From contig NZ_JAUSVS010000004.1 of assembly GCF_030814835.1 (NCBI RefSeq), forward strand, positions 186,001 through 250,000: a stretch of DNA of 64,000 bases, given 5' to 3'. Positions 1 to 64,000 of the stretch are shown one piece after another. The notes beneath the pieces were generated by a model. That model ran no database searches, was not told the DNA's origin, and saw only the letters and a list, made by a program, of their open reading frames with translations. A program made the position numbers and the translations under genes. The stretch comes from Caulobacter ginsengisoli (GTDB taxonomy: Bacteria > Pseudomonadota > Alphaproteobacteria > Caulobacterales > Caulobacteraceae). Each line of letters starts with the position of its first letter. Position 1 is the first letter of the stretch.

Positions 1-425
1 GCGGCTTTTCCATGCCCCACTCGCCCCGCTGGCATGAAGGACGGCTCTGGCTGCTCAACTCCGGAACCGGTGAGTTCGGGACGCTCGATCCCGCCGACGG
101 GACGTTCACCCCCATCGCCTTCTGCCCGGGCTATGCGCGGGGCCTGGCCTTCCTGGGCGGCTGTGCGGTGATCGGCCTCTCCCGGGCCCGCAACAACCGG
201 GCCTTCGAGGGCCTGGCGCTGGAGGACCGGCTGGACGCCGACGGGGTGCGCGGCGGCCTGCTGATCGTCGATCTGGCCAGCGGCGAGGCGGTCCACTGGC
301 TGCGCTTCGAGACCGTCATCGACGAGCTCTATGACGTCGCCGTCCTGCCGGGCGTGCGCCAGGCGGAGGCCATCGGCTTCCTGGGCGAGGACATCGAGCG
401 GGTCTTCTCGATCGAAGACCCCTAG
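1..425 (+). CDS. TIGR03032-type conserved protein, C-terminal part (cut by window start)
   Basis: The frame is already open at the left edge and ends with TAG at 425, so only about the last 141 residues are present. The visible start SMPHSPRWHEGRLWLLNSG and the following GTLDP and CPGYARGLAF segments are characteristic of the TIGR03032/DUF4915 family, whose repeats look like a beta-propeller and whose biochemical function is unknown to me. A further blade-like stretch (GGLLIVDLASGEAVHWLRFE) and a short end (FSIEDP) follow. The next gene starts 117 bases downstream on the same strand, so co-transcription is possible but not shown. Family assignment is fairly secure; the role is not. Confidence 0.75.
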   Translation, partial: GFSMPHSPRWHEGRLWLLNSGTGEFGTLDPADGTFTPIAFCPGYARGLAFLGGCAVIGLSRARNNRAFEGLALEDRLDADGVRGGLLIVDLASGEAVHWLRFETVIDELYDVAVLPGVRQAEAIGFLGEDIERVFSIEDP

Positions 426-542
426 GGATCTCGCTCCGCCCGGCACGGCGCTCGAGGTCGAGCGGACCCTCGGGCTTGATCCAGGCCAAGGCGCGCGCCT
501 GTCGCTGCGGCGAGACTGGGGCTCCAGGCTGGAGCGCGGGTC

Positions 543-1916
543 ATGCGGCCATTCGAAATTCTGCTGCTGGCGGCGATGGCCGCCGGGGTGGCCGCCCTCG
601 CGCGGCCCTGGCTGGCTCGTATTGCGGTGCTGGCCATGGTGTTCACCCTGTTCGGCCACCAGCTGGTCGACCTGCCGCGCTGGCAGATGTTTCCGGCCTA
701 TCTGCTCTGCCTGATCCTGGCCGCCGCCGTTCTGGTGCGGCAGGGGCGGCCGGCCCCTATCCCGCTGGTGATCGCCGCCGGGCTGGGCCTGGTTCTTTGC
801 GCCGCGCCGCCCATCGCCTTCCCGGTCTTCAGCCTGCCCGCGCCGGACGGCCCCTATGCCGTCGGGACGGTGAGCTATCACTGGGTCGATGCGGACAGGG
901 CCGAGATCTTCACCGCCGATCCCGCCGACCGCCGGGAACTGATGGTCCAGGTCTGGTATCCGGCGGCGCCGACGACCGACCCGCGCCGCGCGCCCTATGT
1001 GCCGGACACCCGCGCCCTGGCGCCCATGGCCCGCCTGCTGCGGCTGCCGGCCTTCATGATGAGCCATCTGGGCCTGATCCGCACCAACGCCGTCCCCGAC
1101 GCGCCGGCGGCGGCGGGACGCTTTCCGGTGCTGGTCTTCGCTCACGGCCGGGCCGGCTACGCCCAGCACAACAGCGTCCAGGCCGAGATGCTGGCCAGCC
1201 ACGGCTATGTCGTAATCGCCATGGCTCAGCCCTATGCGGCGACCGGCGTGGTGTTTCCGGATGGCCGTCGGGCCGCCTTCGACCGGCGGATGATGGACCG
1301 CCGGTTCATCGACCAGGTCATCCCGTTCCTGGCCGGGGACGCCAGCTTCGTGCTGGACGAGCTGGCCAGGCTCGACCGGGCCGACCCGGGGGGCCGCCTC
1401 ACCGGCCGGCTCGACCTGTCGAGAGCGGGAATGTTCGGCCTGTCGCTCGGCGGGGCGGTGACCGCCCAGGCCTGCCGGGACGATCGGCGCTTCAAGGCCT
1501 GCCTGCCGATGGATGTCTTCATGCCGGCGGCCGTGGTGCGCTCAGGCCTGAAACAGCCGACGATGTGGCTGAGCCGCGACGCCGCGCTCATGCGCCGGGA
1601 GGGATGGGCCGAGGTCGATGTTCTGGAGACCCAGTCGACCATGCGGGCGGTGTTCGACCGCCTGCCCGGCGAGGGCTGGATCGTGCGGGCGCCGGGCTTC
1701 TATCATCAGGACTTCTCGGACATGCCGATGTTCCTCAGGCCCCCCTTGGGCCGCTGGCTGGGGCTGGATGGGCCGGTCGAACCCCGCCGGGCCCGGGCCA
1801 TCGTGAACGCCTACAGCCTGGCCTTCTTCGACCACACCCTGAAGGGCCGGCCCGAGCCGCTGCTGGACGGGCCCTCATCGGCCTGGTCTGACGTGCGCCT
1901 GGAGCGACGTCGCTAG
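543..1916 (+). CDS. Membrane-anchored alpha/beta hydrolase (PAF-acetylhydrolase/dienelactone hydrolase-like)
   Basis: 457 residues. The first ~95 hold three to four hydrophobic segments, so the enzyme is probably tethered to the inner membrane with its catalytic domain outside. The hydrolase domain follows: VFAHGRAGYAQHN gives the oxyanion-hole HG motif, and GLSLGG carries the nucleophile Ser at about residue 301. A candidate acid lies in LPMDVF and a candidate His in FYHQDFSD. Order and length fit platelet-activating-factor acetylhydrolase-like bacterial proteins, which cleave short acyl esters. The substrate cannot be told from sequence. The stop TAG overlaps the stop of the convergent acetyltransferase within the shared palindrome CTAG. 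Confidence 0.75.
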   Translation: MRPFEILLLAAMAAGVAALARPWLARIAVLAMVFTLFGHQLVDLPRWQMFPAYLLCLILAAAVLVRQGRPAPIPLVIAAGLGLVLCAAPPIAFPVFSLPAPDGPYAVGTVSYHWVDADRAEIFTADPADRRELMVQVWYPAAPTTDPRRAPYVPDTRALAPMARLLRLPAFMMSHLGLIRTNAVPDAPAAAGRFPVLVFAHGRAGYAQHNSVQAEMLASHGYVVIAMAQPYAATGVVFPDGRRAAFDRRMMDRRFIDQVIPFLAGDASFVLDELARLDRADPGGRLTGRLDLSRAGMFGLSLGGAVTAQACRDDRRFKACLPMDVFMPAAVVRSGLKQPTMWLSRDAALMRREGWAEVDVLETQSTMRAVFDRLPGEGWIVRAPGFYHQDFSDMPMFLRPPLGRWLGLDGPVEPRRARAIVNAYSLAFFDHTLKGRPEPLLDGPSSAWSDVRLERRR

Positions 1917-2365
1917 AGCGGCATCTCCATCCACACATCGCACCGCGCATAGTCGGTGCCCCGGGCCGGAATGTCGGTAAAGCCCATGGTGCGGTAGAGG
2001 CTCAGCGCCGGCCCCAGCGCCGAGTTGGTCTCCAGATAAAGCCGCGGCGCCCCGACCTCGCGGGCGCGGTCGATGCAGGCCTGCATGAGCTGGCGGCCCA
2101 GGCCCGTGCCGCGCGCCGCCTCGCTGACCGTCATCTTGATGACCTCGAAGCCGCCGTCGTCCATGGCCTTCAGCCCGCAACAGCCGATCGCCACCCCGTC
2201 CTGCTCGCCGATGAAGATGTGGCCGCCCTTGGCCAGCACCTTGCCGACCGGGTCGTCCAGCACCTGGCGGTCGGCGTCCTCGATGGCGAAATGCCTGGTG
2301 ATCCAGGCCTCGTTCAACGTCTTCCAGGCCTGGGCGTGGCGGGGCTGGTAATCGAGGATCTCCAT
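1913..2365 (-). CDS. GNAT family N-acetyltransferase
   Basis: 150 residues with a complete GNAT fold. Motif A is visible as KMTVSEAARGTGLGRQLM, with the R-G-x-G-x-G/R acetyl-CoA pyrophosphate loop. It is preceded by the strand IGCCGLKAMDD and followed by YLETNSALGPALSLYRTMGF, the motif-B region with the usual tyrosine. It probably acetylates a small molecule or a protein amino group; the substrate is not predictable. It begins ten bases downstream of the SDR gene stop on the same strand, so the two may form one transcript. It converges on the hydrolase to its left with a 4-base overlap of stops. Confidence 0.85.
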   Translation of the reverse strand: MEILDYQPRHAQAWKTLNEAWITRHFAIEDADRQVLDDPVGKVLAKGGHIFIGEQDGVAIGCCGLKAMDDGGFEVIKMTVSEAARGTGLGRQLMQACIDRAREVGAPRLYLETNSALGPALSLYRTMGFTDIPARGTDYARCDVWMEMPL

Positions 2366-2374
2366 ACGGTGATC

Positions 2375-3151
2375 CTAAACAGTGGCGCCGCCGTCCGCGA
2401 CGACGGTCTGGCCGGTGATGAAGCTGCCGGCCTTGGAGGCCAGGAACACCGCCGCCCCGGCGATCTCGTCCGGCTCACCGATGCGGCGCAGCGGCACCCC
2501 GTCGGTGGAGCGCTTGAGAATCTCGGGATTGTCCCACAAAGCCTTGGCGAAATCGGTCTTCACCAGGCCGGGGGCGATGCAGTTGACCCGCACATTGTGC
2601 GGCCCGTACTCGACCGCCAGGTTGCGGGCCAGCTGGAAGTCGGCGGCCTTGGAGATGTTGTAGGCGCCGATGATGGGCGAGCCCCGGAGCCCGCCGATCG
2701 AGGAGACGATGATCACCGCGCCATCCTTGCGCTCGATCATCTCGGGCACGACCATCGAGATCAGCCAGTTGTTGGCGATGACGTTGTTCTCGAGAATCTT
2801 GCGGAAGGCGTCGTCGGTGATGCCGGCCAGCGGGCCGTAATAGGGGTTGGAAGCGGCGTTGCAGACCACGATGTCGACCTTGCCGAACGCTTCCCGGGTG
2901 GTGTCGACCAGCCGCTGCAGGTCTTCCTTGGACGAGATGTTGGCCGGGCAGGAGATGGCCGTGCCTTCGCCGTTGGCCGCATTGATCTCGGCGGCGACCT
3001 CGTCGCAGGGGCCCGCCTTGCGCGAGGAGATGGCCACCTTGGCGCCATGCTGGGCCATGCGCTCGGCGATGGCCTTGCCGATACCGCGCGAGGAGCCGGT
3101 GATGATGGCGACCTTGCCGGTCAGGTCGAACAGGTTGCCTTCAGCGGCCAT
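2375..3151 (-). CDS. SDR family NAD(P)-dependent oxidoreductase (DHRS4-like)
   Basis: 258 residues from the chosen ATG; a TTG five codons upstream would overlap the operator-like box and the ribosome-binding site. The cofactor loop TGSSRGIG lies near residue 20, NAA(S) in VVCNAASNPYYG follows, and the catalytic S-Y-K set is in SSIGG and YNISK. ITGQTVVADGGATV is the typical SDR end. This is a classical short-chain dehydrogenase of the type used on carbonyl or 3-hydroxyacyl substrates. A GGAGGAG Shine-Dalgarno sits seven bases before the ATG, directly preceded by a CAAAC-N4-GTTTG palindrome, so fatty-acid-linked control is plausible. The exact substrate is unknown. Confidence 0.85.
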   Translation of the reverse strand: MAAEGNLFDLTGKVAIITGSSRGIGKAIAERMAQHGAKVAISSRKAGPCDEVAAEINAANGEGTAISCPANISSKEDLQRLVDTTREAFGKVDIVVCNAASNPYYGPLAGITDDAFRKILENNVIANNWLISMVVPEMIERKDGAVIIVSSIGGLRGSPIIGAYNISKAADFQLARNLAVEYGPHNVRVNCIAPGLVKTDFAKALWDNPEILKRSTDGVPLRRIGEPDEIAGAAVFLASKAGSFITGQTVVADGGATV

Positions 3152-3163
3152 GGCGTGCTCCTC

Positions 3164-3177
3164 CAAACAGTTGTTTG
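3164..3177 (-). promoter_or_regulatory. PsrA-like operator CAAACAACTGTTTG upstream of the SDR gene
   Basis: A 14-bp inverted repeat, CAAAC-AACT-GTTTG, sits 13-26 bases before the SDR start and abuts its GGAGGAG site. It matches the consensus recalled for the TetR-family fatty-acid regulator PsrA, (G/C)AAAC-N2-4-GTTT(G/C). Binding here would block transcription or the 5' leader of the SDR gene. Two TetR genes of unknown ligand lie at 22.8-24.2 kb, but no link is shown. Confidence 0.5.
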
Positions 3178-3223
3178 ATTTCCAGCCAAACTGACCGGGG
3201 AGGTTCCCTACGTCAAGGCAGGA

Positions 3224-3976
3224 TCAGGCGCACTTGGCCCAGCCGCCCATGTCCAGATGCAGGTGGTTGGCGTGCTCGGCATTGTAGTCTGGGGAGAGGA
3301 CGGTGATGAACACCTGGCAGGCCCCGTCGCGGACCCTGTGCAGGAAGGCGCCCCTGGGGCCCGGATCGTTCCAGTCCTTCTCGACGCTGATCTGCGTCCC
3401 GTCCGCCAGACGAAAGCCGGCGACGTCCAGGGCGTTGGCGCTGGCGTGCTCGCTGACCGGCCCCTCGGCGCGGTCATAGATGCGGCGGCAGGCATAGCTG
3501 CCGTAGTGGTCGATGGCCACCACCCCCTGGCCCAGGGTGTCGAAGGCGGCGGCCTGCACCACCTTGCGCTCCCAGATGGTCACCGCCAGGGCCTCCTTGC
3601 AGGTCAGGACGGGGCGGGCGGGTTTCAGCGGCGCCAGGCCGGCGGTCAGCTCCAGGGCGTCGTGCACGCGGCAGAACTCGCCGGACGCCTGCTCCGGGGC
3701 GGCGACATAGTCCACCCCGCCCTGAGTCAGGATGGCCCGACAGGCGGCGGCGTCCTCGCCGGCCCGGGCGGCCTTGATCTTGGTGGCCAGGCCGACCGGA
3801 TCGATGACGCTGAGGGTCTTCCAGGGCAGGTGCTGGGGCGGGATCACCCGGTCGGCGACGAACCCCAGGGTCAGCACGATGGCCCACAGCAGCAGCACGC
3901 CGATCCAGCGGGCGGCGCGGGTCTGGCGGCGCGCGGCCTTCTGGTTATGCGGATGGGGAACGCGGTAGGCGGCCAT
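3224..3976 (-). CDS. Extensin-like family protein (putative periplasmic D,D-peptidase-like)
   Basis: 250 residues. One transmembrane segment near residues 24-44 (IGVLLLWAIVLTLGFVA) anchors a periplasmic extensin-like C-terminal domain. The domain shows SEHASANALDVAGF, a conserved tail with DWNDPGPRGAFLHRVRDGAC, and ANHLHLDMGGW. The spaced His/Asp/His residues match the zinc-ligand layout of LAS/M15-type D-alanyl-D-alanine peptidases. Cysteines at CRAIL, CRVHD, CKEAL, CRRIYD and CQVF may form disulfides, consistent with export. A role in peptidoglycan trimming is inferred from the fold only. Confidence 0.8.
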   Translation of the reverse strand: MAAYRVPHPHNQKAARRQTRAARWIGVLLLWAIVLTLGFVADRVIPPQHLPWKTLSVIDPVGLATKIKAARAGEDAAACRAILTQGGVDYVAAPEQASGEFCRVHDALELTAGLAPLKPARPVLTCKEALAVTIWERKVVQAAAFDTLGQGVVAIDHYGSYACRRIYDRAEGPVSEHASANALDVAGFRLADGTQISVEKDWNDPGPRGAFLHRVRDGACQVFITVLSPDYNAEHANHLHLDMGGWAKCA

Positions 3977-4044
3977 GGCCGCGCTTTACCATGTTCGACG
4001 GGTGGAAACTTGACCCATGGCGTCGCGCCCCGCATGAGCCAGCC

Positions 4045-4866
4045 ATGATCCTGGACTTCAATCCCGACGCCGCCGTTGGCCCCGAGCAGCGGCGCGACAT
4101 CACCGCCCGCCTGGCCGCCCTGGCGGCGGAGGAAGGCGCGCGCGTGTTGCTCTGCGTGGAGTCGGGCAGCCGCGCCTGGGGCTTTCATTCGCCCGACAGC
4201 GACTATGACATCCGCTTCCTCTATGTCCGCCCGGCCGACGCCTACCTGGCCCTGCGGCCGCCGCGCGATGTCATCGAGCGGCCCATCGTCGGCGAGATCG
4301 ACATCGGCGGCTGGGACCTGGGCAAGGCGCTGCGGCTGATGGCGCGCGGCAACGCCATTGTCGGCGAGTGGCTGACCTCGCCGATCGTCTATGCCGAGGC
4401 GCCGGGGTTCCGTGAGGCCTTCACCCCGCTGGTCCAGGCCTGGCGGGGCTCGTTCGGCGACGTCGCCCACTACTACGGCCTGGCCCGCCGGCAGTGGGGC
4501 AGCTTCATCGAGAACCGCGATGAGGTGAAGCTGAAGAAGTATTTCTACGTCCTGCGCCCGGCCATCACCCTGGACTGGCTGCGGCGGCGGCCCGGCGAGC
4601 CGGCGCCGATGAACCTGCCGGCCCTGGTCGAGGGCCTGGACCTGCCGGCGGCGACGGCTGAGGCGCTACAGGCGCTGCGTGAGGCCAAGCAGGCGGCCGG
4701 CGAGGGCGTGGGGATCGGGCCACGGGTTCCGGCCCTGGACGCCTATGTGGGCGAGGTGCTGGGCTGGGCGCATGGCGCGCGTCGGCGAGGGCCGGACGCC
4801 GAGAGCGAGGGGTTGTGGGCCCGCTCGGACGCGATGTTCCGCGACTGGGTGCGGTTGGCTGGCTAG
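4045..4866 (+). CDS. Predicted nucleotidyltransferase of the DNA polymerase beta superfamily (COG3541-like)
   Basis: 273 residues from the ATG of MILDFNPDA; an ATG at 3991 would add 18 atypical residues and start only 14 bases from the divergent extensin-like gene. The nucleotidyltransferase core GSRAWGFHSPDSDYDIRFLY gives the GS signature and the D-x-D metal-binding pair around residues 37-56. A long helical C-terminal domain contains YGLARRQW and LKKYFYVLRPAITLDWL, characteristic of the YcgL/COG3541 group, whose substrate is not known to me. It stands alone; the next gene on the right is convergent, 21 bases away. Confidence 0.8.
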   Translation: MILDFNPDAAVGPEQRRDITARLAALAAEEGARVLLCVESGSRAWGFHSPDSDYDIRFLYVRPADAYLALRPPRDVIERPIVGEIDIGGWDLGKALRLMARGNAIVGEWLTSPIVYAEAPGFREAFTPLVQAWRGSFGDVAHYYGLARRQWGSFIENRDEVKLKKYFYVLRPAITLDWLRRRPGEPAPMNLPALVEGLDLPAATAEALQALREAKQAAGEGVGIGPRVPALDAYVGEVLGWAHGARRRGPDAESEGLWARSDAMFRDWVRLAG

Positions 4867-4887
4867 CTAGCTGGAGCCGCCGGTCCC

Positions 4888-5463
4888 TTACGGCGGCTCG
4901 TCGGGCAGGGTGGTGACGTCTAGCGGCGCCACCAACCCGCCGTTCTCCGGCTGGCGGATTTCGGTCGTCGGGCTGAAATGCTCGATCTGGGCGATGAAGG
5001 TTTGCTGGCCGACGCGGCTCAGGCCATGCACCAGGGTCAGGCGCCGTTCGGTCCGCGCCACCACCGACAACAGGACCGAGACATCGGCCTCTGGCGTCAG
5101 CACCACCCCCGCGCCGCCCTTGTCGCGAACAAAGCCAACCTCGACGCGGGCGATAGACGACCAGGGCAGACGGCCGAGGATCTGGCCTTCGTGGGCGATC
5201 CCCCGCTCACTCATCTTGATCTCGGTGCTGGGGGCATAGGCCATCCAGTCGCTGTACCAGGCCAGGAACAGGTCGCGGGCCAGCAGGATCACTGGCCATT
5301 TCCGCCATTCGATGGCGAGGCGCCTGGCCGGACTAGGCTGGCCGGCGGGGCGCGGCTTGGGCGGTGGCAAGGCAGGTCTGGCGCCGACCACGCCATGGTC
5401 CTGCCGGCGGCCGAACAGCCGGCGCAGGGACGCCCAGCGGTCTTCGGGTTCTTCGATCAGCAT
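4888..5463 (-). CDS. Hypothetical protein with PH-like domain, paralogue of the upstream gene
   Basis: 191 residues from MLIEEPEDRW. A basic, proline-rich N-terminus (PALPPPKPRPAGQP) is followed by one weakly hydrophobic stretch (WPVILLARDLFLAWYSDWM). The beta-rich region has the pattern RGIAHEGQILGRLPWSSIARVEV, which resembles the bPH/DUF2244-like domains of membrane-associated proteins. Its end, IEHFSPTTEIRQPE, closely parallels VERFSPETTIREPEF in the upstream gene, so the pair looks like an old tandem duplication. It starts 16 bases after that gene's stop, so both are probably co-transcribed. Function unknown. Confidence 0.6.
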   Translation of the reverse strand: MLIEEPEDRWASLRRLFGRRQDHGVVGARPALPPPKPRPAGQPSPARRLAIEWRKWPVILLARDLFLAWYSDWMAYAPSTEIKMSERGIAHEGQILGRLPWSSIARVEVGFVRDKGGAGVVLTPEADVSVLLSVVARTERRLTLVHGLSRVGQQTFIAQIEHFSPTTEIRQPENGGLVAPLDVTTLPDEPP

Positions 5464-5479
5464 TGGTCCCGCCGCCGCC

Positions 5480-6169
5480 CTAGCCTGGCGCCATGTTGAA
5501 CGCCGCCTGGAACTCCGGTTCGCGGATCGTGGTCTCCGGGCTGAAGCGCTCCACGGCCGCAACCAGCGCCCGGCCCGTAGGGCCGTGCCGTTGCGGCGTC
5601 AGCAGGATATGCCGGTCGGCCAACACGACCTTCGCGCCATCCTGGAGCGCGGCGTAGCCGGATTCGATGGCCTCTATCCTTGACCAGACGAACCGGCGCC
5701 CGCCGATTTGAAGTCCGTCCGCTGTCACCCGCACCGAAACCCCGTCACCGAGGGCTGGACGCAGATGGGCCCAGGTGAGCGCCGCCGTCATCCCGAGCAG
5801 ACCCGATACAACCATGACGTCGAGTAGGCTTTCGGTCTGGAACCAGGGCTGGATCGTGCCATACGACGGCAAGGCGCACAGGGGATAGAACGCGCCCTGG
5901 ATCAACTGGGCAATCCGGGTCGGCAGGCTCATGGTCCATAGAATGCGTGTCGGTTTCTCCTCTCGCCGCCAGCGCGGCAGAAGATTTCCGAGCAGCACCG
6001 CCCCCAGTCCGATGGCGAAGATCGGCACGGCAAAGACTTTGGGAATCGTCGTGATCAGGGTGTGGGTCCCTGTCCGGCCCAGCACCAGGGAGAGCAGGCC
6101 CAGATAGGCCGCCGCCCACAACCAGGGGACCGCCCCGCGCGCCAGCCTGTTCACCCCACCCATCATCAT
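5480..6169 (-). CDS. Hypothetical membrane protein with C-terminal PH-like domain
   Basis: 229 residues. Four hydrophobic segments lie at about 13-30, 43-62, 88-105 and 118-136. A soluble C-terminal half then carries VRVTADGLQIGGRRFVWSRIEAIE, a layout resembling bacterial PH-like domains, and ends with VAAVERFSPETTIREPEF. That end is shared with the downstream gene. The basic loop PRWRREEKPTR points to the cytoplasm. No enzymatic motif is visible. The start MMMGG offers three adjacent ATGs; the first is used here. Probably one operon with its paralogue. Confidence 0.6.
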   Translation of the reverse strand: MMMGGVNRLARGAVPWLWAAAYLGLLSLVLGRTGTHTLITTIPKVFAVPIFAIGLGAVLLGNLLPRWRREEKPTRILWTMSLPTRIAQLIQGAFYPLCALPSYGTIQPWFQTESLLDVMVVSGLLGMTAALTWAHLRPALGDGVSVRVTADGLQIGGRRFVWSRIEAIESGYAALQDGAKVVLADRHILLTPQRHGPTGRALVAAVERFSPETTIREPEFQAAFNMAPG

Positions 6170-6208
6170 GCGAGCCTATCGCGGAAGCGCGCCAAGACCC
6201 AGCAGGTT

Positions 6209-8197
6209 CTAGGCCTCCGTCAGCGCCGCCGCCTCGGCCAGCTTGACCACATCGCCCATGATGCCGGTCAGCTTGAAATCCTTGGGCGTATAGACCCGCG
6301 CCACGCCCATCTGTTTGAGGATCAAGCTGTCCTCGGGCGGGATGATGCCGCCGACCACGACCGGCACGTCGTCCAGGCCCTCGGCGCGCATCAACCGGAC
6401 CACCTCCTGCACCAGGTCCAGGTGCGAGCCGGACAGGATGGAGAGGCCGACGACATGGGCGCGGCTCTCCTTGGCGCGGGCGACGATTTCGTCCGGCGTT
6501 GAGCGGATGCCGTCATAGACCACCGCCATGCCGACGGCGGCGGCGCGGGTGGCGATCTGTTCGGAGCCGTTGGAATGGCCGTCGAGGCCGGGCTTGCCGA
6601 CCAGGAAGGTCAGGGTGCGGCCCAGCGCGGCGGAGACCCGCTCGACCTCGGCCCGCACGGCATCCTCGTCCTCGCCGCCCTCGGAGGAGATGACCAGGGC
6701 CACGCCCGTCGGGCCGCGATATTCGCCGAACACCTCGCGCAGGGCGCCCGACCATTCGCCGGTGGTGACCCCGGCCTTGGCGGCGGCGATGGAGGCCTCC
6801 ATGACGTTGCGGCCCTCGGACGCGGCGGTCTTCAGATCACGGAGGGCCGCGTCGGCGGCGGCCTGGTCGCGGGCGGCGCGCCAGGCCTTCAGGCGGCCGA
6901 CGACTTCCGCTTCGAGCTTGGGATCGACGGTCTCGATGGAGCCTTCGCCGGCCGACAGGGGCGAGGTCTCGGTGTCGGTCCAGCGGTTGACCCCGACCAC
7001 AGTCAGGTCGCCGCTCTCCACGGCCCGCACCCGCGCGGCGTTGGCGCCGACCAGGGCCTGTTTCATGTGGCCGATGGCGCCGGCCGTGCCGGCTCCGCCC
7101 AAGGCGTCGATCTCGGCGAGCTGGGCCAGGGCGCCGGCCTTCAGTTCGGCGACCTTGGCCTCGACCACATGGCTGCCGGCGAAGAGATCCTCGTATTCCA
7201 GGAGGTCGGTCTCATAGGCCAGCACCTGCTGTAGCCTGAGCGACCACTGCTGGTCCCAGGGCCGGGGCAGGCCCAGGGCCTCATTCCAGGCCGGCAGCTG
7301 CAGGGCCCGGCAGCGGGCGTCCTTGGAGAGGGTGACGGCCAGGGCCTCGATCAGGATGCGGTAGACATTGTTCTCGGGCTGCTGCTCGGTCAGGCCCAGG
7401 CTGTTGACCTGGACGCCATAGCGGAAGCGGCGGGCCTTGGGGTCCTTCACGCCATAGCGATCACGCAGGATCTCGTCCCACAGCTGGGTGAAGCTGCGCA
7501 TCTTGCAGAGCTCGGTGACGAACCGGACGCCGGCGTTGACGAAGAAGCTGATCCGCGAACAGACGACGTCGAAATCCTCGTCCGGGACCTGGCCGCCCGC
7601 CTTGACCGTGTCGAGCACGGCGATGGCGGTGGCGAGCGCGAAGGCCAGCTCCTGCTCCGGTGTCGCCCCGGCTTCCTGCAGGTGGTAGCTGCAGACGTTG
7701 ATCGGGTTCCACTTGGGCGTCTCGCGATAGCACCAGGCCACCATGTCGCCGATCAGCCTAAGCGACGGCTCGGGCGGGAAAATGTAGGTGCCGCGCGACA
7801 GATATTCCTTGATCAGATCGTTCTGGGTGGTGCCCTGCAGCGTGCTGCGCGGCGATCCCTGCTCGTCGGCCAGGGCGACATACAGCGCCAGCAGCCAGGC
7901 GGCCGGGGCGTTGATGGTCATCGAGGTGTTCATCCGGTCCAGCGGGATGGCCTCGAACAGGGTGCGCATGTCGCCCAGATGGCCGATCGGCACCCCCACC
8001 TTGCCGACCTCGCCGCGCGCCAGGATGTGGTCGGCGTCGTAGCCGGTCTGGGTCGGCAGGTCGAAGGCCACCGACAGGCCGGTCTGCCCTTTGCCGAGGT
8101 TGGCCCGGTAGAGGGCGTTGGACTTGGCCGCCGTGGAGTGGCCCGCATAGGTGCGGAAGATCCACGGGGCGTCGGGGGCGTGCTGGAAGTCGCTCAT
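6209..8197 (-). CDS. ecm: Ethylmalonyl-CoA mutase (MeaA/Ecm), adenosylcobalamin-dependent
   Basis: 662 residues, one chain. The N-terminal TIM barrel has the acyl-CoA mutase signatures RTYAGHSTAAKSNALYR and GLSVAFDLPTQTGYDAD, and the ING-type segment NTSMTINAPAAWLLALY. A C-terminal cobalamin-binding Rossmann domain carries D-G-H-S-N-G (the D-x-H-x-x-G lower-ligand motif) at about residue 540, then GLSILSGSH and VVVGGIIP. The family converts (2R)-ethylmalonyl-CoA to (2S)-methylsuccinyl-CoA in the ethylmalonyl-CoA pathway. The single-subunit length and the MeaA-like barrel separate it from MutA/B methylmalonyl-CoA mutase. ccr, mcd and a cobalamin adenosyltransferase are nearby. A PhaR-like box lies 28-39 bases upstream. 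Confidence 0.92.
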   Translation of the reverse strand: MSDFQHAPDAPWIFRTYAGHSTAAKSNALYRANLGKGQTGLSVAFDLPTQTGYDADHILARGEVGKVGVPIGHLGDMRTLFEAIPLDRMNTSMTINAPAAWLLALYVALADEQGSPRSTLQGTTQNDLIKEYLSRGTYIFPPEPSLRLIGDMVAWCYRETPKWNPINVCSYHLQEAGATPEQELAFALATAIAVLDTVKAGGQVPDEDFDVVCSRISFFVNAGVRFVTELCKMRSFTQLWDEILRDRYGVKDPKARRFRYGVQVNSLGLTEQQPENNVYRILIEALAVTLSKDARCRALQLPAWNEALGLPRPWDQQWSLRLQQVLAYETDLLEYEDLFAGSHVVEAKVAELKAGALAQLAEIDALGGAGTAGAIGHMKQALVGANAARVRAVESGDLTVVGVNRWTDTETSPLSAGEGSIETVDPKLEAEVVGRLKAWRAARDQAAADAALRDLKTAASEGRNVMEASIAAAKAGVTTGEWSGALREVFGEYRGPTGVALVISSEGGEDEDAVRAEVERVSAALGRTLTFLVGKPGLDGHSNGSEQIATRAAAVGMAVVYDGIRSTPDEIVARAKESRAHVVGLSILSGSHLDLVQEVVRLMRAEGLDDVPVVVGGIIPPEDSLILKQMGVARVYTPKDFKLTGIMGDVVKLAEAAALTEA

Positions 8198-8224
8198 TGG
8201 CGGCGATAATGCGCGGGAGTCTTG

Positions 8225-8236
8225 TGCGGTGCAACA
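8225..8236 (+). promoter_or_regulatory. PhaR-like box TGCGGTGCAACA upstream of ecm
   Basis: The site has the core TGC-GGT-GCA and matches 11 of 12 positions of TGC-R-N-Y-GCA-S-M-A, the consensus I recall for PhaR/AniA. It lies 28-39 bases before the ecm start, where a promoter or early transcribed region is expected. Its sequence aligns with sites before hbd, mcd and ccr. Confidence 0.5.
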
Positions 8237-8256
8237 TTGCCGCCAAGCCCCCTAAT

Positions 8257-8291
8257 ATCCGCTCATCCCCGCTTTCGCGGGATGAGCGGAT
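8257..8291. terminator. Hairpin (13-bp stem) between the crotonase gene and ecm; REP-like
   Basis: ATCCGCTCATCCC and GGGATGAGCGGAT form a perfect 13-bp stem around the 9-base loop CGCTTTCGC. The hairpin starts 11 bases after the stop of the upstream minus-strand gene and lacks a clear T-run. It could terminate or attenuate, or stabilise mRNA 3' ends. The words GCTCATCCC and CGCTTTCGCGGG recur in the element at 25480-25603, so it is probably a member of a dispersed REP-like family. Confidence 0.6.
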
Positions 8292-8301
8292 TTAACAGGG
8301 T

Positions 8302-9066
8302 CTAACGCCGCCGGAACACCGGCTGCCGCTTCTCGGCGAACGCCGCCAACGCGTTACGATGATCCTCGCTCTCGGCCAGCGTCGCCAGTTCCTCGGCGAC
8401 GATGCTGAGGGCGTCGTCCGGTTCGGTGTCGAGGGCCAGGCTGACGATGCGCTTGGTGGCCTCGACCGACAGCGGGGCGCGGGAGGCGATGCGGCCGGCC
8501 AGGGTCAGGGCGGCCTCCTGCAGGCCCTCGGGCGAGTGGGCGGCGGCGACCAGGCCGAAATTGACGGCCGAGACGGCGTCGAACGGCAGGCCGGTGAGCA
8601 GCATGGTGTTGGCATGGGCCGGGCCGATCAGCCGGGGCAGGCGGTAGGCGCTGGCGATGAGGCCGACATTGACGCCCGAGCAGGTGAAGCTGGCGTTGCT
8701 CGAGGCCAGGCGGATGTCGCAGGCCAGGGCCAGCTCCAGCCCCCCGCCCATGCACCAGCCATTGACGGCGGCGATGACCGGCACGCGCAGGGTCTCGATG
8801 GCTTCGTAGAGGGCGGCGAACTGGTCCAGGCTCTCCAGGGCGCCCTCGCCGCGCTCGGCCGCCTCCTTGAGGTCGTCGCCGGAGCAGAAGGCATTGCCGC
8901 GGCCGGTGATCACCAGCGCCCGGACATCGGTGTCACGCTCGATGGCGTCCAGCTCGGCCAGGAACCGGCGGCGGATGGCCGTGCCCAGGGCATTGGCCGG
9001 TGGCGCGTCGATCTCGATCAGGGCGACGCCGTCGTTGGGGCGGGAGACATGGAGTTCTGCGGTCAT
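8302..9066 (-). CDS. Crotonase-fold (enoyl-CoA hydratase/isomerase family) protein lacking the hydratase glutamates
   Basis: 254 residues. The crotonase signature is present: FCSGDDLKE and AAVNGWCMGGGLELALACDI form the CoA-ester oxyanion hole. The two catalytic glutamates of true enoyl-CoA hydratases are not seen: the usual PE-x-x-x-G segment is CSGVNVGLIASAYRL, and the second position reads GPAHANTMLLTG. It may therefore be an isomerase, decarboxylase or thioesterase-like member rather than a hydratase. It lies between ecm and ccr, divergent from ccr, with a shared PhaR-like site 50 bases upstream. A repair or editing role in the EMC pathway is a hypothesis only. Confidence 0.8.
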   Translation of the reverse strand: MTAELHVSRPNDGVALIEIDAPPANALGTAIRRRFLAELDAIERDTDVRALVITGRGNAFCSGDDLKEAAERGEGALESLDQFAALYEAIETLRVPVIAAVNGWCMGGGLELALACDIRLASSNASFTCSGVNVGLIASAYRLPRLIGPAHANTMLLTGLPFDAVSAVNFGLVAAAHSPEGLQEAALTLAGRIASRAPLSVEATKRIVSLALDTEPDDALSIVAEELATLAESEDHRNALAAFAEKRQPVFRRR

Positions 9067-9115
9067 GGCGGACTCCTCGGCTCAGGCGTCGGCGGCGTCA
9101 AGCTGTCGCGCTTGC

Positions 9116-9127
9116 TGCGCTGCACAA
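9116..9127 (+). promoter_or_regulatory. PhaR-like box TGCGCTGCACAA in the crotonase/ccr divergent promoter region
   Basis: Exact match to TGC-R-N-Y-GCA-S-M-A. It lies 50 bases from the crotonase start on the left and 209 bases from ccr on the right, inside a 270-base divergent intergenic region. The same region has the tandem repeat AATCGACG near 9228-9243 and a second, weaker box next to ccr. Confidence 0.5.
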
Positions 9128-9298
9128 GAATCCGCTTGCCAGTTTCAAACGCTTGTCACACGATCCTGCCCTCACGTCGGGTGATGGCGGGCCCTCAGGG
9201 GCAGGGATTTGCTCGCGCGAGGGGAAAATCGACGAATCGACGGTCAATTCACGCGCGAAAAGACCCAACGAGGCGCGAGCCGGAACAGAGTCCGGCGC

Positions 9299-9310
9299 TG
9301 CCGCATTGCA
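9299..9310 (-). promoter_or_regulatory. PhaR-like box TGCAATGCGGCA immediately upstream of ccr
   Basis: Read on the minus strand, the site matches 11 of 12 consensus positions (GCG for GCA). It sits 27-38 bases before the ccr ATG, the same distance as the sites before ecm and mcd. It is weaker than the distal box at 9116. Confidence 0.4.
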
Positions 9311-9336
9311 ACAGGAACGCCGTCCGGACCCCACCC

Positions 9337-10614
9337 ATGAGCACCGCAACCCTCGACAAGACCCCGGTCAAGGACCTCTACGAGCTGGGCGAAATCCCGC
9401 CCGCCTTCCATGTGCCGAAAAACATGTACGCCTGGACGGTGCGCAAGGAGCGCCACGGCCGGCCGGCGACCGCCATGCAGGTCGAGGTGGTGCCTACCTG
9501 GGACATCGGCGAGGACGAGGTGCTGGTCCTGGTGATGGCCGCCGGGGTCAACTACAACGGCGTCTGGGCGGCGCTGGGCGAGCCGATGAGCGTGCTCGAC
9601 GTCCACAAGCAGCCCTATCACGTGGCCGGCTCCGACGCCTCGGGCATCGTCTGGAAGGTGGGCTCCAAGGTCCGCCGCTGGAAGTGCGGCGACGAGGTGG
9701 TCATCCACTGCAACCAGGATGACGGCGACGACGAGGAGTGCAACGGCGGCGATCCGATGTTCTCGCCCAGCCAGCGCATCTGGGGCTATGAAACCCCGGA
9801 CGGCAGCTTTGCCCAGTTCTGCCGGGTGCAGTCGCGCCAGCTGATGCCGCGGCCCCAGCATCTGACCTGGGAAGAGAGCGCCTGCTATACCCTGACCCTG
9901 GCCACCGCCTATCGCATGCTGTTCGGCCACCAGCCCCATGAGCTGAAGCCCGGCCAGAACGTGCTGGTCTGGGGCGCCTCGGGCGGGCTGGGCGTCTTCG
10001 CCGTGCAGCTGGCAGCCGTCACCGGGGCCAACGCCATCGGCGTGGTCAGCTCGGAGGACAAGGTCGACTATGTGCTGAGCCAGGGCGCCAAGGCGGTGCT
10101 GAACCGCAGCGACTTCAACTGCTGGGGCCAGCTGCCGACCGTCAACGGTCCCGAGTTCGGCGACTACATGAAGGAGACCCGCAAGTTCGGGAAGGCGATC
10201 TGGCAGATCACCGGCAACAAGGACGTCGACCTGGTGTTCGAGCACCCGGGCGAGGCGACCTTCCCGGTGTCGGTCTTCCTGGTCAAGCGGGGCGGGATGG
10301 TGGCCATCTGCGCCGGGACCAGCGGCTACAACCTGACCATGGACGCCCGCTTCCTGTGGATGCGCCAGAAGCGGGTCCAGGGCAGCCACTTCGCCAACCT
10401 GATGCAGGCCTCGGCGGCCAACCAGCTGGTCATCGACCGGCGCATCGACCCCTGCCTGTCGGAGGTCTTCCGCTGGGAGGACATCCCGCTGGCCCACGAG
10501 AAGATGCTGGATAACAAGCACCTGCCCGGGAACATGGGTGTGCTGGTCTGCGCCCAGCGGCCTGGGCTGCGGACCTTCGAGGAAGTGCAGGAGCTGTCGG
10601 GGACGCCCGTCTAG
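9337..10614 (+). CDS. ccr: Crotonyl-CoA carboxylase/reductase
   Basis: 425 residues from MSTATLDKTPVKDLYELGE. The frame is open far upstream, but that is antisense to the crotonase gene; this ATG matches the family N-terminus and length. It is a medium-chain dehydrogenase fold: VAGSDASGIVWKVG, then the nucleotide-binding WGASGGLGVFAVQLA, and the Ccr-specific segment with QRIWGYETPDGSFAQF and QLMPRPQHLTWEE. Ccr reductively carboxylates crotonyl-CoA with NADPH and CO2 to ethylmalonyl-CoA, the committing step of the EMC pathway. It converges with the DUF418 gene (4-base overlap). Two PhaR-like boxes lie upstream. Confidence 0.95.
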   Translation: MSTATLDKTPVKDLYELGEIPPAFHVPKNMYAWTVRKERHGRPATAMQVEVVPTWDIGEDEVLVLVMAAGVNYNGVWAALGEPMSVLDVHKQPYHVAGSDASGIVWKVGSKVRRWKCGDEVVIHCNQDDGDDEECNGGDPMFSPSQRIWGYETPDGSFAQFCRVQSRQLMPRPQHLTWEESACYTLTLATAYRMLFGHQPHELKPGQNVLVWGASGGLGVFAVQLAAVTGANAIGVVSSEDKVDYVLSQGAKAVLNRSDFNCWGQLPTVNGPEFGDYMKETRKFGKAIWQITGNKDVDLVFEHPGEATFPVSVFLVKRGGMVAICAGTSGYNLTMDARFLWMRQKRVQGSHFANLMQASAANQLVIDRRIDPCLSEVFRWEDIPLAHEKMLDNKHLPGNMGVLVCAQRPGLRTFEEVQELSGTPV

Positions 10615-11780
10615 AGCTTGCGGAGGAAGGGTGTCGGCTGGGCGTAGCTGAGCCGCCGCCAGACCCACTCCAGCGGGCCGTAGTGGAAGCGGGCCAGCCA
10701 CAGGGGCGACCAGATCAACTGGGCGGTCCAGACGGCCAGCACGACCAGGGCGACCTGGGCCAGACTGAGCTGGCCGAACAGGCCCAGGCCCCGGCCGCCC
10801 CAGAGCAGCCCGGTCATGATCAGCGACTGGGCGATGTAGTTGCTGAACGCCATCCGCCCGACCTGGCCCAGGGCCCGCATGGCGCGCGGGACCCAGCCGG
10901 CCTTGAGGACCAGGACCACGGCGGACAGATAGCCCAACGCGACCAGGGGGGCGGCGAAGGTGTTGATTACCCAGGCGGCGGTATCCAGGGCGTCGGACCG
11001 GAAGCCGCCAGCCGCCAGCATCAGAGAGGGAATGGCGATGGCGGTCAGAGCCAGGGCGCCGACCGCCAGGCTGGTTCCATAGAAGGCGGTCGAAAGACGG
11101 CCCGCCAGGGCGCCGGTCTTCAGGAGCGCCATGCCGATCATCATCAGGCCCAGGGTAATCCAGCTGTAGAACAGGCCCATCTGCGCCCCGATCCCCAGCC
11201 AGAATTTGAAATTCATGGCCTGGGTGTGGGCGAGCCCGCCATGGAAGGCGGCGAGGCTGTGCGCCAGGGCCTTGGCGGTGACGAACCGCTCGCCGGGCTC
11301 AGCCGGCTCCAGGGCAGTCATGGTGTCGAGGGTCATGGTGAGGAGGCACAGCAAAAGCCCGCCAACCAGCAGCCAGCGCGGTCGCCAGCCCCGCACCAAG
11401 TAGGCCACGGCGCCGCAGATCGCGTACCAGAGCAGGATGTCGCCGTACCAGACAATCGCCCCATGGATCAGGCCGAACACCAGCAGCCAGGCCAGCCGCC
11501 GCCGGGCGATGGCGTTGCGGGCGCGGTCCTGGCCTTCGCCGCCGACCAGCAGCAGCGAGGCCCCGAACAGGGCGCTGAAGATGGTGACGAACTTGCCCTC
11601 GAACAGGATGGTGGTGATCAGCCACCAGGCCTGCGAGAGCGGATCGACGGGTCCCGCCGCGACCGGATTGCCCGCCAGGGAGAAGGGAAAGGCGGTCAGC
11701 AGGATGTTGACGGTCAGGATGCCCAGCACCGCCACCCCGCGGATGACGTCGATCTGGGCGATGCGTTCCGGTTGATTCAT
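10611..11780 (-). CDS. DUF418 domain membrane protein (YeiB-like)
   Basis: 389 residues with about ten transmembrane segments. The N-terminal IAQIDVIRGVAVLGILTVNI is the RGxAxLGI-type signature of DUF418/YeiB proteins. WLLVFGLIHGAIVWYGDILL and the C-terminal SNYIAQSLIMTGLLW and GPLEWVWRRLSY are also family-typical. These inner-membrane proteins are related to acyltransferase-3-like folds; their function is unproven, so a transport or acyl-transfer role is a guess. The MFS gene lies 45 bases upstream on the same strand and may be co-transcribed. Confidence 0.85.
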   Translation of the reverse strand: MNQPERIAQIDVIRGVAVLGILTVNILLTAFPFSLAGNPVAAGPVDPLSQAWWLITTILFEGKFVTIFSALFGASLLLVGGEGQDRARNAIARRRLAWLLVFGLIHGAIVWYGDILLWYAICGAVAYLVRGWRPRWLLVGGLLLCLLTMTLDTMTALEPAEPGERFVTAKALAHSLAAFHGGLAHTQAMNFKFWLGIGAQMGLFYSWITLGLMMIGMALLKTGALAGRLSTAFYGTSLAVGALALTAIAIPSLMLAAGGFRSDALDTAAWVINTFAAPLVALGYLSAVVLVLKAGWVPRAMRALGQVGRMAFSNYIAQSLIMTGLLWGGRGLGLFGQLSLAQVALVVLAVWTAQLIWSPLWLARFHYGPLEWVWRRLSYAQPTPFLRKL

Positions 11781-11825
11781 GCCGCCTCCCGAAAATCAGC
11801 CTTACGCAGTAAGGACGATATTGGA

Positions 11826-13016
11826 TCAGTCTTGCGGCTTGCCGAAGAACGACAGCAGCAGGGCGGCCAGGCCGGCCAACAGGACGATGGGCACGGTCGC
11901 GGCGGTGACCTGGCCGGCGCTGGCGCCTGCGGTCAGCAGCTGGCCCGCCGCCAGCGGTCCCAGGGCCGAACCCAGTCGTCCCGCCGCCACCGCCGCCCCG
12001 ACCCCGCGTCCGCGCACCGGCAGGGCGTAATAGTGGGGGCCGATGCCGTAGAGGCCGAACTGGCCGCCGACCAGCAGACCACCGGCGACGAAGCCCATCA
12101 GGGCGGTGGGGGCCAGGCCCACGGTGGCGCCGGCCAGGGCCTGGATGACGCCGGCCAGGGCCAGGAAGACCACGGTCAGCGGCCAGCGGCCGCCCAGGCG
12201 GTCGATGCTAAGGCCGATGAGCAGCGAGCCGGCCGCGCCGCCCAGGTTGAACAGCATCGACACCAGGGCCGCCTCGTTCTTGTCGAAGCCCCGGGCGATC
12301 AGCAGGGTCGGCAGCCAGTTGAGGAAGAGGTGCAGCACCAGGGCGGTCGCCGTATAGCCGATCCAGAGCAGCAGGGTGGTGGGCAGGCGCTCGGGCGCGA
12401 ACAGCACCTTCAGGGCGTTCTGGCGGGGTGGGTCGGCGGCGGCCGGCTTGACCAGGGTCTCGGGCATCCACCACCACAGGGCAGGCGCGATGGCGATGGG
12501 CGCCAGGCCGCCGACCACGAAGATCATCCGCCAGTCCGCGCCCAGGCTGGAGCGGGCCAGCAGCCCGACCAGGGCCCCGCCCAGCGGCATGCCGGCGGCG
12601 ATCAGGGTGACCATGAAGGTGCGGCGGCTGGCGCTGGCCCGCTCGGCGGCGATGGCGATCAGCATCGGCATGGCCCCGCCCAGGCCCAGGCCCGTCAGCA
12701 CCCTGGCCGCGACCAGCAGCGGGTAGGTCTGGGCCGCCGCCGTCGCCAGCGAGAACAGGCCGAAGATCAGGGTGGCGGCGATCAGAACGGGGCGTCGCCC
12801 CAGCCGGTCGGCCAGCCAGCCGCCCCCGGCCGCCCCGCCCATCAGGCCGAACAGGCTGGCGCTGAACGCCCAGGCCATCTGGGATTTCGAAAGCGCCAGG
12901 GCCTTGGCGAGGCTGGGTCCGGCGACGCCCATCGACTGGATGTCGAAGCCCTCCAGCATCGAGGCCAGCAGGCAGAGGCCGATGACCAGGGCCGGGCTGG
13001 CAGTGGGACGTTGCAT
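11826..13016 (-). CDS. MFS transporter, aromatic acid:H+ symporter (AAHS)-like
   Basis: 396 residues, twelve predicted transmembrane segments. The N-terminal ASMLEGFDIQSMGVAGPSLA carries the G-x-D-x-Q/x motif of TM1 in AAHS transporters. The loop 2-3 motif is GGWLADRLGRRPVL, and AARVLTGLGLGGAMPMLIAI matches TM4 of the same group. The RGxGxG-like loop near VRGRGVGAA is also typical. The family imports aromatic or hydroxylated carboxylic acids with protons. The Rieske oxygenase at 17.8 kb could act on aromatic substrates, but there is no physical linkage. Confidence 0.8.
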   Translation of the reverse strand: MQRPTASPALVIGLCLLASMLEGFDIQSMGVAGPSLAKALALSKSQMAWAFSASLFGLMGGAAGGGWLADRLGRRPVLIAATLIFGLFSLATAAAQTYPLLVAARVLTGLGLGGAMPMLIAIAAERASASRRTFMVTLIAAGMPLGGALVGLLARSSLGADWRMIFVVGGLAPIAIAPALWWWMPETLVKPAAADPPRQNALKVLFAPERLPTTLLLWIGYTATALVLHLFLNWLPTLLIARGFDKNEAALVSMLFNLGGAAGSLLIGLSIDRLGGRWPLTVVFLALAGVIQALAGATVGLAPTALMGFVAGGLLVGGQFGLYGIGPHYYALPVRGRGVGAAVAAGRLGSALGPLAAGQLLTAGASAGQVTAATVPIVLLAGLAALLLSFFGKPQD

Positions 13017-13065
13017 GGCGCTCCCCCGAGGATGCTGGGAGCGAGGCTAGGACGCTTCGCCGCCC

Positions 13066-14172
13066 TCAGGCAAACCGCTTGATCAGCTGCAGCGCCAGGG
13101 TCTGGGTCGCCTTGGCGCCGCCGCCGACGTCGGCGTTGGCGGCGGTGATGACGGCCAGGCCGCGCTTGGGGCCGACCGCGGCGAAGGCGTGCCAGAAGGT
13201 GTTCGAGCCCTCATGGGCCAGGGCCGGACCCTGGGCCCAGGCGCGCTGGGCGAAGGTGATCCAGCCCAGGGCGTAGCTCTGGTCGCCCGGTGTCGGCGGG
13301 GCGGTGAGATGGGCGATGGTCTCGGGCCCCAGCAGCTTGCCGCCGTCGGTGAGGAAGAGGCGGACGAACCTGGCATAGTCGGTCAGCGACATGTGCGCCG
13401 TCCCGGCCGGGCCCAGGGCGGCCGGATTGTCCGAGGGGCCATTGGGGTCGAGCGGATTGAGCATCACGCCCAGATACTGGTGACCCCAGGGCTGAGCCCC
13501 TTTTGGCGCGCCGAAGCCGGCGCTGGTCATGCCGAGCGGGTCGAACAGCTCGGCCTTGATGGTCTCTTCCCAGGAGCGTTGGGCGATGCGCTCGATGGCC
13601 GCCCCGGCGATCATGAAGTTGGCGTTGGCGTAGGCGAACTGGCCGGGAACGCCGCCGGGCCTGGCGGTCAGCGCCCTGGCGGCGAACTCGGCCCGCTGGA
13701 CGGTGAGGGAGCGGGTATCGGCATGAGCGGCCCGCAGCCAGTCGCCATTGACCAGCCCGCCGTCGGAAACCCCGGCCCGGTGGCTCATCAGCGTCTCGAT
13801 GGTCGCCGTGGCGAAGGCCGGGTCCAGCTTCAGGTCGGGGAACAGGCTGGCCAGGGTCGCGCCCCACCGCGCCTTGCCCTGCTCGACCAGCCGGCCATAG
13901 AGGGCGGCGGTCATGGCCTTGGTGTTGGAGCCCAGGTGCCATTTGTCGTCGGTGGTGACGGGATCAGGCTTGCCCTTGCGCCGCACGCCGGCCGCCTCGA
14001 GAAAGGCCAGACCCTCGCGCGTCACCACCGCCCCGGCCAGGGCGGGCGTTCCGGTCTCATCGACAACGCGTTGCAGGCTGCCCTCGGGCGCGTCCGAAGC
14101 CCTGGCGCAGCCGAAGCCGACCAGGCTGGCGGCCGAGGCGGTGAACATCATTCCGCGGCGATGGACTGTCAT
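13066..14172 (-). CDS. Serine hydrolase, beta-lactamase class C/esterase family
   Basis: 368 residues. The N-terminus MTVHRRGMMFTASAASLVGFG looks like a twin-arginine or lipoprotein-type export signal, so the enzyme is probably periplasmic or membrane-attached. The catalytic S-x-x-K is GSNTK (Ser82, Lys85) and the Y-x-N motif is YANAN (Tyr181). LGWITFAQ and a Gly/His-rich segment (PALAHEGSNTFWH) near the C-terminus fill the K-T-G-like position with H-E-G, as in esterase/D-aminopeptidase members. Cleavage of small esters or D-amino acid amides is more likely than beta-lactam resistance. The amylase-like gene starts 41 bases away, divergently. Confidence 0.85.
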   Translation of the reverse strand: MTVHRRGMMFTASAASLVGFGCARASDAPEGSLQRVVDETGTPALAGAVVTREGLAFLEAAGVRRKGKPDPVTTDDKWHLGSNTKAMTAALYGRLVEQGKARWGATLASLFPDLKLDPAFATATIETLMSHRAGVSDGGLVNGDWLRAAHADTRSLTVQRAEFAARALTARPGGVPGQFAYANANFMIAGAAIERIAQRSWEETIKAELFDPLGMTSAGFGAPKGAQPWGHQYLGVMLNPLDPNGPSDNPAALGPAGTAHMSLTDYARFVRLFLTDGGKLLGPETIAHLTAPPTPGDQSYALGWITFAQRAWAQGPALAHEGSNTFWHAFAAVGPKRGLAVITAANADVGGGAKATQTLALQLIKRFA

Positions 14173-14213
14173 CAGGCTGTCTCCCCGACCGAAAAACCGA
14201 CTAGTCTCGCGCC

Positions 14214-15785
14214 ATGAGCTCAGATGCCCCCTGGTGGCGCGGCGCCACCGTCTATCACATCTATGTCCGCAGTTTTTATGACTCCAACGGCGACGGCCAG
14301 GGCGACCTGCCCGGGGTCCTGGCCAAGCTCGACTACATCAAGAGCCTGGGCGTCGACGCCATCTGGCTCTCACCCGTGCATCCCTCGCCCAACCGCGACT
14401 GGGGCTATGACGTCAGCGACTATAAGGGCGTGCAGCCCGACTACGGGACCGAGGCCGACCTCAAGGCGCTGGTCGACGCCGCCCACGCCAAGGGCCTGAA
14501 GGTCCTGCTGGACGAGGTGCTGGCCCATACCAGCGACGAGCACGCCTGGTTCCGCGACGCCCTGGCCGGCGGCGAAAAGAGCGACTGGTATGTCTGGGCG
14601 CCGCTCAAGGACGACGGCACGGCGCCGAATAACTGGCTGGCGGTGTTCGGCGGCCCGGCCTGGGCCTATGCGCCCGGCCGGCGGCTGGCCTATCACCACA
14701 AGTTCCTCAAGGTGCAGCCCAAGCTGAACTGGCGCAATCCGGACGCCAAGGCCGCGGCCCTGGCGGTGCTGGACTACTGGCTGGGGCAGGGGATCGACGG
14801 CTTCCGGCTGGATGTCGCCAACGCCTTCCTGCACGACGACCGGCTGCGGGATAACCCGGTCGATCCTTCGAGAGGGGGCCACCGCTGGTCGGCCGCCGCC
14901 AATTTCCAGCTGCACTACAACGACGCCAACCTGCCGGAGAACATCGCCCTGCTGGATGAGACGCGACGGGTCGTCGATCGCCACCCCGACCGTTTCGTGT
15001 TCGGCGAGTTCTCGGAAGAGGCCGAGCGCTGCGGCGGTTTCGCCTCGCCGACCGAGGGACTGCACGCCGGCTACAGCTTCCCCCTGCTGATCGCCCACAG
15101 GATGGGACCGGACTTTATCCTGAAACACTTCGCTGACCTGGCGCGCTACCCCGACCACTGGCCCTGTATCAGCTTCTGCAACCACGACATCCCGCGCACC
15201 GCCAGCCGCTTCGGCGACGGCTCCCCAAACTCTGAAAAGCCGGTCGCCAAGTTGATGCTAGCCCTGCTGCTCAGCCTGCGGGGCACCATCCTGGTCTATC
15301 AGGGCGAGGAGCTCGGCCTGCCGGAAGCCGACCTGACCCGCGAACAATTGCGCGACCCGGTCGGCGACCTCTACTGGCCGGTCCACAAGGGCCGCGATGG
15401 CTGCCGCACGCCTATTCCCTGGGGGCCGGGCGAGAACCTGGGCTTCAGCACGGGCCAGCCCTGGCTGCCCGTCGCGCCGGAGCACGAGGGCCTGACGGTG
15501 GCGGCTCAGGAGGCCGATCCGGACTCGACGCTGGCCTTCTCGCGCGCCCTGCTGGCGGCCCGGCAAGGATCGGACGCGCTGCGGCTGGGCGACATCGTCT
15601 TTCGCGAATCGCCCGCCCCGTTGCTGGCCTTCGAACGCAGCCATGGCGGCGAGCGCTGGCTCTGCCAGTTCAACATGAGCGGCGAGGCGACGGCGGCGTC
15701 CTCCGAGGGGGAGACGGTGCTGGCGACCGGCGAAATCACCGAAGGGCGTTTGGGCCCCTATGCGGCGCGCCTCTCGCGGCTCTAA
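14214..15785 (+). CDS. GH13 family alpha-glucosidase/amylase-like enzyme
   Basis: 523 residues, no signal peptide, so cytoplasmic. The GH13 conserved regions are all seen: VDAIWLSPVHPSPNRDWGYD, LLDEVLAHTS, GFRLDVANAF with the nucleophile Asp, FGEFSEE with the acid/base Glu, and FCNHDIPRT with the transition-state Asp. The N-terminal WWRGATVYHIYVRSF and the metal-loop DSNGDGQGD are typical of oligo-1,6-glucosidases and alpha-glucosidases (GH13_23/30-like). It would hydrolyse short alpha-glucans. The next gene follows after 34 bases. Confidence 0.9.
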   Translation: MSSDAPWWRGATVYHIYVRSFYDSNGDGQGDLPGVLAKLDYIKSLGVDAIWLSPVHPSPNRDWGYDVSDYKGVQPDYGTEADLKALVDAAHAKGLKVLLDEVLAHTSDEHAWFRDALAGGEKSDWYVWAPLKDDGTAPNNWLAVFGGPAWAYAPGRRLAYHHKFLKVQPKLNWRNPDAKAAALAVLDYWLGQGIDGFRLDVANAFLHDDRLRDNPVDPSRGGHRWSAAANFQLHYNDANLPENIALLDETRRVVDRHPDRFVFGEFSEEAERCGGFASPTEGLHAGYSFPLLIAHRMGPDFILKHFADLARYPDHWPCISFCNHDIPRTASRFGDGSPNSEKPVAKLMLALLLSLRGTILVYQGEELGLPEADLTREQLRDPVGDLYWPVHKGRDGCRTPIPWGPGENLGFSTGQPWLPVAPEHEGLTVAAQEADPDSTLAFSRALLAARQGSDALRLGDIVFRESPAPLLAFERSHGGERWLCQFNMSGEATAASSEGETVLATGEITEGRLGPYAARLSRL

Positions 15786-15819
15786 GTTGCGGCAACGAAA
15801 ACTCGGGGAGGGCGCGGCG

Positions 15820-17292
15820 ATGAGCCTGGCCAGCAAGACGGCGCTGACGGCGCTGGGAGTCGTGGCGCTCGGCGTCGGCGTGGTCGCGGTCCGCACGGCG
15901 ACCTACAAGCCGCCGGCCCAGGTGGACTTCAGTCAGGTCAAGCTGGCCAGCGCCCCGGCCATCGACCAGGCCAAGGCCGCCCAGCACCTGGCCGAGGCGG
16001 TGCGTATCCAGACCATCAGCCACCAACTGGTCACCGACAACGACTACAGCCAGTGGGACAGGCTGCACGCCTGGCTGCAGGCGACATACCCGGCCGCCCA
16101 TACGGCCATGGCCCGCGAGATCCTGCCCAACAAGGCGCTGATCTACACCTGGCAGGGTTCGGACGCCTCGCTGGCCCCGATCATCCTGATGGCCCACCAG
16201 GACGTAGTGCCGGTGACGCCGGGCACCGAGAAGGACTGGAAGCACGCCCCCTTCAGCGGCGACATCGCCGACGGCGCCGTCTGGGGCCGGGGCAGCGTCG
16301 ACGACAAGGGCTCGCTGGTGACGATGTTCGAGGCGCTCGACGCCCTGGCCGCCTCGGGCTTCAAGCCCAGGCGCACGGTGATCATCGTCAGCGGCCAGGA
16401 CGAGGAGGCCGGCGGGACGGGCGCGGCGGCCGCCGCGGCGCTGCTGAAAGCCCGCGGGGTCAAGGCGGCCTGGGCGCTCGACGAGGGTCAGGCGACGGTC
16501 AAGGACTACCCGCTGACCGGCAAGCCGGTGGCGCTGATCGGCATCGCCGAGAAGGGCTACGCCACCCTGGTGGTCACCGCCCCGGCCAAGGGCGGCCACT
16601 CCTCGGCCCCGCCCAAGGTGACCGGGGTCACCACCCTGGCCCAGGCGGTGCTGAAGATTGCCGGCAACCCCTTCCCGCTGAAGTTCAAGGGTCCAGGCGC
16701 AGACTCGATCCGGGCGCTCGCCCCGCAGGCCAGCCTGATGACCCGCATCGTGGTGGCCAATACCTGGCTGTTCGGCGGCGCCCTCAAGGCCCAGATCGCC
16801 CAGAGCCCGGCCGGCGCCTCCAGCCTGCACACCACCATCGCCCCGACCATGCTCAAGGGCAGCCCCAAGGAGAACGTCCTGCCGCAGGACGCCTCGGCCT
16901 GGATCAACTACCGCATCGCCCCCGGCGACAGCTCGGCCGACATCATGGCCAGGGCCCGGGGGGCGACCAAGGGGCTGAACGTCACCTTCCGGTGGGACAA
17001 GCCGCCCCGCGAACCCTCGCCGGTCTCTTCGACCAGCTCGGACGGCTGGAAGATCATCGCCGCCCTGGCCTCGGACGGCGGGACGACGCCGGTCGCGCCA
17101 GGCCTGGTCACCGCCGGCACTGACAGCCGCTCGATGAGCATCGTCACCCCCGACGTCTACCGCTACCAGCCGCTGCTGGCCTCGCTGACCGACTTCGAGA
17201 TGATCCACGGCACCAACGAGAAGATGACCTTGGAGAACCTGGGGCGGATGACGAAGTTTTACGCGGTGCTGATCGCGACGTCGGCGGGATAA
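15820..17292 (+). CDS. M20 family metallopeptidase (carboxypeptidase S/PM20D1-like)
   Basis: 490 residues from the ATG preceded by GGGGAGGG; an earlier frame opening overlaps the amylase gene. An N-terminal hydrophobic segment (TALTALGVVALGVGVVAV) suggests a membrane anchor or uncleaved signal. The di-zinc site is visible: LMAHQDVVPV (His), WGRGSVDDKGS (bridging Asp), GQDEEAGGTG (general-base Glu and ligand Glu), and IHGTNEKM near the end (last His). A dimerisation domain sits between. Such enzymes release C-terminal or N-acyl amino acids from peptides. Similar to carboxypeptidase S. Confidence 0.9.
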   Translation: MSLASKTALTALGVVALGVGVVAVRTATYKPPAQVDFSQVKLASAPAIDQAKAAQHLAEAVRIQTISHQLVTDNDYSQWDRLHAWLQATYPAAHTAMAREILPNKALIYTWQGSDASLAPIILMAHQDVVPVTPGTEKDWKHAPFSGDIADGAVWGRGSVDDKGSLVTMFEALDALAASGFKPRRTVIIVSGQDEEAGGTGAAAAAALLKARGVKAAWALDEGQATVKDYPLTGKPVALIGIAEKGYATLVVTAPAKGGHSSAPPKVTGVTTLAQAVLKIAGNPFPLKFKGPGADSIRALAPQASLMTRIVVANTWLFGGALKAQIAQSPAGASSLHTTIAPTMLKGSPKENVLPQDASAWINYRIAPGDSSADIMARARGATKGLNVTFRWDKPPREPSPVSSTSSDGWKIIAALASDGGTTPVAPGLVTAGTDSRSMSIVTPDVYRYQPLLASLTDFEMIHGTNEKMTLENLGRMTKFYAVLIATSAG

Positions 17293-17323
17293 GCTCGATC
17301 ACTGGATAGAGGTTCAAATTAGA

Positions 17324-17722
17324 ATGCGATCAGCGATCTTCGCGACCTCGCTGCTGTTGGCTGGGTGCGGAAATCCGGCAACGAGCGCCCCGACGGCTAC
17401 GCACGCTCCGGCAGCGGTCCCCAAGCAGTTTCAAGGCGAGTGGAATGCTGACCTTGCCGATTGTGGAACAGGGTTCAACGAAACCAGACTCATAATTCGC
17501 GAGAGCGAGGTTCAGTACTATGAGAGCGGCGGCCCTGTGTTAGCCGCCGTGCCTCGCGGTCAGTTCGAACTAGCCCTTATCCTGGAGTTAACTGAGGAAG
17601 GATCGTCGTGGATGACGACCGCTCACTTCAACCTCTCGTCGGACGGCAGTCGCCTCACGGACGTGGCCCACCTTGCCGACGGCCGGAAGCTGGTCCGCTA
17701 CCGGTGCCCTGCCAAGCCGTAA
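17324..17722 (+). CDS. Small hypothetical lipoprotein
   Basis: 132 residues. The N-terminus MRSAIFATSLLLAGCG has a clear lipobox (LLAGC), so it is probably exported and lipidated at Cys15. A Thr/Ala/Pro-rich linker follows, then a beta-rich domain with FQGEWNADLADCGTG and LVRYRCPAK, whose two cysteines could pair. The base and codon use looks less GC-biased than its neighbours (ATA, TTA, AGA and CTA codons occur), which may mean later acquisition. No family recognised. Confidence 0.6.
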   Translation: MRSAIFATSLLLAGCGNPATSAPTATHAPAAVPKQFQGEWNADLADCGTGFNETRLIIRESEVQYYESGGPVLAAVPRGQFELALILELTEEGSSWMTTAHFNLSSDGSRLTDVAHLADGRKLVRYRCPAKP

Positions 17723-17785
17723 TCGAGGAGTCATTCGGTGAATCCCGGAGTTGGGATGGCGCCAAGTTCGCGCTAAACCCACTGC

Positions 17786-18886
17786 ATGGCTGACGGCGAT
17801 CCCAAACCACGCACGACAACCGTGGCCCCGGCGCGTTTCGGGACCGGCCTCTTGCGCGACTGCTGGTATTTCGCCGCCCTCTCCAGCGAGGTGAAGACCG
17901 CCGGCCTCAAGCGCTACGAGATGCTGGGCGAGCCGGTCCTGATCGGCCGCACCCGCAAGGGCGAGGTCTACGCCCTGCGCGATGTCTGCCCGCACCGCGC
18001 CGCGCCGCTTTCGGCCGGCAAGCTGACCGCCGAGCCGGACGGGCGTGAGAGCGTCGAATGCCCCTATCACGGCTGGCGGTTCGGGACGGATGGAGGCTGC
18101 ACGGCCATTCCCTCCCTGGTCGACAGTCAGGACCTCGACATCAGCCGTATCAAGGTGCGCCGCTACCCGGCCGCCGAGAGCCAGGGCATGGTCTTCGTCT
18201 GGTTCTCCAGCGATCCGCGCGGCGAGGGCGAGCCGGACGAACCGCCGCCGGTGTTTCCGGGCGCCGTCGGGGCGCCCAAGATCGTCGAGCGGATGGTGTT
18301 CGAGACCCATATGGACCACGCCGTGGTCGGGCTGATGGACCCCACCCACGCGCCCTATGTGCACGAGGCCTGGTGGGCCCGCTCGGCCAAGCGCCAGCAC
18401 GACAAGGAAAAACACTTCGAGCCCGGCCCGGCCGGCTTCGTCATGACCCGCCATCCGCGCTCCAAGGCCAACCGCATCTACGACATCCTGGGCGGCCAGC
18501 CGGAGGTGGAGATCAGCTTCCGCCTGCCGGGGATGCGCTGGGAGCATATCCAGATCGGCCGGCGCCAGGTCCTGGCCCTGACCTGCCTGACCCCGGTCAC
18601 CGACAGCTCCACCATCATCACCCAGATCCTGTGGTCGGATCACCCGGCCTTCATCCTGACCCCGATCATCAAGCCGTTCGTGCGGGCCTTCCTCAAGCAG
18701 GACGGCGACATGGTGAACCTGCAGAACGAGGGGCTGCGCTACGACCACAGCCTGCTGTGGATCGACGATGCCGATCGCCAGGCCAAGTGGTACCAGGCCC
18801 TGAAACGCGAATGGACCGCCAGCCGCGCCGAGGGCCGGCCCTTCGTCAACCCGGTCGAAGCCGCGACCCTGCGCTGGAAGAGCTGA
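17786..18886 (+). CDS. Rieske 2Fe-2S aromatic ring-hydroxylating oxygenase, alpha subunit
   Basis: 366 residues. The N-terminal Rieske domain has C-x-H at Cys68/His70 and C-x2-H at Cys92/His95 (VCPHRAAPLS, ECPYHGWRF). The C-terminal catalytic domain shows the mononuclear-iron 2-His pair in MDPTHAPYVHEAWW, with DHAVVGLMD before it. The layout fits vanillate demethylase/phenylpropionate-type or sterol-type single-component oxygenase alpha subunits. The partner reductase is not in the window. The next gene starts two bases after its stop. Substrate unknown. Confidence 0.85.
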   Translation: MADGDPKPRTTTVAPARFGTGLLRDCWYFAALSSEVKTAGLKRYEMLGEPVLIGRTRKGEVYALRDVCPHRAAPLSAGKLTAEPDGRESVECPYHGWRFGTDGGCTAIPSLVDSQDLDISRIKVRRYPAAESQGMVFVWFSSDPRGEGEPDEPPPVFPGAVGAPKIVERMVFETHMDHAVVGLMDPTHAPYVHEAWWARSAKRQHDKEKHFEPGPAGFVMTRHPRSKANRIYDILGGQPEVEISFRLPGMRWEHIQIGRRQVLALTCLTPVTDSSTIITQILWSDHPAFILTPIIKPFVRAFLKQDGDMVNLQNEGLRYDHSLLWIDDADRQAKWYQALKREWTASRAEGRPFVNPVEAATLRWKS

Positions 18887-18888
18887 CC

Positions 18889-19395
18889 ATGAACCGGGTG
18901 GCCATCCTTGGCCGCTCGGGCGGCGGCAAGTCGACCCTGACCCGGGCCTTGAGCCAGAGGCTGGGCCTGCCGGCCGTGCATCTGGACGTCCTCTACTGGC
19001 GGCCCGGCTGGGCGCCCAGCGAGACAGAGCCCTTTCGCGAGCGGCTACAGGCCGCCACCGCTGGCGAGACCTGGATCGCCGACGGCAACTTCATCACCCA
19101 TGTCTCGGACCTGACCCTGGGCCGGGCGGACACCATCATCTGGATCGAGCAGCCGCGCTGGCTGTGCCTCGCCCGGGCCCTGTGGCGCGTCGTGCGCGAG
19201 CGCGGTCCCAACCGGCCGGACATGGCGCAGGGCTGCGCCGAGAAGTTCGACCCGCAGTTCCTGGCCTATATCTGGACCTGGGACCGCCTCACTCGCCCCA
19301 GAGTCGAGGCAGCCATCGCCCGGCATGCGCCGGATATCCCGGTGATCCGCCTGCGGAGCGACGCTGAGATCGCCGCCTTCCTGGCCAGGGCTTGA
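18889..19395 (+). CDS. P-loop nucleotide kinase-like protein (adenylate kinase/FlaR-like)
   Basis: 168 residues. Walker A is GRSGGGKST at residues 8-16, followed by LPAVHLDVLYWRPGW, WIADGNF and IWIEQPRWLCLARAL. These match the small 'topology modulation/FlaR' P-loop kinases related to adenylate kinase. Its ATG lies two bases after the stop of the Rieske oxygenase, so the two are translationally close and likely one operon. Phosphoryl transfer to a small substrate is likely; which substrate is unknown. Confidence 0.8.
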   Translation: MNRVAILGRSGGGKSTLTRALSQRLGLPAVHLDVLYWRPGWAPSETEPFRERLQAATAGETWIADGNFITHVSDLTLGRADTIIWIEQPRWLCLARALWRVVRERGPNRPDMAQGCAEKFDPQFLAYIWTWDRLTRPRVEAAIARHAPDIPVIRLRSDAEIAAFLARA

Positions 19396-19470
19396 ACAAC
19401 AGGCCGACGCCCGTCACGGTGTCCGTAAAATCATCACCCTCGGGGGAGGAGACGATGAGCCGGAGCCTGC

Positions 19471-20244
19471 ATGGCTGAGTTCATCTCCGATGGCGTCCCA
19501 ATCGTCTTCGACGACCTGGGACCGCGCGACGGCCGGCCGGCCCTGCTGGTGCACGGGTTCTCCTCCAATCGCAACGAAGCCTGGAAACGCACCGGCTGGT
19601 ACGCCGCGTTCGAACGGCGCGGACAGCGCGTCATCGCGCTGGATCTGCGTGGGCATGGCGAAAGCGGTAAACCGCACGAAGCCGAAGCCTATGGCCGGGC
19701 AAAGATGGTCGGCGATGTGCTGGGGCTGATGGACCACCTGGACCTCGGCCGGGTCGATCTGATCGGCTATTCCATGGGCGCCCACCTGTCGCTGGGCCTG
19801 GCGCTCAGCCACCAGGATCGGCTGAACCACCTGATCCTGGGCGGGGTCGGCGGGCGGATGTTCGAGCCGCGCGAGGAAGGGCCGTCGATGGCCGAGGCGA
19901 TGCGGGCCGACGATCCCGAATCGATCGGCGATCCGATGCTGCGCAGCTTCCGCCACTTCGCCGACGAGCAGGGCGAGGATCGCCTGGCGCTGGCCGCCTG
20001 CACCGAGGCCGTGCGCTCGGTTCCGGACCGCGACGACCTCTTCGCCATCTCGGTCCCCACCCTGGTGGCCGCTGGCGCCCGGGACGAACTGGCCGGCGAC
20101 CCGCACGGCCTGGCCGACGCCATCCGCGGGGCCAAGGCCATCACCCTGGCCGGCTGCGACCACTTCAACGCCATCCCCCACGCCCTGCTCAAGGCGGCGG
20201 TGTTCGACTTCCTGGATGGGTATCTGGACGAGCCTTTCGGCTAG
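19471..20244 (+). CDS. Alpha/beta hydrolase
   Basis: 257 residues, cytoplasmic. LVHGFSSNR gives the oxyanion-hole motif. LDLRGHGESGKP is the typical loop after strand 4. GYSMGAHLS carries the nucleophile Ser, AGARDELAGDPHGLA the acid Asp, and GCDHFNAIPH the catalytic His. All triad positions are intact. It looks like an esterase, lactonase or haloperoxidase-like hydrolase; the substrate is not predictable. It is separated by 75 bases from the P-loop gene and converges on the GST gene. Confidence 0.85.
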   Translation: MAEFISDGVPIVFDDLGPRDGRPALLVHGFSSNRNEAWKRTGWYAAFERRGQRVIALDLRGHGESGKPHEAEAYGRAKMVGDVLGLMDHLDLGRVDLIGYSMGAHLSLGLALSHQDRLNHLILGGVGGRMFEPREEGPSMAEAMRADDPESIGDPMLRSFRHFADEQGEDRLALAACTEAVRSVPDRDDLFAISVPTLVAAGARDELAGDPHGLADAIRGAKAITLAGCDHFNAIPHALLKAAVFDFLDGYLDEPFG

Positions 20245-20296
20245 AGCCCGTCAGGCGAAGTGTGAAGCGGTTCGCCGCCTGGACGGGCTCCAAGCA

Positions 20297-20923
20297 TCAA
20301 GCGCCCAGCGCGTAGGGCCCGCCGCGTTCCAGCGCCTTCTTCCAGGCGGGGCGGGCGTGCAGCCGCTCGATCCAGGCCTGCATCGACGGATATTTCGGCA
20401 GCACCCCGAAGGCCTTGGCCACCTCGGCGACGAAGCTCATCTGGATGTCGGCGCCGGTCAGGCTGTCGCCGACCAGGAACTCGCGGCCCTTCAGCGCCCC
20501 GTCGACATAGCCCAGGTGATTGCCGACCTCGCTCTCGATGCGCGGCTTCAGCGGCGCGCCGGCCTCGCCCAGCCGCATGACATACATGTTGAGCATCAGC
20601 GGCAGCATGGCCGAGCCCTCGGCATAATGCAGCCACATCTGATAGCGGTCATAGTCGGCCGTGGACGGGTCGGGCGCCAATCGTCCGTTGGCGTGGCGGC
20701 GGATGACGTAGTCGATGATCGCGCCCGATTCGTAGACCGTCAGGCCGTTGTCGGTGATCACCGGTGACTTGCCCAGTGGATGGATGGCGACCAGCTCGGG
20801 CGGGGCCAGCCGGGTCTCGGCGTTGCGCTGGTGGAAGACGATGTCATAGGCGAGGCCCAGCTCCTCCAGCAGCCAGAGGATGCGCTGCGAGCGCGACTCG
20901 TTGAGGTGGTGGACGACGATCAT
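20297..20923 (-). CDS. Glutathione S-transferase family protein
   Basis: 208 residues from MIVVHHLNESRSQRILWLL. The thioredoxin-like N-terminal domain has the catalytic Ser in NESRSQR, the cis-Pro in GKSPVITDNG and the glutathione gamma-Glu contact in VYESGAIIDYV. The helical C-terminal domain has the N-capping motif SLTGADIQMSF and ends with ARPAWKKALER. It is a beta/theta-like bacterial GST, probably detoxifying electrophiles. The gene diverges from mcd with 126 bases between. Confidence 0.9.
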   Translation of the reverse strand: MIVVHHLNESRSQRILWLLEELGLAYDIVFHQRNAETRLAPPELVAIHPLGKSPVITDNGLTVYESGAIIDYVIRRHANGRLAPDPSTADYDRYQMWLHYAEGSAMLPLMLNMYVMRLGEAGAPLKPRIESEVGNHLGYVDGALKGREFLVGDSLTGADIQMSFVAEVAKAFGVLPKYPSMQAWIERLHARPAWKKALERGGPYALGA

Positions 20924-21013
20924 GGGCTCAGCTCCGGTTTCGGCTCCATTGGAGCATGCGCAAATTCCTGCCCGCAAGCTCGCCGATTGTTCGCAGGCGC
21001 GGAATATCTATAC

Positions 21014-21025
21014 TGCGGCGCACCA
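21014..21025 (+). promoter_or_regulatory. PhaR-like box TGCGGCGCACCA upstream of mcd
   Basis: Exact match to TGC-R-N-Y-GCA-S-M-A, 25-36 bases before the mcd ATG. It sits in an AT-richer patch (ATATCTATAC before, ATATTTTC after) that is the likely promoter region, as expected for a repressor site. Confidence 0.5.
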
Positions 21026-21049
21026 TATTTTCGAGGGGAACTTGCGTCC

Positions 21050-22732
21050 ATGACCGCCGTGCTGCCTGATCTCGTGCTGTCTGGCCTGACGACGCTGCTG
21101 CGCGGCGCGGCCGATGGGGCCGGGGCTTTCGTGCACGAGGCGCGCGGGGCGGTCCGGGCCAAGATCACCGTCGGCGGCAAGGTCGACCGGGCCGCCGCCG
21201 ACCGCGAGCAGCAGGCGGTGCATGGCCTGGGCTGGTACGCCTCCTATGCCGAACTGATGAACCAGGTGGCCGGCTGGGCCGAGCGGCTGTCGGCAGAGGG
21301 ATCGTTCGGCGAGACCGAGGCCCTGCTGGCCCAGCTCCTCTTCGCCGAATACGCCGCCCAACTGGTCGGCGGCATCCCGATGAACCTGGGCGAGATCGTC
21401 CGGCCCGCCGACCTGACCGACTCGCGCGAGACGATGAACCGGCTGTTCGCTCCGGCCCTGGTCAGGCTGATGACCGAGGGCGGCGGCCAGGGCGTCAAAA
21501 ACCGCCTGGCGACCCTGCTGGCGTCGGCTCAGGGCCATGCGACGGTCGAGAAGACGGGTCTCGACGAAACCTTCGAGATGATCCGCGACCAGTTCCGCGC
21601 CTTCGCCGACGAGAAGGTGGTGCCGTTCGCCCATGGCTGGCACCTGCGTGACGAGCTGATCCCGATGGAGGTGGTGCAGGCGCTGGGCGAGCTGGGCGTC
21701 TTCGGCCTGACCATCCCGGAAGACTATGACGGGGCCGGCATGGGCAAGACCGCCATGTGCGTGGTCTCCGAGGAGCTGAGCCGGGCCTGGATCGGGGTCG
21801 GCTCGCTGGCCACCCGCTCGGAGATCGCCGCCGAACTGATCCTGACCGGCGGGACCGAGGCGCAGAAGGCCGAATGGCTGCCGCGCATCGCCACCGCCGA
21901 GATCCTGCCGACCGCCGTCTTCACCGAACCCAACACCGGTTCGGACCTGGGCTCGCTGCGCACCCGCGCGGTGCTGAACGGCGACCTCTACAGCGTGACC
22001 GGCAACAAGACCTGGATCACCCATGCGGCCCGGGCCGACGTCATGACCCTGCTGGTCCGCACCGATCCGGCCACCAGCGACTATCGCGGCCTTTCCATGC
22101 TGCTGGCCCCCAAGCTGCGCGGCGACGAGACCCAGCCCTTCCCGACCCCTGGCATGAGCGGCGGGGAGATCGGGGTGATCGGCTATCGCGGCATGAAGGA
22201 GTACGAGATCGGCTTCGACGGCTTCACCGTGCCGGCGGCCAATCTGCTGGGCGGGGTCGAGGGCCAGGGCTTCAAGCAGCTGATGGCCACCTTCGAGAGC
22301 GCCCGCATCCAGACGGCGGCCCGGGCGATCGGGGTGGCGCAGCGCGGACTGGAACTGGGGCTGGCCTACGCGCTCGACCGCAAGCAGTTCGGCCAGGCCA
22401 TCTTCGAATTCCCGCGGGTTTCCAACAAGCTGGTGATGATGGCCGCCGAGATCATGGGCGTGCGCCAGCTGACCTATTTCGCCGCCCGCTCGAAGGACGA
22501 GGGCAAGCGCTGCGACCTGGAGGCCGGCATGGCCAAGCTGGTGGCGGCGCGGGTGGCCTGGGCGGCGGCGGACAACGCGCTGCAGATCCATGGCGGCAAC
22601 GGCTTTGCCATGGAGTACGAGATCAGCCGCGTCCTGGCCGATGCGCGCATCCTCAACATCTTCGAGGGGGCGGGGGAGATCCAGGCCCAGGTGATCGGGC
22701 GGCGGCTGCTGGAAGACGGGCCGAACGCTTGA
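21050..22732 (+). CDS. mcd: (2S)-Methylsuccinyl-CoA dehydrogenase (acyl-CoA dehydrogenase family)
   Basis: 560 residues. A ~160-residue helical extension (VDRAAADREQQAVHGLGWYA and after) precedes a full acyl-CoA dehydrogenase domain. That domain has TIPEDYDGAG, AVFTEPNTGSDLGSLRT, WITHAARAD, the FAD-binding DRKQFGQAIFEFP, and QIHGGNGFAMEYEISR. The long N-terminal extension and overall length are as I know them for methylsuccinyl-CoA dehydrogenase, which oxidises (2S)-methylsuccinyl-CoA to mesaconyl-C1-CoA and passes electrons to ETF. ecm, ccr and etfBA within 15 kb support this over a general acyl-CoA dehydrogenase. Start chosen by RBS GAGGGG and family N-terminus. Confidence 0.88.
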   Translation: MTAVLPDLVLSGLTTLLRGAADGAGAFVHEARGAVRAKITVGGKVDRAAADREQQAVHGLGWYASYAELMNQVAGWAERLSAEGSFGETEALLAQLLFAEYAAQLVGGIPMNLGEIVRPADLTDSRETMNRLFAPALVRLMTEGGGQGVKNRLATLLASAQGHATVEKTGLDETFEMIRDQFRAFADEKVVPFAHGWHLRDELIPMEVVQALGELGVFGLTIPEDYDGAGMGKTAMCVVSEELSRAWIGVGSLATRSEIAAELILTGGTEAQKAEWLPRIATAEILPTAVFTEPNTGSDLGSLRTRAVLNGDLYSVTGNKTWITHAARADVMTLLVRTDPATSDYRGLSMLLAPKLRGDETQPFPTPGMSGGEIGVIGYRGMKEYEIGFDGFTVPAANLLGGVEGQGFKQLMATFESARIQTAARAIGVAQRGLELGLAYALDRKQFGQAIFEFPRVSNKLVMMAAEIMGVRQLTYFAARSKDEGKRCDLEAGMAKLVAARVAWAAADNALQIHGGNGFAMEYEISRVLADARILNIFEGAGEIQAQVIGRRLLEDGPNA

Positions 22733-22738
22733 GCCATG

Positions 22739-22755
22739 CTCCCCCAGAGGGGGAG
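22739..22755. terminator. Hairpin between convergent mcd and TetR genes
   Basis: CTCCCCC-AGA-GGGGGAG, a perfect 7-bp stem with a 3-base loop, starts six bases after the mcd stop and ends nine bases before the convergent TetR stop. No T-run follows on either strand. It may act in both directions or be a short repeat of the genome. Confidence 0.45.
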
Positions 22756-22763
22756 GATGAAGA

Positions 22764-23366
22764 TCACCTAGGCTTCAGCCCGTTGAACAGCAGCAGGATC
22801 TGCCGGTCCATCAGGTCGCTCATCTCCTGGGCGGTGGCGCGCCGCTGGGCGGCCAGGCGGTAGTTCCAGCCGTAGGCGGCCATCAGCGAGGTCAGGGCCA
22901 GGTCCAGGTCGATGCTGTTGCAGACATCGCCGCGCGAAACGCCGCTCTGCAGGGTCTCCAGGATCATGCCCCGGAAGCGGGCGTTCTGGCCGTAGGGGAT
23001 GACCCCTTCCTCCAGGTTGGGGCTGAAGGCGGCGGCGACATGGGCCAGGAACAGCTTGTCGCGCCGGGTCTCGAACTCATAGTGGATGGCGAAGATCGAG
23101 CAGAGCCGGTCGGCGGTGGAGCCGCGCAGGTGCGGCACGACTCGCTGCAGTTCATGGAACAGCAGGTCGACCCGGTCCTCCATCACCTGGCTGAGCAGGT
23201 GAGCCTTGCTGGAAAAGGTGGTGAAGACGCTGCCGACGGACACGCCGGCCCGCTCGGCCACCGCGCGGATGGTCGTCTCGTCGAAGCCGATCTCGTTGAA
23301 CAGGTCGCGCGCGGCGTCGAGCACCTTGCGGCGCGTCTCCTGTTTCTGGCTCTCTCTTACCCCCAA
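22764..23366 (-). CDS. TetR/AcrR family transcriptional regulator
   Basis: 200 residues, starting at TTG. The N-terminal helix-turn-helix domain reads ARDLFNEIGFDETTIRAVAERAGVSVGSVFTTFSSKAHLL (quoted in parts: FDETTIRAVAERAGVSVGS), typical for TetR. The variable C-terminal domain has no recognisable ligand motif. A 14-bp palindrome, AAGTCGGCCGACTT, lies 30-43 bases upstream and is the likely autoregulatory operator. It converges on mcd; regulation of mcd is not shown. It resembles TetR proteins of acyl-CoA metabolism only loosely. Confidence 0.85.
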   Translation of the reverse strand: MGVRESQKQETRRKVLDAARDLFNEIGFDETTIRAVAERAGVSVGSVFTTFSSKAHLLSQVMEDRVDLLFHELQRVVPHLRGSTADRLCSIFAIHYEFETRRDKLFLAHVAAAFSPNLEEGVIPYGQNARFRGMILETLQSGVSRGDVCNSIDLDLALTSLMAAYGWNYRLAAQRRATAQEMSDLMDRQILLLFNGLKPR

Positions 23367-23395
23367 ACGCCTACCCCCAGCGTCCTCTCCACCCC

Positions 23396-23409
23396 AAGTC
23401 GGCCGACTT
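23396..23409. promoter_or_regulatory. Perfect palindrome AAGTCGGCCGACTT upstream of TetR gene
   Basis: Seven-bp arms without spacer, flanked by CCCC on the left and, two bases out, GGGG on the right, giving a nearly symmetrical 24-bp block. It lies 30-43 bases before the start of the TetR gene at 23366, the usual place of an autoregulatory operator. Confidence 0.5.
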
Positions 23410-23461
23410 AAGGGGCCTCACCCTAAACGTGGCTAAAAACCGTCGCAGCCGGCGGACATAC

Positions 23462-23489
23462 CCGAATCGGGGAATCGCTCCCGATTCGG
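23462..23489. terminator. Hairpin downstream of second TetR gene
   Basis: CCGAATCGGG and CCCGATTCGG form a perfect 10-bp stem with loop GAATCGCT, 25 bases past the stop of the minus-strand TetR gene at 23514. No T-run, so terminator function is only suggested by position. Confidence 0.4.
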
Positions 23490-23513
23490 CCGGCCCGCCG
23501 GCCGCGCCCGGAC

Positions 23514-24161
23514 CTAAGCCCGCAGTCCGGCCAGGATCAAGGCGACCTGGTCGCGCAGCAGAGTCTGCAGATCGTCGCTCGACCAGCCATCGAACACCGC
23601 CCGGCGATAGCTGCGCACGTAGGTGTCCCAAAGCGTGCTGGCCACCAGGCGCATGTCGTGGCGCTCGACCAGCTCGCCGCGTTCGACTCCGGCCCGCAGC
23701 TGTTGCAGGATCAGGTCGCGGATCGGGCGGACGGCTTCGCGGTTGCGCTGTTCGGAGGACTCCGTCCAGGTCCAGGACACCGCCACGCCGGCCGCGAACA
23801 GCGGCAGCTGCGGATAGTGGAAATCGTAGCCGGCCTTGAACATGGCCATCAGCGCCGAATCGACCGTGGTCTTGCCCTGAGCCGCATCGCTCATGGCCTC
23901 GGTCAGGGCGGCGTGGTCGGCGGTCAGGATGTCGCCGAACAGTTCCGACTTGTCGGCGAAACTGGCGAACACCGCGCCAGTCGACATGCCGGCGGCGCGG
24001 GCGATGTCGCGGATGGTGGCGCCTTCATAGCCGCGCTCGGTGAAGAGTTGCCGCGCGGCCAGCAGGACCTTTTCCCGAGTCTGCTGTTTGGCGAGCGCCC
24101 GGCGGGTAATCTTCGCCGGACGTGTAGAAGCTGCAATTACGCGCATGGGCACATGGTTCAC
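23514..24161 (-). CDS. TetR/AcrR family transcriptional regulator
   Basis: 215 residues from a GTG that overlaps the upstream stop (GTGA); an ATG five codons later is an alternative. The DNA-binding domain has RQLFTERGYEGATIRDIA and AAGMSTGAVFASFADKSE. The C-terminal domain contains WTWTESSEQRNREAVRPIRD and LWDTYVRSYRRAVFDGW, a TetR C-terminal type found beside lipid or efflux genes. Translational overlap with the 75-residue protein upstream makes a two-gene operon. Targets are not evident. Confidence 0.85.
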   Translation of the reverse strand: MNHVPMRVIAASTRPAKITRRALAKQQTREKVLLAARQLFTERGYEGATIRDIARAAGMSTGAVFASFADKSELFGDILTADHAALTEAMSDAAQGKTTVDSALMAMFKAGYDFHYPQLPLFAAGVAVSWTWTESSEQRNREAVRPIRDLILQQLRAGVERGELVERHDMRLVASTLWDTYVRSYRRAVFDGWSSDDLQTLLRDQVALILAGLRA

Positions 24162-24385
24162 TGGACCGCCTCCAATCTGACGAGGGCGGCTTCTGCACGC
24201 TTCTCGAATTCCACGCAGTATTCGTCAACGACGTTCTGCAAAATCTCGGCATATCGCTGTGCGAGGTGACGCCCGTCCTGGGCGGCGTCGCGCAGGTCGG
24301 AAATCAACTGACGCACTTCACTGATAGTGTCTTCCCGATCCGCCGCCCCGGAGGCGGCGGACATCGGCTCGGCCTGGGCGACCAT
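24158..24385 (-). CDS. Small helical hypothetical protein, co-transcribed with TetR
   Basis: 75 residues, acidic and almost entirely helical, with heptad-like spacing in DTISEVRQLISDLRDAAQD and ILQNVVDEYCVEFEKRAEAA, suggesting a coiled coil. Its stop overlaps the GTG of the TetR gene. No family recognised. An inverted repeat lies 37-75 bases upstream. It could be a partner or modulator of the regulator, but this is only a guess from the operon. Confidence 0.55.
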   Translation of the reverse strand: MVAQAEPMSAASGAADREDTISEVRQLISDLRDAAQDGRHLAQRYAEILQNVVDEYCVEFEKRAEAALVRLEAVQ

Positions 24386-24689
24386 GCGTGCTCCGTTTCT
24401 GCCTCCCCGCGTCGAATAGGTGTTGAACAGACCCGCGGTGAGGTGTCGATCATGTTCAACGAACTGACTTCATGGAGCCAGGGTCGGGCGCAATACAGGC
24501 TGCGCGAAACTGACGCAAGCGAAAAAATAGGGCAAAAACACGGCTTTTGGAGCAGGATACCGGTAGCATCCACTCATTTCGGGGACCATGCGACAAGACG
24601 TCTCGCCGAACAGATTCGATGAACGCGCTCGTTATGGTGCAGTGCAAACCCATGTGGCGTAAGGGATTGCGGCGGACTAACCTCAGCCG
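24386..24689. other. 304-base divergent intergenic region with inverted repeat and weak PhaR-like box
   Basis: This is the only gene-free gap above 300 bases. It separates the 75-residue/TetR operon (left) from the HIG1/pduO operon (right). GTTGAACA (24422-24429) and TGTTCAAC (24453-24460) are perfect inverted repeats 31 bases apart centre to centre, about three helical turns, a spacing that suits a looping or double-dimer regulator. The middle (AAAAAATAGGGCAAAAACACGG) is AT-rich for this genome. I see no convincing ORF or structured RNA. Confidence 0.5.
24638..24649 (+). promoter_or_regulatory. Weak PhaR-like box TGCAGTGCAAAC upstream of HIG1/pduO
   Basis: The nine-base core TGC-AGT-GCA is intact but the flank deviates (10 of 12 positions). 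It lies 41-52 bases before the HIG1 gene. It is listed because the downstream adenosyltransferase supplies the cofactor of Ecm. Confidence 0.3.
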
Positions 24690-24893
24690 ATGAACCTAAC
24701 GATCAATCTGGCCATAACCGTGGCGCTGGCAGCCGTGGCCACCGTTCTGGCTTTCGGCATCTACGCGCTGTTCAGGGGCGGGGATTTCGGGCGCAGCTGG
24801 TCCAACAAGCTGATGCGGCTGCGTGTAGTGCTGCAGTTCATCGCGATTCTGGTGCTGGTGGCCGCCGCCTGGTGGCGTTCGCAGGTCCACTGA
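24690..24893 (+). CDS. HIG1-domain small twin-transmembrane protein
   Basis: 67 residues with two transmembrane helices (about 5-27 and 46-61) joined by a short loop, GGDFGRSWSNKLMRLRVVLQF. The SNKLMRLRV motif is the hallmark of hypoxia-induced-gene-1 domains; eukaryotic relatives (Rcf1/HIGD) associate with cytochrome oxidase. Bacterial copies are uncharacterised to my knowledge. It precedes pduO by two bases, so they are almost surely co-transcribed. That pairing recalls oxygen- and cobalamin-linked metabolism but does not prove a functional link. Confidence 0.8.
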   Translation: MNLTINLAITVALAAVATVLAFGIYALFRGGDFGRSWSNKLMRLRVVLQFIAILVLVAAAWWRSQVH

Positions 24894-24895
24894 GG

Positions 24896-25474
24896 ATGGT
24901 GACTCTCAACCGCATCTATACCCGCACGGGCGACCAGGGCCTGACCCGGCTGGCCACGGGCGAACCGGTCAGCAAGGCCTCGCTGCGGGTCGAGGCGTAT
25001 GGCGGGGTGGACGAAACCAATGCCTGCCTGGGCGTGGTCCGGCTGCATCTGGCCGCCGATCCCTGGCTGGACGCCGTGATGAGCCGCATCCAGAACGATC
25101 TCTTCGACCTGGGCGCGGACCTGGCCACCCCCGACACGGGCGAGAAGCCGGCCTGGGAGCCGCTGCGCATCCTCCAGGCCCAGGTCGACCGGCTCGAGGC
25201 CGAGATCGACAGAATGAACGCCGAGCTTTCCGCCCTGACCTCGTTCGTGCTGCCGGCCGGATCGCCGGCGGCGGCGTATCTGCACGTCGCCCGCACGGTC
25301 TGCCGGCGGGCCGAGCGGGCCTGCGTGGCCCTGGCGGCGGCAGAGGGGGAGGTGGTCAGCCCCGAGGCGGTGAAATACCTCAACCGCCTGTCCGACCTGC
25401 TGTTCGTCGCCGCCCGCTGGACCAACGACAAGGGCGGCGCCGACGTCCTGTGGACGCCGGGGGCCAACCGCTAG
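24896..25474 (+). CDS. pduO: ATP:cob(I)alamin adenosyltransferase, PduO type
   Basis: 192 residues from MVTLNRIYTRTGDQGLTRL. The ATP-binding TRTGDQG motif lies at residues 9-15. Further family marks are VEAYGGVDETNACLG, FVLPAGSPAAAYLHVARTVCRRAER with the conserved Arg, and YLNRLSDLLFVAAR. The enzyme adenosylates corrinoid to coenzyme B12. In this window Ecm is the visible consumer, making a supply role plausible. The start ATG lies two bases after the HIG1 stop (TGAGGATG, with GAGG as part of the ribosome-binding site). Confidence 0.92.
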   Translation: MVTLNRIYTRTGDQGLTRLATGEPVSKASLRVEAYGGVDETNACLGVVRLHLAADPWLDAVMSRIQNDLFDLGADLATPDTGEKPAWEPLRILQAQVDRLEAEIDRMNAELSALTSFVLPAGSPAAAYLHVARTVCRRAERACVALAAAEGEVVSPEAVKYLNRLSDLLFVAARWTNDKGGADVLWTPGANR

Positions 25475-25479
25475 CTACC

Positions 25480-25603
25480 CCGCTCATTCCCGCGAAAGCG
25501 GGGACCCAGGCTTTTTGCTGTTTGGGGCGGTTCTGACAGGTCTGGGCGGCTGAAAGCCCGCTACGAAAAACGCCCGGGTCCCCGCTTTCGCGGGGATGAG
25601 CGG
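25480..25603. repeat. REP/BIME-like inverted repeat (28-bp arms, 124 bp)
   Basis: The left arm (25480-25507) and right arm (25576-25603) are inverted copies of CCGCTCATCCCCGCGAAAG continuing to GACCC, differing at one of 28 positions. Both arms are themselves partial palindromes around CGCGAAAGCG. The words recur in the hairpin at 8257-8291. It begins six bases after the pduO stop and ends 12 bases before the next, convergent stop. It is an intergenic repeat that could stall transcription from both sides. Confidence 0.75.
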
Positions 25604-25614
25604 TATTAAGAGAG

Positions 25615-25971
25615 CTACTTCTTGGCCTGAGCGGGCGCGGGCGCGGGAGAAGGCGCCGGCTTGGCGGCGGGCTGAGGCGCCTTCGTCTGCGGGGGCGGCG
25701 CGTAGGGGTCGGCCGAGATCTTGCCCTGGACCAGCCGTTCGGCCTGCAGCCTGGACCAGGCCTCGCGGCTCATCCCGGCCGGCCGGCCGGTTATGCTGGG
25801 AATAAAGATGGGCATGCCGCAGACCCGCGCGTGGCTGTCCCACCAACCCCCGGCCTTGGCGCAGTCATTGGCTGGCCAGACCCAGAACAGCTGGTAGCCC
25901 CAGATGGCCACCACGGCGACGGCGAAGATGCCCATGAAGATGATCTTCAGGCGGTTGATCGATGCGTTCAT
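25615..25971 (-). CDS. Hypothetical membrane-anchored protein with proline/alanine-rich tail
   Basis: 118 residues. One N-terminal transmembrane helix (FMGIFAVAVVAIWGYQLFW) is followed by a small domain with NDCAKAGGWWDSHARVCG, in which two cysteines and WW are notable. The end is a low-complexity Ala/Pro/Lys tail (PAAKPAPSPAPAPAQAKK). Topology suggests a periplasmic C-terminus. No family recognised. It diverges from etfB, with 113 bases between the starts. Confidence 0.6.
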   Translation of the reverse strand: MNASINRLKIIFMGIFAVAVVAIWGYQLFWVWPANDCAKAGGWWDSHARVCGMPIFIPSITGRPAGMSREAWSRLQAERLVQGKISADPYAPPPQTKAPQPAAKPAPSPAPAPAQAKK

Positions 25972-26055
25972 GGGCCGCCCTCTACCTCACGCTTCCCCAG
26001 AGGGAAACTTGCAATGCTGGCTCAAGCCTGTATTGCCCTGACTCCGCATACTTTT

Positions 26056-26067
26056 CGCAACGCACAA
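26056..26067 (+). promoter_or_regulatory. PhaR-like box CGCAACGCACAA upstream of etfB
   Basis: It matches 11 of 12 positions of TGC-R-N-Y-GCA-S-M-A (C for the first T) and lies 18-29 bases before the etfB ATG. Position and sequence align with the boxes before mcd and ecm. Confidence 0.4.
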
Positions 26068-26084
26068 TAGGGCGGTAAACACCC

Positions 26085-26834
26085 ATGAAGCTGCTTGTCC
26101 CGGTCAAGCGGGTGATCGATTCCAACGTCAAGGCGCGGGTTAAGCCCGACCAGACGGGCGTCGACCTCGCCAACGTCAAGATGGCGATGAACCCCTTCTG
26201 CGAGATCGCCGTCGAGGAAGCCGTCCGCCTCAAGGAGAAGGGCGTCGCCACCGAGGTGGTGCTGGTCTCCATCGGCCCGCAACAGGCCCAAGAAACTATA
26301 CGAACTGGCCTGGCCATGGGCGGCGACCGCGGCATCCTGATCGTTTCCGACACCGACCCCGAGCCCCTGGCCGTCGCCAAGCTGCTCAAGGCGGTGGTCG
26401 ATGAGGAAAAGCCCGACCTGGTGCTGATGGGCAAGCAGGCCATCGACGGCGACAACAACGCCGTCGGCCAGATGCTCTCGGCCCTGCTGGACTGGCCCCA
26501 GGCCACCTTCGCCTCCAAGGTCGAGATCTCCGGCGGCAAGGCCGCGGTGATCCGCGAAGTGGACGGCGGCCTGCAGACCGTGGAAGTGCAGCTGCCGGCG
26601 GTGATCACCGCCGACCTGCGCCTCAACGAGCCGCGCTACGCCTCGCTGCCGAACATCATGAAGGCCAAGAAGAAGGAAATCGCGATGAAGACGGTCGCCG
26701 ATTACGGCGTCGACGTCGCGCCTCGCCTGAAGGTCCTCAAGGTCGCCGAGCCGGCCAAGCGCTCGGCCGGGGTCAAGCTGGAAACCGCCGCCGATCTGGT
26801 TGGCAAGCTGAAGAACGAAGCGGGGGTTATCTGA
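26085..26834 (+). CDS. etfB: Electron transfer flavoprotein, beta subunit
   Basis: 249 residues. [12 protein letters not shown] is the typical EtfB start. [18 protein letters not shown] is the signature region, [19 protein letters not shown] the AMP-binding segment, and [16 protein letters not shown] carries the 'recognition loop' that docks to acyl-CoA dehydrogenases. With EtfA it collects electrons from dehydrogenases such as Mcd and passes them to ETF-ubiquinone oxidoreductase, which is not in this window. The stop TGA overlaps the etfA ATG by one base, indicating coupled synthesis. Confidence 0.96.
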
Positions 26835-27778
26835 TGGCCGTTCTCGTCGTCGCCGATAACGACAACGCGCACCTGCGCGATTCCACCAACAAGACCGTGA
26901 CGGCCGCCCTGGCCGTTTCGTCCGACGTCGATGTCCTGGTCATGGGCCAGGGCGCCAAGGCCGTCGCCGACGCCGCCGCCAAGATCGAGGGCGTGCGCAA
27001 GGTGCTGCTGGCCGAGAGCGCCGACCTCGGCCACGCCGTCGCCGAAGCCCAGGCCGCCACCGTGGTGGGCCTGATGGGCGGCTATGACGCCGTGCTGGTC
27101 CCGGCCACTGCCGGCGGCAAGAACTTCGCCCCGCGGGTCGCCGCCAAGCTGGACGTGGCCATCATCTCCGACGTGCTGGCCATCGTCTCGGCCGACACCT
27201 TCACCCGGCCCATCTATGCCGGCAACGCGCTGGAGACGGTGCAGTCCTCCGACGCCAAGAAGGTGCTGACCGTCCGCGCCACCGCCTTCAAGGCGGCCGG
27301 CGAAGGCGGCTCGGCCAGCGTCGAATCGGCCTCGGCCGGCGCCGACGCGGCCAAGACCAAGTTCGTCTCCGAAGAGATGGTCAAGTCGGACCGTCCGGAA
27401 CTGACCGCCGCCAAGATCGTGGTGTCGGGCGGCCGGGCTATGGGTTCGGCCGAAGAGTTCCACAAGGTGATCGAGCCCCTGGCCGACAAGCTGGGCGCCG
27501 CCGTGGGCGCCAGCCGCGCCGCCGTCGACGCCGGCTATGCGCCCAACGACTACCAGGTCGGCCAGACCGGCAAGGTCGTGGCCCCTGAGCTCTACATCGC
27601 CATCGGCATCTCGGGCGCCATCCAGCACCTGGCCGGCATGAAGGACTCCAAGGTCATCGTGGCGATCAACAAGGACGCCGACGCGCCGATCTTCCAGGTC
27701 GCCGATTATGGCCTGGTGGCGGATTACAAGAACGCCGTGCCTGAGCTGATGGACGCGCTCACCGCGATCGGAAAGTAG
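26834..27778 (+). CDS. etfA: Electron transfer flavoprotein, alpha subunit
   Basis: 314 residues. The N-terminal domain is followed by the FAD-binding C-terminal half with [55 protein letters not shown] and [16 protein letters not shown]. All the expected FAD contacts (Arg, Ser, Gln, His) are visible. It pairs with etfB to the left, overlapping it by one base. A stem-loop follows 13 bases after the stop. Confidence 0.96.
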
Positions 27779-27783
27779 ACAGC

Positions 27784-27817
27784 AAAAAAGCCGGGAGGCC
27801 GGTTTCCCGACCTCCCG
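27784..27817 (-). terminator. Rho-independent terminator (canonical on the minus strand)
   Basis: CGGGAGG (27792-27798) pairs with CCTCCCG (27811-27817), extended inward by three pairs past one mismatch. Read on the minus strand, the stem is followed at once by CTTTTTT (complement of the A6 run at 27784-27789), so it terminates the gene ending at 27842. Read on the plus strand it may also slow transcription after etfA, but without a T-run. Confidence 0.75.
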
Positions 27818-27841
27818 CAGTGCTCGGAGCTTTGAAGAGAT

Positions 27842-28207
27842 CTAGCGGCCGTCGGTCTTCGCACCGGCGGCCGCGATCGTTTGCGGCTCGCCCAGCCTGA
27901 AGGTCACCTTGCGACCCAGCAGTTCGTCGGGCGGGCTGGCGAATTTCAGGCCCTTGAGGGCGGCCCCGGCCGCGGCCTGGTCGTCGCGGTTGCCGCCGGT
28001 CAGCTGCAGGGCGTAGCCGCGCGGGTCGGTCGACACCTTGATCTGCACGGCGACGGGGTCGGTCAGGCCGGCGGCGGTCAGCCGGGCCTGGATCTGGCCG
28101 CGGGCCCCGGCCAGCCATTGGTCGGCGGCGGGCGAGGCGTTGGCTTGTGAGAGACTGACGACGGCGGCGAGCGCCGTCGCCGCCAGGAGAAGCGGGCGGA
28201 AGGTCAT
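27842..28207 (-). CDS. Small secreted hypothetical protein
   Basis: 121 residues. A signal peptide is clear (LLLAATALAAVVSLSQANA, cleavage likely after ANA-S). The mature part of about 97 residues has LTDPVAVQIKVSTDPRGYAL and ALKGLKFASPPDELLGRKVTF, weakly like the C-terminal domain of TonB-type proteins (an 'x-P-P-x-L' turn then a beta strand). I would not assign function. It is followed by a canonical terminator at 27817-27784, so it is a single-gene unit; a LysR gene diverges from it. Confidence 0.65.
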   Translation of the reverse strand: MTFRPLLLAATALAAVVSLSQANASPAADQWLAGARGQIQARLTAAGLTDPVAVQIKVSTDPRGYALQLTGGNRDDQAAAGAALKGLKFASPPDELLGRKVTFRLGEPQTIAAAGAKTDGR

Positions 28208-28327
28208 GGTCGGGGTCTTTCGGTGTGAGGGAGGAAGCGGCGCCGTGAGGAGACAGATGCGCGCTCCGACCTCGAATTACGAACGATAGCTTTTGCAGGT
28301 GCTTGTGAGTCCGGCTAACATCTCACA

Positions 28328-29215
28328 ATGAGCCGGCTGCCGCCCTTCATCGCCCTGCGCGCCCTCGAGGCGGCGGCCCGCCATCAGAGCTACAGCCGCG
28401 CCGCCGACGAGCTGGCGGTGACCCATGGCGCGGTCAGCCAGCAGATCCGCCGGCTGGAGGAGGAACTGGGGACCACCCTGTTCGTGCGGCAGGGCAACGG
28501 CATGGTCCCCACCGCCTCGGCCCTGACCCTGGCCGGGGAGGTGTCACAGGCTCTGGCGACCCTCAGGCGCGGGGTCGAGGCGGTGCGGGAGCAGTGCAGC
28601 GGACCGCTGGTGCTCTCCACCGTGCCGGCCTTCGCCACCCGCTGGCTGGCCCCCAAGCTGGGCCGGCTGACCGCCGAGATCGACGAGACCGAACTCTTGC
28701 TGCGGGTCGAGATGCGGATGGCCGACTTCGTCACCGATGGGGTCGACGCCGGCCTGCGTCACGGCGAGGGAAACTGGCCGGGCCTGGAGGTGGCGCCGCT
28801 GTTCATGGACCGGCTGTTCGCGGTGGCGACGCCCGACTTCCTGGCCAGACACCCGATGACCTCGCCCGCCGACCTGGCCGGCGCCCCGCTGCTGCACCAC
28901 ACCATCTGGCCCTGGCGGCTGTGGTTTGAGCGAATGGGACTGGATCAGGCGCCGCCGGCCCGGGGGCTGGTGTTCGAGGACTCGGCCATGCTGCTGGACG
29001 CCGCCGTGCAGGGCATGGGCGTGGCCCTGGCCCGCAGCGGGCTGGTGGGTGAGGATCTGCGTTCAGGCCGCCTGGTGCGGCTGTTCGCCGACGAGCTCTG
29101 CGCCGACATGGGTTATTTCCTGGTCTGGCGCAGCGATAGTCCCAAGCTCGCCCGCATCCACCGCCTGCGCGACTGGCTGCTCGCCGAGGCGGCGCGGGAG
29201 GCGGACGGGGTCTGA
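28328..29215 (+). CDS. LysR family transcriptional regulator (GcvA-like)
   Basis: 295 residues. The winged-helix domain reads LRALEAAARHQSYSRAADEL and VTHGAVSQQIRRLEEELGT. The effector domain is type-2 periplasmic-binding-like with LSTVPAFATRWLAPKLGRL, LLRVEMRMADFVTDGVDAGL and the GcvA-subtype feature VDAGLRHGEG. Its gene order suggests it could control the neighbouring secreted protein, divergent with a 120-base gap. The last 153 bases overlap antisense with the C-terminal extension of the next gene. Ligand unknown. Confidence 0.88.
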   Translation: MSRLPPFIALRALEAAARHQSYSRAADELAVTHGAVSQQIRRLEEELGTTLFVRQGNGMVPTASALTLAGEVSQALATLRRGVEAVREQCSGPLVLSTVPAFATRWLAPKLGRLTAEIDETELLLRVEMRMADFVTDGVDAGLRHGEGNWPGLEVAPLFMDRLFAVATPDFLARHPMTSPADLAGAPLLHHTIWPWRLWFERMGLDQAPPARGLVFEDSAMLLDAAVQGMGVALARSGLVGEDLRSGRLVRLFADELCADMGYFLVWRSDSPKLARIHRLRDWLLAEAAREADGV

Positions 29216-30622
29216 GCTCCGGAAGACGTCCTCCAGTCGGGGCTGTTCGAAGACGAAGCCCAGCTCGGAAAGCCGGCGCGGCAAAACCCGCTGGCTGGCC
29301 AGGAACAGGTCGGCCATCTCGCCCATCGGTAGGCGCAGGGCCAAGGCCGGGGCGGCCAGGAAGCGGGGCCGCTTCAGCCAGCGGGCCAGGCGGTCGGCGA
29401 AGGCCTTCTGGGTGACCAGGTCCGGGGCCACGGCGTTGACCGGCCCCCGCCAGCGCGGGTCGTCCAGGGCCGCCAGCACGATGCGGATCGCGTCATGGCG
29501 GCCGATCCAGGGCGTCCACTGCCGCCCCGTTCCCATCACCATGCCCAGCCCGAACCGGAACGGCAGGCCCATCAGCGGCAGCGGGCCGCCGCGCCAGTCG
29601 AACACCATGCCGAGCCTGAGCAGACAGACCCGGATGTTCAGTTCCGAGGCCTTCACCGCCTCGGCCTCCCAGCGCCAGCACAGTTCGCTCATGAAGCCGC
29701 GCGAGGGGCCGCTGGCCTCGCTGAGCCCTTCCTCGGCGCGGTCGCCATAGTAGCCGGTGGCCGAGGCGCTGATCAGCACGGCGGGCTTGCGCTCAAGCCG
29801 CTCGGCCAGGGCCAGCAAGGCGCGGGTGACGTTGAGGCGGCTGCCCAGCAGGGTCTCGCGCCGCCCCCTGGTCCAGAGGCCGCCGATGACCGGCGCCCCC
29901 GCCAGGTTCACCAACGCATCGATGCGGGTCTCGGCCGGGAGATGATCGAGGCTCTCCAGCACCAGCACCCGCTCGCCGAACCGGGCCCGGGCCGACAGCC
30001 CGTCCCTGGTCAGGGCCATCACCCGCCAGCCGGCCGCCAGCAGGGCGTCGATCAGGGCCGGGCCCAGGAAGCCGGTGGCGCCGGTGATCAGGACGGTGCG
30101 GCCGTTGGGCGCCGCCGGCGGCGCGGCGGCTGGACTTTTCGCGCGGGCGGCCAGGGTGTCCCGCACGGCCCAGACCAGCACGCCAGCGCCCATGGCTGTC
30201 ATCGCCCAGGAGCCGAGGCCGTGGTTCTGCAAAGCCAGCCCGGTCGGCAATTGACCCCAGGCGGCCAGCACCGGCGCCAGCACAGCCAGCACCGCGCCGA
30301 ACACCAGGGCCATGACGGTGTGCAGCACCCGCTCGCTGGGCGGCAGGCGGCGGGTTCGGTCCTCCAGCAGGAAGTCCTTCAGGGTGATGACCACCTCGAC
30401 GGCCATGATCGCCGCCAGGATCAGGGCCCAGACGCCCTGGAAGGCCAGCCAGGCCAGGCCAAGATAGACCAGGCCATAAATCCATTCGCGGGCGCCATGC
30501 AGCGCCAGTTCCGCCCGGGCCTGCGGTTTGCCCGGCAGGCCGGCCGCCAGTTCGTGATGGGCGAAGGTGTCGTAGGCGCCCAGCAGGCCCTGCAGCAGCA
30601 TCAGGACGATGACGGCGGTCAT
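29063..30622 (-). CDS. Membrane-fused TIGR01777 epimerase/SDR protein
   Basis: 519 residues in two parts. Residues 1-160 hold four transmembrane segments with conserved-looking polar residues inside or next to them (AYDTFAHHEL, HGAREWIYG, LLEDRTRRLPPSERVLHTVM). From about 170 a TIGR01777 (SDR39U1-like) domain follows: VLITGATGFLGPALIDALL, LVNLAGAPV, ISASATGYYGD, LCWRWEAEA and LLRLGMVF. The family end lies near FVFEQPRLEDVF, after which about 50 residues continue as antisense of LysR up to the stop at 29063. The start ATG (30620-30622) directly follows the DUF4166 gene. Function unknown; NAD(P)-dependent activity is implied by the Rossmann motif. Confidence 0.8.
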   Translation of the reverse strand: MTAVIVLMLLQGLLGAYDTFAHHELAAGLPGKPQARAELALHGAREWIYGLVYLGLAWLAFQGVWALILAAIMAVEVVITLKDFLLEDRTRRLPPSERVLHTVMALVFGAVLAVLAPVLAAWGQLPTGLALQNHGLGSWAMTAMGAGVLVWAVRDTLAARAKSPAAAPPAAPNGRTVLITGATGFLGPALIDALLAAGWRVMALTRDGLSARARFGERVLVLESLDHLPAETRIDALVNLAGAPVIGGLWTRGRRETLLGSRLNVTRALLALAERLERKPAVLISASATGYYGDRAEEGLSEASGPSRGFMSELCWRWEAEAVKASELNIRVCLLRLGMVFDWRGGPLPLMGLPFRFGLGMVMGTGRQWTPWIGRHDAIRIVLAALDDPRWRGPVNAVAPDLVTQKAFADRLARWLKRPRFLAAPALALRLPMGEMADLFLASQRVLPRRLSELGFVFEQPRLEDVFRSSDPVRLPRRLGEQPVAQAVDAGELGTIAAPDQEITHVGAELVGEQPHQAA

Positions 30623-31279
30623 TTAAAGCACTCCCTCCGGCGGGTCCCGGAACAGGCCGTCCTGGAACAGGGTCTCGCCGAACAGCGGGTGGGTGAAGAT
30701 CAGGGTGAAGCGGAAGGTCCCGCCGCCCATATCGGTATGGATGACATGCGCCCGGCCCGGGCTGGTCAGCAGGGGCAGGGGGAGACGGATGGGACCGAGC
30801 GTGGCGAAATAGGCCAGGCTGCGGAAATGCAGGGCGCGGTCCTCGACCGTGACGGCCAGGGTCATGCCAAGGCCCCCGCGCACCACCTCCATCAGGGCGC
30901 CGCTGGGGCTCATCAGCTTGGCGGAGGAGACCATGACCGGCCGGTGGCCGGCGAAATCGTAGGTGCGGTCCCAGGCCAGGCCGCCGCGTTGGTCCAGATG
31001 TACGTCCACCCGCACCGGCACGTCCGCGCCGCGCCAGGGGGCCAGCGGGGTGCCGATCAGCCGGCAGACCTGGGCGAACAGCCAGCCGACCGGGTTGGCC
31101 CGCACGACCATCTCGCCGCTGTAGACCACAACGCGGTGATGGCTGGCGGTTCCGAACCTGGCCTGCACGGCCGTCGGCAGGTCGTTCCAGGCTCTACCGA
31201 GGAGTCGGGCGAAATCGGGAGTCGTTGCGTGCCTGGGCCTTGCCGGGGTCCAGGGTGGGGCCAGATCCAGAAAAGCCAT
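30623..31279 (-). CDS. DUF4166 domain protein
   Basis: 218 residues, one domain. The family pattern runs from FARLLGRAWNDLPTAVQARFG through VVVYSGEMVVRANPVGWLFA and VRVDVHLDQRGGLAWDRTY to GRAHVIHTDMGGGTFRFTL. DUF4166 has no known activity; it often occurs next to or fused with TIGR01777-like or saccharopine-dehydrogenase-like proteins, and does so here. Its last base abuts the start of the TIGR01777 gene, so they are one unit. A strong 22-bp palindrome lies 29-50 bases before its start. Confidence 0.85.
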   Translation of the reverse strand: MAFLDLAPPWTPARPRHATTPDFARLLGRAWNDLPTAVQARFGTASHHRVVVYSGEMVVRANPVGWLFAQVCRLIGTPLAPWRGADVPVRVDVHLDQRGGLAWDRTYDFAGHRPVMVSSAKLMSPSGALMEVVRGGLGMTLAVTVEDRALHFRSLAYFATLGPIRLPLPLLTSPGRAHVIHTDMGGGTFRFTLIFTHPLFGETLFQDGLFRDPPEGVL

Positions 31280-31307
31280 CGCCGCGCTCCTCGCAGGCTA
31301 TTTCTTA

Positions 31308-31329
31308 TATTTCTGTTATTACAGAAATA
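31308..31329. promoter_or_regulatory. 22-bp AT-rich palindrome (probable operator) before DUF4166
   Basis: TATTTCTGT and ACAGAAATA are perfect 9-bp arms around the spacer TATT. It stands out as nearly free of GC in a GC-rich genome. It lies 29-50 bases upstream of the DUF4166 gene and about 150 bases upstream of hbd. The regulator is unknown; a dimeric helix-turn-helix protein is implied. Confidence 0.6.
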
Positions 31330-31372
31330 GCAGCAATGCTTCGCTGTCGCAAGAGAGTCACACCTTGTTCGT

Positions 31373-31384
31373 TGCGGTGCAGCA
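31373..31384 (+). promoter_or_regulatory. PhaR-like box TGCGGTGCAGCA upstream of hbd
   Basis: Exact match to TGC-R-N-Y-GCA-S-M-A. It lies 98-109 bases before the hbd ATG and is extended to a symmetrical TTGC-N6-GCAA. hbd acts in (poly)hydroxybutyrate and C4 metabolism, the classical PhaR context. Confidence 0.5.
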
Positions 31385-31481
31385 AACGCTTTCCGTCGGT
31401 GGGGTTTGTCGTGTTAGAAGGTCGGCCTGTTGCGGCGAGCCCTCAGGTCGGGCGCGCCAAATCGCCAAGGAATTGGGCCGA

Positions 31482-32357
31482 ATGGTGGATATCAGGACGG
31501 TCGGCGTCATCGGCGCGGGCCAGATGGGTCAGGGCATCGCGCATGTCTGCGCCCTTGGCGGCTATGACGTGCTGCTCAACGACATCGAGCCGGACAAGAT
31601 CAAGGAAGCCCTGGCGATCATCGACGGCCATATGAGCCGCCAGGTGGCCAAGGGCGTCATCACCGACGCCGACCGCGAGGCGGCGCTGGGGCGGATTCGC
31701 TCCGCCGACCTGGCCGCCACCGGCGGGGCAGACCTGATCGTCGAGGCGGCCACCGAGAACGAAGAGGTCAAGAAGGCCATCTTCCGCTCGCTGCATCCGC
31801 ACCTCAAGGCCGACGCCCTGCTGGCCTCCAACACCTCGTCGATCTCGATCACCCGCCTGGCCTCGATCACCGACCGGCCCGAGCGGTTCATCGGCCTGCA
31901 TTTCATGAACCCCGTCCCGCAGATGAAGCTGGTCGAGGTCATCCGCGGCATCGCCACCGATGTGGCCACCTACGAACAGGCCGTGTCCTTCGCCCGCTCG
32001 CTGGGCAAGATCACCACCAACGCCGAGGACTTCCCAGCCTTCATCGTCAACCGCGTGCTGGTGCCGATGATCAACGAGGCCATCTACACCCTGTATGAGG
32101 GCGTCGGGACCGTCGAGGCCATCGACAACGCGCTGAAGCTGGGCGCCAACCACCCGATGGGCCCGCTGGAACTGGGCGACTTCATCGGCCTGGACACCGT
32201 GCTGTCGATCATGAACGTGCTGCACGACGGCCTGGCGGACAGCAAATACCGCCCCTGTCCGCTGCTGGTGAAGTATGTCGAGGCCGGCTGGCTGGGCAAG
32301 AAGGTCGGCCGCGGCTTCTACGACTACCGCGGCGACGTGCCGGTTCCCACCCGCTAG
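31482..32357 (+). CDS. hbdA: 3-hydroxybutyryl-CoA dehydrogenase
   Basis: 291 residues from MVDIRTVGVIGAGQMGQGIA; the NAD-binding G-x-G-x-x-G is at the very N-terminus, which fixes the start. Further signs are LIVEAATENEEVKKAIF (catalytic Glu region), LASNTSSISITRLAS, GLHFMNPVPQMKLVEVI (catalytic His and Asn area) and GPLELGDFIGLDT. The enzyme interconverts (S)-3-hydroxybutyryl-CoA and acetoacetyl-CoA. It fits the crotonyl-CoA supply route to Ccr. It is a single-gene unit with a PhaR-like box. Confidence 0.93.
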   Translation: MVDIRTVGVIGAGQMGQGIAHVCALGGYDVLLNDIEPDKIKEALAIIDGHMSRQVAKGVITDADREAALGRIRSADLAATGGADLIVEAATENEEVKKAIFRSLHPHLKADALLASNTSSISITRLASITDRPERFIGLHFMNPVPQMKLVEVIRGIATDVATYEQAVSFARSLGKITTNAEDFPAFIVNRVLVPMINEAIYTLYEGVGTVEAIDNALKLGANHPMGPLELGDFIGLDTVLSIMNVLHDGLADSKYRPCPLLVKYVEAGWLGKKVGRGFYDYRGDVPVPTR

Positions 32358-32469
32358 GGGCCTCGCGAGGCGGCAGCGCGCACAAGCCGCAGCCGCAAAG
32401 CTTTAATCATTTGGACACCATGATCGGACGCAGTCGATAATCCTTATCGATTCGTCTGGTCAGGACCCG

Positions 32470-33723
32470 ATGCAAAGGCTCACCCTGGCGCTGTTTGGCG
32501 CCGCCTACTTCTGTATCGCTCTGACCGTGGCCGTCCTTCTGGGCCAGGGGGCGCTGCCGATTGGCGCCGCCCTGTTCGTGGGGACCCTGGCGGGGCTGGT
32601 GGCTATTCACGGCCTGATCCTGCGCGGCTTCGAAAGCGGCGCCCTGCGCGGCGAACTGGAAAACCTGCGCGAAGCCCAGCTCATTCTCGCCGGCCAGCTC
32701 GAGAAGATCGACGCCCGCATGAGCGAGCTGGTCGAAACCGTCACCGACGACGCGCTTCGCCGTTCAGAAGCGCTTTCCAGCGAGGTCCATATGCTGGAGG
32801 ACATCGTCCAGCGCATGGGCGAGCGGCTGGAGCACAACCTGACCCACCAGGTGCAGGTGGCCCGTCCCGCCGCCGGACGCTCGGCCCAGTCGGCCGCCCT
32901 GCTCGACACCGTCCGCGACGCCCTGGCCGAGGGCCGGGTCGACCTCTACCTGCAGCCGGTGGTCAGCCTGCCCCAGCGCCGCACGGTCTTCTATGAGAGC
33001 TTCTCGCGGCTGCGCGACGACACCGGCCGGGTGATGATGCCGGCCGAATACCTGGCCGTGGCCGAGCCCGAGGGGCTGGTGGCGGCCATCGACAACCTGC
33101 TGCTGTTCCGCTGCGTGCAGATCGTCCGGCGGCTGGCCAAGCAGGACCGCAAGGTCGGCATCTTCTGCAACATCTCGCTGGCCAGCCTGGCCGACGAGAA
33201 CTTCTTCCCGCAGTTCCTGGAATTCCTGTCCGGCAACAAGGACCTGGCCGGGGCCCTGATCTTCGAGCTGGGCCAGGCGGCCTTCGAATCGCGCGGCGCG
33301 GTCGAGGCCCGGCACATGGCCCGGCTGGCGGACCTGGGCTTCCGCTTCAGCCTCGACAAGGTCATCGACCTGGACCTCGACTTCCAGGACCTCAGCCGCG
33401 CCGACGTCAAGTTCGTCAAGGTCGGCGCCCAGATGATGCTGGACCAGCTGGAAGAGACCGACGGCCGTCTGGTCCTGCGTTCGCTGCCGGACCTGCACGC
33501 CTCCGACTTCGCCCGCCTGACCCGCCGCTACGGGGTCGAGGTGATCGCCGAGAAGGTCGAGAGCGAGCGCCAGATCGTCGACATCCTCGAGCTCGACATC
33601 GCCTTCGGCCAGGGCCACCTGTTCGGCGAACCCCGCGCCATCCGCGACGCCGTCCTGGCCGAGGCCGACCCGCCGGCCGACTTCATGCGCACCAGCCTGC
33701 TGCGTCGGGTGGGGGCGCGGTAG
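32470..33723 (+). CDS. tipF: TipF-like degenerate EAL protein (flagellum placement)
   Basis: 417 residues. Two N-terminal transmembrane segments (about 5-25 and 29-49) are followed by a coiled coil (RGELENLREAQLILAGQLEK and on, to ~115). The C-terminal EAL domain (~145-395) is degenerate: the E-A-L is YESFSRL, and the D-D-F-G loop is SLDKVIDLD. It is therefore a c-di-GMP-binding rather than a hydrolysing protein. This architecture is that of Caulobacter TipF, which binds c-di-GMP and positions the new flagellum at the pole with TipN. No other flagellar gene is nearby. Confidence 0.75.
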   Translation: MQRLTLALFGAAYFCIALTVAVLLGQGALPIGAALFVGTLAGLVAIHGLILRGFESGALRGELENLREAQLILAGQLEKIDARMSELVETVTDDALRRSEALSSEVHMLEDIVQRMGERLEHNLTHQVQVARPAAGRSAQSAALLDTVRDALAEGRVDLYLQPVVSLPQRRTVFYESFSRLRDDTGRVMMPAEYLAVAEPEGLVAAIDNLLLFRCVQIVRRLAKQDRKVGIFCNISLASLADENFFPQFLEFLSGNKDLAGALIFELGQAAFESRGAVEARHMARLADLGFRFSLDKVIDLDLDFQDLSRADVKFVKVGAQMMLDQLEETDGRLVLRSLPDLHASDFARLTRRYGVEVIAEKVESERQIVDILELDIAFGQGHLFGEPRAIRDAVLAEADPPADFMRTSLLRRVGAR

Positions 33724-33727
33724 GGCC

Positions 33728-34171
33728 TTGAACCGGCGCGCGCTGCTGGCCCTTCCGGCGATCCTGACGGCCTCCTGCGCCAGCGTAGGCGGCAAGACCC
33801 TTCCCGAGGTTCCGACACCGGACTGGATCGGCGTCCGCTATACGGGCGATCCCAATGCGGCCTACGCGCCGCCGTTCGATCGGGCCAACCGCATCGACGA
33901 TCTTGCCACCCGGCAGGCGCTGGCCGACTTTGTCAATGCGCGGCGCGACCGCTTCTCCGTCCCCTGGGCCGGCGCCCCGATTCCGGAAGTGACGCTGTAT
34001 TTCTACCGCGGCGACAAAGATCTGATGATTGGCTTTGGCATCGGCGCGAGCTTTTTCCAGCGGGCGATCTTCGAGACCCGCCAGGCCTCGCGGGCGGAAG
34101 TGATGGAGGCCCTGCGGTTGGCTCGGATCGACCTGGCGCGCCTCAAATGGATCAAGGTCGGAGCCGGGTAG
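33728..34171 (+). CDS. Small hypothetical lipoprotein
   Basis: 147 residues from TTG four bases after the tipF stop, since no ATG gives the export signal. MNRRALLALPAILTASCAS is a lipoprotein signal with lipobox LTASC. A soluble domain follows with ALADFVNARRDRFSVPWAG and LYFYRGDKDLMIGFGIGA. No family recognised. Tight spacing suggests co-transcription with tipF; a role near the flagellum is unsupported by the sequence itself. Confidence 0.6.
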   Translation: MNRRALLALPAILTASCASVGGKTLPEVPTPDWIGVRYTGDPNAAYAPPFDRANRIDDLATRQALADFVNARRDRFSVPWAGAPIPEVTLYFYRGDKDLMIGFGIGASFFQRAIFETRQASRAEVMEALRLARIDLARLKWIKVGAG

Positions 34172-34252
34172 TTTTCCGGTTTGCATAGCAAGCATCGGAA
34201 TGCTTCCCGGCCCGCCTGGCCTCATCATCTCCCCATCGCAAGGAGAGATCCG

Positions 34253-34759
34253 ATGACTCAAGAAACCCTTCGCTACGCCACCGGCCGCACCGATCTCGGT
34301 CTGGTCCTGGCCGCCGTCTCCGAAACCGGCCTGCGCCTCGCCATCCTGGGCGATGACGCCAAGGCCCTGGCCGCCGACCTCGCGGCCCGCTTCCCCGCCG
34401 CTCAGCTGGTCGAGGACAACGCCGCCCTGGCTCCGGCGTTGAAAAGCCTGGCCGCCCTGGTCGCCGAGCCCGGCAAGCCCGTCGACCTGCCCCTCGATGC
34501 GGCCGGCACCCCGCTGCAGCAAGAGGTCTGGACCGCCCTGCGCGCCATCCCGGCCGGCTCGACGGCCAGCTATGCTGAGGTTGCCGCCGCCATCGGCCGG
34601 CCCAAGGCGGCCCGGGCGGTCGCCCAGGCCTGCGCCGCCAACCCTCTGGCGGTGATCACCCCCTGTCACCGGGTGGTGCGGGCGGATGGCGGGCTCTCCG
34701 GCTATCGCTGGGGCGTCGAGCGTAAGCGGGCGTTGCTGGCCCGTGAGGCGGCGCTGTGA
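34253..34759 (+). CDS. Methylated-DNA--protein-cysteine methyltransferase (Ada C-terminal/Ogt type)
   Basis: 168 residues from an ATG preceded by AAGGAGAG. The active-site motif is TPCHRVVRADGGLSGYRWG, with the acceptor Cys in PCHRV. IPAGSTASYAEVAAAIGRPK provides the DNA-binding helix-turn-helix with the Arg finger. The sequence resembles the C-terminal half of Ada, without its N-terminal zinc domain. It removes O6-methyl from guanine irreversibly. The 2OG oxygenase start overlaps its stop by four bases, so they are co-expressed, fitting an alkylation-repair pair. Confidence 0.92.
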   Translation: MTQETLRYATGRTDLGLVLAAVSETGLRLAILGDDAKALAADLAARFPAAQLVEDNAALAPALKSLAALVAEPGKPVDLPLDAAGTPLQQEVWTALRAIPAGSTASYAEVAAAIGRPKAARAVAQACAANPLAVITPCHRVVRADGGLSGYRWGVERKRALLAREAAL

Positions 34760-35454
34760 TCGATCCAGCCGACCTCGACTGGACCCGAATCGGCGCCGAG
34801 CTGGACGAGCGCGGCTGGGCGCTCACCGGCCCGGTGCTGGACGCCGCCGACTGCGAACGGCTGGCCGGCCTCTATGAGAGGCCGGCCGGCTTTCGCAAGA
34901 CGATCGTCATGGCCCGGCATGGCTATGGACGGGGCGAGTACCGCTACTTCGACTATCCGCTGCCCGACCTGGTCCAGCGCCTGAGGACCGGCCTCTATCC
35001 GCAGCTCGCGGTAGTGGCCAACCGCTGGGCCGAGCGGCTGGGAACGGCGGGCGGGTTTCCGGACACTCATGAAGCCTACGCCGCCCGTTGCCATGCGGCA
35101 GGACAGCTTCGTCCGACGCCGCTGATGCTCACCTATGGTCCCGGCGACTACAACTGCCTGCACCAGGACCTCTATGGCGAGGAGGTCTTCCCCCTGCAGG
35201 CCGCATTCCTGCTCGACGAACCGCGCGCGGACTTCGAGGGCGGCGAGTTCGTGCTGGTCGAGCAGCGGCCGCGCCAGCAGTCGCGGCCCGAGGTCGTGCC
35301 GCTGACCAAGGGCTGCGGGGTCATCTTCGCCGTGCGCGACCGGCCGGCCGAGGGCAGCCGGGGGGTCCATCGCCGCATCCTGCGCCACGGCGTGGCCACC
35401 ATCCGCGCGGGTCGCCGCCGGACGCTGGGGGTCATCTTCCATGACGCCACTTGA
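34756..35454 (+). CDS. 2OG-Fe(II) oxygenase (COG3826-like), partner of the DNA methyltransferase
   Basis: 232 residues. The jelly-roll iron site is visible: LHQDLYGEEVFPLQA gives the H-x-D pair, RGVHRRILRHGVATIRAGRR carries the distal His and the 2OG-binding Arg. GEFVLVEQRPRQQSRPEV is typical of COG3826 prolyl-4-hydroxylase-like proteins. It is not a canonical AlkB by length or motifs, but the ATGA-type overlap with an O6-alkylguanine methyltransferase makes a role in alkylation damage likely. The substrate (base, nucleotide or protein) is undetermined. Confidence 0.8.
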   Translation: MIDPADLDWTRIGAELDERGWALTGPVLDAADCERLAGLYERPAGFRKTIVMARHGYGRGEYRYFDYPLPDLVQRLRTGLYPQLAVVANRWAERLGTAGGFPDTHEAYAARCHAAGQLRPTPLMLTYGPGDYNCLHQDLYGEEVFPLQAAFLLDEPRADFEGGEFVLVEQRPRQQSRPEVVPLTKGCGVIFAVRDRPAEGSRGVHRRILRHGVATIRAGRRRTLGVIFHDAT

Positions 35455-35491
35455 TTGACGCATCGCAACATAGCCGCTACCCGCCGGGGCC

Positions 35492-36352
35492 ATGACCGAC
35501 CTCCCCGCCGGCCTCTCCGAACTCGCCGACCGCTACGACGTCCTGCTGTCGGACGTCTGGGGGGTGATCCACAACGGCCGCGAGAGCTTCCCTGTCCCCT
35601 GCGCCGCCCTGGCCAGATGGAAGGCCGAGCGCGGCCCGGTGATCCTGATCTCCAACGCCCCGCGCCCCTCCAGCGACGTGCTGCCCCAACTGGATGCGCT
35701 GAAGGTGTCGCCCGACGCCTGGAGCGCCTTCGTCTCCTCGGGCGACGCCACCCGCATGCTGCTGGCCGAGCGCGCGCCCGGTCCCGCCTGGCGGATCGGC
35801 CCCGACCGCGATGCGCCGCTCTACGAAGGCCTGGGCCTGACCTTCGCCGATGAAGCGGACGCCGCCTTCATCTCCGTCACCGGCCCCTATGACGACGAGG
35901 TCGAGACGCCCGAGGACTACCGCGCCCGCTTCATCGACGCCGCCGCCAAGGGGCTGCCGATGATCTGCGCCAATCCCGACCATGTGGTGCAGCGCGGCTC
36001 CAGGCTGATTTATTGCGGCGGCGCCCTGGCCGACCTCTACGCCCAGCTGGGCGGGCCGGTGCAGATGGCCGGCAAGCCGTTCCGGCCGATCTACGACCTG
36101 GCTCTCACCGAGGCGGAAACCTTGCTGGGCCGCCCGCTCGATCCGGCCCGGGTGCTGTGCATCGGCGACGGGACCATCACCGATGTGAAGGGCGCCCAGG
36201 ACCATGGGCTGGACTGCCTGTTCATCGCCAAGGGCATCCATGGCGAGGCCGCCATGGGACCGGACGGCAAACTCAACGCCGACGCCGTCGAGGCCCTGCT
36301 GGCCGCCGAGGGCGTCAAGGCCCGCTACGCCATGGCTGAACTGACCTGGTAA
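35492..36352 (+). CDS. TIGR01459-type HAD hydrolase (class IIA)
   Basis: 286 residues. The HAD motifs are LSDVWGVIHNGRE (D-x-D variant with Asp-Val-Trp, typical of TIGR01459), LISNAPRPS (motif II), and CIGDGTITDVKGAQDHG (motif IV). The C2 cap lies between, as in the NagD class. Likely a phosphatase of a small phosphoester; the exact substrate is not known. It begins a run HAD-maoC-ribF with gaps of 13 and 0 bases. A poor PhaR-like word (CGCATCGCAACA, 10 of 12) precedes it and is probably chance. Confidence 0.9.
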   Translation: MTDLPAGLSELADRYDVLLSDVWGVIHNGRESFPVPCAALARWKAERGPVILISNAPRPSSDVLPQLDALKVSPDAWSAFVSSGDATRMLLAERAPGPAWRIGPDRDAPLYEGLGLTFADEADAAFISVTGPYDDEVETPEDYRARFIDAAAKGLPMICANPDHVVQRGSRLIYCGGALADLYAQLGGPVQMAGKPFRPIYDLALTEAETLLGRPLDPARVLCIGDGTITDVKGAQDHGLDCLFIAKGIHGEAAMGPDGKLNADAVEALLAAEGVKARYAMAELTW

Positions 36353-36365
36353 GAAGGAGAGCGCC

Positions 36366-36788
36366 GTGAAGGGCCTGTTTCTGGAAGAGCTGAGCGTCGG
36401 CCAAAGCGCCGAACTGGTCCGCACGGTCGACGAGCGGGCCATCGAGTTGTTCGCCGAGGTCACCGGCGACAACAACCCGGTCCACCTCGACGCGGACTAC
36501 GCCGCCGGCACGCCGTTCAAGGAGCGCATCGCCCACGGCATGCTCTCGGCCGGCTACATCTCGGCGGTGATCGGCACCAGGCTGCCGGGGCCGGGCGCCA
36601 TCTACATGTCGCAGCAGCTTTCCTTCCGGCGGCCGGTGAAGATCGGCGACGAGGTCACCGCCCGGGCGACGATCACCGCCATCGATGCCGACAAGGCCCG
36701 GGTCACGCTGGAGACCGTCTGCCTGGTCGGCGGCAAGCCGGTGCTGTCGGGCGAGGCGCTGATCATGGTTCCCCGCAAGAGCGCCTGA
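36366..36788 (+). CDS. MaoC-like (R)-specific enoyl-CoA hydratase (PhaJ-type)
   Basis: 140 residues from GTG after AAGGAGAGC. The hydratase-2 motif is intact: EVTGDNNPVHLDADYA, with catalytic Asp and His, and RIAHGMLSAGYISAVIG. A single hotdog domain of this length is PhaJ-like: it hydrates trans-2-enoyl-CoA to (R)-3-hydroxyacyl-CoA, a precursor of polyhydroxyalkanoate. It is not long enough for mesaconyl-CoA hydratase. It overlaps ribF by one base (TGATG). Confidence 0.88.
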   Translation: MKGLFLEELSVGQSAELVRTVDERAIELFAEVTGDNNPVHLDADYAAGTPFKERIAHGMLSAGYISAVIGTRLPGPGAIYMSQQLSFRRPVKIGDEVTARATITAIDADKARVTLETVCLVGGKPVLSGEALIMVPRKSA

Positions 36789-37720
36789 TGAGTTTCCGCA
36801 TCATCCACGGCTGGAAGCATCTGGGCCCCGACGACCGCGGCGCGGCCGTGGCGCTGGGCAATTTCGACGGCGTGCATCTGGGCCACCAGGAGGTCATCGC
36901 CGAGGCGGCGCAGGCGGCCCGCAAGCTGGGCGCGCCGCTGGGGGTGATCAGTTTCGAGCCGCACCCCCGCCGGCTATTCCAGCCCGAGGAGCCGGCCTTC
37001 CGGCTGATGACCCCGGACCAGCAGGCCCGGGCGCTGGCGGCGCTGGGCGTCGAGCGTTTCTACGTCCTGCCCTTCGATTTCGAGATGGCCAACTTCACCG
37101 ACCGGGGCTTTGCCGAGTCGGTGCTGGCCGGCGGGCTGGGCGTCAAACACGTTGCCGTCGGCTTCGACATCTCCTTCGGCAAGGGCCGCACGGGCAGCCC
37201 CGAGGCCATGGCCGAGTACGGCCGGGAGCTGGGCTTCACCGTCTCGGTCGCCGAGCCGGTCGGCGAGGAGGGCCACAAGTATTCCTCCACCGCTATTCGG
37301 CAGGCTTTGCGCGACGGCCATCCGGACGAGGCCGCCGCCATGCTGGGCCGGCCGTTCGCCATCGAGGGGGTGGTGCGGCGCGGCCAGCAGCTGGGCCGCA
37401 AGCTGGGCTTTCCCACCGCCAATGTGATGATCGCCGACTATGTGGTGCCGCGCCTGGGCGTCTACGCCACCCGCACGCGCCTGCCCGACGGCCGGGTCTA
37501 TCCGGGGGTCGCCAACATCGGCAACAACCCCACCACCGGCGAGGTCGAGACCCGGCTGGAGGTCTGGCTGTTCGACTTCGACGAGGACCTCTACGGCCAG
37601 GTCATCGAGACCGAACTGGCGGCCTTCCTGCGGCCGGAGGAGAAGTTCGGGTCCATCGAACTGATGGTCGAGCAGATCCATCGGGATGAGGCGCAGGCTA
37701 GAAAGCTTCTCGGAGCCTGA
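36788..37720 (+). CDS. ribF: Bifunctional riboflavin kinase/FAD synthetase
   Basis: 310 residues. The N-terminal adenylyltransferase domain shows ALGNFDGVHLGHQ (nucleotide-binding G-x-F-D-G-V-H-x-G-H), SFEPHPRRLF and FGKGRTGSPEAM. The C-terminal riboflavin kinase has GRPFAIEGVVRRGQQLGRKLGFPTAN (in parts) and YPGVANIGNNPT. The enzyme turns riboflavin into FMN and then FAD, needed by Mcd and EtfAB among others. The ATG overlaps the maoC stop, so it is the last gene of the HAD-maoC-ribF operon. Confidence 0.97.
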   Translation: MSFRIIHGWKHLGPDDRGAAVALGNFDGVHLGHQEVIAEAAQAARKLGAPLGVISFEPHPRRLFQPEEPAFRLMTPDQQARALAALGVERFYVLPFDFEMANFTDRGFAESVLAGGLGVKHVAVGFDISFGKGRTGSPEAMAEYGRELGFTVSVAEPVGEEGHKYSSTAIRQALRDGHPDEAAAMLGRPFAIEGVVRRGQQLGRKLGFPTANVMIADYVVPRLGVYATRTRLPDGRVYPGVANIGNNPTTGEVETRLEVWLFDFDEDLYGQVIETELAAFLRPEEKFGSIELMVEQIHRDEAQARKLLGA

Positions 37721-37730
37721 AGGTTGGCGA

Positions 37731-37884
37731 CCCTTCCTCCTCGATGGAGGAAGGGCAGGGTTGGTGGTGTTCGCTTGGAGCCTGGGCGAAAAGCTCAGGG
37801 TGGCGTGGTCGCCTCCCCGCGTTCCTCCGGAAACGCTGTGCCACCACCACCATCCCCAACCCTTCCTCCATCGAGGAGGAAGGG
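37731..37884. repeat. Pair of inverted hairpins (BIME-like) after ribF
   Basis: CCCTTCCTCC-TCGAT-GGAGGAAGGG (37731-37755) and CCCTTCCTCC-ATCGA-GGAGGAAGGG (37860-37884) are each perfect 10-bp hairpins, and each is the reverse complement of the other. About 104 bases lie between, with complementary-looking GGTTGGTGGTG and CACCACCACCATC. The pair could end or protect the ribF transcript. The 268-base gap before the protease holds nothing else I can support. Confidence 0.7.
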
Positions 37885-37989
37885 AGCTTATGAGGTGGCT
37901 TCTCCCCTGAGAGGTGAAACTTCGCCCCCGACCCTTGCCGCCCCTCCCATCCCGGTGTTCCCTGTTAACCAATCCAGGCGGGGGCCGAC

Positions 37990-39060
37990 GTGAAGGGCAT
38001 CAAATACCGGACTTTCGCCAAGGCCCGCCGGCCCGTTCGGCGGCGCAGCGCGTCGCTGTCCTTTCCGCCCGAGGCCAACTTCGTCTTCGATTCCCACGAT
38101 GAGGCGCCGCCCCGGCCACCGACCGACCATGACCTGCTGGACGCCTATTCCAACGCCGTGGTGCGGGCGGTCGAGATCGTCGGGCCGGCGGTGGTGCGGG
38201 TCATGCCCATCACCCCCGACCAGAGCCTGATCGGCGAGGGTTCCGGCTTCGTGGCCTCGCCCGATGGCCTGATCCTGACCAACAGCCACGTGGCTCAGGG
38301 TTTCACACGTTTCGTCGTCATCACCGCCGAGGGCCGGGCCCTGACCGCCCGCATCGTCGGGGACGATCCTGACACCGACATCGCCCTGTTGCGGCTGGAA
38401 CAGGGGGTGAAGCTGCCCCACGCCAGGCTCGGCGATTCCAAGAAGCTGCGGCGGGGCCAGCTGGTTATCGCCATCGGCGCGCCGCTGGGTTTCGAGGCGA
38501 CGGTGACCACCGGGGTGGTCTCGGCCCTGGGCCGTTCCCTGCGCGGCGAGCGCGGCCGGCTGATCGAGGACCTGATCCAGACCGATGCGGCCCTCAACTA
38601 CGGCAACAGTGGCGGACCGCTCGTCAACTCGGCTGGCGAGGTGGTCGGGATCGCCACAGCGGTGATTTCCGGCGCTCAGAATCTCTGCTTTGCGGTGGCC
38701 TCCAACACCGCCTCCTTCGTGATGGCCGAGCTGCTGGCCCATGGCCATGTGCGGCGTGGCTCCATCGGCCTGGTGGCCCAGCAGACCCCGATCCCGCCGG
38801 CCATGGCCCGGGCGGCCGGCGTGGACCAGGCCTACGGCATCTGGGTCGCGGCGCTGGAGGCCGGCGGACCGGCCGCCAAGGCGGGCCTGGCGGAGGGCGA
38901 CCTGATCGTCGCGGCCGACGGCAGGCCGATCACCGGCCTGGACGATCTGCTGCGGGTGCTGGACCACCACAGCATCGACCGCCCGACCCGCTTCGACATC
39001 ATCCGCGCCGGCAAGCTGATGACCGTTACGGTGACGCCCAAGGCGCGGCGCAAGAGCTAG
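37990..39060 (+). CDS. HtrA/Deg-like serine protease with PDZ domain, no export signal
   Basis: 356 residues from GTG. The trypsin-like triad is intact: TNSHV (His100), DDPDTDIALL (Asp130), NYGNSGGPL (Ser207). A PDZ-like domain follows (AALEAGGPAAKAGLAEGDLI and GLDDLLRVL). The N-terminus (YRTFAKARRPVRRRSASLSF) is very basic, with no hydrophobic helix or signal peptide visible, unlike most DegP/DegS. If the start is right, the protein is cytoplasmic or exported in an unusual way. It converges with the SulP gene (4-base overlap). Confidence 0.85.
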   Translation: MKGIKYRTFAKARRPVRRRSASLSFPPEANFVFDSHDEAPPRPPTDHDLLDAYSNAVVRAVEIVGPAVVRVMPITPDQSLIGEGSGFVASPDGLILTNSHVAQGFTRFVVITAEGRALTARIVGDDPDTDIALLRLEQGVKLPHARLGDSKKLRRGQLVIAIGAPLGFEATVTTGVVSALGRSLRGERGRLIEDLIQTDAALNYGNSGGPLVNSAGEVVGIATAVISGAQNLCFAVASNTASFVMAELLAHGHVRRGSIGLVAQQTPIPPAMARAAGVDQAYGIWVAALEAGGPAAKAGLAEGDLIVAADGRPITGLDDLLRVLDHHSIDRPTRFDIIRAGKLMTVTVTPKARRKS

Positions 39061-40688
39061 ACCTCGACGCCCATCGCCTTCAGTACCCGCGCCGGCTGGG
39101 CCTGGGTGTTTTCCAGCCGAACCTTCACGCCGTGCTTTTCGCAGCGCTCGGTGAACTCGCGCAGCACCCCGACTCCGCTGGCGTCGACCAGCGGCACGTC
39201 GGTCATGTCCAGCCGGAAGGTCCTGGGCAGTCCGCTGCCTGAGGCCAGCAGGCTCGTCAGAAGCTCGCTCAGGCCCGAGGCGGCGCCGAAGAACAGCGGC
39301 CCGCGCAGGCGATAGGTGCGGGTTTCGCCGGCCTGCTCGGCCAGGACATGGTCGTCCTCTTCCTCCTGGCCGCCCAGCGAGACGCCCTGCTCGACCCCGG
39401 CCAGCTCGGCCATGCGGTGCATGAACACCACCGCCGCCAGCACCACCCCCACGGCTATGGCCACCGTCAGGTCGACCGTCACGGTCAGCAGGAAGCTGGC
39501 CAGCAGCACCACCCGGTCGCCCATCGGGGCGCGGAGCAGGCGGCGGAAGCGCGGAATCTCGCTCATGTTCCAGGCCACCAGCACCAGGATGGCGGCTAGG
39601 CTCGCCAAGGGCACGAAGGTCATCCAGTGGCCGGCGACCAGCATGAAGACCAGCACGAAGACGGCGTGGGCCATGCCGGCGACCGGCGAGCGGCCGCCGG
39701 AGCGGACGTTGGTGGCGGTGCGGGCGATGGCCCCGGTGGCGGGCAGGCCGCCGAACAGGGCCGAGGCGAAATTGGCCGCGCCCTGGGCCACCAGCTCGGC
39801 GTTGGAGCGGTGGCGGGTGCCGATCATGCCGTCGGCCACCACCGCCGACAGCAGGCTCTCGACCCCGGCCAGGAAGGCGATGGTCAGGGCGCTGGGGGCC
39901 AGCTCCCGCAGCCGCGCCAGGCTGATCGCCGGCAGGTGGGGGGCGGGCAGGGCGGCTGACAGCTCGCCGAAGCGCGAGCCGATGGTTTCGACCGGCAGCT
40001 GGGCCAGGGCCGCGATGACCGAAGCGCCGGCGACGACGATCAGGAAGCCCGGCAGCCGCGGCGCAAACCGCCGAAACAGCACGATGGCCAGGAGGCATCC
40101 GGCCGACAATCCCACCGCCCAGGGGGTCAGGCTGTCCCGCGCAGCCCAGAAGGCCGCCCATTTGTCGAAGAAGTCGGCGGGGACGCCGGTCATGCTCAGG
40201 CCCAGCAGGTCGCGGACCTGGCTGGAGAAGATGATCACCGCGATGCCGGCCGTGAAGCCGGTGACCACCGGCTCGGGCACATAGCGGATATAGCCGCCCA
40301 GCCTGGTCCAACCCGCCACGGCCAGAATGGCGCCGGCCATCAGCGTGGCCAGGATCAGGCCGTCATAGCCGTGCTGCTGGATGACGTTGAACACCACCAC
40401 CACGAAGGCGCCGGTCGGCCCGCCGATCTGCACCCGGCTGCCGCCCAGGGCCGAGATCAAGAAGCCGGCGATCACCACGGTGATCAACCCCTTGTCCGGC
40501 GTGGCGCCCGAGGCGATGGCCAGGGCCATGGCCAGCGGCAGGGCGACGATGGCCACCGTCAGCCCGGCCAGCAGGTCGGTGCGGAAGGGACCCCAGCCGT
40601 AGCCGGTGGTCAGGGTGGTGTAGAGCTTGGGAACCAGGCTGGCTCGCGCCCTCGTGGGCGGAGCGGCGGGGGAGGGCAGGTCGGTCAT
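39057..40688 (-). CDS. SulP family anion transporter with STAS domain
   Basis: 543 residues from MTDLPSPAAPPTR. Ten or more transmembrane segments include DLLAGLTVAIVALPLAMALA, IGGPTGAFVVVVFNV and VPEPVVTGFTAGIAVII. These match the SulP/SLC26 core. A STAS domain is at the C-terminus (RLRGPLFFGAASGLSELL, LDMTDVPLVDASGVGVLREF). Such proteins carry sulfate, bicarbonate or carboxylates; the substrate is open. Upstream on the same strand, 85 bases away, lies the methyltransferase-like gene. Confidence 0.9.
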   Translation of the reverse strand: MTDLPSPAAPPTRARASLVPKLYTTLTTGYGWGPFRTDLLAGLTVAIVALPLAMALAIASGATPDKGLITVVIAGFLISALGGSRVQIGGPTGAFVVVVFNVIQQHGYDGLILATLMAGAILAVAGWTRLGGYIRYVPEPVVTGFTAGIAVIIFSSQVRDLLGLSMTGVPADFFDKWAAFWAARDSLTPWAVGLSAGCLLAIVLFRRFAPRLPGFLIVVAGASVIAALAQLPVETIGSRFGELSAALPAPHLPAISLARLRELAPSALTIAFLAGVESLLSAVVADGMIGTRHRSNAELVAQGAANFASALFGGLPATGAIARTATNVRSGGRSPVAGMAHAVFVLVFMLVAGHWMTFVPLASLAAILVLVAWNMSEIPRFRRLLRAPMGDRVVLLASFLLTVTVDLTVAIAVGVVLAAVVFMHRMAELAGVEQGVSLGGQEEEDDHVLAEQAGETRTYRLRGPLFFGAASGLSELLTSLLASGSGLPRTFRLDMTDVPLVDASGVGVLREFTERCEKHGVKVRLENTQAQPARVLKAMGVEV

Positions 40689-40773
40689 CGCGGAATCCGA
40701 ATCGGCCGGATCGACCGGTCGGGCAAGCTTCGCGCCGTAAGACCATGTCGGGCAAGGGGTCTTTCCGTCGCGC

Positions 40774-41463
40774 TCAGGCGACCTTACCCACATAGATGGT
40801 GCAGCTGGACGAGCCGCCGGTCAGGGGATTGTCGAAGGTCACCACCTGGGCGCTGGGATCGAGGAAAACCTGGGCCATCAGGACCATGAAATCGGCGTCC
40901 GGCCCCTCGTCCGACCACAGGGCGAACACGCCGCCGGGGGTCAGGGCGGCCCCCATGCCTTGCAGGCCCGCCGCCGAATAGAACCGGGCATGGGCCGGGT
41001 TGAGCAGGCTGCGGGGGGAGTGGTCGATGTCCAGCAGGATGACATCCAGGCTGGCGGGCTCCAGGTCGAGGGCGAAGAAGTCGCCCAGCTGGAATTTGCA
41101 ACGCGGATCGGCGCTGAGCTCGGCGCCGAGCGGGACCAGCCCTTGCCGGTGCCAGTCGACGACGGCCTCCATGGCGTCGACCACCACCACCGAGGCGGCG
41201 CGCGGATCGTCCAGGGCCGCCTTGGCCGTGTAGCCCAGCCCCAGACCGCCCACGAGAATGCGCAGCGGCCGATCCGGCGCGGCGGCCAGGCCGAGCGTCG
41301 CCAGGGCGATCTCACCGGCCGTGAACAGGCTGGACATCAGGTGCTCGTCGCCGAGCAGCACCTCATAGACGTCGGTCTCTATGGAGAGGATATGCCGCCG
41401 CCGCAGCGAGATCGGCCCCATCGGGGTCTGGCGATAGTCGATCTCTTCGAACAGCCGGCTCAT
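40774..41463 (-). CDS. Spermidine synthase-like/class I SAM-binding protein
   Basis: 229 residues. The SAM-type fold reads ILVGGLGLGYTAKAAL (motif I), VVVVDAMEAVVDWH (post-I), and LDVILLDIDHSPRSLL. LDIDHSPRSLL corresponds to the aminopropyl/SAM motif region of spermidine synthase-like proteins (COG4262/COG0421). EVLLGDEHLMSSLFT at the start mirrors the Gly-Asp-Glu region of the same family. It may be an aminopropyltransferase relative rather than a methyltransferase. Precise activity is unknown. Confidence 0.75.
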   Translation of the reverse strand: MSRLFEEIDYRQTPMGPISLRRRHILSIETDVYEVLLGDEHLMSSLFTAGEIALATLGLAAAPDRPLRILVGGLGLGYTAKAALDDPRAASVVVVDAMEAVVDWHRQGLVPLGAELSADPRCKFQLGDFFALDLEPASLDVILLDIDHSPRSLLNPAHARFYSAAGLQGMGAALTPGGVFALWSDEGPDADFMVLMAQVFLDPSAQVVTFDNPLTGGSSSCTIYVGKVA

Positions 41464-41561
41464 GGGCCAGCCTAGGCCGAATTTCAGGGGGCGCCTAATC
41501 CGAGGGACCGTGCGTGCGGCCGCCCACGCCCAGTCCTATCGGCTGGCGCGGCAGCGGCGTT

Positions 41562-41650
41562 ATTTCGGTGACAGTTTACTTTATTCGCTCCCGTGGCTCG
41601 CTGGCCGCCGGAGGGGGCTCAGGGCGAATAAAGTAAACTGTCACCGAAAT
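41562..41650. mobile_element. Perfect 27-bp inverted repeat element (MITE/REPIN-like, 89 bp)
   Basis: The left arm at 41562-41588 begins ATTTCGGTGACAGTTTACTT and the right arm at 41624-41650 is its exact complement (ending AAACTGTCACCGAAAT), with a 35-base loop. It is far more AT-rich than its surroundings. The words GTGACAGTTTACTT I recall from repeats linked to RAYT-type transposases in other proteobacteria. No transposase is nearby, so it would be non-autonomous. No target duplication is seen in the flanks. It lies in the 202-base gap between two genes. Confidence 0.7.
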
Positions 41651-41665
41651 TGCTGGCTCTTCCGA

Positions 41666-42028
41666 TCACGCCATCTGGGCCGGGTCGTAGAAGAACCGCT
41701 CCTCGACGATCCGTTCGCCCTCCCAGCGTTGCCAGGCTACCTCCTCCAGCGTCCGGGTCTTCCCATCGATACCGGCGAAGGTCCAATGCCACTGGGCCGC
41801 GACATGGTCGCCGTCGTGCAGGACCGGGCCGACCAGGCGGCCGACCACCGAATGGGAGCGGGTCAGGCTCTTGCGTTCGTGCTCGATCAGGTTGGCCAGG
41901 CCAACCCGGGGCGGGGCGAGGTTTTCGCGCATGGTGGCGTGGTCGGCGTAGAAGGCCTCCATGGCCTCGACGAAGCGGCCGGCTTCGACTTCGGCAATGA
42001 AGGCCTTGAGGGTAGCGGGGCTGGGCAT
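41666..42028 (-). CDS. SnoaL-like/NTF2-fold protein
   Basis: 120 residues from the ATG (MPSPATLKAF) preceded by TTTGGAG. The polyketide-cyclase-like cone is suggested by FVEAMEAFYADHATMRENLA, VGRLVGPVLHDGDHVAAQW and TLEEVAWQRWEGERIVEERF, ending FYDPAQ as in SnoaL-2 families. The fold serves many small-molecule functions, so no specific activity is given. It is divergent from the TetR gene across two palindromic operators, so it is the likely regulated target. Confidence 0.75.
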   Translation of the reverse strand: MPSPATLKAFIAEVEAGRFVEAMEAFYADHATMRENLAPPRVGLANLIEHERKSLTRSHSVVGRLVGPVLHDGDHVAAQWHWTFAGIDGKTRTLEEVAWQRWEGERIVEERFFYDPAQMA

Positions 42029-42038
42029 GGCGGACTCC

Positions 42039-42080
42039 AAATACCGACTTCAGGTCGGTATTTACCGGCCTTCGGTCGGT
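42039..42080. promoter_or_regulatory. Two TetR-type operators between SnoaL-like and TetR genes
   Basis: Box 1 is a perfect palindrome AAATACCGAC-TTCAG-GTCGGTATTT (42039-42063). Box 2, ACCGGC-CTTCG-GTCGGT (42064-42080), has the same ACCGAC-N5-GTCGGT plan with one mismatch. Centres are about 21 bases apart, two helical turns, so two dimers could bind the same face. They cover the 79-base region between the two divergent starts. Confidence 0.75.
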
Positions 42081-42107
42081 CTGTCCATCCTGTGCTAGGA
42101 GCAGGGC

Positions 42108-42695
42108 ATGGCGACTCAGGCGCAGAGACGGGAGGCGACGCGGGGGGCGATCCTGGCCGCGGCGGGCGCCCTGTTCGCCGACGCCGGCTTTGCCGCGACC
42201 TCGGTGGACGACATCGCCCGGGCGGCGGGGGTGGCCAAGGGGGCTGTCTATCATCACTTCCCCTCCAAGGAGGCGGTGTTCGAGGCGGTGTTCGAGGCCG
42301 CCTCGCGCAGCCTGATCGGGCCGGTGATCAAGGCGGCGATGACCGCGTCGGACGAACTGGACTCCATCGTCGTCGGGACCGAGGCCTATTTCCGCGCCTG
42401 CGCCGACCCGGCCTTCGCCCGCATCATCCTGCGCGACGGGCCCGCCGTGCTGGGCTGGCAGCGCTGGCGCGAGATCGACGCCCAGCATTTCGGCGGCATG
42501 ATCCCGGCCTCGCTCAAGTCGGCCATGCGCGATGGCTTGATGGCCGAGCAGCCGGTGGAGCCACTGGGCCGGCTGCTGGCCGGCGCGGTGACCGAGGCCG
42601 CCGTCGCCTGCGCCGCCGCCGAGGACCCGATCGCCACGGGCCTGGCCCATGTCGAGGCGCTGCGTGGCCTGTTGCAGGGGCTGCGCAAGGCCTGA
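42108..42695 (+). CDS. TetR/AcrR family transcriptional regulator
   Basis: 195 residues. The helix-turn-helix domain is ALFADAGFAATSVDDIARAA followed by GVAKGAVYHHFPSKEAVFEA. The C-terminal domain holds DPAFARIILRDGPAVLGWQRW, which places it with TetR members of the 'TetR_C_33/AcrR-like' group often sensing hydrophobic ligands. It is divergently paired with the SnoaL-like gene over two operators, so autoregulation and control of that gene are likely. Confidence 0.88.
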   Translation: MATQAQRREATRGAILAAAGALFADAGFAATSVDDIARAAGVAKGAVYHHFPSKEAVFEAVFEAASRSLIGPVIKAAMTASDELDSIVVGTEAYFRACADPAFARIILRDGPAVLGWQRWREIDAQHFGGMIPASLKSAMRDGLMAEQPVEPLGRLLAGAVTEAAVACAAAEDPIATGLAHVEALRGLLQGLRKA

Positions 42696-42851
42696 CGCCT
42701 TCCCCAGGCGGCAAGGCTCTGCTACAGCCCCCGCCATGGTCTCGATGCGGAAAATCTCGCGAATTATCCGCCCGGCGTAGAGCCGGGTTTGCTCCCGCAT
42801 GCGCCGGGTCTTTTTGAGCCCGCACCTTTTACCGAGCCGGATGATAACGCC

Positions 42852-45779
42852 ATGGCCGACGACGCAGCCCGCGACTACCGCGACACCGTCTTTCTTCCCG
42901 AAACCCCGTTCCCCATGCGGGGCGGCCTGCCCACCAAGGAGCCGGAGATCCTGGCCAAGTGGGCCGAGGCTGACCTCTACAACGCCATCCGCGCCAAGCG
43001 GCAGGCTGACGGCGCCCCGCTGTTCGTCTTCCACGACGGCCCGCCCTACGCCAACGGCCCGATCCATATCGGCCATTCGCTCAACAAGATCCTCAAGGAC
43101 TTCATCGGCCGCTCGCGGTTCGCGCTGGGCTACGACGTCGACTTCGTGCCCGGCTGGGACTGCCACGGCCTGCCGATCGAGTGGAAGATCGAGGAGGCCT
43201 ACCGCGCCAAGGGCCGGCGCAAGGACGACGTGCCGGTCGGCGAGTTCCGCGCCGAGTGCCGCGCCTATGCCGCCCACTGGATCGAGGAGCAGGGCCGCGA
43301 GTTTAGGCGCCTGGGCGTGCTGGCCGACTGGGAAAACCGCTACTCGACCATGGACTATACGAGCGAGGCGGCCATCGTCGCCGAGTTCCACCGCTTCGTG
43401 GCCTCCAACCAGCTCTACCGCGGCTCCAAGCCGGTGATGTGGAGCCCGGTCGAGCGCACCGCCCTGGCCGACGCCGAGGTCGAGTACCACGACCACAACA
43501 GCCCCACCGTCTGGGTGAAGTTCCCGGTCGTCGAAGGCCCGGACGTCGCCGACGGCGCCTCGGTGGTGATCTGGACGACCACGCCCTGGACCATCCCCGC
43601 CAACCGGGCGGTCTCCTACAATCCCGACATCGCCTATGCGGTCTATGAGGTCGAGGCGCTGGAAGAGGGGCTGGAATTCGCCCCCTGGGCCAAGGTGGGC
43701 GAGCGCTTCATCCTGGCCGAGAAGCTGGCCGCCGATGTCTTCGCCGCCGCCAAGGTGGCGAAGTTCAAGGGCGTCGACACCATCGACTGCTCGGGCATGG
43801 AGCTGGCCCATCCGCTGGCCAACCTCGACAGCTATTACGGCTTCGCCGTCCCCATGCTGTCCGGCGACCATGTCACCGACGACGCCGGCACCGGCTTTGT
43901 CCACACCGCCCCCGGCCATGGCCAGGACGACTATGTGGTCTGGCTGGCCCACGGCCATCGCGAGATCCCCGAGACGGTCGATCCGGACGGCGCCTACTAC
44001 CCGCATGTCGCCCTGTTCGCAGGCCTCAAGGTGCTGGAGACCGAGGGCAAGAAGGTCGGCAAGTTCGGCCCGGCCAATCCGGCGGTGATGGACAAGCTGA
44101 TCGAGGCCGGCAATCTGCTGGCCCGGGGGCGGCTGGAGCACAGCTATCCGCACAGCTGGCGGTCCAAGGCCCCGGTGATCTTTCGCAACACCCCGCAGTG
44201 GTTCATCCGCATGGACGAGCCGCTGGAGGACGCCGCCCACGCCGGCCGCACCCTGCGCGAAACGGCGCTGGAGGGGATCGAGTCGACCGCCTTCTATCCC
44301 GACGCCGGCCGCAACCGCATCCGCGGCATGGTCGAGAGCCGGCCCGACTGGCTGATCAGCCGGCAACGCGCCTGGGGCGCGCCGCTGGCGATGTTCGTCG
44401 ACAAGGAAACCGGTCAGCCGCTGCACGATGCGGACGTCAACGAGCGCATCGTCACCCTGATCCGGGCCGAGGGCGCCGACGCCTGGTTCACCCGGCCGTC
44501 CGGCGACTTCCTGGGCAACCACGATCCCGAGCGCTACGAAAAGATCGAGGACATCCTCGATGTCTGGTTCGACTCCGGCTCGACCCACGCTTTCACCCTG
44601 GAGAACCGCCCCAACAGCCATTGGCCGGCCGATGTCTGCCTGGAGGGCTCGGACCAGCACCGCGGCTGGTTCCAGTCCTCGCTGCTGGAGAGCTGCGGCT
44701 CGCGCGGCCGGCCCTCCTACAAGGCGCTGGTCACCCATGGCTTCACCATGGACGAGCAGGGCCAGAAGATGTCCAAGTCGATCGGCAACACGATCGAGCC
44801 CCAGACCATCATCAAGGAGAGCGGGGCCGAGATTCTGCGCCTCTGGGCCGCGGTGGTCGACTATTCCGAGGACCAGCGGATCGGCAAGACCATCCTGGCC
44901 ACCACCACCGACGCGTACCGCAAGCTTAGAAATACGGTTCGATATCTGCTGGGCGCCCTGGCCGATTTCGATGACGCCGAGCGGGTGGCCTTCGCCGACA
45001 TGCCGGCCCTGGAGCGGCATATCCTGCACCGCCTGGCGGTGCTGGATGTCCAGGTGCGCCACGCCTACGAGACCTACGCCTTCCAGGAGGCGCTCAAGCC
45101 CATCCTCGACTTCTGCCAGGCGGATCTGTCGACCTTCTTCTTCGACGTGCGCAAGGATTGCCTCTATTGCGACCGGCCTGACAGTCTAAAGCGTCGGGCC
45201 TATCGCACGGTCCTGGACCTGGTCTTCGAGCGGCTGACCATCTGGCTGGCCCCCCTGACCCCCTTTACCATGGAGGAGGCCTGGCTGACCCGCTTCCCCG
45301 AGGCCGGCTCCAACTGCCTGCGGGTGTTCCCTGAGACCCCGGCCGACTGGCGCGACGAAGCGGCGGCCGGGCGCTGGGAGAAGGTGCTGAAGGTCATCGG
45401 CGTCGTCACCGGCGCGCTGGAGATCGAGCGCCGGGAGAAGCGGATCGGCGGGGCGCTGGAGGCCGCGCCGGTCGTGCACATCGCCGACGCCGACCTGCTG
45501 GCTGCCTTCGAAGGGCTGGATCCGGCCGAGTTCTTCCGCACCAGCCAGGCCACCCTGCTGGCCGGCGAGGGGCCCGCCGGGGCCTTCCGCCAGGACGAGG
45601 TCAAGGGCGTGGCCGTTGAGCCGCATAAGGCGCAGGGGCGCAAGTGCGCGCGGTCCTGGCGCATCCTGCCGGAGGTCGGCGGCGACTCACGCTATCCCGA
45701 CCTTTCCTTGCGCGACGCCGACGCCGTGGCATGGTGGGACGCCCGCCATGCCGGCGCCGGCCAGGAGACCGTGGCTTGA
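42852..45779 (+). CDS. ileS: Isoleucyl-tRNA synthetase
   Basis: 975 residues from MADDAARDYRDTVFLPETPF; the frame opens 21 codons earlier but the second ATG fits the family. Class I signatures are HIGH in GPIHIGHSLNK (residues 72-75) and KMSKS near residue 640 (QGQKMSKSIGN). WSPVERTALADAEVEY and WTTTPWTIPANRAVSY belong to the IleRS core and editing domain. It charges tRNA-Ile. lspA overlaps its stop (TTGA), and the DUF3035 gene follows, an arrangement I know from other Caulobacterales. Confidence 0.97.
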   Translation: MADDAARDYRDTVFLPETPFPMRGGLPTKEPEILAKWAEADLYNAIRAKRQADGAPLFVFHDGPPYANGPIHIGHSLNKILKDFIGRSRFALGYDVDFVPGWDCHGLPIEWKIEEAYRAKGRRKDDVPVGEFRAECRAYAAHWIEEQGREFRRLGVLADWENRYSTMDYTSEAAIVAEFHRFVASNQLYRGSKPVMWSPVERTALADAEVEYHDHNSPTVWVKFPVVEGPDVADGASVVIWTTTPWTIPANRAVSYNPDIAYAVYEVEALEEGLEFAPWAKVGERFILAEKLAADVFAAAKVAKFKGVDTIDCSGMELAHPLANLDSYYGFAVPMLSGDHVTDDAGTGFVHTAPGHGQDDYVVWLAHGHREIPETVDPDGAYYPHVALFAGLKVLETEGKKVGKFGPANPAVMDKLIEAGNLLARGRLEHSYPHSWRSKAPVIFRNTPQWFIRMDEPLEDAAHAGRTLRETALEGIESTAFYPDAGRNRIRGMVESRPDWLISRQRAWGAPLAMFVDKETGQPLHDADVNERIVTLIRAEGADAWFTRPSGDFLGNHDPERYEKIEDILDVWFDSGSTHAFTLENRPNSHWPADVCLEGSDQHRGWFQSSLLESCGSRGRPSYKALVTHGFTMDEQGQKMSKSIGNTIEPQTIIKESGAEILRLWAAVVDYSEDQRIGKTILATTTDAYRKLRNTVRYLLGALADFDDAERVAFADMPALERHILHRLAVLDVQVRHAYETYAFQEALKPILDFCQADLSTFFFDVRKDCLYCDRPDSLKRRAYRTVLDLVFERLTIWLAPLTPFTMEEAWLTRFPEAGSNCLRVFPETPADWRDEAAAGRWEKVLKVIGVVTGALEIERREKRIGGALEAAPVVHIADADLLAAFEGLDPAEFFRTSQATLLAGEGPAGAFRQDEVKGVAVEPHKAQGRKCARSWRILPEVGGDSRYPDLSLRDADAVAWWDARHAGAGQETVA

Positions 45780-46357
45780 GCGACCATTTCGACATCGATC
45801 CGACTCCGGCCGAGCCGGAGCTGCCCCATCTCTCGGAGGCCAACGCCGCCGCGGCCGCGCCCCTGCCGGAGCGCCGGCAGCTGGCCCCGGCCATCTATGC
45901 CCTGGCCCTGGCGACCATCGTGGTCGACCAGTTGGTCAAGCTGTGGATCGTCGATTCCTTCCACCTGCCGGCCCTGGGCTCGGTGCCGCTGCTGGGCCCC
46001 ATCCATCTGAGCATGGTCTGGAACAACGGCATCAGCTTTGGCCTGCTGCGCCTGGACTATCCCTGGATGCGCTGGGTGCTGGCCGGGTTCGCCCTGGCCG
46101 TCGCCGCGGTGCTGGCCAGCTGGGCCCGCAAGGTCGAGCGGCCGCTGCTGGCCGCCGCGGTCGGGCTGATCATGGGCGGGGCGCTGGGCAACTTCATCGA
46201 CCGCATCCGGCTGGGCGCGGTGGCCGATTTCATCGATGTCACCCGGCTGGGCTTTCCCTGGGTGTTCAACGTCGCCGACAGCGCGCTCAGCATCGGCATC
46301 GTGCTGCTGGTCCTGGATGCGGTGCGCAGCGAACTGGCCATGCGCCAGAAGGCCTGA
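45776..46357 (+). CDS. lspA: Lipoprotein signal peptidase (signal peptidase II)
   Basis: 193 residues from a TTG that overlaps the ileS stop (TTGA). An N-terminal cytoplasmic tail of about 38 residues precedes four transmembrane helices. The aspartyl-protease motifs are GNFIDRIRLGAVADFIDV (first catalytic Asp) and FNVADSALSIGI (second). VVDQLVKLWI is typical of TM1. It cleaves prolipoproteins after lipidation, for example the four lipoproteins in this window. The start is inferred from overlap and not otherwise fixed. Confidence 0.93.
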   Translation: MSDHFDIDPTPAEPELPHLSEANAAAAAPLPERRQLAPAIYALALATIVVDQLVKLWIVDSFHLPALGSVPLLGPIHLSMVWNNGISFGLLRLDYPWMRWVLAGFALAVAAVLASWARKVERPLLAAAVGLIMGGALGNFIDRIRLGAVADFIDVTRLGFPWVFNVADSALSIGIVLLVLDAVRSELAMRQKA

Positions 46358-46476
46358 CCAGACGCCTAAAAAGCGCCTTGCTGAAGGGCGACATTCCAGC
46401 CTGTTGGCGCCCGCGCTGGTTTGGCGTATCGAGATTGCCTGAAATTGGCCGGGGGCGGCCGCTGGAGCGTTAACTC

Positions 46477-47043
46477 ATGAAGTCCACCCACGTCATCGCC
46501 GCTGTCGCGTTGCTCGCCGCCGCCGGTCTTGGTGGTTGCCAGTCGACGTCCAAGGCGCTGGGCATGGCCAAGGTCACCCCCGACGAGTTCCGCGTGGTCA
46601 CCAAGGCGCCCCTGGTCGTGCCGCCCGACTATAGCCTGCGCCCGCCGGCGCCGGGCGAGGCCAAGCCCTCGGAATTGCAGCCCGACAGCGCCGCCCGCGC
46701 CACCGTGCTGGCCCAGGCCGACGCCGTGCAGCGTTCGGACGGCGAAAAGCTGCTGGTCGCCCGGGCCGGCGTCGACAAGTCCGACCCGCTGATCCGCTAT
46801 GTCGTCGACGACGAGTTCGGCGACATCGCCCACAAGGACAAGGGCTTCGCCGACACGGTGATGTTCTGGCGCAAGGACAAGCAGGAAACCCACCAGGCCG
46901 CCGTGGCCCAGGCCGGGGGCGGCATCGCCATGACCCCGCTCGACGCCGCCGGCGAAGAGGCCCGCCTCAAGGAACTGACCGGCGGCAAGGCCATCATCAT
47001 CACCCGCGACAAGGGCGGGTTCGTGAAGCTGCCGGGTCTCTAG
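46477..47043 (+). CDS. DUF3035 lipoprotein, BamF-like
   Basis: 188 residues. The signal MKSTHVIAAVALLAAAGLGGC ends in a lipobox (LGGC), so it is an outer-membrane lipoprotein candidate. Mature DUF3035 motifs follow: VTPDEFRVVTKAPLVVPPDY and LRPPAPGEAKPSELQPD. The APLVVPP-type motif is shared with BamC, and the Caulobacter BamF subunit has the same motif, so a role in outer-membrane protein assembly is likely. A terminator follows 31 bases after the stop. Confidence 0.8.
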   Translation: MKSTHVIAAVALLAAAGLGGCQSTSKALGMAKVTPDEFRVVTKAPLVVPPDYSLRPPAPGEAKPSELQPDSAARATVLAQADAVQRSDGEKLLVARAGVDKSDPLIRYVVDDEFGDIAHKDKGFADTVMFWRKDKQETHQAAVAQAGGGIAMTPLDAAGEEARLKELTGGKAIIITRDKGGFVKLPGL

Positions 47044-47074
47044 AACCTCGGCGCTTCGATATCGAAACGACGGC

Positions 47075-47102
47075 AAGGGCGCGGGATCATCCGCGCCCTT
47101 TT
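47075..47102 (+). terminator. Rho-independent terminator after the DUF3035 gene
   Basis: AAGGGCGCGG-GATCAT-CCGCGCCCTT, a perfect 10-bp stem followed by TT, gives TTTT at the base. It separates the ileS-lspA-DUF3035 unit from mutL. Confidence 0.75.
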
Positions 47103-47149
47103 CCGTTGGGGCCCTGGGTTCCCGCCCTGACTCGGCCTAAATAGGTCCC

Positions 47150-48976
47150 ATGCCCATCCGCCGCCTGCCCCCGGAGACCGTCAACCGCATCGCCGCCGGC
47201 GAGGTGGTCGAGCGGCCGGCCAGCGCGGTCAAGGAGCTGGTCGAGAACGCCCTGGACGCCGGGGCGACCCGGGTCGAGATCGAGGCCGACGGCGGGGGGC
47301 TGACCCGCATCCTGGTGGCCGATGACGGCCAGGGGCTGTCGGCCGACGACCTGCTGCTGGCGGTCGAGCGGCATGCGACCTCGAAACTGGCGCCGGCCGA
47401 GGACGGGACCTGGGACCTGCTGCACATCTCGACCATGGGCTTCCGCGGCGAGGCCTTGCCGTCGATCGGTTCGGTGGCGCGCCTCTCCATCTCAAGCCGC
47501 CCCAAGGCCGGCGGCAACGCCCACGCCATCCTGGTCGAGGGCGGAGCCATGGGCGAGGTCGGGCCGGCCGCCTTCGCCGGGCCGCACGGGGCGCGGGTCG
47601 AGGTGCGGGACCTGTTCTACGCCACCCCCGCCCGGCTGAAGTTCATGAAGTCCGAGCGGGCCGAGCAGATGGCCATCGCCGAGGAGGTCAAGCGCCAGGC
47701 CATGGCCCACGAGGCCGTCGCCTTCACCCTCGACATCGACGGCCGCCGGGCGTTGCGCCTGTCCGCCGAGCATCCCGGCGCCGATGGCCGCCTGGCCCGG
47801 CTGGCGGCGGTGCTGGGCCGCGAGTTCCAGGACAATGCCCTGCTGATCGACCAGGAGCGGGACGGGGTGCGGCTGACCGGGTTTGCCGGCCTGCCGACCT
47901 ATAACCGCGGCAACGCCGGCCACCAGTATCTGTTCGTCAACGGCCGGCCGGTGCGCGACCGCCTGCTGCAAGGGGCGCTGCGCGGGGCCTATGCCGACTA
48001 TCTGGCAAGGGACCGTCACCCGGCGGCGGCCCTCTATCTCGAACTCGACCCGCAGATGGTCGACGTCAACGTCCACCCGGCCAAGGCCGAGGTGCGCTTC
48101 CGCGACCCCAGCCTGGTGCGCGGCCTGATCGTCGGGGCCCTGCGCCACGCCCTGGCCGGGGCAGGCCACCGCGCCTCGACCACCGTCGCCGCCTCGGCCC
48201 TGGCGGGGTTCCGGGCGCAGAGTTTCCCGCCGCCGTCGGGGCCATCGCCCGCCGGCTTTTCCGCCTGGCAGTCCGGCGGCTGGACCCCGACCCGCAGCCA
48301 GCCGAGCTACAGCCTGCCCGGCATGGCCGAGGCCACGGCCCGGGTCGAGTACGAGACCCCCGAACCGGCTTCGGCCACGGTGATCGACCCCGTCGACTAT
48401 CCGCTCGGCGCCGCCCGGGCCCAGGTGCATGAGACCTACATCGTCGCCCAGACCCGCGACGGCATCGTCGTGGTCGACCAGCACGCCGCCCATGAGCGGC
48501 TGGTCTATGAACGGATGAAGGGCGAGATGGCCGCCGGCGGGGTGATGCGCCAGGCGTTGCTGCTGCCCGAGGTGGTCGATCTCGACCCGGCCGAGGCCGA
48601 GCGGGTGGTGGCCAAGGCCGAGGAGCTGGCGGCCCTGGGCCTGGTCATCGAGGCCTTCGGGCCGGGCGCGGTGCTGGTGCGCGAGACCCCGGCCCTGCTG
48701 GGCGACACCGATGCGGCGGGCCTGATCCGCGACATCGCCGACGACCTTTCGGAAGGCGGCGACGCCCTGGCGCTGAAGGAGCGGCTGGAGGAGGTCTGTT
48801 CGACCATGGCCTGCCATGGCTCGGTCCGGGCCGGCCGCCGCCTCACCGCCGCCGAGATGAACGCCCTGCTGCGCGAGATGGAGGTCACCCCCCATTCCGG
48901 CCAGTGCAACCACGGGCGGCCGACCTATGTCGAGCTGAAGCTGGCGGATATCGAGCGGCTGTTCGGGCGGCGCTAG
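47150..48976 (+). CDS. mutL: DNA mismatch repair protein MutL
   Basis: 608 residues. The N-terminal GHKL ATPase has [36 protein letters not shown] and [15 protein letters not shown] proline-rich linker runs over about 340-400. The C-terminal domain has the metal-dependent endonuclease motif [12 protein letters not shown] (DQHA-x2-E-x4-E) and [12 protein letters not shown] (C-x-HGRP), plus ACH. It therefore nicks DNA itself, as in bacteria lacking MutH-directed repair. Single gene, followed convergently by the MerR gene. Confidence 0.96.
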
Positions 48977-48979
48977 CCC

Positions 48980-49753
48980 CTACATCTCCGCCTCCGCGAA
49001 CCGCCGCATCGCCTCGGCCAGATACTCCGTCAGCCCAGGCCGCACCGCCTCGTAGCGCGCCCTGAAGTCCGGATGTTCCAGATACAGCCCGGCCAACCCA
49101 GCGAAGGCTTCCGCCGTCGGCGGCCGGTTCCAGCTGGCGGCGATCCAGTCGCGGTGGCGGCGCATCAGGGCCCGCACCGTCTCGCAATCGGCCGGCAGGC
49201 CGTCGGCCAGGGCCTTGGCCATGGCCTGCTCGATGGCGCCGGCCTCGGCCATCAGGGCCTCGAAACCGGCCTTGCCAAGACCCTTCATCTTCGTCTTGGC
49301 CGCGTCGATCCGCTCGCGCATCGGCTCGCCGTGGCGGTCGATCAGCCAAGCCTCGTATTCCGCCTGTTTCCCGGGCGCGAAGCCCGCGTAAAGGTCCTTG
49401 TCGTCCATCGTCTGCTCTCCTTCGAGGGCGGCGAGGGTGTCGTCCAGGGTCTTGAGGAGGGTGCGATAGCGCTCGGCCTTGGCCGCCAGCCGATCACGAT
49501 GCGTGCGCAGGGCGGCCAGCCGGTCGAAGCCGGGCGCGTCCAGGACCGCGGCGATCTCGCCCAGCGGCAGGTCCAGTTCACGGTGCAGCAGGATCTGCTG
49601 CAGCCGCAGCAGCTCCTCCCGCCCGTAGTAGCGATAGCCGTTCTCCCCGACGCTGGCGGGCTTGAGCAGGCCGATCTGGTCGTAATGGTGCAGCGCCCGG
49701 ACCGAAACGCCCGAAAGCCGCGCCATCTGCTTGACCGTGTAGAGCCTGCTCAC
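48980..49753 (-). CDS. MerR family regulator with TipAS-like antibiotic-binding domain
   Basis: 257 residues from GTG (VSRLYTVKQMARLSGVSVRA), preceded by GAGGA. An ATG ten codons upstream lies inside the probable -10 region and is not preferred. The winged helix (LSGVSVRALHHYDQIGLLKP, NGYRYYG) and the dimer helix are typical. The C-terminal region (YAGFAPGKQAEYEAWLIDRH) resembles the TipAS thiopeptide-binding domain, which traps multidrug ligands. A palindrome between candidate promoter hexamers suggests autoregulation, and two VOC genes follow divergently. Confidence 0.88.
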   Translation of the reverse strand: MSRLYTVKQMARLSGVSVRALHHYDQIGLLKPASVGENGYRYYGREELLRLQQILLHRELDLPLGEIAAVLDAPGFDRLAALRTHRDRLAAKAERYRTLLKTLDDTLAALEGEQTMDDKDLYAGFAPGKQAEYEAWLIDRHGEPMRERIDAAKTKMKGLGKAGFEALMAEAGAIEQAMAKALADGLPADCETVRALMRRHRDWIAASWNRPPTAEAFAGLAGLYLEHPDFRARYEAVRPGLTEYLAEAMRRFAEAEM

Positions 49754-49787
49754 ATCCGTATCCTCGCCGAATGGACGTCTCATCAGG

Positions 49788-49804
49788 CCTCACGCGGTGT
49801 GAGG
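49788..49804 (-). promoter_or_regulatory. MerR operator CCTCAC-N5-GTGAGG
   Basis: A perfect inverted repeat with 6-bp arms and spacer GCGGT. On the minus strand a TTGACC -35-like hexamer overlaps its upstream edge and a poorly conserved -10 would lie 18-19 bases further, the long spacer that MerR activators need. Transcription would then start after 49783, supporting the GTG start at 49753. Confidence 0.65.
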
Positions 49805-49867
49805 GTCAAGTGGGGTGAAACCGTGGGCGGCGCCGAGGCGTTCCGCCCCGATCAACGGGAGCTACCC

Positions 49868-50272
49868 ATGCTGGTCCAACGCGGTCGTCTGATCGACCAT
49901 ATCCATCTGCGCACCAAAGACCTCGACGCCGCCCGGCGATTCTATCAGGCGGTGCTGGACGCCGTGGGCGTGCCGATGACCGACGCCCCCGACCATTTCC
50001 TGGCCGACGAGCTCTGGGTCGATGTCGGCGAGCAGCCCAGCCGCGTCCACCTGGCCTTCCAGGCGGCGGACCACGAGACCGTCCAGCGCTTCCATCAGGC
50101 GGGCCTGGCCGCCGGCGGCCGCGACAACGGCCCGCCCGGCGAGCGCAGCTATCATCCGGGCTACTACGCCGCCTTCCTGCTCGATCCGGACGGCAACAAT
50201 ATCGAGGCGGTGTTCCACGGCCCCTCCCATCGCTCGGCCGAGAGCGTCGAGATCAGCGCCGGGCCGGGCTGA
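49868..50272 (+). CDS. VOC family (glyoxalase/bleomycin-resistance-like) protein
   Basis: 134 residues from MLVQRGRLIDHIHLRTKDLD. One VOC unit with two beta-alpha-beta-beta-beta modules: IDHIHLRTKDLDAARRFYQAV, then SRVHLAFQAADHETVQRFHQ, and AAFLLDPDGNNIEAVFHG with the conserved D-P-D-G-N-x-I-E-A. His in HIHLR and Glu in NNIEA can bind metal. It diverges from the MerR gene, 85 bases before the MerR operator, and the next VOC gene is a close paralogue. Drug sequestration or dioxygenase activity is possible. Confidence 0.85.
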   Translation: MLVQRGRLIDHIHLRTKDLDAARRFYQAVLDAVGVPMTDAPDHFLADELWVDVGEQPSRVHLAFQAADHETVQRFHQAGLAAGGRDNGPPGERSYHPGYYAAFLLDPDGNNIEAVFHGPSHRSAESVEISAGPG

Positions 50273-50402
50273 GGGGCAGAATGAAGAGTTCGTAACTTGA
50301 ACCCGCGCCGGGTCGGCTCAGTATGGCGTGGGTGCGGCGGAACGCCGCATACCGGTGTTAGGTCCGCCGGGGGCGAGGCTCCCTTTTCAGTGATGTCCGC
50401 CC

Positions 50403-50777
50403 ATGCCGTTCCGTCGTTCCGGCTTGATCGACCGTCTGCATATCCACACCCGCGACGTGGCGGCCGCCAAGCGTTTCTACCGCGCGGTGATGGGCGCCCT
50501 GGGCGTGCCGGTCGTCGAGGGCGAGGACTTCTTCTTCGCCGACCAGCTGTGGATCGACGCCGGCGAGCGGACCGGCCATGTCCACCTGGCCTTCAACGCC
50601 GCCGACCCGGAGATGGTCGACCGCTTCCAGCAGGCGGGCCTGGCGGCGGGCGGCCGCAGCAACGCCTCGCCGGAGGATGCCGGATTTCATCCGGGCCACT
50701 ACGCGGTCCGGCTGATGGACCCCGACGGCAATCTGATCGAGGCCGTCTGGCGTGGTTGTCTCAGCCCCTGCGCCTGA
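50403..50777 (+). CDS. VOC family protein, paralogue of the preceding gene
   Basis: 124 residues. Same architecture as its neighbour: LIDRLHIHTRDVAAAKRFYR, GHVHLAFNAADPEMVDRFQQ, then VRLMDPDGNLIEAVWRG. Alignment of these segments shows a clear tandem duplication (HLAF-A-D-E, RFQQAGLAAGGR). The gap of 130 bases between the two VOC genes holds no gene I can support. Role as for its neighbour. Confidence 0.82.
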   Translation: MPFRRSGLIDRLHIHTRDVAAAKRFYRAVMGALGVPVVEGEDFFFADQLWIDAGERTGHVHLAFNAADPEMVDRFQQAGLAAGGRSNASPEDAGFHPGHYAVRLMDPDGNLIEAVWRGCLSPCA

Positions 50778-50925
50778 GCTAAGAGTCGGGCTCCAACCGA
50801 GGTGTCCATGCTACCCCTTGCCATCGAGGCCGGGGCCTAAGCCAACCGCTTGAGGCCCCCTGACCACCGGCTCCCGCCGCCCGCGGGAGCGCGACCTGTC
50901 ACGCCTCGATACGGACCTTCCTCCA

Positions 50926-51201
50926 GTGAACATCCCCAAACCGCAGCAGCGTACGCTGCACGCGCTCGCCCAGGGCGGGTGCATTGTCCTGATCCGCGAC
51001 GACGCCGGCCAACTGACCCACGCCGAATGCCTGACCCGCGAGGGCTGGGTGCTGACCGACTGCACCCTGGCCGTCTTCCGCGCCCTCAAGCGCCGGCGGC
51101 TGATCTCCAGCCAGGGCGGCCAGCCCTATCGCATCAACCGCGAGGGCCTGCTGGCCCTGCGCTCGCAGCACGACAACCGGGTCTCAGTCCGAGCCTGGTA
51201 A
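50926..51201 (+). CDS. yjhX: YjhX/UPF0386 family protein
   Basis: 91 residues from GTG. The sequence [20 protein letters not shown] and [20 protein letters not shown] are diagnostic of UPF0386/YjhX. Members include a toxin-like protein in E. coli (YjhX with antitoxin YjhQ), although homologues elsewhere occur alone. There is no adjacent acetyltransferase of YjhQ type here. The 3' end overlaps rsmD by 18 bases (convergent). Toxicity is not evident from sequence. Confidence 0.8.
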
Positions 51202-51759
51202 CCGTCTCAGGAAGTGGACGCGCGCGGCGCCATAGTCGCGGGCGTCCAGCACCTCATAGCCGTCCGGATGAATGTCGGCCTCGGCCGCCCCGCGCTCGAC
51301 CACAACGATGGCCCCCGGGACCAGCCAGTCATGGGCGACCAGCTCGGCCAGGGCCTTTTCCGCCAGGCCTTTGGCGTAGGGCGGGTCGAGGAAGGCCAGG
51401 TCGAAGGGCGGGCCGGCGCTGCCGGGGCGGGGGCCCAGGTCCGTGGCGTCGCGGCGATGGATGCGGGTGGCGCCGAACAGGCCGAAACCCTCGATGCTCT
51501 CGCGGATCGCCCCGCGGGCGGCGTCATCGGTCTCGACGAACAGGCAGAAGGCCGCGCCCCGCGAGATGGCCTCGAAGCCCAGCGCGCCGGAACCCGCGAA
51601 CAGGTCGAGCGCCCGCGCGCCATGCAGGTCGCGGGCCCAGGACGCGTGCTCCAGGATGTTGAACATCGCCTGCCGGGCCCGGTCCGAGGTCGGCCGCGTC
51701 CCCTGGCCGGGCGGGGCGGCCAGGCTGCGGCCCCGAAACTGTCCGCCGACGATGCGCAA
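51184..51759 (-). CDS. rsmD: 16S rRNA (guanine(966)-N2)-methyltransferase
   Basis: 191 residues from a TTG two bases after the stop of the upstream gene. The RsmD pattern starts with [21 protein letters not shown], then the SAM-binding [26 protein letters not shown], and the catalytic [15 protein letters not shown] (D-P-P-Y). It methylates G966 of 16S rRNA. The second half overlaps slightly with yjhX on the other strand. The TTG is inferred because no ATG precedes the RIVGG motif. Confidence 0.92.
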
Positions 51760-51761
51760 GC

Positions 51762-52409
51762 TCAGGCCTTCCCGGGCTTCTTCGGCTCCATGCGCCGGCG
51801 AACGAAGGCGATCGAGAGGCTGAATCCGATCAGCAGCAACACCACCCACCAGTTTTTCGGGTTGCTGGCCATCAGGCCGGCCGCCGCCATGGTCGAGGGC
51901 ACCAGCAGCAGCACCAGCAGGATGGTGATCTTCAGGGCCAGGCTCAGTTTTTCGTGCAGGATGTCGCCGATGAAGGCCGCGTAGCCCCATAGCGCCGCGT
52001 TGCTGACCCCGACAGCGGTGACCAGCCCCATATACATCATGAAGGTGTCGCCCTGCAGCCGCGCCTCGGCCAGCACGCGGTTGGCGAAGGGCATCAGGGT
52101 GATCAGGCCCAGCAGCACGAAGTTGATGGCGGTGAGGACGCCGTCCGACCGCCGGAACCGCTGGAAGGTCCGCCGGTGGCTGGCCCAGTAGATGGCGATG
52201 AGGAAGAAGGACGACACATAGGCGATCAGTTCGCCGGCGTCGGCCTCGATCAGGCCGATGAAGGTGAAGTCCCACTTCTCCGGCGGCCGAATCTCCAGGG
52301 CCAGCAGGGTGATGGCGATGGCGAACACCCCGTCGGAGAGCATGATCAGCCGCTCCAGCCCATAGTCCTTCACGCCCTTGGCGTGACCCTCCAGCAGATC
52401 CATCGACAT
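51762..52409 (-). CDS. TMEM175/DUF1211 family potassium channel-like protein
   Basis: 215 residues with six transmembrane segments. The family signature is LERLIMLSDGVFAIAITLLA, with the conserved FSD-like motif (L-S-D-G-V-F-A). IYWASHRRTFQRFRRSDG and NFVLLGLITLMPFANRVLA are also typical. Bacterial members are K+-selective leak channels. It is followed by rsmD two bases beyond its stop, hence co-transcribed, though function-wise unrelated. Confidence 0.88.
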   Translation of the reverse strand: MSMDLLEGHAKGVKDYGLERLIMLSDGVFAIAITLLALEIRPPEKWDFTFIGLIEADAGELIAYVSSFFLIAIYWASHRRTFQRFRRSDGVLTAINFVLLGLITLMPFANRVLAEARLQGDTFMMYMGLVTAVGVSNAALWGYAAFIGDILHEKLSLALKITILLVLLLVPSTMAAAGLMASNPKNWWVVLLLIGFSLSIAFVRRRMEPKKPGKA

Positions 52410-52518
52410 CCGTTTGCTCCCCAGCCTGCGGCTAGTTCGCCCAGTTCGCGGCCTTCCTGCAAGCGTGTCCCGCCAGCACTATCGCGGTGATACGAATCCG
52501 GACGATTGTGCGACGGGG

Positions 52519-53550
52519 ATGACCGCGCTTCGCACCGACCGTTTTCTGCGCCTGATCGAGCCGCCCGCCTTCCTGGCGGTGCTGGGGCCCAGGGACCGCA
52601 TGCTCTGGCGCGTGGCCATCGCGCCGGTGGTGTTCGCGGTGACCGCCCTCGTCGCCGGCGTCGGCTCGGCGCAGGCCGGCGCGTGGCTGGCCACCCAGCT
52701 CGGTGGGCAGGCGGTCCGACTGGGCCTGGCCGGCGACATGATGAAGAGTTCGGAGCTGCCCTACAGCCGCTGCTTCGTTGATTCCAGCCTGGCCTGCGGA
52801 GGTCTGGGCCTGATGCAGTTCGCCCTGACGACCGCGGCCATGACCCTGGCCCTGCTGCTGACCCTGCGGCTGACCATGGGCCGGCCCATGCTGACCTGGA
52901 TCACCGGGGCCGGCCGGATCCGCTGGCGGCTGTTCCTGGCCGGACTGGCGGTGGCCGGGCTGGTGCTCGGGCTGTTCGACGTTCTGGCCGCCATGCTGCC
53001 TGGCAGTCGGAACCTGCCGTCGCCCCTGCTGCGGCCCGAGGCCCTGCTGCTCAAGCTGATCTATCTGCTGATCTGCCTGACTCTGCTGCCGGTCGCGGCC
53101 CTATTCGAGGAACTGCTGTGCCGCGGCTGGCTGTTGCAGCAGACGGCGGCCTTCACCCGCAGCCTGCCGGCCATCCTGCTGGTCAATGCGGTGATCTTCT
53201 CGGCCCTGCATCTCGATGGCGACATGGGCCACAATGTCGGGCGCGCCGTTTCGGGCATCGTCTGGAGCTATGCGGCGCTGCGATTGGGCGGGCTGGAGTT
53301 CGCCGTGGGCGCACACGCGGCCAACAACATCCTGCTGAGCCTGTTCTTCAGCACCTTCCAGGAGGGCGATGCGCCCCACTCGACGGCCCTGGAGGCCGGG
53401 CTGGACGTGGCCGCCAGCCTGACCCTGCTGGCCGCCGTCGAAGTCCTCGCCCGCTGGCGGCGGCTGGCCGCCTGGGCCGGCCTCACCCCCAGCGCAACGG
53501 CGGCGCCTGGGCCTTCAGAGCCAGAAGAGACTCCCGAAGCCCATCCATGA
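52519..53550 (+). CDS. CPBP family intramembrane metalloprotease
   Basis: 343 residues from MTALRTDRFLRLIEPPAF. About eight transmembrane helices. The CAAX-protease/bacteriocin-processing motifs are PVAALFEELLCRGWLLQQT (E-E-x3-R), ALHLDGDMGHN (His of motif 2) and VGAHAANNILLSLFF (N-x3-H-like motif). It may process prenylated or self-immunity-related membrane proteins. Its 3' end runs 68 bases antisense into the plsC gene. Substrate unknown. Confidence 0.88.
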   Translation: MTALRTDRFLRLIEPPAFLAVLGPRDRMLWRVAIAPVVFAVTALVAGVGSAQAGAWLATQLGGQAVRLGLAGDMMKSSELPYSRCFVDSSLACGGLGLMQFALTTAAMTLALLLTLRLTMGRPMLTWITGAGRIRWRLFLAGLAVAGLVLGLFDVLAAMLPGSRNLPSPLLRPEALLLKLIYLLICLTLLPVAALFEELLCRGWLLQQTAAFTRSLPAILLVNAVIFSALHLDGDMGHNVGRAVSGIVWSYAALRLGGLEFAVGAHAANNILLSLFFSTFQEGDAPHSTALEAGLDVAASLTLLAAVEVLARWRRLAAWAGLTPSATAAPGPSEPEETPEAHP

Positions 53551-54124
53551 AGGCCGTGCGGTGGCCCTCCCAGTGGAGGGGCTCGCCGACCAGAACCGCG
53601 CAGTTCATCGGCACCGGGATATGCTCCCCCTTGGGCAGCACCCGGCCGGCGCCCTGGATCCAGACCGGGGTCACCGGCGCGTCGGGGAAGGCCTCCGCCA
53701 GCCGGGCCACGCCGCTCTTCAGCCGGGCCATCTCGTCGCTGGCGTCGCCCCGCGTGCCCTCCGGGAAGACCACGATGATGTCGCCGGCCGCCAGGGCCTC
53801 TCTCGCCGGGGCCAGGATGTCCTCGCCGGTGCCGACCCGGTCGCGGGCCACCGGCACGATGCCGATCAGGTTGCGCGAGAACCAGCCGATCACCGGGTCC
53901 TTGAGGAAATAGTCGCTGGCCGCCGCCGGCCGGATTCGCAGCATGGCCCGCGAGGGGAAGATGGTCAGCAGCAGCAGGGTGTCGATATGGCTGTTGTGGT
54001 TGGCCGCTACGATGGCCGGGCCCTTGAGCGGCAGCAACTTCCTTCCTGTCACGTCGGCGCCGGTCAGGAACCGGGCGATCGGCCGGGCGACCAGCAGCAG
54101 CAGCAGGAACCGCAGGAACTTCAT
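53483..54124 (-). CDS. 1-acyl-sn-glycerol-3-phosphate acyltransferase (PlsC-like)
   Basis: 213 residues. One N-terminal membrane segment (FLRFLLLLLVARPIARFL) precedes the acyltransferase motifs: NHNSHIDTLLLL (H-x4-D), GWFSRNLIGIVPVARDR, FPEGTRGDASDE (E-G-T-R), and PVTPVWIQG. The enzyme makes phosphatidic acid from lysophosphatidate. It starts directly downstream of cdsA (adjacent ends, 54124/54125), the next step of the same pathway, so the pair forms a phospholipid operon. Confidence 0.88.
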   Translation of the reverse strand: MKFLRFLLLLLVARPIARFLTGADVTGRKLLPLKGPAIVAANHNSHIDTLLLLTIFPSRAMLRIRPAAASDYFLKDPVIGWFSRNLIGIVPVARDRVGTGEDILAPAREALAAGDIIVVFPEGTRGDASDEMARLKSGVARLAEAFPDAPVTPVWIQGAGRVLPKGEHIPVPMNCAVLVGEPLHWEGHRTAFMDGLRESLLALKAQAPPLRWG

Positions 54125-55099
54125 CTAGAACCGCCCCACCGTGAAGAAGGCCAGCAGGTGGAAGAACAGCGGCGCGGTGAAGGTCAGGCTGTCGATGCGG
54201 TCCAGCACCCCGCCGTGACCGGGGATCAGGTGGCTGGTGTCCTTGACCCCCAGGTCGCGCTTGATGGCGCTCATGGTCACGTCGCCGGCGAACCCCGCCA
54301 GGGGCAGGGTGACGGCGATAGTGGCCAGGGCCCCGCCCTGCACCGGCAGGAACAAAGGCCCGACGAACCAGATCAGGGCGGCGGTCGAGACCCAGCCGCC
54401 AATGAAGCCCTCCCAGGTCTTGTTGGGGCTGACGGTGGGGGTGATCTTGCGGCGGCCGAACAGCTTGCCCCAGACATACTGGGCCACATCGTTGAACTCG
54501 GTGGCGACCAGCAGCATGAAGACCAGCCCCGCCGGCCCGGCCGGCATGATCTCGGCGCTGGTGGCGCGCATCAGGAAGGCGGCGTAACCGACGTTGTAGA
54601 CGCAGGTCATCAGCCCCCAGTGGAACATGGCGACCGCCGCCAGATAGTTCCGCGTCTGGCCCATGCAGGCCATCAGGAAGGGCGTGACCAGGAAGCAGTA
54701 GACCGGCACGAACACCAGATAGATGCCGTAGCGGTCGATGATGATGAAGAAGTAGCTGAGCGGGATGGTCAGGTAGGCGGCCAGGATGATCAGCCGGTCC
54801 TCGCGCCGGGTCGGGGCCAGGGACAGAAACTCGCGCAGGGCGATGAAGCTGACGATGGCGAACAGGATCACCACCGCCGGCCAGCCGATCAGCAGGGCGC
54901 CGGCCAGCAGGGCGATCATCACCCACCAGCTGGCGACCCGCTCGCGCAGGTTGGTGTGATCCTTGGCCGGCTGGACCAGCGGCAGGATCATCCCGGCGAT
55001 GGCGCCCAGGGTGCAGAGCCCGACCACGCCGGCCAGGCCCCACAGCAGGTTGGAGGGATGGCTCAGCAGCCAGGCCAATGCCTTGTCGATGACGTCCAA
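54125..55099 (-). CDS. cdsA: Phosphatidate cytidylyltransferase
   Basis: 324 residues with about eight transmembrane segments. The CDP-diglyceride synthase signature is near the C-terminus: SAIKRDLGVKDTSHLIPGHGGVLDRIDSL (read in parts; GHGGVLDRIDS is diagnostic), after KLFGRRKITPTVSPNKTWEG. It converts phosphatidate and CTP to CDP-diacylglycerol. It is unusually long at the N-terminus for CdsA, as seen in cousins of the PlsC-coupled form. Product feeds the CDP-alcohol transferase family seen at 57.6 kb. Confidence 0.92.
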   Translation of the reverse strand: MDVIDKALAWLLSHPSNLLWGLAGVVGLCTLGAIAGMILPLVQPAKDHTNLRERVASWWVMIALLAGALLIGWPAVVILFAIVSFIALREFLSLAPTRREDRLIILAAYLTIPLSYFFIIIDRYGIYLVFVPVYCFLVTPFLMACMGQTRNYLAAVAMFHWGLMTCVYNVGYAAFLMRATSAEIMPAGPAGLVFMLLVATEFNDVAQYVWGKLFGRRKITPTVSPNKTWEGFIGGWVSTAALIWFVGPLFLPVQGGALATIAVTLPLAGFAGDVTMSAIKRDLGVKDTSHLIPGHGGVLDRIDSLTFTAPLFFHLLAFFTVGRF

Positions 55100-55231
55100 G
55101 TCGCCCCCCCAAAGGGACGGCCCCGAAGGGTCGGCCGATGCGGGGGCAGCTTGCCGACTGCCGGTTGTGGGTCAAGCCTGTCGACGCCCGCGCACGGGAA
55201 TGTCAGGTTGCCTCCCTCGGCGGGAGGCTGG

Positions 55232-56278
55232 ATGAACGACCCTCAGACCCTTGAAGTCCTGCTGCGCGGCGTCGCCGCCGGGGCCAGTCTGGCCACCGGG
55301 GCGGGGTTGCTGCGCAGCGGCCGGCGCCATCCGGCCCGCTGGACGGGGGCGCTGTTCTGCGTGTCGGCGGCGGCCTTCGCCGTGCATTCGGGCGGGCCCG
55401 AGACCTCAGTGCTGGGCCCCCTCCATATTCCGGTCTGGATCGTGGCCCAGGGCGGGCTCGGCTATTTCTGGCTGTTCGCCATAACCCTGTTCGAGGACCG
55501 GCCGGTGACCTGGGAGCGCTGGATCCCGGCCGTGGTCATGACCGGCATCGGGTTCCTGGCGACCTTCGCCCCGCCCGCCATCGCGCCCGGCGTCTGGCTG
55601 GTGTTCAACCTCATGCAGCTGGGCCTGGCCGGTCATGTGCTGCTGGTCATCTGGCGCGGTCGGGGCGGCGACCTGGTGGAGGCGCGGCGGGCGCTGCGCG
55701 GCCCCATGCTGCTGGCCATCACCCTGTTCTGTATCGGCATCTCCATCCAGCAGGGCGCCGAGACCCTCCTGAACCGCCACCTTGGCTGGGCCATCTTCCT
55801 GCAGGCCGTGGTGCTGGTCCCGCTCTGCCTGGCTGCCGCCTGGGCCTTTTTGCAGGGCAGTCCGGGCCTGTTCGAAGCCCAGCGCCGCGCCACCGCGCCT
55901 GAGCCGGTCGAACCCCAGGACCGCCCGGCGCTGGCCCGGCTCGAGGCGCTGATGGGCGAGGGCCAGGCCTGGCGGCGCGAGGGGCTGACCATCGGCCAGG
56001 TCGCCGCCGAGGTCGGGGTTCCCGAGCACCGCCTGCGCCGGCTGATCAACGGTGCGCTCGGCTATCGCAACTTCGCCGACTACCTCAACGCCCGCCGCAT
56101 CGAGGCGGCCCGGACGGCCCTGGCCGACCCCGCCAACGCCCGGGCCTCGATCTCGGCCCTGGCCTTCGACCTGGGCTACGCCTCGCTGGGGCCATTCAAC
56201 CGCGCCTTCAAGGAGGCCACCGGCGAGACCCCATCAGCCTGGCGGGTCCAGGCGCTGGCCGCCTCGCCGGATTCGTAA
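55232..56278 (+). CDS. Membrane-anchored AraC-family transcriptional regulator
   Basis: 348 residues from MNDPQTLEVLLRGVAAGASL. Seven hydrophobic segments fill residues 1-210, and a cytosolic AraC domain follows: LTIGQVAAEVGVPEHRLRRL and LGYRNFADYLNARRIEAARTA, then FDLGYASLGPFNRAFKEATG. Regulators with a 7-TM sensor of this kind often precede membrane-lipid genes. It lies next to the desaturase-like gene on the same strand (99-base gap), which suggests control of that gene by membrane state. Signal unknown. Confidence 0.85.
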   Translation: MNDPQTLEVLLRGVAAGASLATGAGLLRSGRRHPARWTGALFCVSAAAFAVHSGGPETSVLGPLHIPVWIVAQGGLGYFWLFAITLFEDRPVTWERWIPAVVMTGIGFLATFAPPAIAPGVWLVFNLMQLGLAGHVLLVIWRGRGGDLVEARRALRGPMLLAITLFCIGISIQQGAETLLNRHLGWAIFLQAVVLVPLCLAAAWAFLQGSPGLFEAQRRATAPEPVEPQDRPALARLEALMGEGQAWRREGLTIGQVAAEVGVPEHRLRRLINGALGYRNFADYLNARRIEAARTALADPANARASISALAFDLGYASLGPFNRAFKEATGETPSAWRVQALAASPDS

Positions 56279-56376
56279 AAGCTTCGCCGATTTCGAAATC
56301 GCGCGGCCGCTTTTGACCCACGGAAGCGCCAGGCCGCCGGTCCAGTCAGCCTGTCTCCAACGCAACGGAGACCACC

Positions 56377-57192
56377 ATGGCTTTCGACCCCGCCACCCTT
56401 GTTCCCATCCTGGCCGATGTCGGCCTGCACTGGCTGATGGGAATCCAGCACGACCTGACCCGCTACATCCTGGCCGCGCCGCTGGCCTGGCTGGTGATCT
56501 GCGTCATCCTCGCCCCGGTTCTGAAGAACCGGAAAATCCGGCCCGACAGCCCGCCGGCCAAACAGATGCTGGTCGAGCTGTTCGTATCGGTGCGCTCGGT
56601 GGCGGTGTTCTCGACGGTCAGCCTGGCGACCCTGGGCCTGGAGCGGGCCGGCGTCATGTGGTGGACGGCGATCCGCGAGAGCAGCGCGCCGCTGTGGGTG
56701 ATCGTCTCGTTCGCCCTGACCGTGGTCGCCCATGACGCCTATTTCTACTGGGCCCACCGGCTGATGCATCACCCCAGGCTGTTCCGGAAGTTCCACCGCC
56801 GGCATCACAAGTCCCACAACCCGACCCCGTTCACCGCCTACAGCTTCGACCTGCGCGAGGCGGCGGTGATGGCCAGCTTCACGGTGATCTGGCTGCTGCT
56901 GGTCCCGGTGTCCTGGATGGCGTTCGGCCTGTTCATGCTGCACCAGATCGCCCGCAACGTGCTGGGCCACAGCGGCTACGAGCTGTTCCCGGCCACCCGC
57001 CAGGGCCGCCCGCTGTTCGACTGGATGACCACCGTCACCCATCACGACCTGCACCATTCCCAGGCCGGTTGGAACTATGGCCTCTATTTCACCTGGTGGG
57101 ATCGCTGGATGGGCACCGAGCATCCGGAATACCACGCCCGGTTCGCCCAGGTGGTGCGGCGTCCCTCCCGCGAGGTGCTGGCCGGGGTGTGA
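56377..57192 (+). CDS. Sterol desaturase/fatty acid hydroxylase family protein
   Basis: 271 residues. Transmembrane helices frame the di-iron histidine boxes: HDAYFYWAHRLMHH, FHRRHHKSHNPTPFTAY, and HHDLHHSQAGWNYGLYF. The eight-histidine set matches the ERG3/FAH superfamily. In bacteria such enzymes hydroxylate or desaturate fatty acids, carotenoids or sterols; the substrate is open. An AraC-type sensor regulator stands directly upstream, and lipid-type genes downstream. Confidence 0.9.
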   Translation: MAFDPATLVPILADVGLHWLMGIQHDLTRYILAAPLAWLVICVILAPVLKNRKIRPDSPPAKQMLVELFVSVRSVAVFSTVSLATLGLERAGVMWWTAIRESSAPLWVIVSFALTVVAHDAYFYWAHRLMHHPRLFRKFHRRHHKSHNPTPFTAYSFDLREAAVMASFTVIWLLLVPVSWMAFGLFMLHQIARNVLGHSGYELFPATRQGRPLFDWMTTVTHHDLHHSQAGWNYGLYFTWWDRWMGTEHPEYHARFAQVVRRPSREVLAGV

Positions 57193-57255
57193 GCCCCTTG
57201 ACCCTGCCGTGCCGCCCCGCGACTCTCCCCGGCGCAACCGTGTCGGGGATTTCGC

Positions 57256-57648
57256 ATGCCGCCAGCCCTGCAGACCCTGGCCCGATCCAGCCTGGTCCAT
57301 ATCGCGGTCGGGTTTCTGCTGATGGGCGGCTGGGCGTTCTTCGCCAACAGCGGCCACGGCCTGGACAAGGCCTGGCTGCCCGCCCTGGCCCAGGGAACCA
57401 TCTCGGGCCTGCTGACCGGCATCCTCAAGAAGACGCTGGAAATGCTCGATGGAAAAATGTCGGGCGCCCTGGCCTATGCCGTCCCGCCGGCCATCACCGC
57501 CGGCTCGATCCTGGCCTTGCTGGTGCTGGTCCATAAGCTGATCGGCACGCCTGAGCTGGTCCGCACCATCGCCTTCCCGTGGACCATGTCGACCCTCTAC
57601 GCCATCGTCTACAACGCCCGCCTGGTGCGGGATCGGAGCGCCGCATGA
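57256..57648 (+). CDS. Small membrane protein of unknown function, first gene of lipid-type operon
   Basis: 130 residues with three to four transmembrane stretches (IAVGFLLMGGWAFFANSG, AITAGSILALLVLVHKLIG and others). The segment AQGTISGLLTGILKKTLEML with basic patch LKK and a C-terminal tail YNARLVRDRSAA are the only landmarks. No family recognised. The next gene's ATG overlaps its stop (ATGA), so it is surely part of the same operon as the CDP-alcohol transferase-like protein. Confidence 0.7.
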   Translation: MPPALQTLARSSLVHIAVGFLLMGGWAFFANSGHGLDKAWLPALAQGTISGLLTGILKKTLEMLDGKMSGALAYAVPPAITAGSILALLVLVHKLIGTPELVRTIAFPWTMSTLYAIVYNARLVRDRSAA

Positions 57649-58310
57649 GCGACACGCCAGAAAACCGACGGCCGCTGAAGATCCGGGGCGCCGGCTGGGC
57701 CCAGGCGCTGGCCGCCTCGCTCGGCAAGGCCGGGGCCAGCCCCGACCTGATCTCGGCGACCAGCATCGCCTTCGCCGTCACCGGGGCGGGGTTCTTCCTG
57801 GCCAGCGGGGTCAGCGAGGGGGCCTTTCGCGCCATCTGCCTGATCGTGGCGGCGACCTGCGTGCAGCTTCGCCTGCTGGCCAACATGCTGGACGGCATGG
57901 TGGCGGTCGAGCATGGCCGCGGATCGCCGGCCGGGCCGATCTGGAACGAGCTGCCCGACCGGATCGCCGACGCCTTCTTCCTGGTCGCCGCGGGCTATGC
58001 GGCGGCCGACGCGGGGGTGTCGGCCGGCGTGGCGCTGGGCTGGGCGTGTGCGGTGCTGGCGGTGCTGACCGCCTATGTCCGTGAGCTGGGCCGAGGGCTG
58101 GGCTTTCCCGCCGACTTCAGCGGGCCGATGGCCAAGCCGCACCGGATGTTCGCCCTGACCGTCACCTGCGTGGTGGCCGCCCTCGAGCCGCTATGGGGCT
58201 GGTCCGGCGAGAGCCTGGCCATCGGCTTGGCGGTCATCGCGATCGGAACCGTCTGGACCGCGGCGCGCCGCACCCGCACCCTGGCCCGGCGGCTGAAGGA
58301 AAAATCATGA
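57645..58310 (+). CDS. CDP-alcohol phosphatidyltransferase-like protein with variant motif
   Basis: 221 residues with six predicted transmembrane helices. The family motif reads LANMLDGMVAVEHGRG followed by GPIWNELPDRIADAFF. Compared with the canonical D-x2-D-G-x2-A-R-x8-G-x3-D-x3-D, the first Asp is Asn, the Ala-Arg is Ala-Val, and the later Asp is Asn; the last two Asp are kept. This N-x2-D-G-M-V-A-V-E variant recurs in a subfamily I recall, so it is probably functional, but chemistry may differ. It overlaps both neighbours by four bases. Confidence 0.8.
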   Translation: MSDTPENRRPLKIRGAGWAQALAASLGKAGASPDLISATSIAFAVTGAGFFLASGVSEGAFRAICLIVAATCVQLRLLANMLDGMVAVEHGRGSPAGPIWNELPDRIADAFFLVAAGYAAADAGVSAGVALGWACAVLAVLTAYVRELGRGLGFPADFSGPMAKPHRMFALTVTCVVAALEPLWGWSGESLAIGLAVIAIGTVWTAARRTRTLARRLKEKS

Positions 58311-59101
58311 GCGACCTGGTCAAGTCCGAGCGCCGCGCCGCCGCCGCCGTCATCACCTACGCCAACCCGCCGCGCGGCACGATGACCGCCGCCGGGGCCG
58401 CCCAGACCTATGCGGCGATGAAGGCGGCCGTCGAGGACGACACGGTCCGCGCCGTCGTCCTGACCGGCGGCCTGCCGGGCGTCTTCATCCGCCATTATGA
58501 CGTGGGCGAGCTGGCCGACATCAGCGACGTCCTGCACGGCGTCGTGCCGCTGGTCGCCCCCGCGCCCAGCGGACCCGGCTTCGCCGACCTGGTCGACCTG
58601 ATCGCCGCCGCGCCCAAGCCGGTGATCGCGGCGATCAATGGCCTGTGCATGGGCGGTGGGTTCGAGATTTCGCTGGCCTGCGACCTGCGGGTGGCCGCGC
58701 CAGACGTCGAGGCCATCGGCCTGCCTGAGACCCGTATCGGCATCTTCCCCGGTGGTGGCGGCACCCAGCGGTTGCCCCGGGTGATCGGCGAGGCGAGAGC
58801 GCTGGAGTTCATCCTGCGCGGCCGCACGGTCAGCGGCGCGGAGGCCGGCGAGATGGGACTGGTGCACGAGGTCGCCCCCGACCCGCTGGCCCGCGCCCTG
58901 GAGATCGCCGCCGAATTCGCGGTGAAGGGGGCGGAGGGCGTCGCCGCCGCCAAGCGGCTTACCCGCGCCGCTTTGGACCGCCCTTTGTCGGACGGGCTGG
59001 CGGACGAGCGGCGCTCGTTCGTGGAGGTGCTGAAGACGCGCTCCGCTCAGGACGCTCTGCGCGCGGCTTCTTCTCCGGCGGTTTCCATCCAGCAGGTCTG
59101 A
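58307..59101 (+). CDS. Enoyl-CoA hydratase/isomerase family protein
   Basis: 264 residues from the ATG that overlaps the previous stop (ATGA). AAINGLCMGGGFEISLACDL gives the oxyanion hole; IGLPETRIGIFPGGGGTQRL holds the first catalytic Glu and ARALEFILRGRTV the second, so hydratase activity is plausible. It is atypical that a soluble CoA-ester enzyme ends a membrane-lipid operon. The last 143 bases are antisense to the 3' end of rluB. Confidence 0.85.
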   Translation: MSDLVKSERRAAAAVITYANPPRGTMTAAGAAQTYAAMKAAVEDDTVRAVVLTGGLPGVFIRHYDVGELADISDVLHGVVPLVAPAPSGPGFADLVDLIAAAPKPVIAAINGLCMGGGFEISLACDLRVAAPDVEAIGLPETRIGIFPGGGGTQRLPRVIGEARALEFILRGRTVSGAEAGEMGLVHEVAPDPLARALEIAAEFAVKGAEGVAAAKRLTRAALDRPLSDGLADERRSFVEVLKTRSAQDALRAASSPAVSIQQV

Positions 59102-60020
59102 CCTTCTTCTTCGGCTTGGCCCAGCCGGCCTTGTAGACCTTCTTGACCTCTTCCTTGGGCGCGGCCGCCTTGCGCGCCGCCGCCGCGACGGTCGGATCGC
59201 GGCGCGAGGGGCCCGGCGAGAAGGGCTTGAAGGCCACCTTGTCGCCCTTGGGCATATTGGCCGGGGCGATATGCTCGCTCAGCAGTTCGCGGATCACCCG
59301 GGGGCCGACCTCCTCGACGCCGCCGGAGGTCATCTCGGCCAGGGCGAAGGGGCCGTAGGAGACGCGGATCAGCCGGTTGACCTTCAGGCCGATGGACTCC
59401 AGCACCCGGCGGACCTCGCGGTTCTTGCCTTCGCTGAGCGTGACGGTGATCCAGACATTGCGGCCGCTGGCCTTGTCGAGCTTGGCCTCGATGGCGCCGT
59501 AATGGACCCCCTCGACGGTGACGCCGTCCTTCAGCTTGTCGAGAATCTCCTGGGTGGTCGAGCCGAAGGCCCGGGCCCGGTAGCGGCGGATCCAGCCGTT
59601 CGACGGCATCTCCAGCTGGCGGGCGAGGCCCCCGTCGTTGGTCAGCAGCAGCAGGCCCTCGGAATTGAGGTCCAGACGGCCGATGGAGATCAGCCGGGGC
59701 AGGCCCGGCGGCAGGGCCTGGAACACCGTCGGCCGGCCCTTGGGATCGACGTGGGCGGTCAACAGGCCGACAGGCTTGTGATAGCGGAACAGACGGGTCG
59801 GCTCGGCGTCGGCGATCACCTCGCCATCGACGGTGACGATGTCGCCGGGCTCGATCTTCACCGCGGGCGTGGTCAGCACCGTGCCGTTGACGGCGACCCG
59901 GCCGGCCTCGATCAGCCGCTCGATCTCGCGGCGCGAGGCGACCCCGGCCCGGGCCAGCACCTTGGCGACGCGGTCGGTTTCGGCCGGCGGCTGGTTGTGG
60001 GGCGGTCGATTGGCGGCCAT
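58959..60020 (-). CDS. rluB: 23S rRNA pseudouridine(2605) synthase, RluB-type
   Basis: 353 residues from MAANRPPHNQ, preceded by GGGAG. The S4 domain comes first (RVAKVLARAGVASRREIERL, AGRVAVNGTV), then the RsuA/RluB catalytic domain with LISIGRLDLNSEGLLLLTND (catalytic Asp), IRRYRARAFG and VTLSEGKNREVRRVLESIG. A long C-terminal Lys/Arg/Pro-rich tail (VYKAGWAKPKKKVRPAGW) has no assigned fold and overlaps antisense with the crotonase gene. tadA starts 71 bases away, divergently. Confidence 0.93.
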   Translation of the reverse strand: MAANRPPHNQPPAETDRVAKVLARAGVASRREIERLIEAGRVAVNGTVLTTPAVKIEPGDIVTVDGEVIADAEPTRLFRYHKPVGLLTAHVDPKGRPTVFQALPPGLPRLISIGRLDLNSEGLLLLTNDGGLARQLEMPSNGWIRRYRARAFGSTTQEILDKLKDGVTVEGVHYGAIEAKLDKASGRNVWITVTLSEGKNREVRRVLESIGLKVNRLIRVSYGPFALAEMTSGGVEEVGPRVIRELLSEHIAPANMPKGDKVAFKPFSPGPSRRDPTVAAAARKAAAPKEEVKKVYKAGWAKPKKKVRPAGWKPPEKKPRAERPERSASSAPPRTSAARPPARPTKGGPKRRG

Positions 60021-60090
60021 GCTTGGCGCTCCCTTCATGAGGATCAGGCCGTCTCACGACGGGCTTGGTCTTCTCCTAGCACAGACGAAC

Positions 60091-60546
60091 ATGACCGACG
60101 AAGAGCTGATGCGGCTGGCCCTGATGGAGGCCGAGGGCGCGGCCGCCCGGGGAGAGACCCCGGTCGGGGCGGTGCTGTTCGACCCGGCGTCCGGCCAGGT
60201 CGTCGCCTCCGCCGGCAACGGACCTATCGGCGCCCACGACCCCACCGCCCACGCCGAGATCGTCGCCATGCGGGCGGCGGCCGCGAAACTCGGCAACTAT
60301 CGGCTCACCGGCCTGACCCTGGCCGTCACCCTGGAGCCCTGCGCCATGTGCGCCGGCGCGATCAGCCATGGCCGCATCGGCCGGCTGGTGTTCGGGGCCG
60401 AGGACCCCAAGGGGGGAGCGGTGCTGCACGGCCCGCGCTTCTTCGAGCAGCCGACCTGCCACTGGCGGCCGGAGGTGACGGGCGGGGTGCTGGCGGAGGA
60501 GGGGGCGGCGCTGCTCAAGGCCTTCTTCAAGGCCCGGCGGCGTTAA
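60091..60546 (+). CDS. tadA: tRNA-specific adenosine deaminase
   Basis: 151 residues from MTDEELMRLALMEAEGAAAR. The zinc cytidine-deaminase-like motifs are intact: PTAHAEIVAMRAAAAKLGNY (HAE) and LAVTLEPCAMCAGAISHGRI (P-C-x2-C). VFGAEDPKGGAV is typical of TadA. It converts A34 to inosine in tRNA-Arg(ACG). Stop overlaps that of the convergent unknown gene by four bases. Confidence 0.95.
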   Translation: MTDEELMRLALMEAEGAAARGETPVGAVLFDPASGQVVASAGNGPIGAHDPTAHAEIVAMRAAAAKLGNYRLTGLTLAVTLEPCAMCAGAISHGRIGRLVFGAEDPKGGAVLHGPRFFEQPTCHWRPEVTGGVLAEEGAALLKAFFKARRR

Positions 60547-61820
60547 CCCCGCCGCCGCGCCGGTTCGGGGTTGTCGGTCATCGGCAGCGAGATCTTCGGC
60601 CAGGGCGTCGCCGTCACCGGCGTTTGGACCGGCTCGGCGATCCCCATGCCCGACAGGAACGGAATGCCGGCGTTCACGAAGCTGTCGATCTCACGGGCGG
60701 TGCGGACATTGGTCAGGGCCGGCCAGATTCGCCGCCGCTTGTAGGCCTCGCGGTTGCGCAGGAAACGCTGGGCGACGGCCACCCGCACCGGATCGTCGGC
60801 GTCGGGCAGGGCCAGGGTGACGCTGTTGACCGCCTCGTTGGCCAGCTTGTCGATCTGGAAGTCCGGATCGGTGGTCTGCAGATCGATGAAGGCGAAGAAG
60901 GGCCGCAGCAGGGTCTGGATCTGAACGATGGCGGTATAGGGCGGATCGCGGGGCGTGTCGTAGACGGTCACCGCCAGCCGGGGCCGGGCCGCCTGTGGCA
61001 GCCGGTGCAGCCAGGTCTCCCGCGTCTGCCGCTGTCCTCGATGGATGATCGCCTGATAGGCCATCGGCACGAACAGCACGCCCGACGGCTCCGAAACGGC
61101 CAGGGCGGCGACGGTTTCGTTGATGCAGGCCTCGTCGAAGGCTTCGGCGTCGCCATCGGGCATGCAGGACGGCCCGTCGACCAGGCTGGAGCGAACCGAA
61201 CCGTCGCGGCGTCCGGCCTGGACGACGCCGCCGACAAAGGTGGCGTTGCGGGTCGAATAGACGCCCCGGAAGGTCGCCTCCCAGTCCGACTCGGGAACGG
61301 TGCGGGCCGGCGGCGGCGAGGCTGTCGGCGTCGCTTGCGAGGTGGGCGGGAGCGAGGTCGGGAGTGAGGGCGGCGGGACGGCGCCGACCTCGTGGGCCGG
61401 GGCCAGGGCATAGACCCCGTCGGCGGTCACCCGCAGCAGGCGGCCTTCCAGACCCTCGACCGGTCCGGCGTGATCAAGATATTCCGCCAGGGCGGCCGGA
61501 TCCTGGGCGGCGAAGCGCATCACCGCATCGGGTTCGCCCTCGAACATCAGCAGGCGCACATCGCCGTCGGTGCCCTGGCCGAACAGCTTGAAATGCAGTT
61601 CCTCGGCCAGGCTGGTCACCTCGTGGCCGTCCAGCCGGGTTGTGCGGGGATCGGCGATGACGAAGGTAAAGGGGGCGACCTCGCCCCATCGCCGCGGCCA
61701 GCGCCAGCGCGTCTCCAGAAAGGCGCCCGCCACCTTGGTCACCAGGCCGGCCAGGGTCGCCTGGTTGGCCTCGCGAACATTGGCGCCGATAAAGATTTTC
61801 AAACAGGCTATGGCGGTCAT
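60543..61820 (-). CDS. Conserved-looking protein of unknown function
   Basis: 425 residues from MTAIACLKIFIGANV; the frame continues upstream to a TTG at 61916, overlapping the regulator start, so the ATG is preferred. Residues 1-150 are one compact domain with EELHFKLFGQGTDGDVRLLM and DPAALAEYLDHAGPVEGLEG. A Pro/Ser/Thr-rich linker follows (PPSLPTSLPPTSQATPTASP). A C-terminal domain of about 240 residues has EPSGVLFVPMAYQAIIHRG and RFLRNREAYKRRRIWP. No family, catalytic motif or signal peptide recognised. It diverges from the AraC-type gene. Confidence 0.65.
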   Translation of the reverse strand: MTAIACLKIFIGANVREANQATLAGLVTKVAGAFLETRWRWPRRWGEVAPFTFVIADPRTTRLDGHEVTSLAEELHFKLFGQGTDGDVRLLMFEGEPDAVMRFAAQDPAALAEYLDHAGPVEGLEGRLLRVTADGVYALAPAHEVGAVPPPSLPTSLPPTSQATPTASPPPARTVPESDWEATFRGVYSTRNATFVGGVVQAGRRDGSVRSSLVDGPSCMPDGDAEAFDEACINETVAALAVSEPSGVLFVPMAYQAIIHRGQRQTRETWLHRLPQAARPRLAVTVYDTPRDPPYTAIVQIQTLLRPFFAFIDLQTTDPDFQIDKLANEAVNSVTLALPDADDPVRVAVAQRFLRNREAYKRRRIWPALTNVRTAREIDSFVNAGIPFLSGMGIAEPVQTPVTATPWPKISLPMTDNPEPARRRG

Positions 61821-61915
61821 GCGGCCAGGATCGCAGGTTGTAGTTAGCGGATAACTCATGCCTGGAACGGTTTTGCGCGGCAAAAGGTCGCCTGAATTTG
61901 AGGAGGCGAGCCGCA

Positions 61916-62710
61916 ATGGCTCAGCGCTACGCCGAGTTCGTCCCGCGGTCCGACCTGGCGGCCCATGTCCACCGCCTGTGGTTGTTCGAAGGTTCGGACT
62001 CGGACGAGGACCAGCGCATTGTCCCGGACGGCCGGCCCGAACTGATCGTCCATTACGGCCGGCCCTATCTGGAGGCGGGTTCGGATGGCGACTTCACGCG
62101 TCAGGCGCCGGTCGTCTTCGCCGGCCAGCTGACCCGGCCCCTGGTCCTGCGCAGCGACGGCCCGGCGGGGGTGATCGGGGTGCGGTTCCGGCCCGCCGGG
62201 GCCCTGGCCTATCTGGGTCGGCCGCTGTCGGACTTCACCGACCGCCGCGTCCCGCTCGATCCCGATCTGGCCGAGGGCCTGGCGGGGCTTGGCGAGGCCG
62301 ACCGACTGACCCGCATCCAGGATCACGTCGCCGCGCGGCTGGCCGGTCCGCCGGACCCGGACATCGAGGCCATCGTCGAGGCCCTGGCAGACAAGCGAAC
62401 CCCGCCGGCCTCGCGCGACCTGCAGCGCCGCTTCGCCCGCCAGGTTGGCGTCCCGCCCCGCAAGCTGGCCGCCATCCTGCGGTTTCGCCGGGTGTTCGAC
62501 GCCCTTTCCGAGGCCGCCTCGGGGACCTGGACCGAAGCCGCCCACGCGGTCGGCTATTTCGACCATCCCCAGCTGGTCCGCGACTTTCGCCGGTTCCTGG
62601 GCTGCACGCCTGGCCAGTTCCTGCGCCAGCGGGCGGGTCTGTCCGCGAGTCTGGCGCCAACCACGTCGAAGGCTGTCGTTTCGATACAAGCCAGCCGCGC
62701 CGAGACGTGA
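61916..62710 (+). CDS. AraC-family helix-turn-helix regulator (DUF6597-type N-terminal domain)
   Basis: 264 residues from the ATG preceded by AGGAGGCG. The N-terminal effector part has LAAHVHRLWLFEG, PDGRPELIVHYGRPY and VIGVRFRPAGALAYLG, typical of DUF6597. The C-terminal double helix-turn-helix reads QVGVPPRKLAAILRFRRVFD and AAHAVGYFDHPQLVRDFRRF. The DUF6265 gene starts 28 bases past its stop. Divergent partner is the unknown protein; either may be controlled. Ligand unknown. Confidence 0.85.
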   Translation: MAQRYAEFVPRSDLAAHVHRLWLFEGSDSDEDQRIVPDGRPELIVHYGRPYLEAGSDGDFTRQAPVVFAGQLTRPLVLRSDGPAGVIGVRFRPAGALAYLGRPLSDFTDRRVPLDPDLAEGLAGLGEADRLTRIQDHVAARLAGPPDPDIEAIVEALADKRTPPASRDLQRRFARQVGVPPRKLAAILRFRRVFDALSEAASGTWTEAAHAVGYFDHPQLVRDFRRFLGCTPGQFLRQRAGLSASLAPTTSKAVVSIQASRAET

Positions 62711-62738
62711 TCGGATGGGTCGTCACCGGAAACCCGCC

Positions 62739-63191
62739 ATGCGCCTTGCCCTCGCCCTTGTCCTGCTGCTCGCCGGCCCCGTCCTGGCCGATCCGGCTCA
62801 GGCCATCGATAGCCTGGCCTTCATGGCCGGCGACTGGGCCCAGCAGGATGGAGATGTCCAGACCCGCGAGACCTGGCTGCCGGCCAAGGGCGGGGTCATG
62901 GCCGGGGTCACCCAGACCTATCGCCCGGGCAAACCGACCGAGGTCGAGTTCGCCAGGATCACCGCCCGTCCGGAGGGGCTGGTGTTCACCGCCCTGCCGG
63001 CCGGCCAGCCGCCGACCGACTTCAGGCAGATTCCCGACGCCAAGGGCCGGGCGGTGTTCGAAAACCCGGCGCACGACTTCCCACAGCGGGTCATCTACTG
63101 GCGCTGCGAAGGCGACCTCTGCGCCCGGATCGAAGGGACCATGGACGGCAAGGCCATGAGCCTGGAATGGCGCTACAGGCGTCAGCCCTGA
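62739..63191 (+). CDS. DUF6265 family secreted protein
   Basis: 150 residues from MRLALALVLLLAGPVLA, a clear signal peptide with cleavage near ADPAQA. The mature domain has SLAFMAGDWAQQDGDVQTRE, TWLPAKGGVMAGVTQTYRPG and FENPAHDFPQRVIYWR, matching DUF6265, a lipocalin-like beta fold. Function unknown. It is probably co-transcribed with the AraC-type regulator. It overlaps the convergent acetyltransferase by ten bases. Confidence 0.8.
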   Translation: MRLALALVLLLAGPVLADPAQAIDSLAFMAGDWAQQDGDVQTRETWLPAKGGVMAGVTQTYRPGKPTEVEFARITARPEGLVFTALPAGQPPTDFRQIPDAKGRAVFENPAHDFPQRVIYWRCEGDLCARIEGTMDGKAMSLEWRYRRQP

Positions 63192-63781
63192 GACGGGGCG
63201 AGCGCCGCCAGCCGCGCGTCCAGCCGATCCCGCACCGCCGGCCACTCCGCCGCCAGGACCGAGAAGTTGACGGTGTCGCGGGTGCGGCCGGTCCAGGTGA
63301 TGCGGTCGGCCCGGATGATGCCCTCCTGCACCGCCCCCAGCTTCAGCACCGCCGCCCGGCTGCGGGCGTTGAGCGCATCGACCCTGTAGCCGACCCGCAT
63401 GACGCCGTGGTCGAAGGCGTGGGCCATCAGCAGGCGCTTGCTTTCCGGGTTGACCCCCGTGCCGCGGACGGCCGGGTGATAGTAGGTGCCGCCGATTTCC
63501 AGGGTCCTGTTGGGCGGGTCGAGGAAGTAGCAGGAGACGCCCATGCACCGCCCCTCGACGACCACCGCGAAGGGCATGAAGACGCCCGACGCCATCCGCT
63601 TCATGGCGCCCGCCCAGTAGGGCTCGAAATGCTCGCCGGCCATCGAATAGGGATAGAGGTCCCAGATGTCAGGATCGGCCTCGCAGGCGGCGCGCAGGTC
63701 TTCCTTGTGGACCTCGGCCAGCGGCTCCAGCGTTACGAACCGGCCGGTCAGGGTTTCTGCCGGCGGACGCGCCTCGATCAC
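63182..63781 (-). CDS. GNAT family acetyltransferase (RimJ/RimL-like)
   Basis: 199 residues. ETLTGRFVTLEPLAEVHKED is the usual RimJ/RimL start; LEIGGTYYHPAVRGTGVNPE carries motif A with the acetyl-CoA loop; YRVDALNARSRAAVLKLGAV is motif B with the N-x-R-S signature. HxxG-A-V-Q-E-G and RDTVNFSVLAAEWPAVRDRL complete the fold. It overlaps the upstream paralogue by four bases, so they are co-translated. It may acetylate a ribosomal protein N-terminus, an amino acid or an antibiotic. Confidence 0.88.
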   Translation of the reverse strand: MIEARPPAETLTGRFVTLEPLAEVHKEDLRAACEADPDIWDLYPYSMAGEHFEPYWAGAMKRMASGVFMPFAVVVEGRCMGVSCYFLDPPNRTLEIGGTYYHPAVRGTGVNPESKRLLMAHAFDHGVMRVGYRVDALNARSRAAVLKLGAVQEGIIRADRITWTGRTRDTVNFSVLAAEWPAVRDRLDARLAALAPSQG

Positions 63782-64000
63782 GCGAACGTCTCTTGCAGCC
63801 TGAAGTCCAGGCGGTCGCGCACGGCGGGCCAGTCGTCGTCGGTGATCGAGAACACCGCCGTGTCGCGGACATGGCCGGTCCAGGTGATCTTGTGGTTGCG
63901 CAGCACGCCTTCCTCGGTGGCGCCCAGCTTCAGCACGGCGGCGTGGCTGCGGGTGTTGCGGTTGTCGACCATGAACTCCACGCGGATGGCGCCGGCGTCG
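63778..64000 (-). CDS. GNAT acetyltransferase, C-terminal part (cut by window end)
   Basis: Only the last ~73 residues lie inside the window; the 5' end is beyond base 64000. VEFMVDNRNTRSHAAVLKLG and NHKITWTGHVRDTAVFSITD are closely similar to the downstream gene (DALNARSRAAVLKLGA, ITWTGRTRDTVNFSV), a recent tandem duplication. Its stop overlaps the next start. Start and N-terminal domain cannot be seen. Confidence 0.82.
   Translation of the reverse strand, partial: DAGAIRVEFMVDNRNTRSHAAVLKLGATEEGVLRNHKITWTGHVRDTAVFSITDDDWPAVRDRLDFRLQETFA

Follow-up and report, generated by a model that had tools for sequence, protein, structure and literature searches.

The ethylmalonyl-CoA pathway stands in for the glyoxylate cycle in many Alphaproteobacteria. 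Genes assigned to its upper part are scattered over the window analysed here, a 64-kb stretch of the Caulobacter ginsengisoli genome, and a first-pass annotation had noticed a 12-nt word with a TGC-N3-GCA core in front of their transcription units, attributing it to PhaR (AniA). This raises the question of whether the words are operators, of which regulator, and for which of the genes. On the sequence comparisons below we consider it likely, with good confidence, that they are PhaR operators and that the upper ethylmalonyl-CoA pathway is under PhaR control, by which PHB would tune acetyl-CoA assimilation.

Palindromic sites in the window

All seven words proved to be present where they had been placed, and the pattern is real, although its exact matches had been undercounted: TGCRNYGCASMA gives six at five places on either strand (8222-, 9113-/9116+, 21014+, 24635- and 31373+), against 0.78 expected, and six or more arose in none of 100 shuffles. 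Allowing one mismatch gives 23 matches where 21.7 are expected, and on its own the loose pattern therefore carries no signal; a count at shuffle level is what one would see if these were chance words of GC-rich DNA, selected by promoter inspection. The annotation had indeed picked its sites from promoters alone. An unbiased scan of the whole window, using a 21-nt scoring matrix built from PhaR sites published for Sinorhizobium meliloti, a member of another order (24 sites, in EMSA-positive promoters), nevertheless returned the same sites, the eight best positions being the seven already noted and one more at 35453, while the ninth reaches 9.1 bits. In 20 first-order Markov sequences of window length, ranks 1 to 3 averaged 12.6, 10.3 and 9.4 bits; the single top score, in one of the 20, was 18.3 bits, and thus one such strong site is possible by chance, but not seven. 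A 13-nt core matrix was dropped as a detector because it separated less well (mcd site 19th, 35453 site 18th). The eight best positions are all non-coding by our own gene calls, under which 89.4% of the window is coding; the codon-usage caller missed a LysR-type gene at 28328-29215, so these intergenic labels carry some error.

The first putative operator (8219..8239, minus strand, 18.6 bits) precedes ecm (6209..8197, minus strand), which encodes a probable ethylmalonyl-CoA mutase of 662 aa with methylmalonyl-CoA mutase-family domains. The gap between a minus-strand crotonase/enoyl-CoA hydratase gene (8302..9066; 254 aa, enoyl-CoA hydratase models below cut-offs) and plus-strand ccr (9337..10614; crotonyl-CoA carboxylase/reductase, TIGR01751, 655 bits, above cut-off) holds two palindromes with no strand assigned, a putative operator at 9110..9130 (18.9 bits) and a second, weaker one proximal to ccr at 9296..9316 (11.5 bits). 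The genes named next all lie on the plus strand. The site at 21008..21028 (plus strand, 18.6 bits) precedes mcd (21050..22732), a probable methylsuccinyl-CoA dehydrogenase gene of the acyl-CoA dehydrogenase family (560 aa), named from its long N-terminus, neighbourhood and length; neither ecm nor mcd matches anything narrower than a superfamily model, and ecm is named from neighbourhood and length. The best site of the window (24632..24652, no strand assigned, 21.6 bits) stands before genes for a HIG1-domain protein (24690..24893; PF04588, HIG_1_N) and a pduO-type cob(I)alamin adenosyltransferase (24896..25474; TIGR00636 above cut-off, PF01923). Plus-strand sites precede etfB and etfA (26085..27778, ETF models; site 26050..26070, 19.5 bits) and hbd (31482..32357, 3-hydroxybutyryl-CoA dehydrogenase, NF005715 equivalog, 522 bits, above cut-off; site 31367..31387, 16.1 bits). 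The additional site, absent from the annotation (35453..35473, plus strand, 15.8 bits), lies 29 nt before the HAD gene of a probable operon (35492..37720) for a HAD hydrolase, a MaoC/enoyl-CoA hydratase-like protein and the FAD synthase RibF (TIGR01459, PF01575 and TIGR00083).

From site centre to start codon the distance is 25-54 nt for etfB (25), ccr from its proximal site (31), ecm and mcd (32 each), HIG1 (48) and crotonase (54). It is longer for hbd (105 nt, start 31482) and for ccr from the distal site (217 nt). Measured from the word edge, the 18-39 bases previously given apply to ecm, the proximal ccr site, mcd and etfB, but not to crotonase (about 47), HIG1 (about 41) or hbd (about 98). 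The two far-upstream sites would suit an alternative in which PhaR, bound to these sites, acts as an activator of the pathway as long as there is no PHB, PHB formation then turning acetyl-CoA assimilation off. Against it, six of the nine measured distances are 25-48 nt, and we regard activation as possible but rather unlikely. A simple scan of the mcd and ecm-ccr regions found no sigma-70-like promoter near the sites, which leaves their overlap with promoters conjectural and counts against the favoured reading.

PhaR and PHB genes in the rest of the genome

The PhaR homologue presupposed by this attribution is encoded once in the genome. A profile search located a single full-length phaR, divergent from phaAB, whose product scores 156 bits against the TIGR01848 equivalog (cut-off 109) and carries both the PHB_acc_N and PHB_acc Pfam domains. 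The phaR/phaA gap holds a matrix match of 13.0 bits, 41 nt before phaR. Matrix sites lie before genes for phasin (two), phaZ, 3-hydroxybutyrate dehydrogenase (bdh) and a pntA-like gene, and two strong sites and a weak one lie 36-144 nt upstream of the mmgR sRNA (RF00519, 55.2 bits).

How far the sites are confined to promoters depends on the pattern used. The exact 12-mer occurs at 77 places in the genome, 32 intergenic and 45 intragenic; this excess inside genes again speaks for chance words, and the loose 12-mer was dropped as a genome-wide detector. At matrix scores of at least 15 bits the places are instead 27 intergenic against 1 intragenic, sites outside the window having been listed via two patterns only, TGCRNYGCASMA and TKNYGCRNYGCRNMA, so that others may exist. 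Seven of the 27 strong intergenic sites fall within the window, which is 1.3% of the genome (expected 0.36, a post hoc figure).

The expectation of sites near PHB and further pathway genes held for phasin and phaZ, but not for phaC (best 7.7 bits nearby), mch (at most 9.0 bits over a 14-kb scan) or two candidate HpcH/HpaI lyases (best 2.9 and 1.3 bits within about 1.5 kb on each side), none of which has a strong site. Mch and the lyases, as distal pathway enzymes, were accordingly dropped from the regulon.

A different regulator might recognise a similar TGC-N3-GCA word. CcrR, a TetR-type protein, activates ccr in Methylobacterium extorquens (Hu and Lidstrom 2012, as related in the available part of PMC4207312). 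That a matrix derived from PhaR EMSA-positive promoters also marks phasin, phaZ and mmgR in this genome argues for PhaR instead, and we hold another regulator to be improbable.

Conservation and co-occurrence with PhaR

In an even class sample of 111 genomes with ccr, 73 ccr upstreams score at least 15 bits and 86, in 40 of 49 families, at least 12 bits. Distant Ccr paralogues gave 0/10 and 1/10 at these thresholds, 60 permuted matrices at most 1/111 at 15 bits or more, and shuffles 0 to 2/111. Named loci, which overlap partly with this sample, have the site before ccr in 61/80 and before ecm in 42/61 (at least 15 bits; some ecm upstreams have one site in common with ccr), against 9 of 923 other genes, a control set that includes pathway genes: among its nine high scorers, L076:19579 is hbd itself. 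The 9110 site is kept in six aligned relatives (14.9-19.5 bits). The ccr-proximal palindrome reaches 10.1-14.7 bits at 22-34 nt in loci L032-L038 and 17.8 bits in L039, and is absent or weak in L040-L042. A site of at least 14 bits lies 82-109 nt before hbd in 9 of the 11 relatives with hbd found in the stretch.

Conservation is thus strong for ccr, ecm, hbd and, in Caulobacter loci, crotonase. It is partial for mcd (12/30 Caulobacterales upstreams at least 15 bits, own included) and nearly absent for etfB, where 3/29 in the family reach 12 bits, namely our own and two relatives that also have mcd, and for HIG1-pduO (2/20 at least 12 bits, own included). The HAD-maoC-ribF site is found in 1/30, our own genome alone. 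A general cofactor regulon was therefore dropped as an ancestral trait. With the permuted-matrix, shuffle and paralogue controls, cross-species conservation refutes chance for ccr, ecm and hbd; since about 1% of control upstreams reach 15 bits, chance is possible for 35453, but as an explanation of the whole set it is highly improbable.

In 80 genomes of the class sample, a ccr site of at least 12 bits occurs in 53 of 70 with PhaR and in 2 of the 10 in which PhaR was not found (Fisher p = 0.001, shared descent ignored). The eight genomes lacking both come from three families and include four assemblies less than 90% complete, while the two with a site are assemblies 68 and 80% complete, and the MAG of L078 adds a third genome that has a site (22.2 bits) though PhaR was not found; incompleteness could thus bias the comparison either way. 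The absence of the site from those eight of ten Ccr genomes counts against another regulator, whereas the three site-bearing genomes, together with the 17 of 70 sampled PhaR genomes that have no ccr site, count for one. Methylocystis-type loci likewise have PhaR in the genome and no site before ccr (5/5).

The core of the single control circuit that had been envisaged stands, but its ETF and cofactor-adenosylation branches are limited to this species and a few near relatives. We think it probable, if less securely so than PhaR control in this genome, that PhaR/PHB control of the upper ethylmalonyl-CoA pathway is old and general in Alphaproteobacteria, with the stored polymer as the signal that sets acetyl-CoA assimilation; ccr, ecm and hbd would form its conserved core, to which individual lineages would have added cofactor genes (adenosylcobalamin, ETF, FAD, NADPH).

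A predicted circuit and its relation to known systems

From the sequence, position and conservation of the sites and their co-occurrence with PHB genes, which are observed directly, we infer binding by PhaR, repression and release by PHB. PhaR would couple the scattered hbd, crotonase, ccr, ecm and mcd to phasin, PHB depolymerase, 3-hydroxybutyrate dehydrogenase and the mmgR sRNA. Free PhaR at or near the promoters would repress; once surplus acetyl-CoA is stored as PHB, the granules would titrate PhaR and free the operators, and the granule coat and depolymerase would be made along with the pathway from acetyl-CoA and 3-hydroxybutyryl-CoA to C4 acids. Such a scheme would fit growth on acetate and also on the PHB store, because growth at the expense of PHB requires a pathway of C2 assimilation. 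The regulon may in this species have gained support genes, for adenosylcobalamin supply, ETF and possibly FAD synthase and transhydrogenase.

If true, joint control of PHB storage and of the pathway consuming the polymer by one granule-bound repressor would account for the coordination of scattered genes. Our literature searches found no paper stating a link between PhaR and the ethylmalonyl-CoA pathway. Control of its upper part seems mostly open, two Paracoccus ScfR regulators being excluded (available part of PMC10370305) and CcrR described for Methylobacterium. PhaR control could be put to the test at once in genetically tractable relatives, and it bears on engineering these bacteria: an M. 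extorquens phaR mutant built for more product unexpectedly brought no gain (PMC6520949). In one condition of a Rhodospirillum rubrum proteome, PhaR fell to 0.44-fold with no rise in Ccr (0.64-fold, not significant; PMC7109303), which counts against repression.

Other regulators act on the same metabolism. CcrR of M. extorquens likewise regulates ccr, but differs as a TetR-type activator; to our knowledge it is not known as a PHB sensor. RamB and PccR (ScfR family) of Paracoccus and Rhodobacter likewise regulate acetyl-CoA and propionyl-CoA assimilation, with the glyoxylate cycle ascribed to RamB and the methylmalonyl-CoA pathway to PccR; deleting the two other ScfR genes of P. denitrificans altered neither growth nor the patterns of pathway expression (all from the available part of PMC10370305).

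The closest parallels are the PhaR systems of rhizobia. The Bradyrhizobium diazoefficiens consensus, from footprints and promoter alignment, is likewise TGCRNYGCASMA (PMC6201568, PMC10888616). Many motif-bearing genes there are PhaR-activated, with 42 down in the phaR mutant, including pdhA and pckA (Table 3 of PMC6201568), in favour of activation in our case too; against this, the co-targets phaP and phaZ are PhaR-repressed in S. meliloti and in Bradyrhizobium, where phasins and phaZ are both repressed (PMC6201568, PMC10888616). The words 'crotonyl' and 'methylmalonyl' are absent from the main text of PMC6201568, as are these and 'ethylmalonyl' from PMC10888616; ethylmalonyl, methylmalonyl, etfB and bhbA are likewise absent from the main text of the S. 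meliloti study (PMC12542648). S. meliloti differs from the predicted circuit in its carbon targets, gltA, ppdK and zwf as well as exopolysaccharide genes among them, an isocitrate-lyase-like protein also responding. The same study describes PhaR/AniA acting on the same palindrome, YGCRNYGCR with AT-rich arms, with no site found before phbC, phaR and phbAB in a common intergenic region, and targets that also comprise PHB depolymerase, mmgR and the phasins phaP1 and phaP2, both of which carry two sites.

PhaR-type sites in the window

The window occupies bases 186001-250000 of contig 4 in a 4.81-Mb genome, with a GC content of 69% and a coding share of 89.4% by our gene calls. On the minus strand lie a probable ecm (6209-8197) and the crotonase gene (8302-9066), and on the plus strand ccr (9337-10614), a probable mcd (21050-22732), HIG1 and pduO (24690-25474), etfBA (26085-27778) and hbd (31482-32357). 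The encoded Ccr shares 87 to 91% identity with that of the seven best loci, all from Caulobacter, which places the organism in or near that genus. A gene for a GcvA-like LysR regulator (28328-29215), missed by the gene caller, lies between etfA and hbd.

The first-pass annotation had reported a 12-mer, TGC-R-N-Y-GCA-S-M-A, ahead of the transcription units of this pathway. The words are present where it placed them, and the pattern, attributed there to PhaR (AniA), is the same as the PhaR consensus of Bradyrhizobium diazoefficiens, TGCRNYGCASMA (available part of PMC6201568). Exact matches to TGCRNYGCASMA number six, at five places, against 0.78 expected, a count reached in none of 100 shuffles; once one mismatch is allowed, the window holds no excess over expectation. 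To avoid circularity, we derived a symmetrised matrix of 21 nt from 24 sites that lie in EMSA-positive promoters of Sinorhizobium meliloti (Table 3 in the accessible portion of PMC12542648) and scanned the whole window with it. All seven sites noted at first pass fell within the best eight positions, the remaining one being a new PhaR-type site at 35453, ahead of a HAD - MaoC-like - ribF gene set. The top seven score from 21.6 to 15.8 bits and the ccr-proximal site 11.5, with the ninth-ranked position at 9.1; the best chance score in 20 Markov sequences averaged 12.6 bits and once reached 18.3. By our gene calls, all eight sites are non-coding. The presence of PhaR-type sites before the pathway genes is a real observation.

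Sites and targets across the genome

Genome-wide, the 12-mer has 83 exact matches and the reversed pattern has 10; for the palindrome TKNYGCRNYGCRNMA, 39 places compare with 14. All pattern matches together give 101 distinct centres, 39 intergenic and 62 intragenic. The first-pass annotation had proposed counting hits inside and outside promoters; counted inside and outside genes, the outcome depends on the descriptor: the bare 12-mer lies mostly within genes (45 intragenic, 32 intergenic), which counts against using it by itself, whereas matrix scores of at least 15 bits around the 12-mer and TKNYGCRNYGCRNMA matches are found at 27 intergenic positions and a single intragenic one. Seven of these 27 fall in the window, which is 1.3% of the genome (0.36 expected; P about 5e-8, post hoc).

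Sites of at least 15 bits also precede a phasin gene (two sites), the PHB depolymerase gene phaZ (29 nt ahead), and genes for 3-hydroxybutyrate dehydrogenase (35 nt), a ferredoxin-NADP reductase-like protein (88 nt) and a large NAD-type glutamate dehydrogenase (321 nt). A 23.3-bit site (L163:1504, equivalent to G000:C5:208233 in this genome) lies 111 nt ahead of a pntA-like transhydrogenase gene, whose product could be a source of NADPH for Ccr. An mmgR/suhB sRNA gene (RF00519) has two strong sites and a weaker one of 7.5 bits, 36 to 144 nt upstream (stretch L121:1510-1618, 1654-1727). Phasin, phaZ and mmgR are among the PhaR targets of S. meliloti in the part of PMC12542648 available, and our sites suggest that the AniA-mmgR link extends beyond rhizobia. 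Other sites of at least 15 bits precede genes with no evident link, including those for a NarK-type transporter, a cell-wall hydrolase, a Ham1-type protein, GreA/EamA and a putative DMT-type transporter.

The genome encodes one PhaR, the homologue that the proposed regulon presupposes; its gene is transcribed away from phaA and phaB and is preceded at 41 nt by a 13.0-bit site. The further sites sought at PHB, mch and lyase genes were found at phasin and phaZ, and no strong matrix site lies near phaC, mch or two lyase candidates in this genome.

Conservation of the sites and occurrence of PhaR

In 80 named loci found via Ccr, we took the best matrix score from -250 to +20 of each start. Scores of at least 15 bits were obtained for ccr in 61/80, ecm in 42/61, mcd in 12/32 and etfB in 3/9, against 9/923 for the remaining gene calls in these loci; a single site may count for both genes where ccr and ecm are divergent. 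At a threshold of 12 bits the figures are 68/80 for ccr and 18/923 for other genes, and the 12 ccr loci below it include all five of Methylocystis type. An even class sample, overlapping the named loci in some genomes, comprised 385 genomes, 119 with Ccr, and yielded 111 ccr upstreams, that of the window among them. At least 15 bits was reached by 73 of the 111 and at least 12 bits by 86, spanning 40 of 49 families. By comparison, 60 column-permuted matrices gave at most one upstream of at least 15 bits, ten rounds of Markov shuffling gave zero to two, and ten distant Ccr paralogues gave none, with one of the ten exceeding 12 bits (13.9). These paralogues represent a second Ccr-type family in Alphaproteobacteria (10 proteins, 50-53% identity), without strong PhaR-type sites.

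Gene by gene, conservation of the proposed sites holds for ccr, ecm and hbd, partly for mcd, and is nearly absent for the cofactor-type genes. hbd was found in 11 of 20 stretches from relatives, nine of them with a site of at least 14 bits at 82 to 109 nt, and mcd has one of at least 15 bits in 12/30 Caulobacterales. Sites of at least 12 bits were found in Caulobacteraceae for etfB in 3/29, HIG1 in 2/20 and HAD in 1/30, our genome being counted in these and in the mcd figure. A 17.9-bit site was also seen in a relative (L407:511). Aligned with six related sequences, the crotonase-ccr gap of our genome shows a conserved island at the distal palindrome (9110, 217 nt from the ccr start) and partial conservation at the proximal one (9296, 31 nt). 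In the same alignment a second conserved block, CGCTTGCCA...TTGTCACA (9133-9160), adjoins the distal operator and partly overlaps a terminator-like stem (9133-9151); it could be the promoter or another operator.

We searched 80 of the 111 even-sample genomes for PhaR, namely every low and middle scorer and 42 of the 73 high scorers. A ccr site of at least 12 bits occurs in 53 of 70 genomes with PhaR versus 2 of 10 without detected PhaR (Fisher p = 0.001, descent ignored), and both of these two are incomplete assemblies (68 and 80%). The genomes with Ccr and neither detected PhaR nor a ccr site are eight small ones (0.9-1.4 Mb; families f10, f25 and f131 of the class sample), four of them under 90% complete. 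Among named genomes PhaR was detected in 49 of 50 tested, including all five of Methylocystis type, whose ccr loci (L061, L066, L068, L070 and L074) have no site; PhaR without a ccr site therefore exists. The metagenome-assembled L078 has a 22.2-bit site before ccr and no PhaR found in its assembly, which may reflect either incompleteness or another regulator.

A proposed branch of the PhaR regulon

Membership of the pathway's core in a PhaR regulon, through putative operators, is well supported, and inclusion of the cofactor genes as a conserved trait is less so; our confidence is set by evidence that consists mainly of the sites and their conservation. PhaR binds both PHB and its DNA sites, and in S. 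meliloti PHB draws it off the phasin and depolymerase promoters (PMC12542648, in part). By analogy, PHB formation would also lift PhaR from hbd, the crotonase gene, ccr, ecm and mcd, and the cell would therefore make the route from C2 units to C4 acids at times of plentiful or stored C2 units. An isocitrate-lyase-like protein responds in S. meliloti, and in these organisms the ethylmalonyl-CoA pathway would play the corresponding part. We infer repression from the position of most sites, 25 to 54 nt ahead of the start codon. Against it, Bradyrhizobium also has PhaR-activated genes bearing the motif (PMC6201568, in part), in a Rhodospirillum rubrum proteome PhaR falls and Ccr does not rise (PMC7109303, in part), and simple scans for promoters, run on two regions, turned up none relative to which the sites could be placed.

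We found no paper naming PhaR as a regulator of the ethylmalonyl-CoA pathway in a mostly open-access literature, and an earlier mention elsewhere is possible. Such control is absent from the available parts of PMC6520949, PMC10370305, PMC12632250, PMC4207312, PMC7109303 and PMC12542648, and a term search of PMC10888616 returned none of the pathway words. Known regulators nearby are CcrR in Methylobacterium (PMC4207312), PccR and RamB (PMC10370305); the sites described here apparently constitute a new and widespread branch of a known regulon, that of PhaR.
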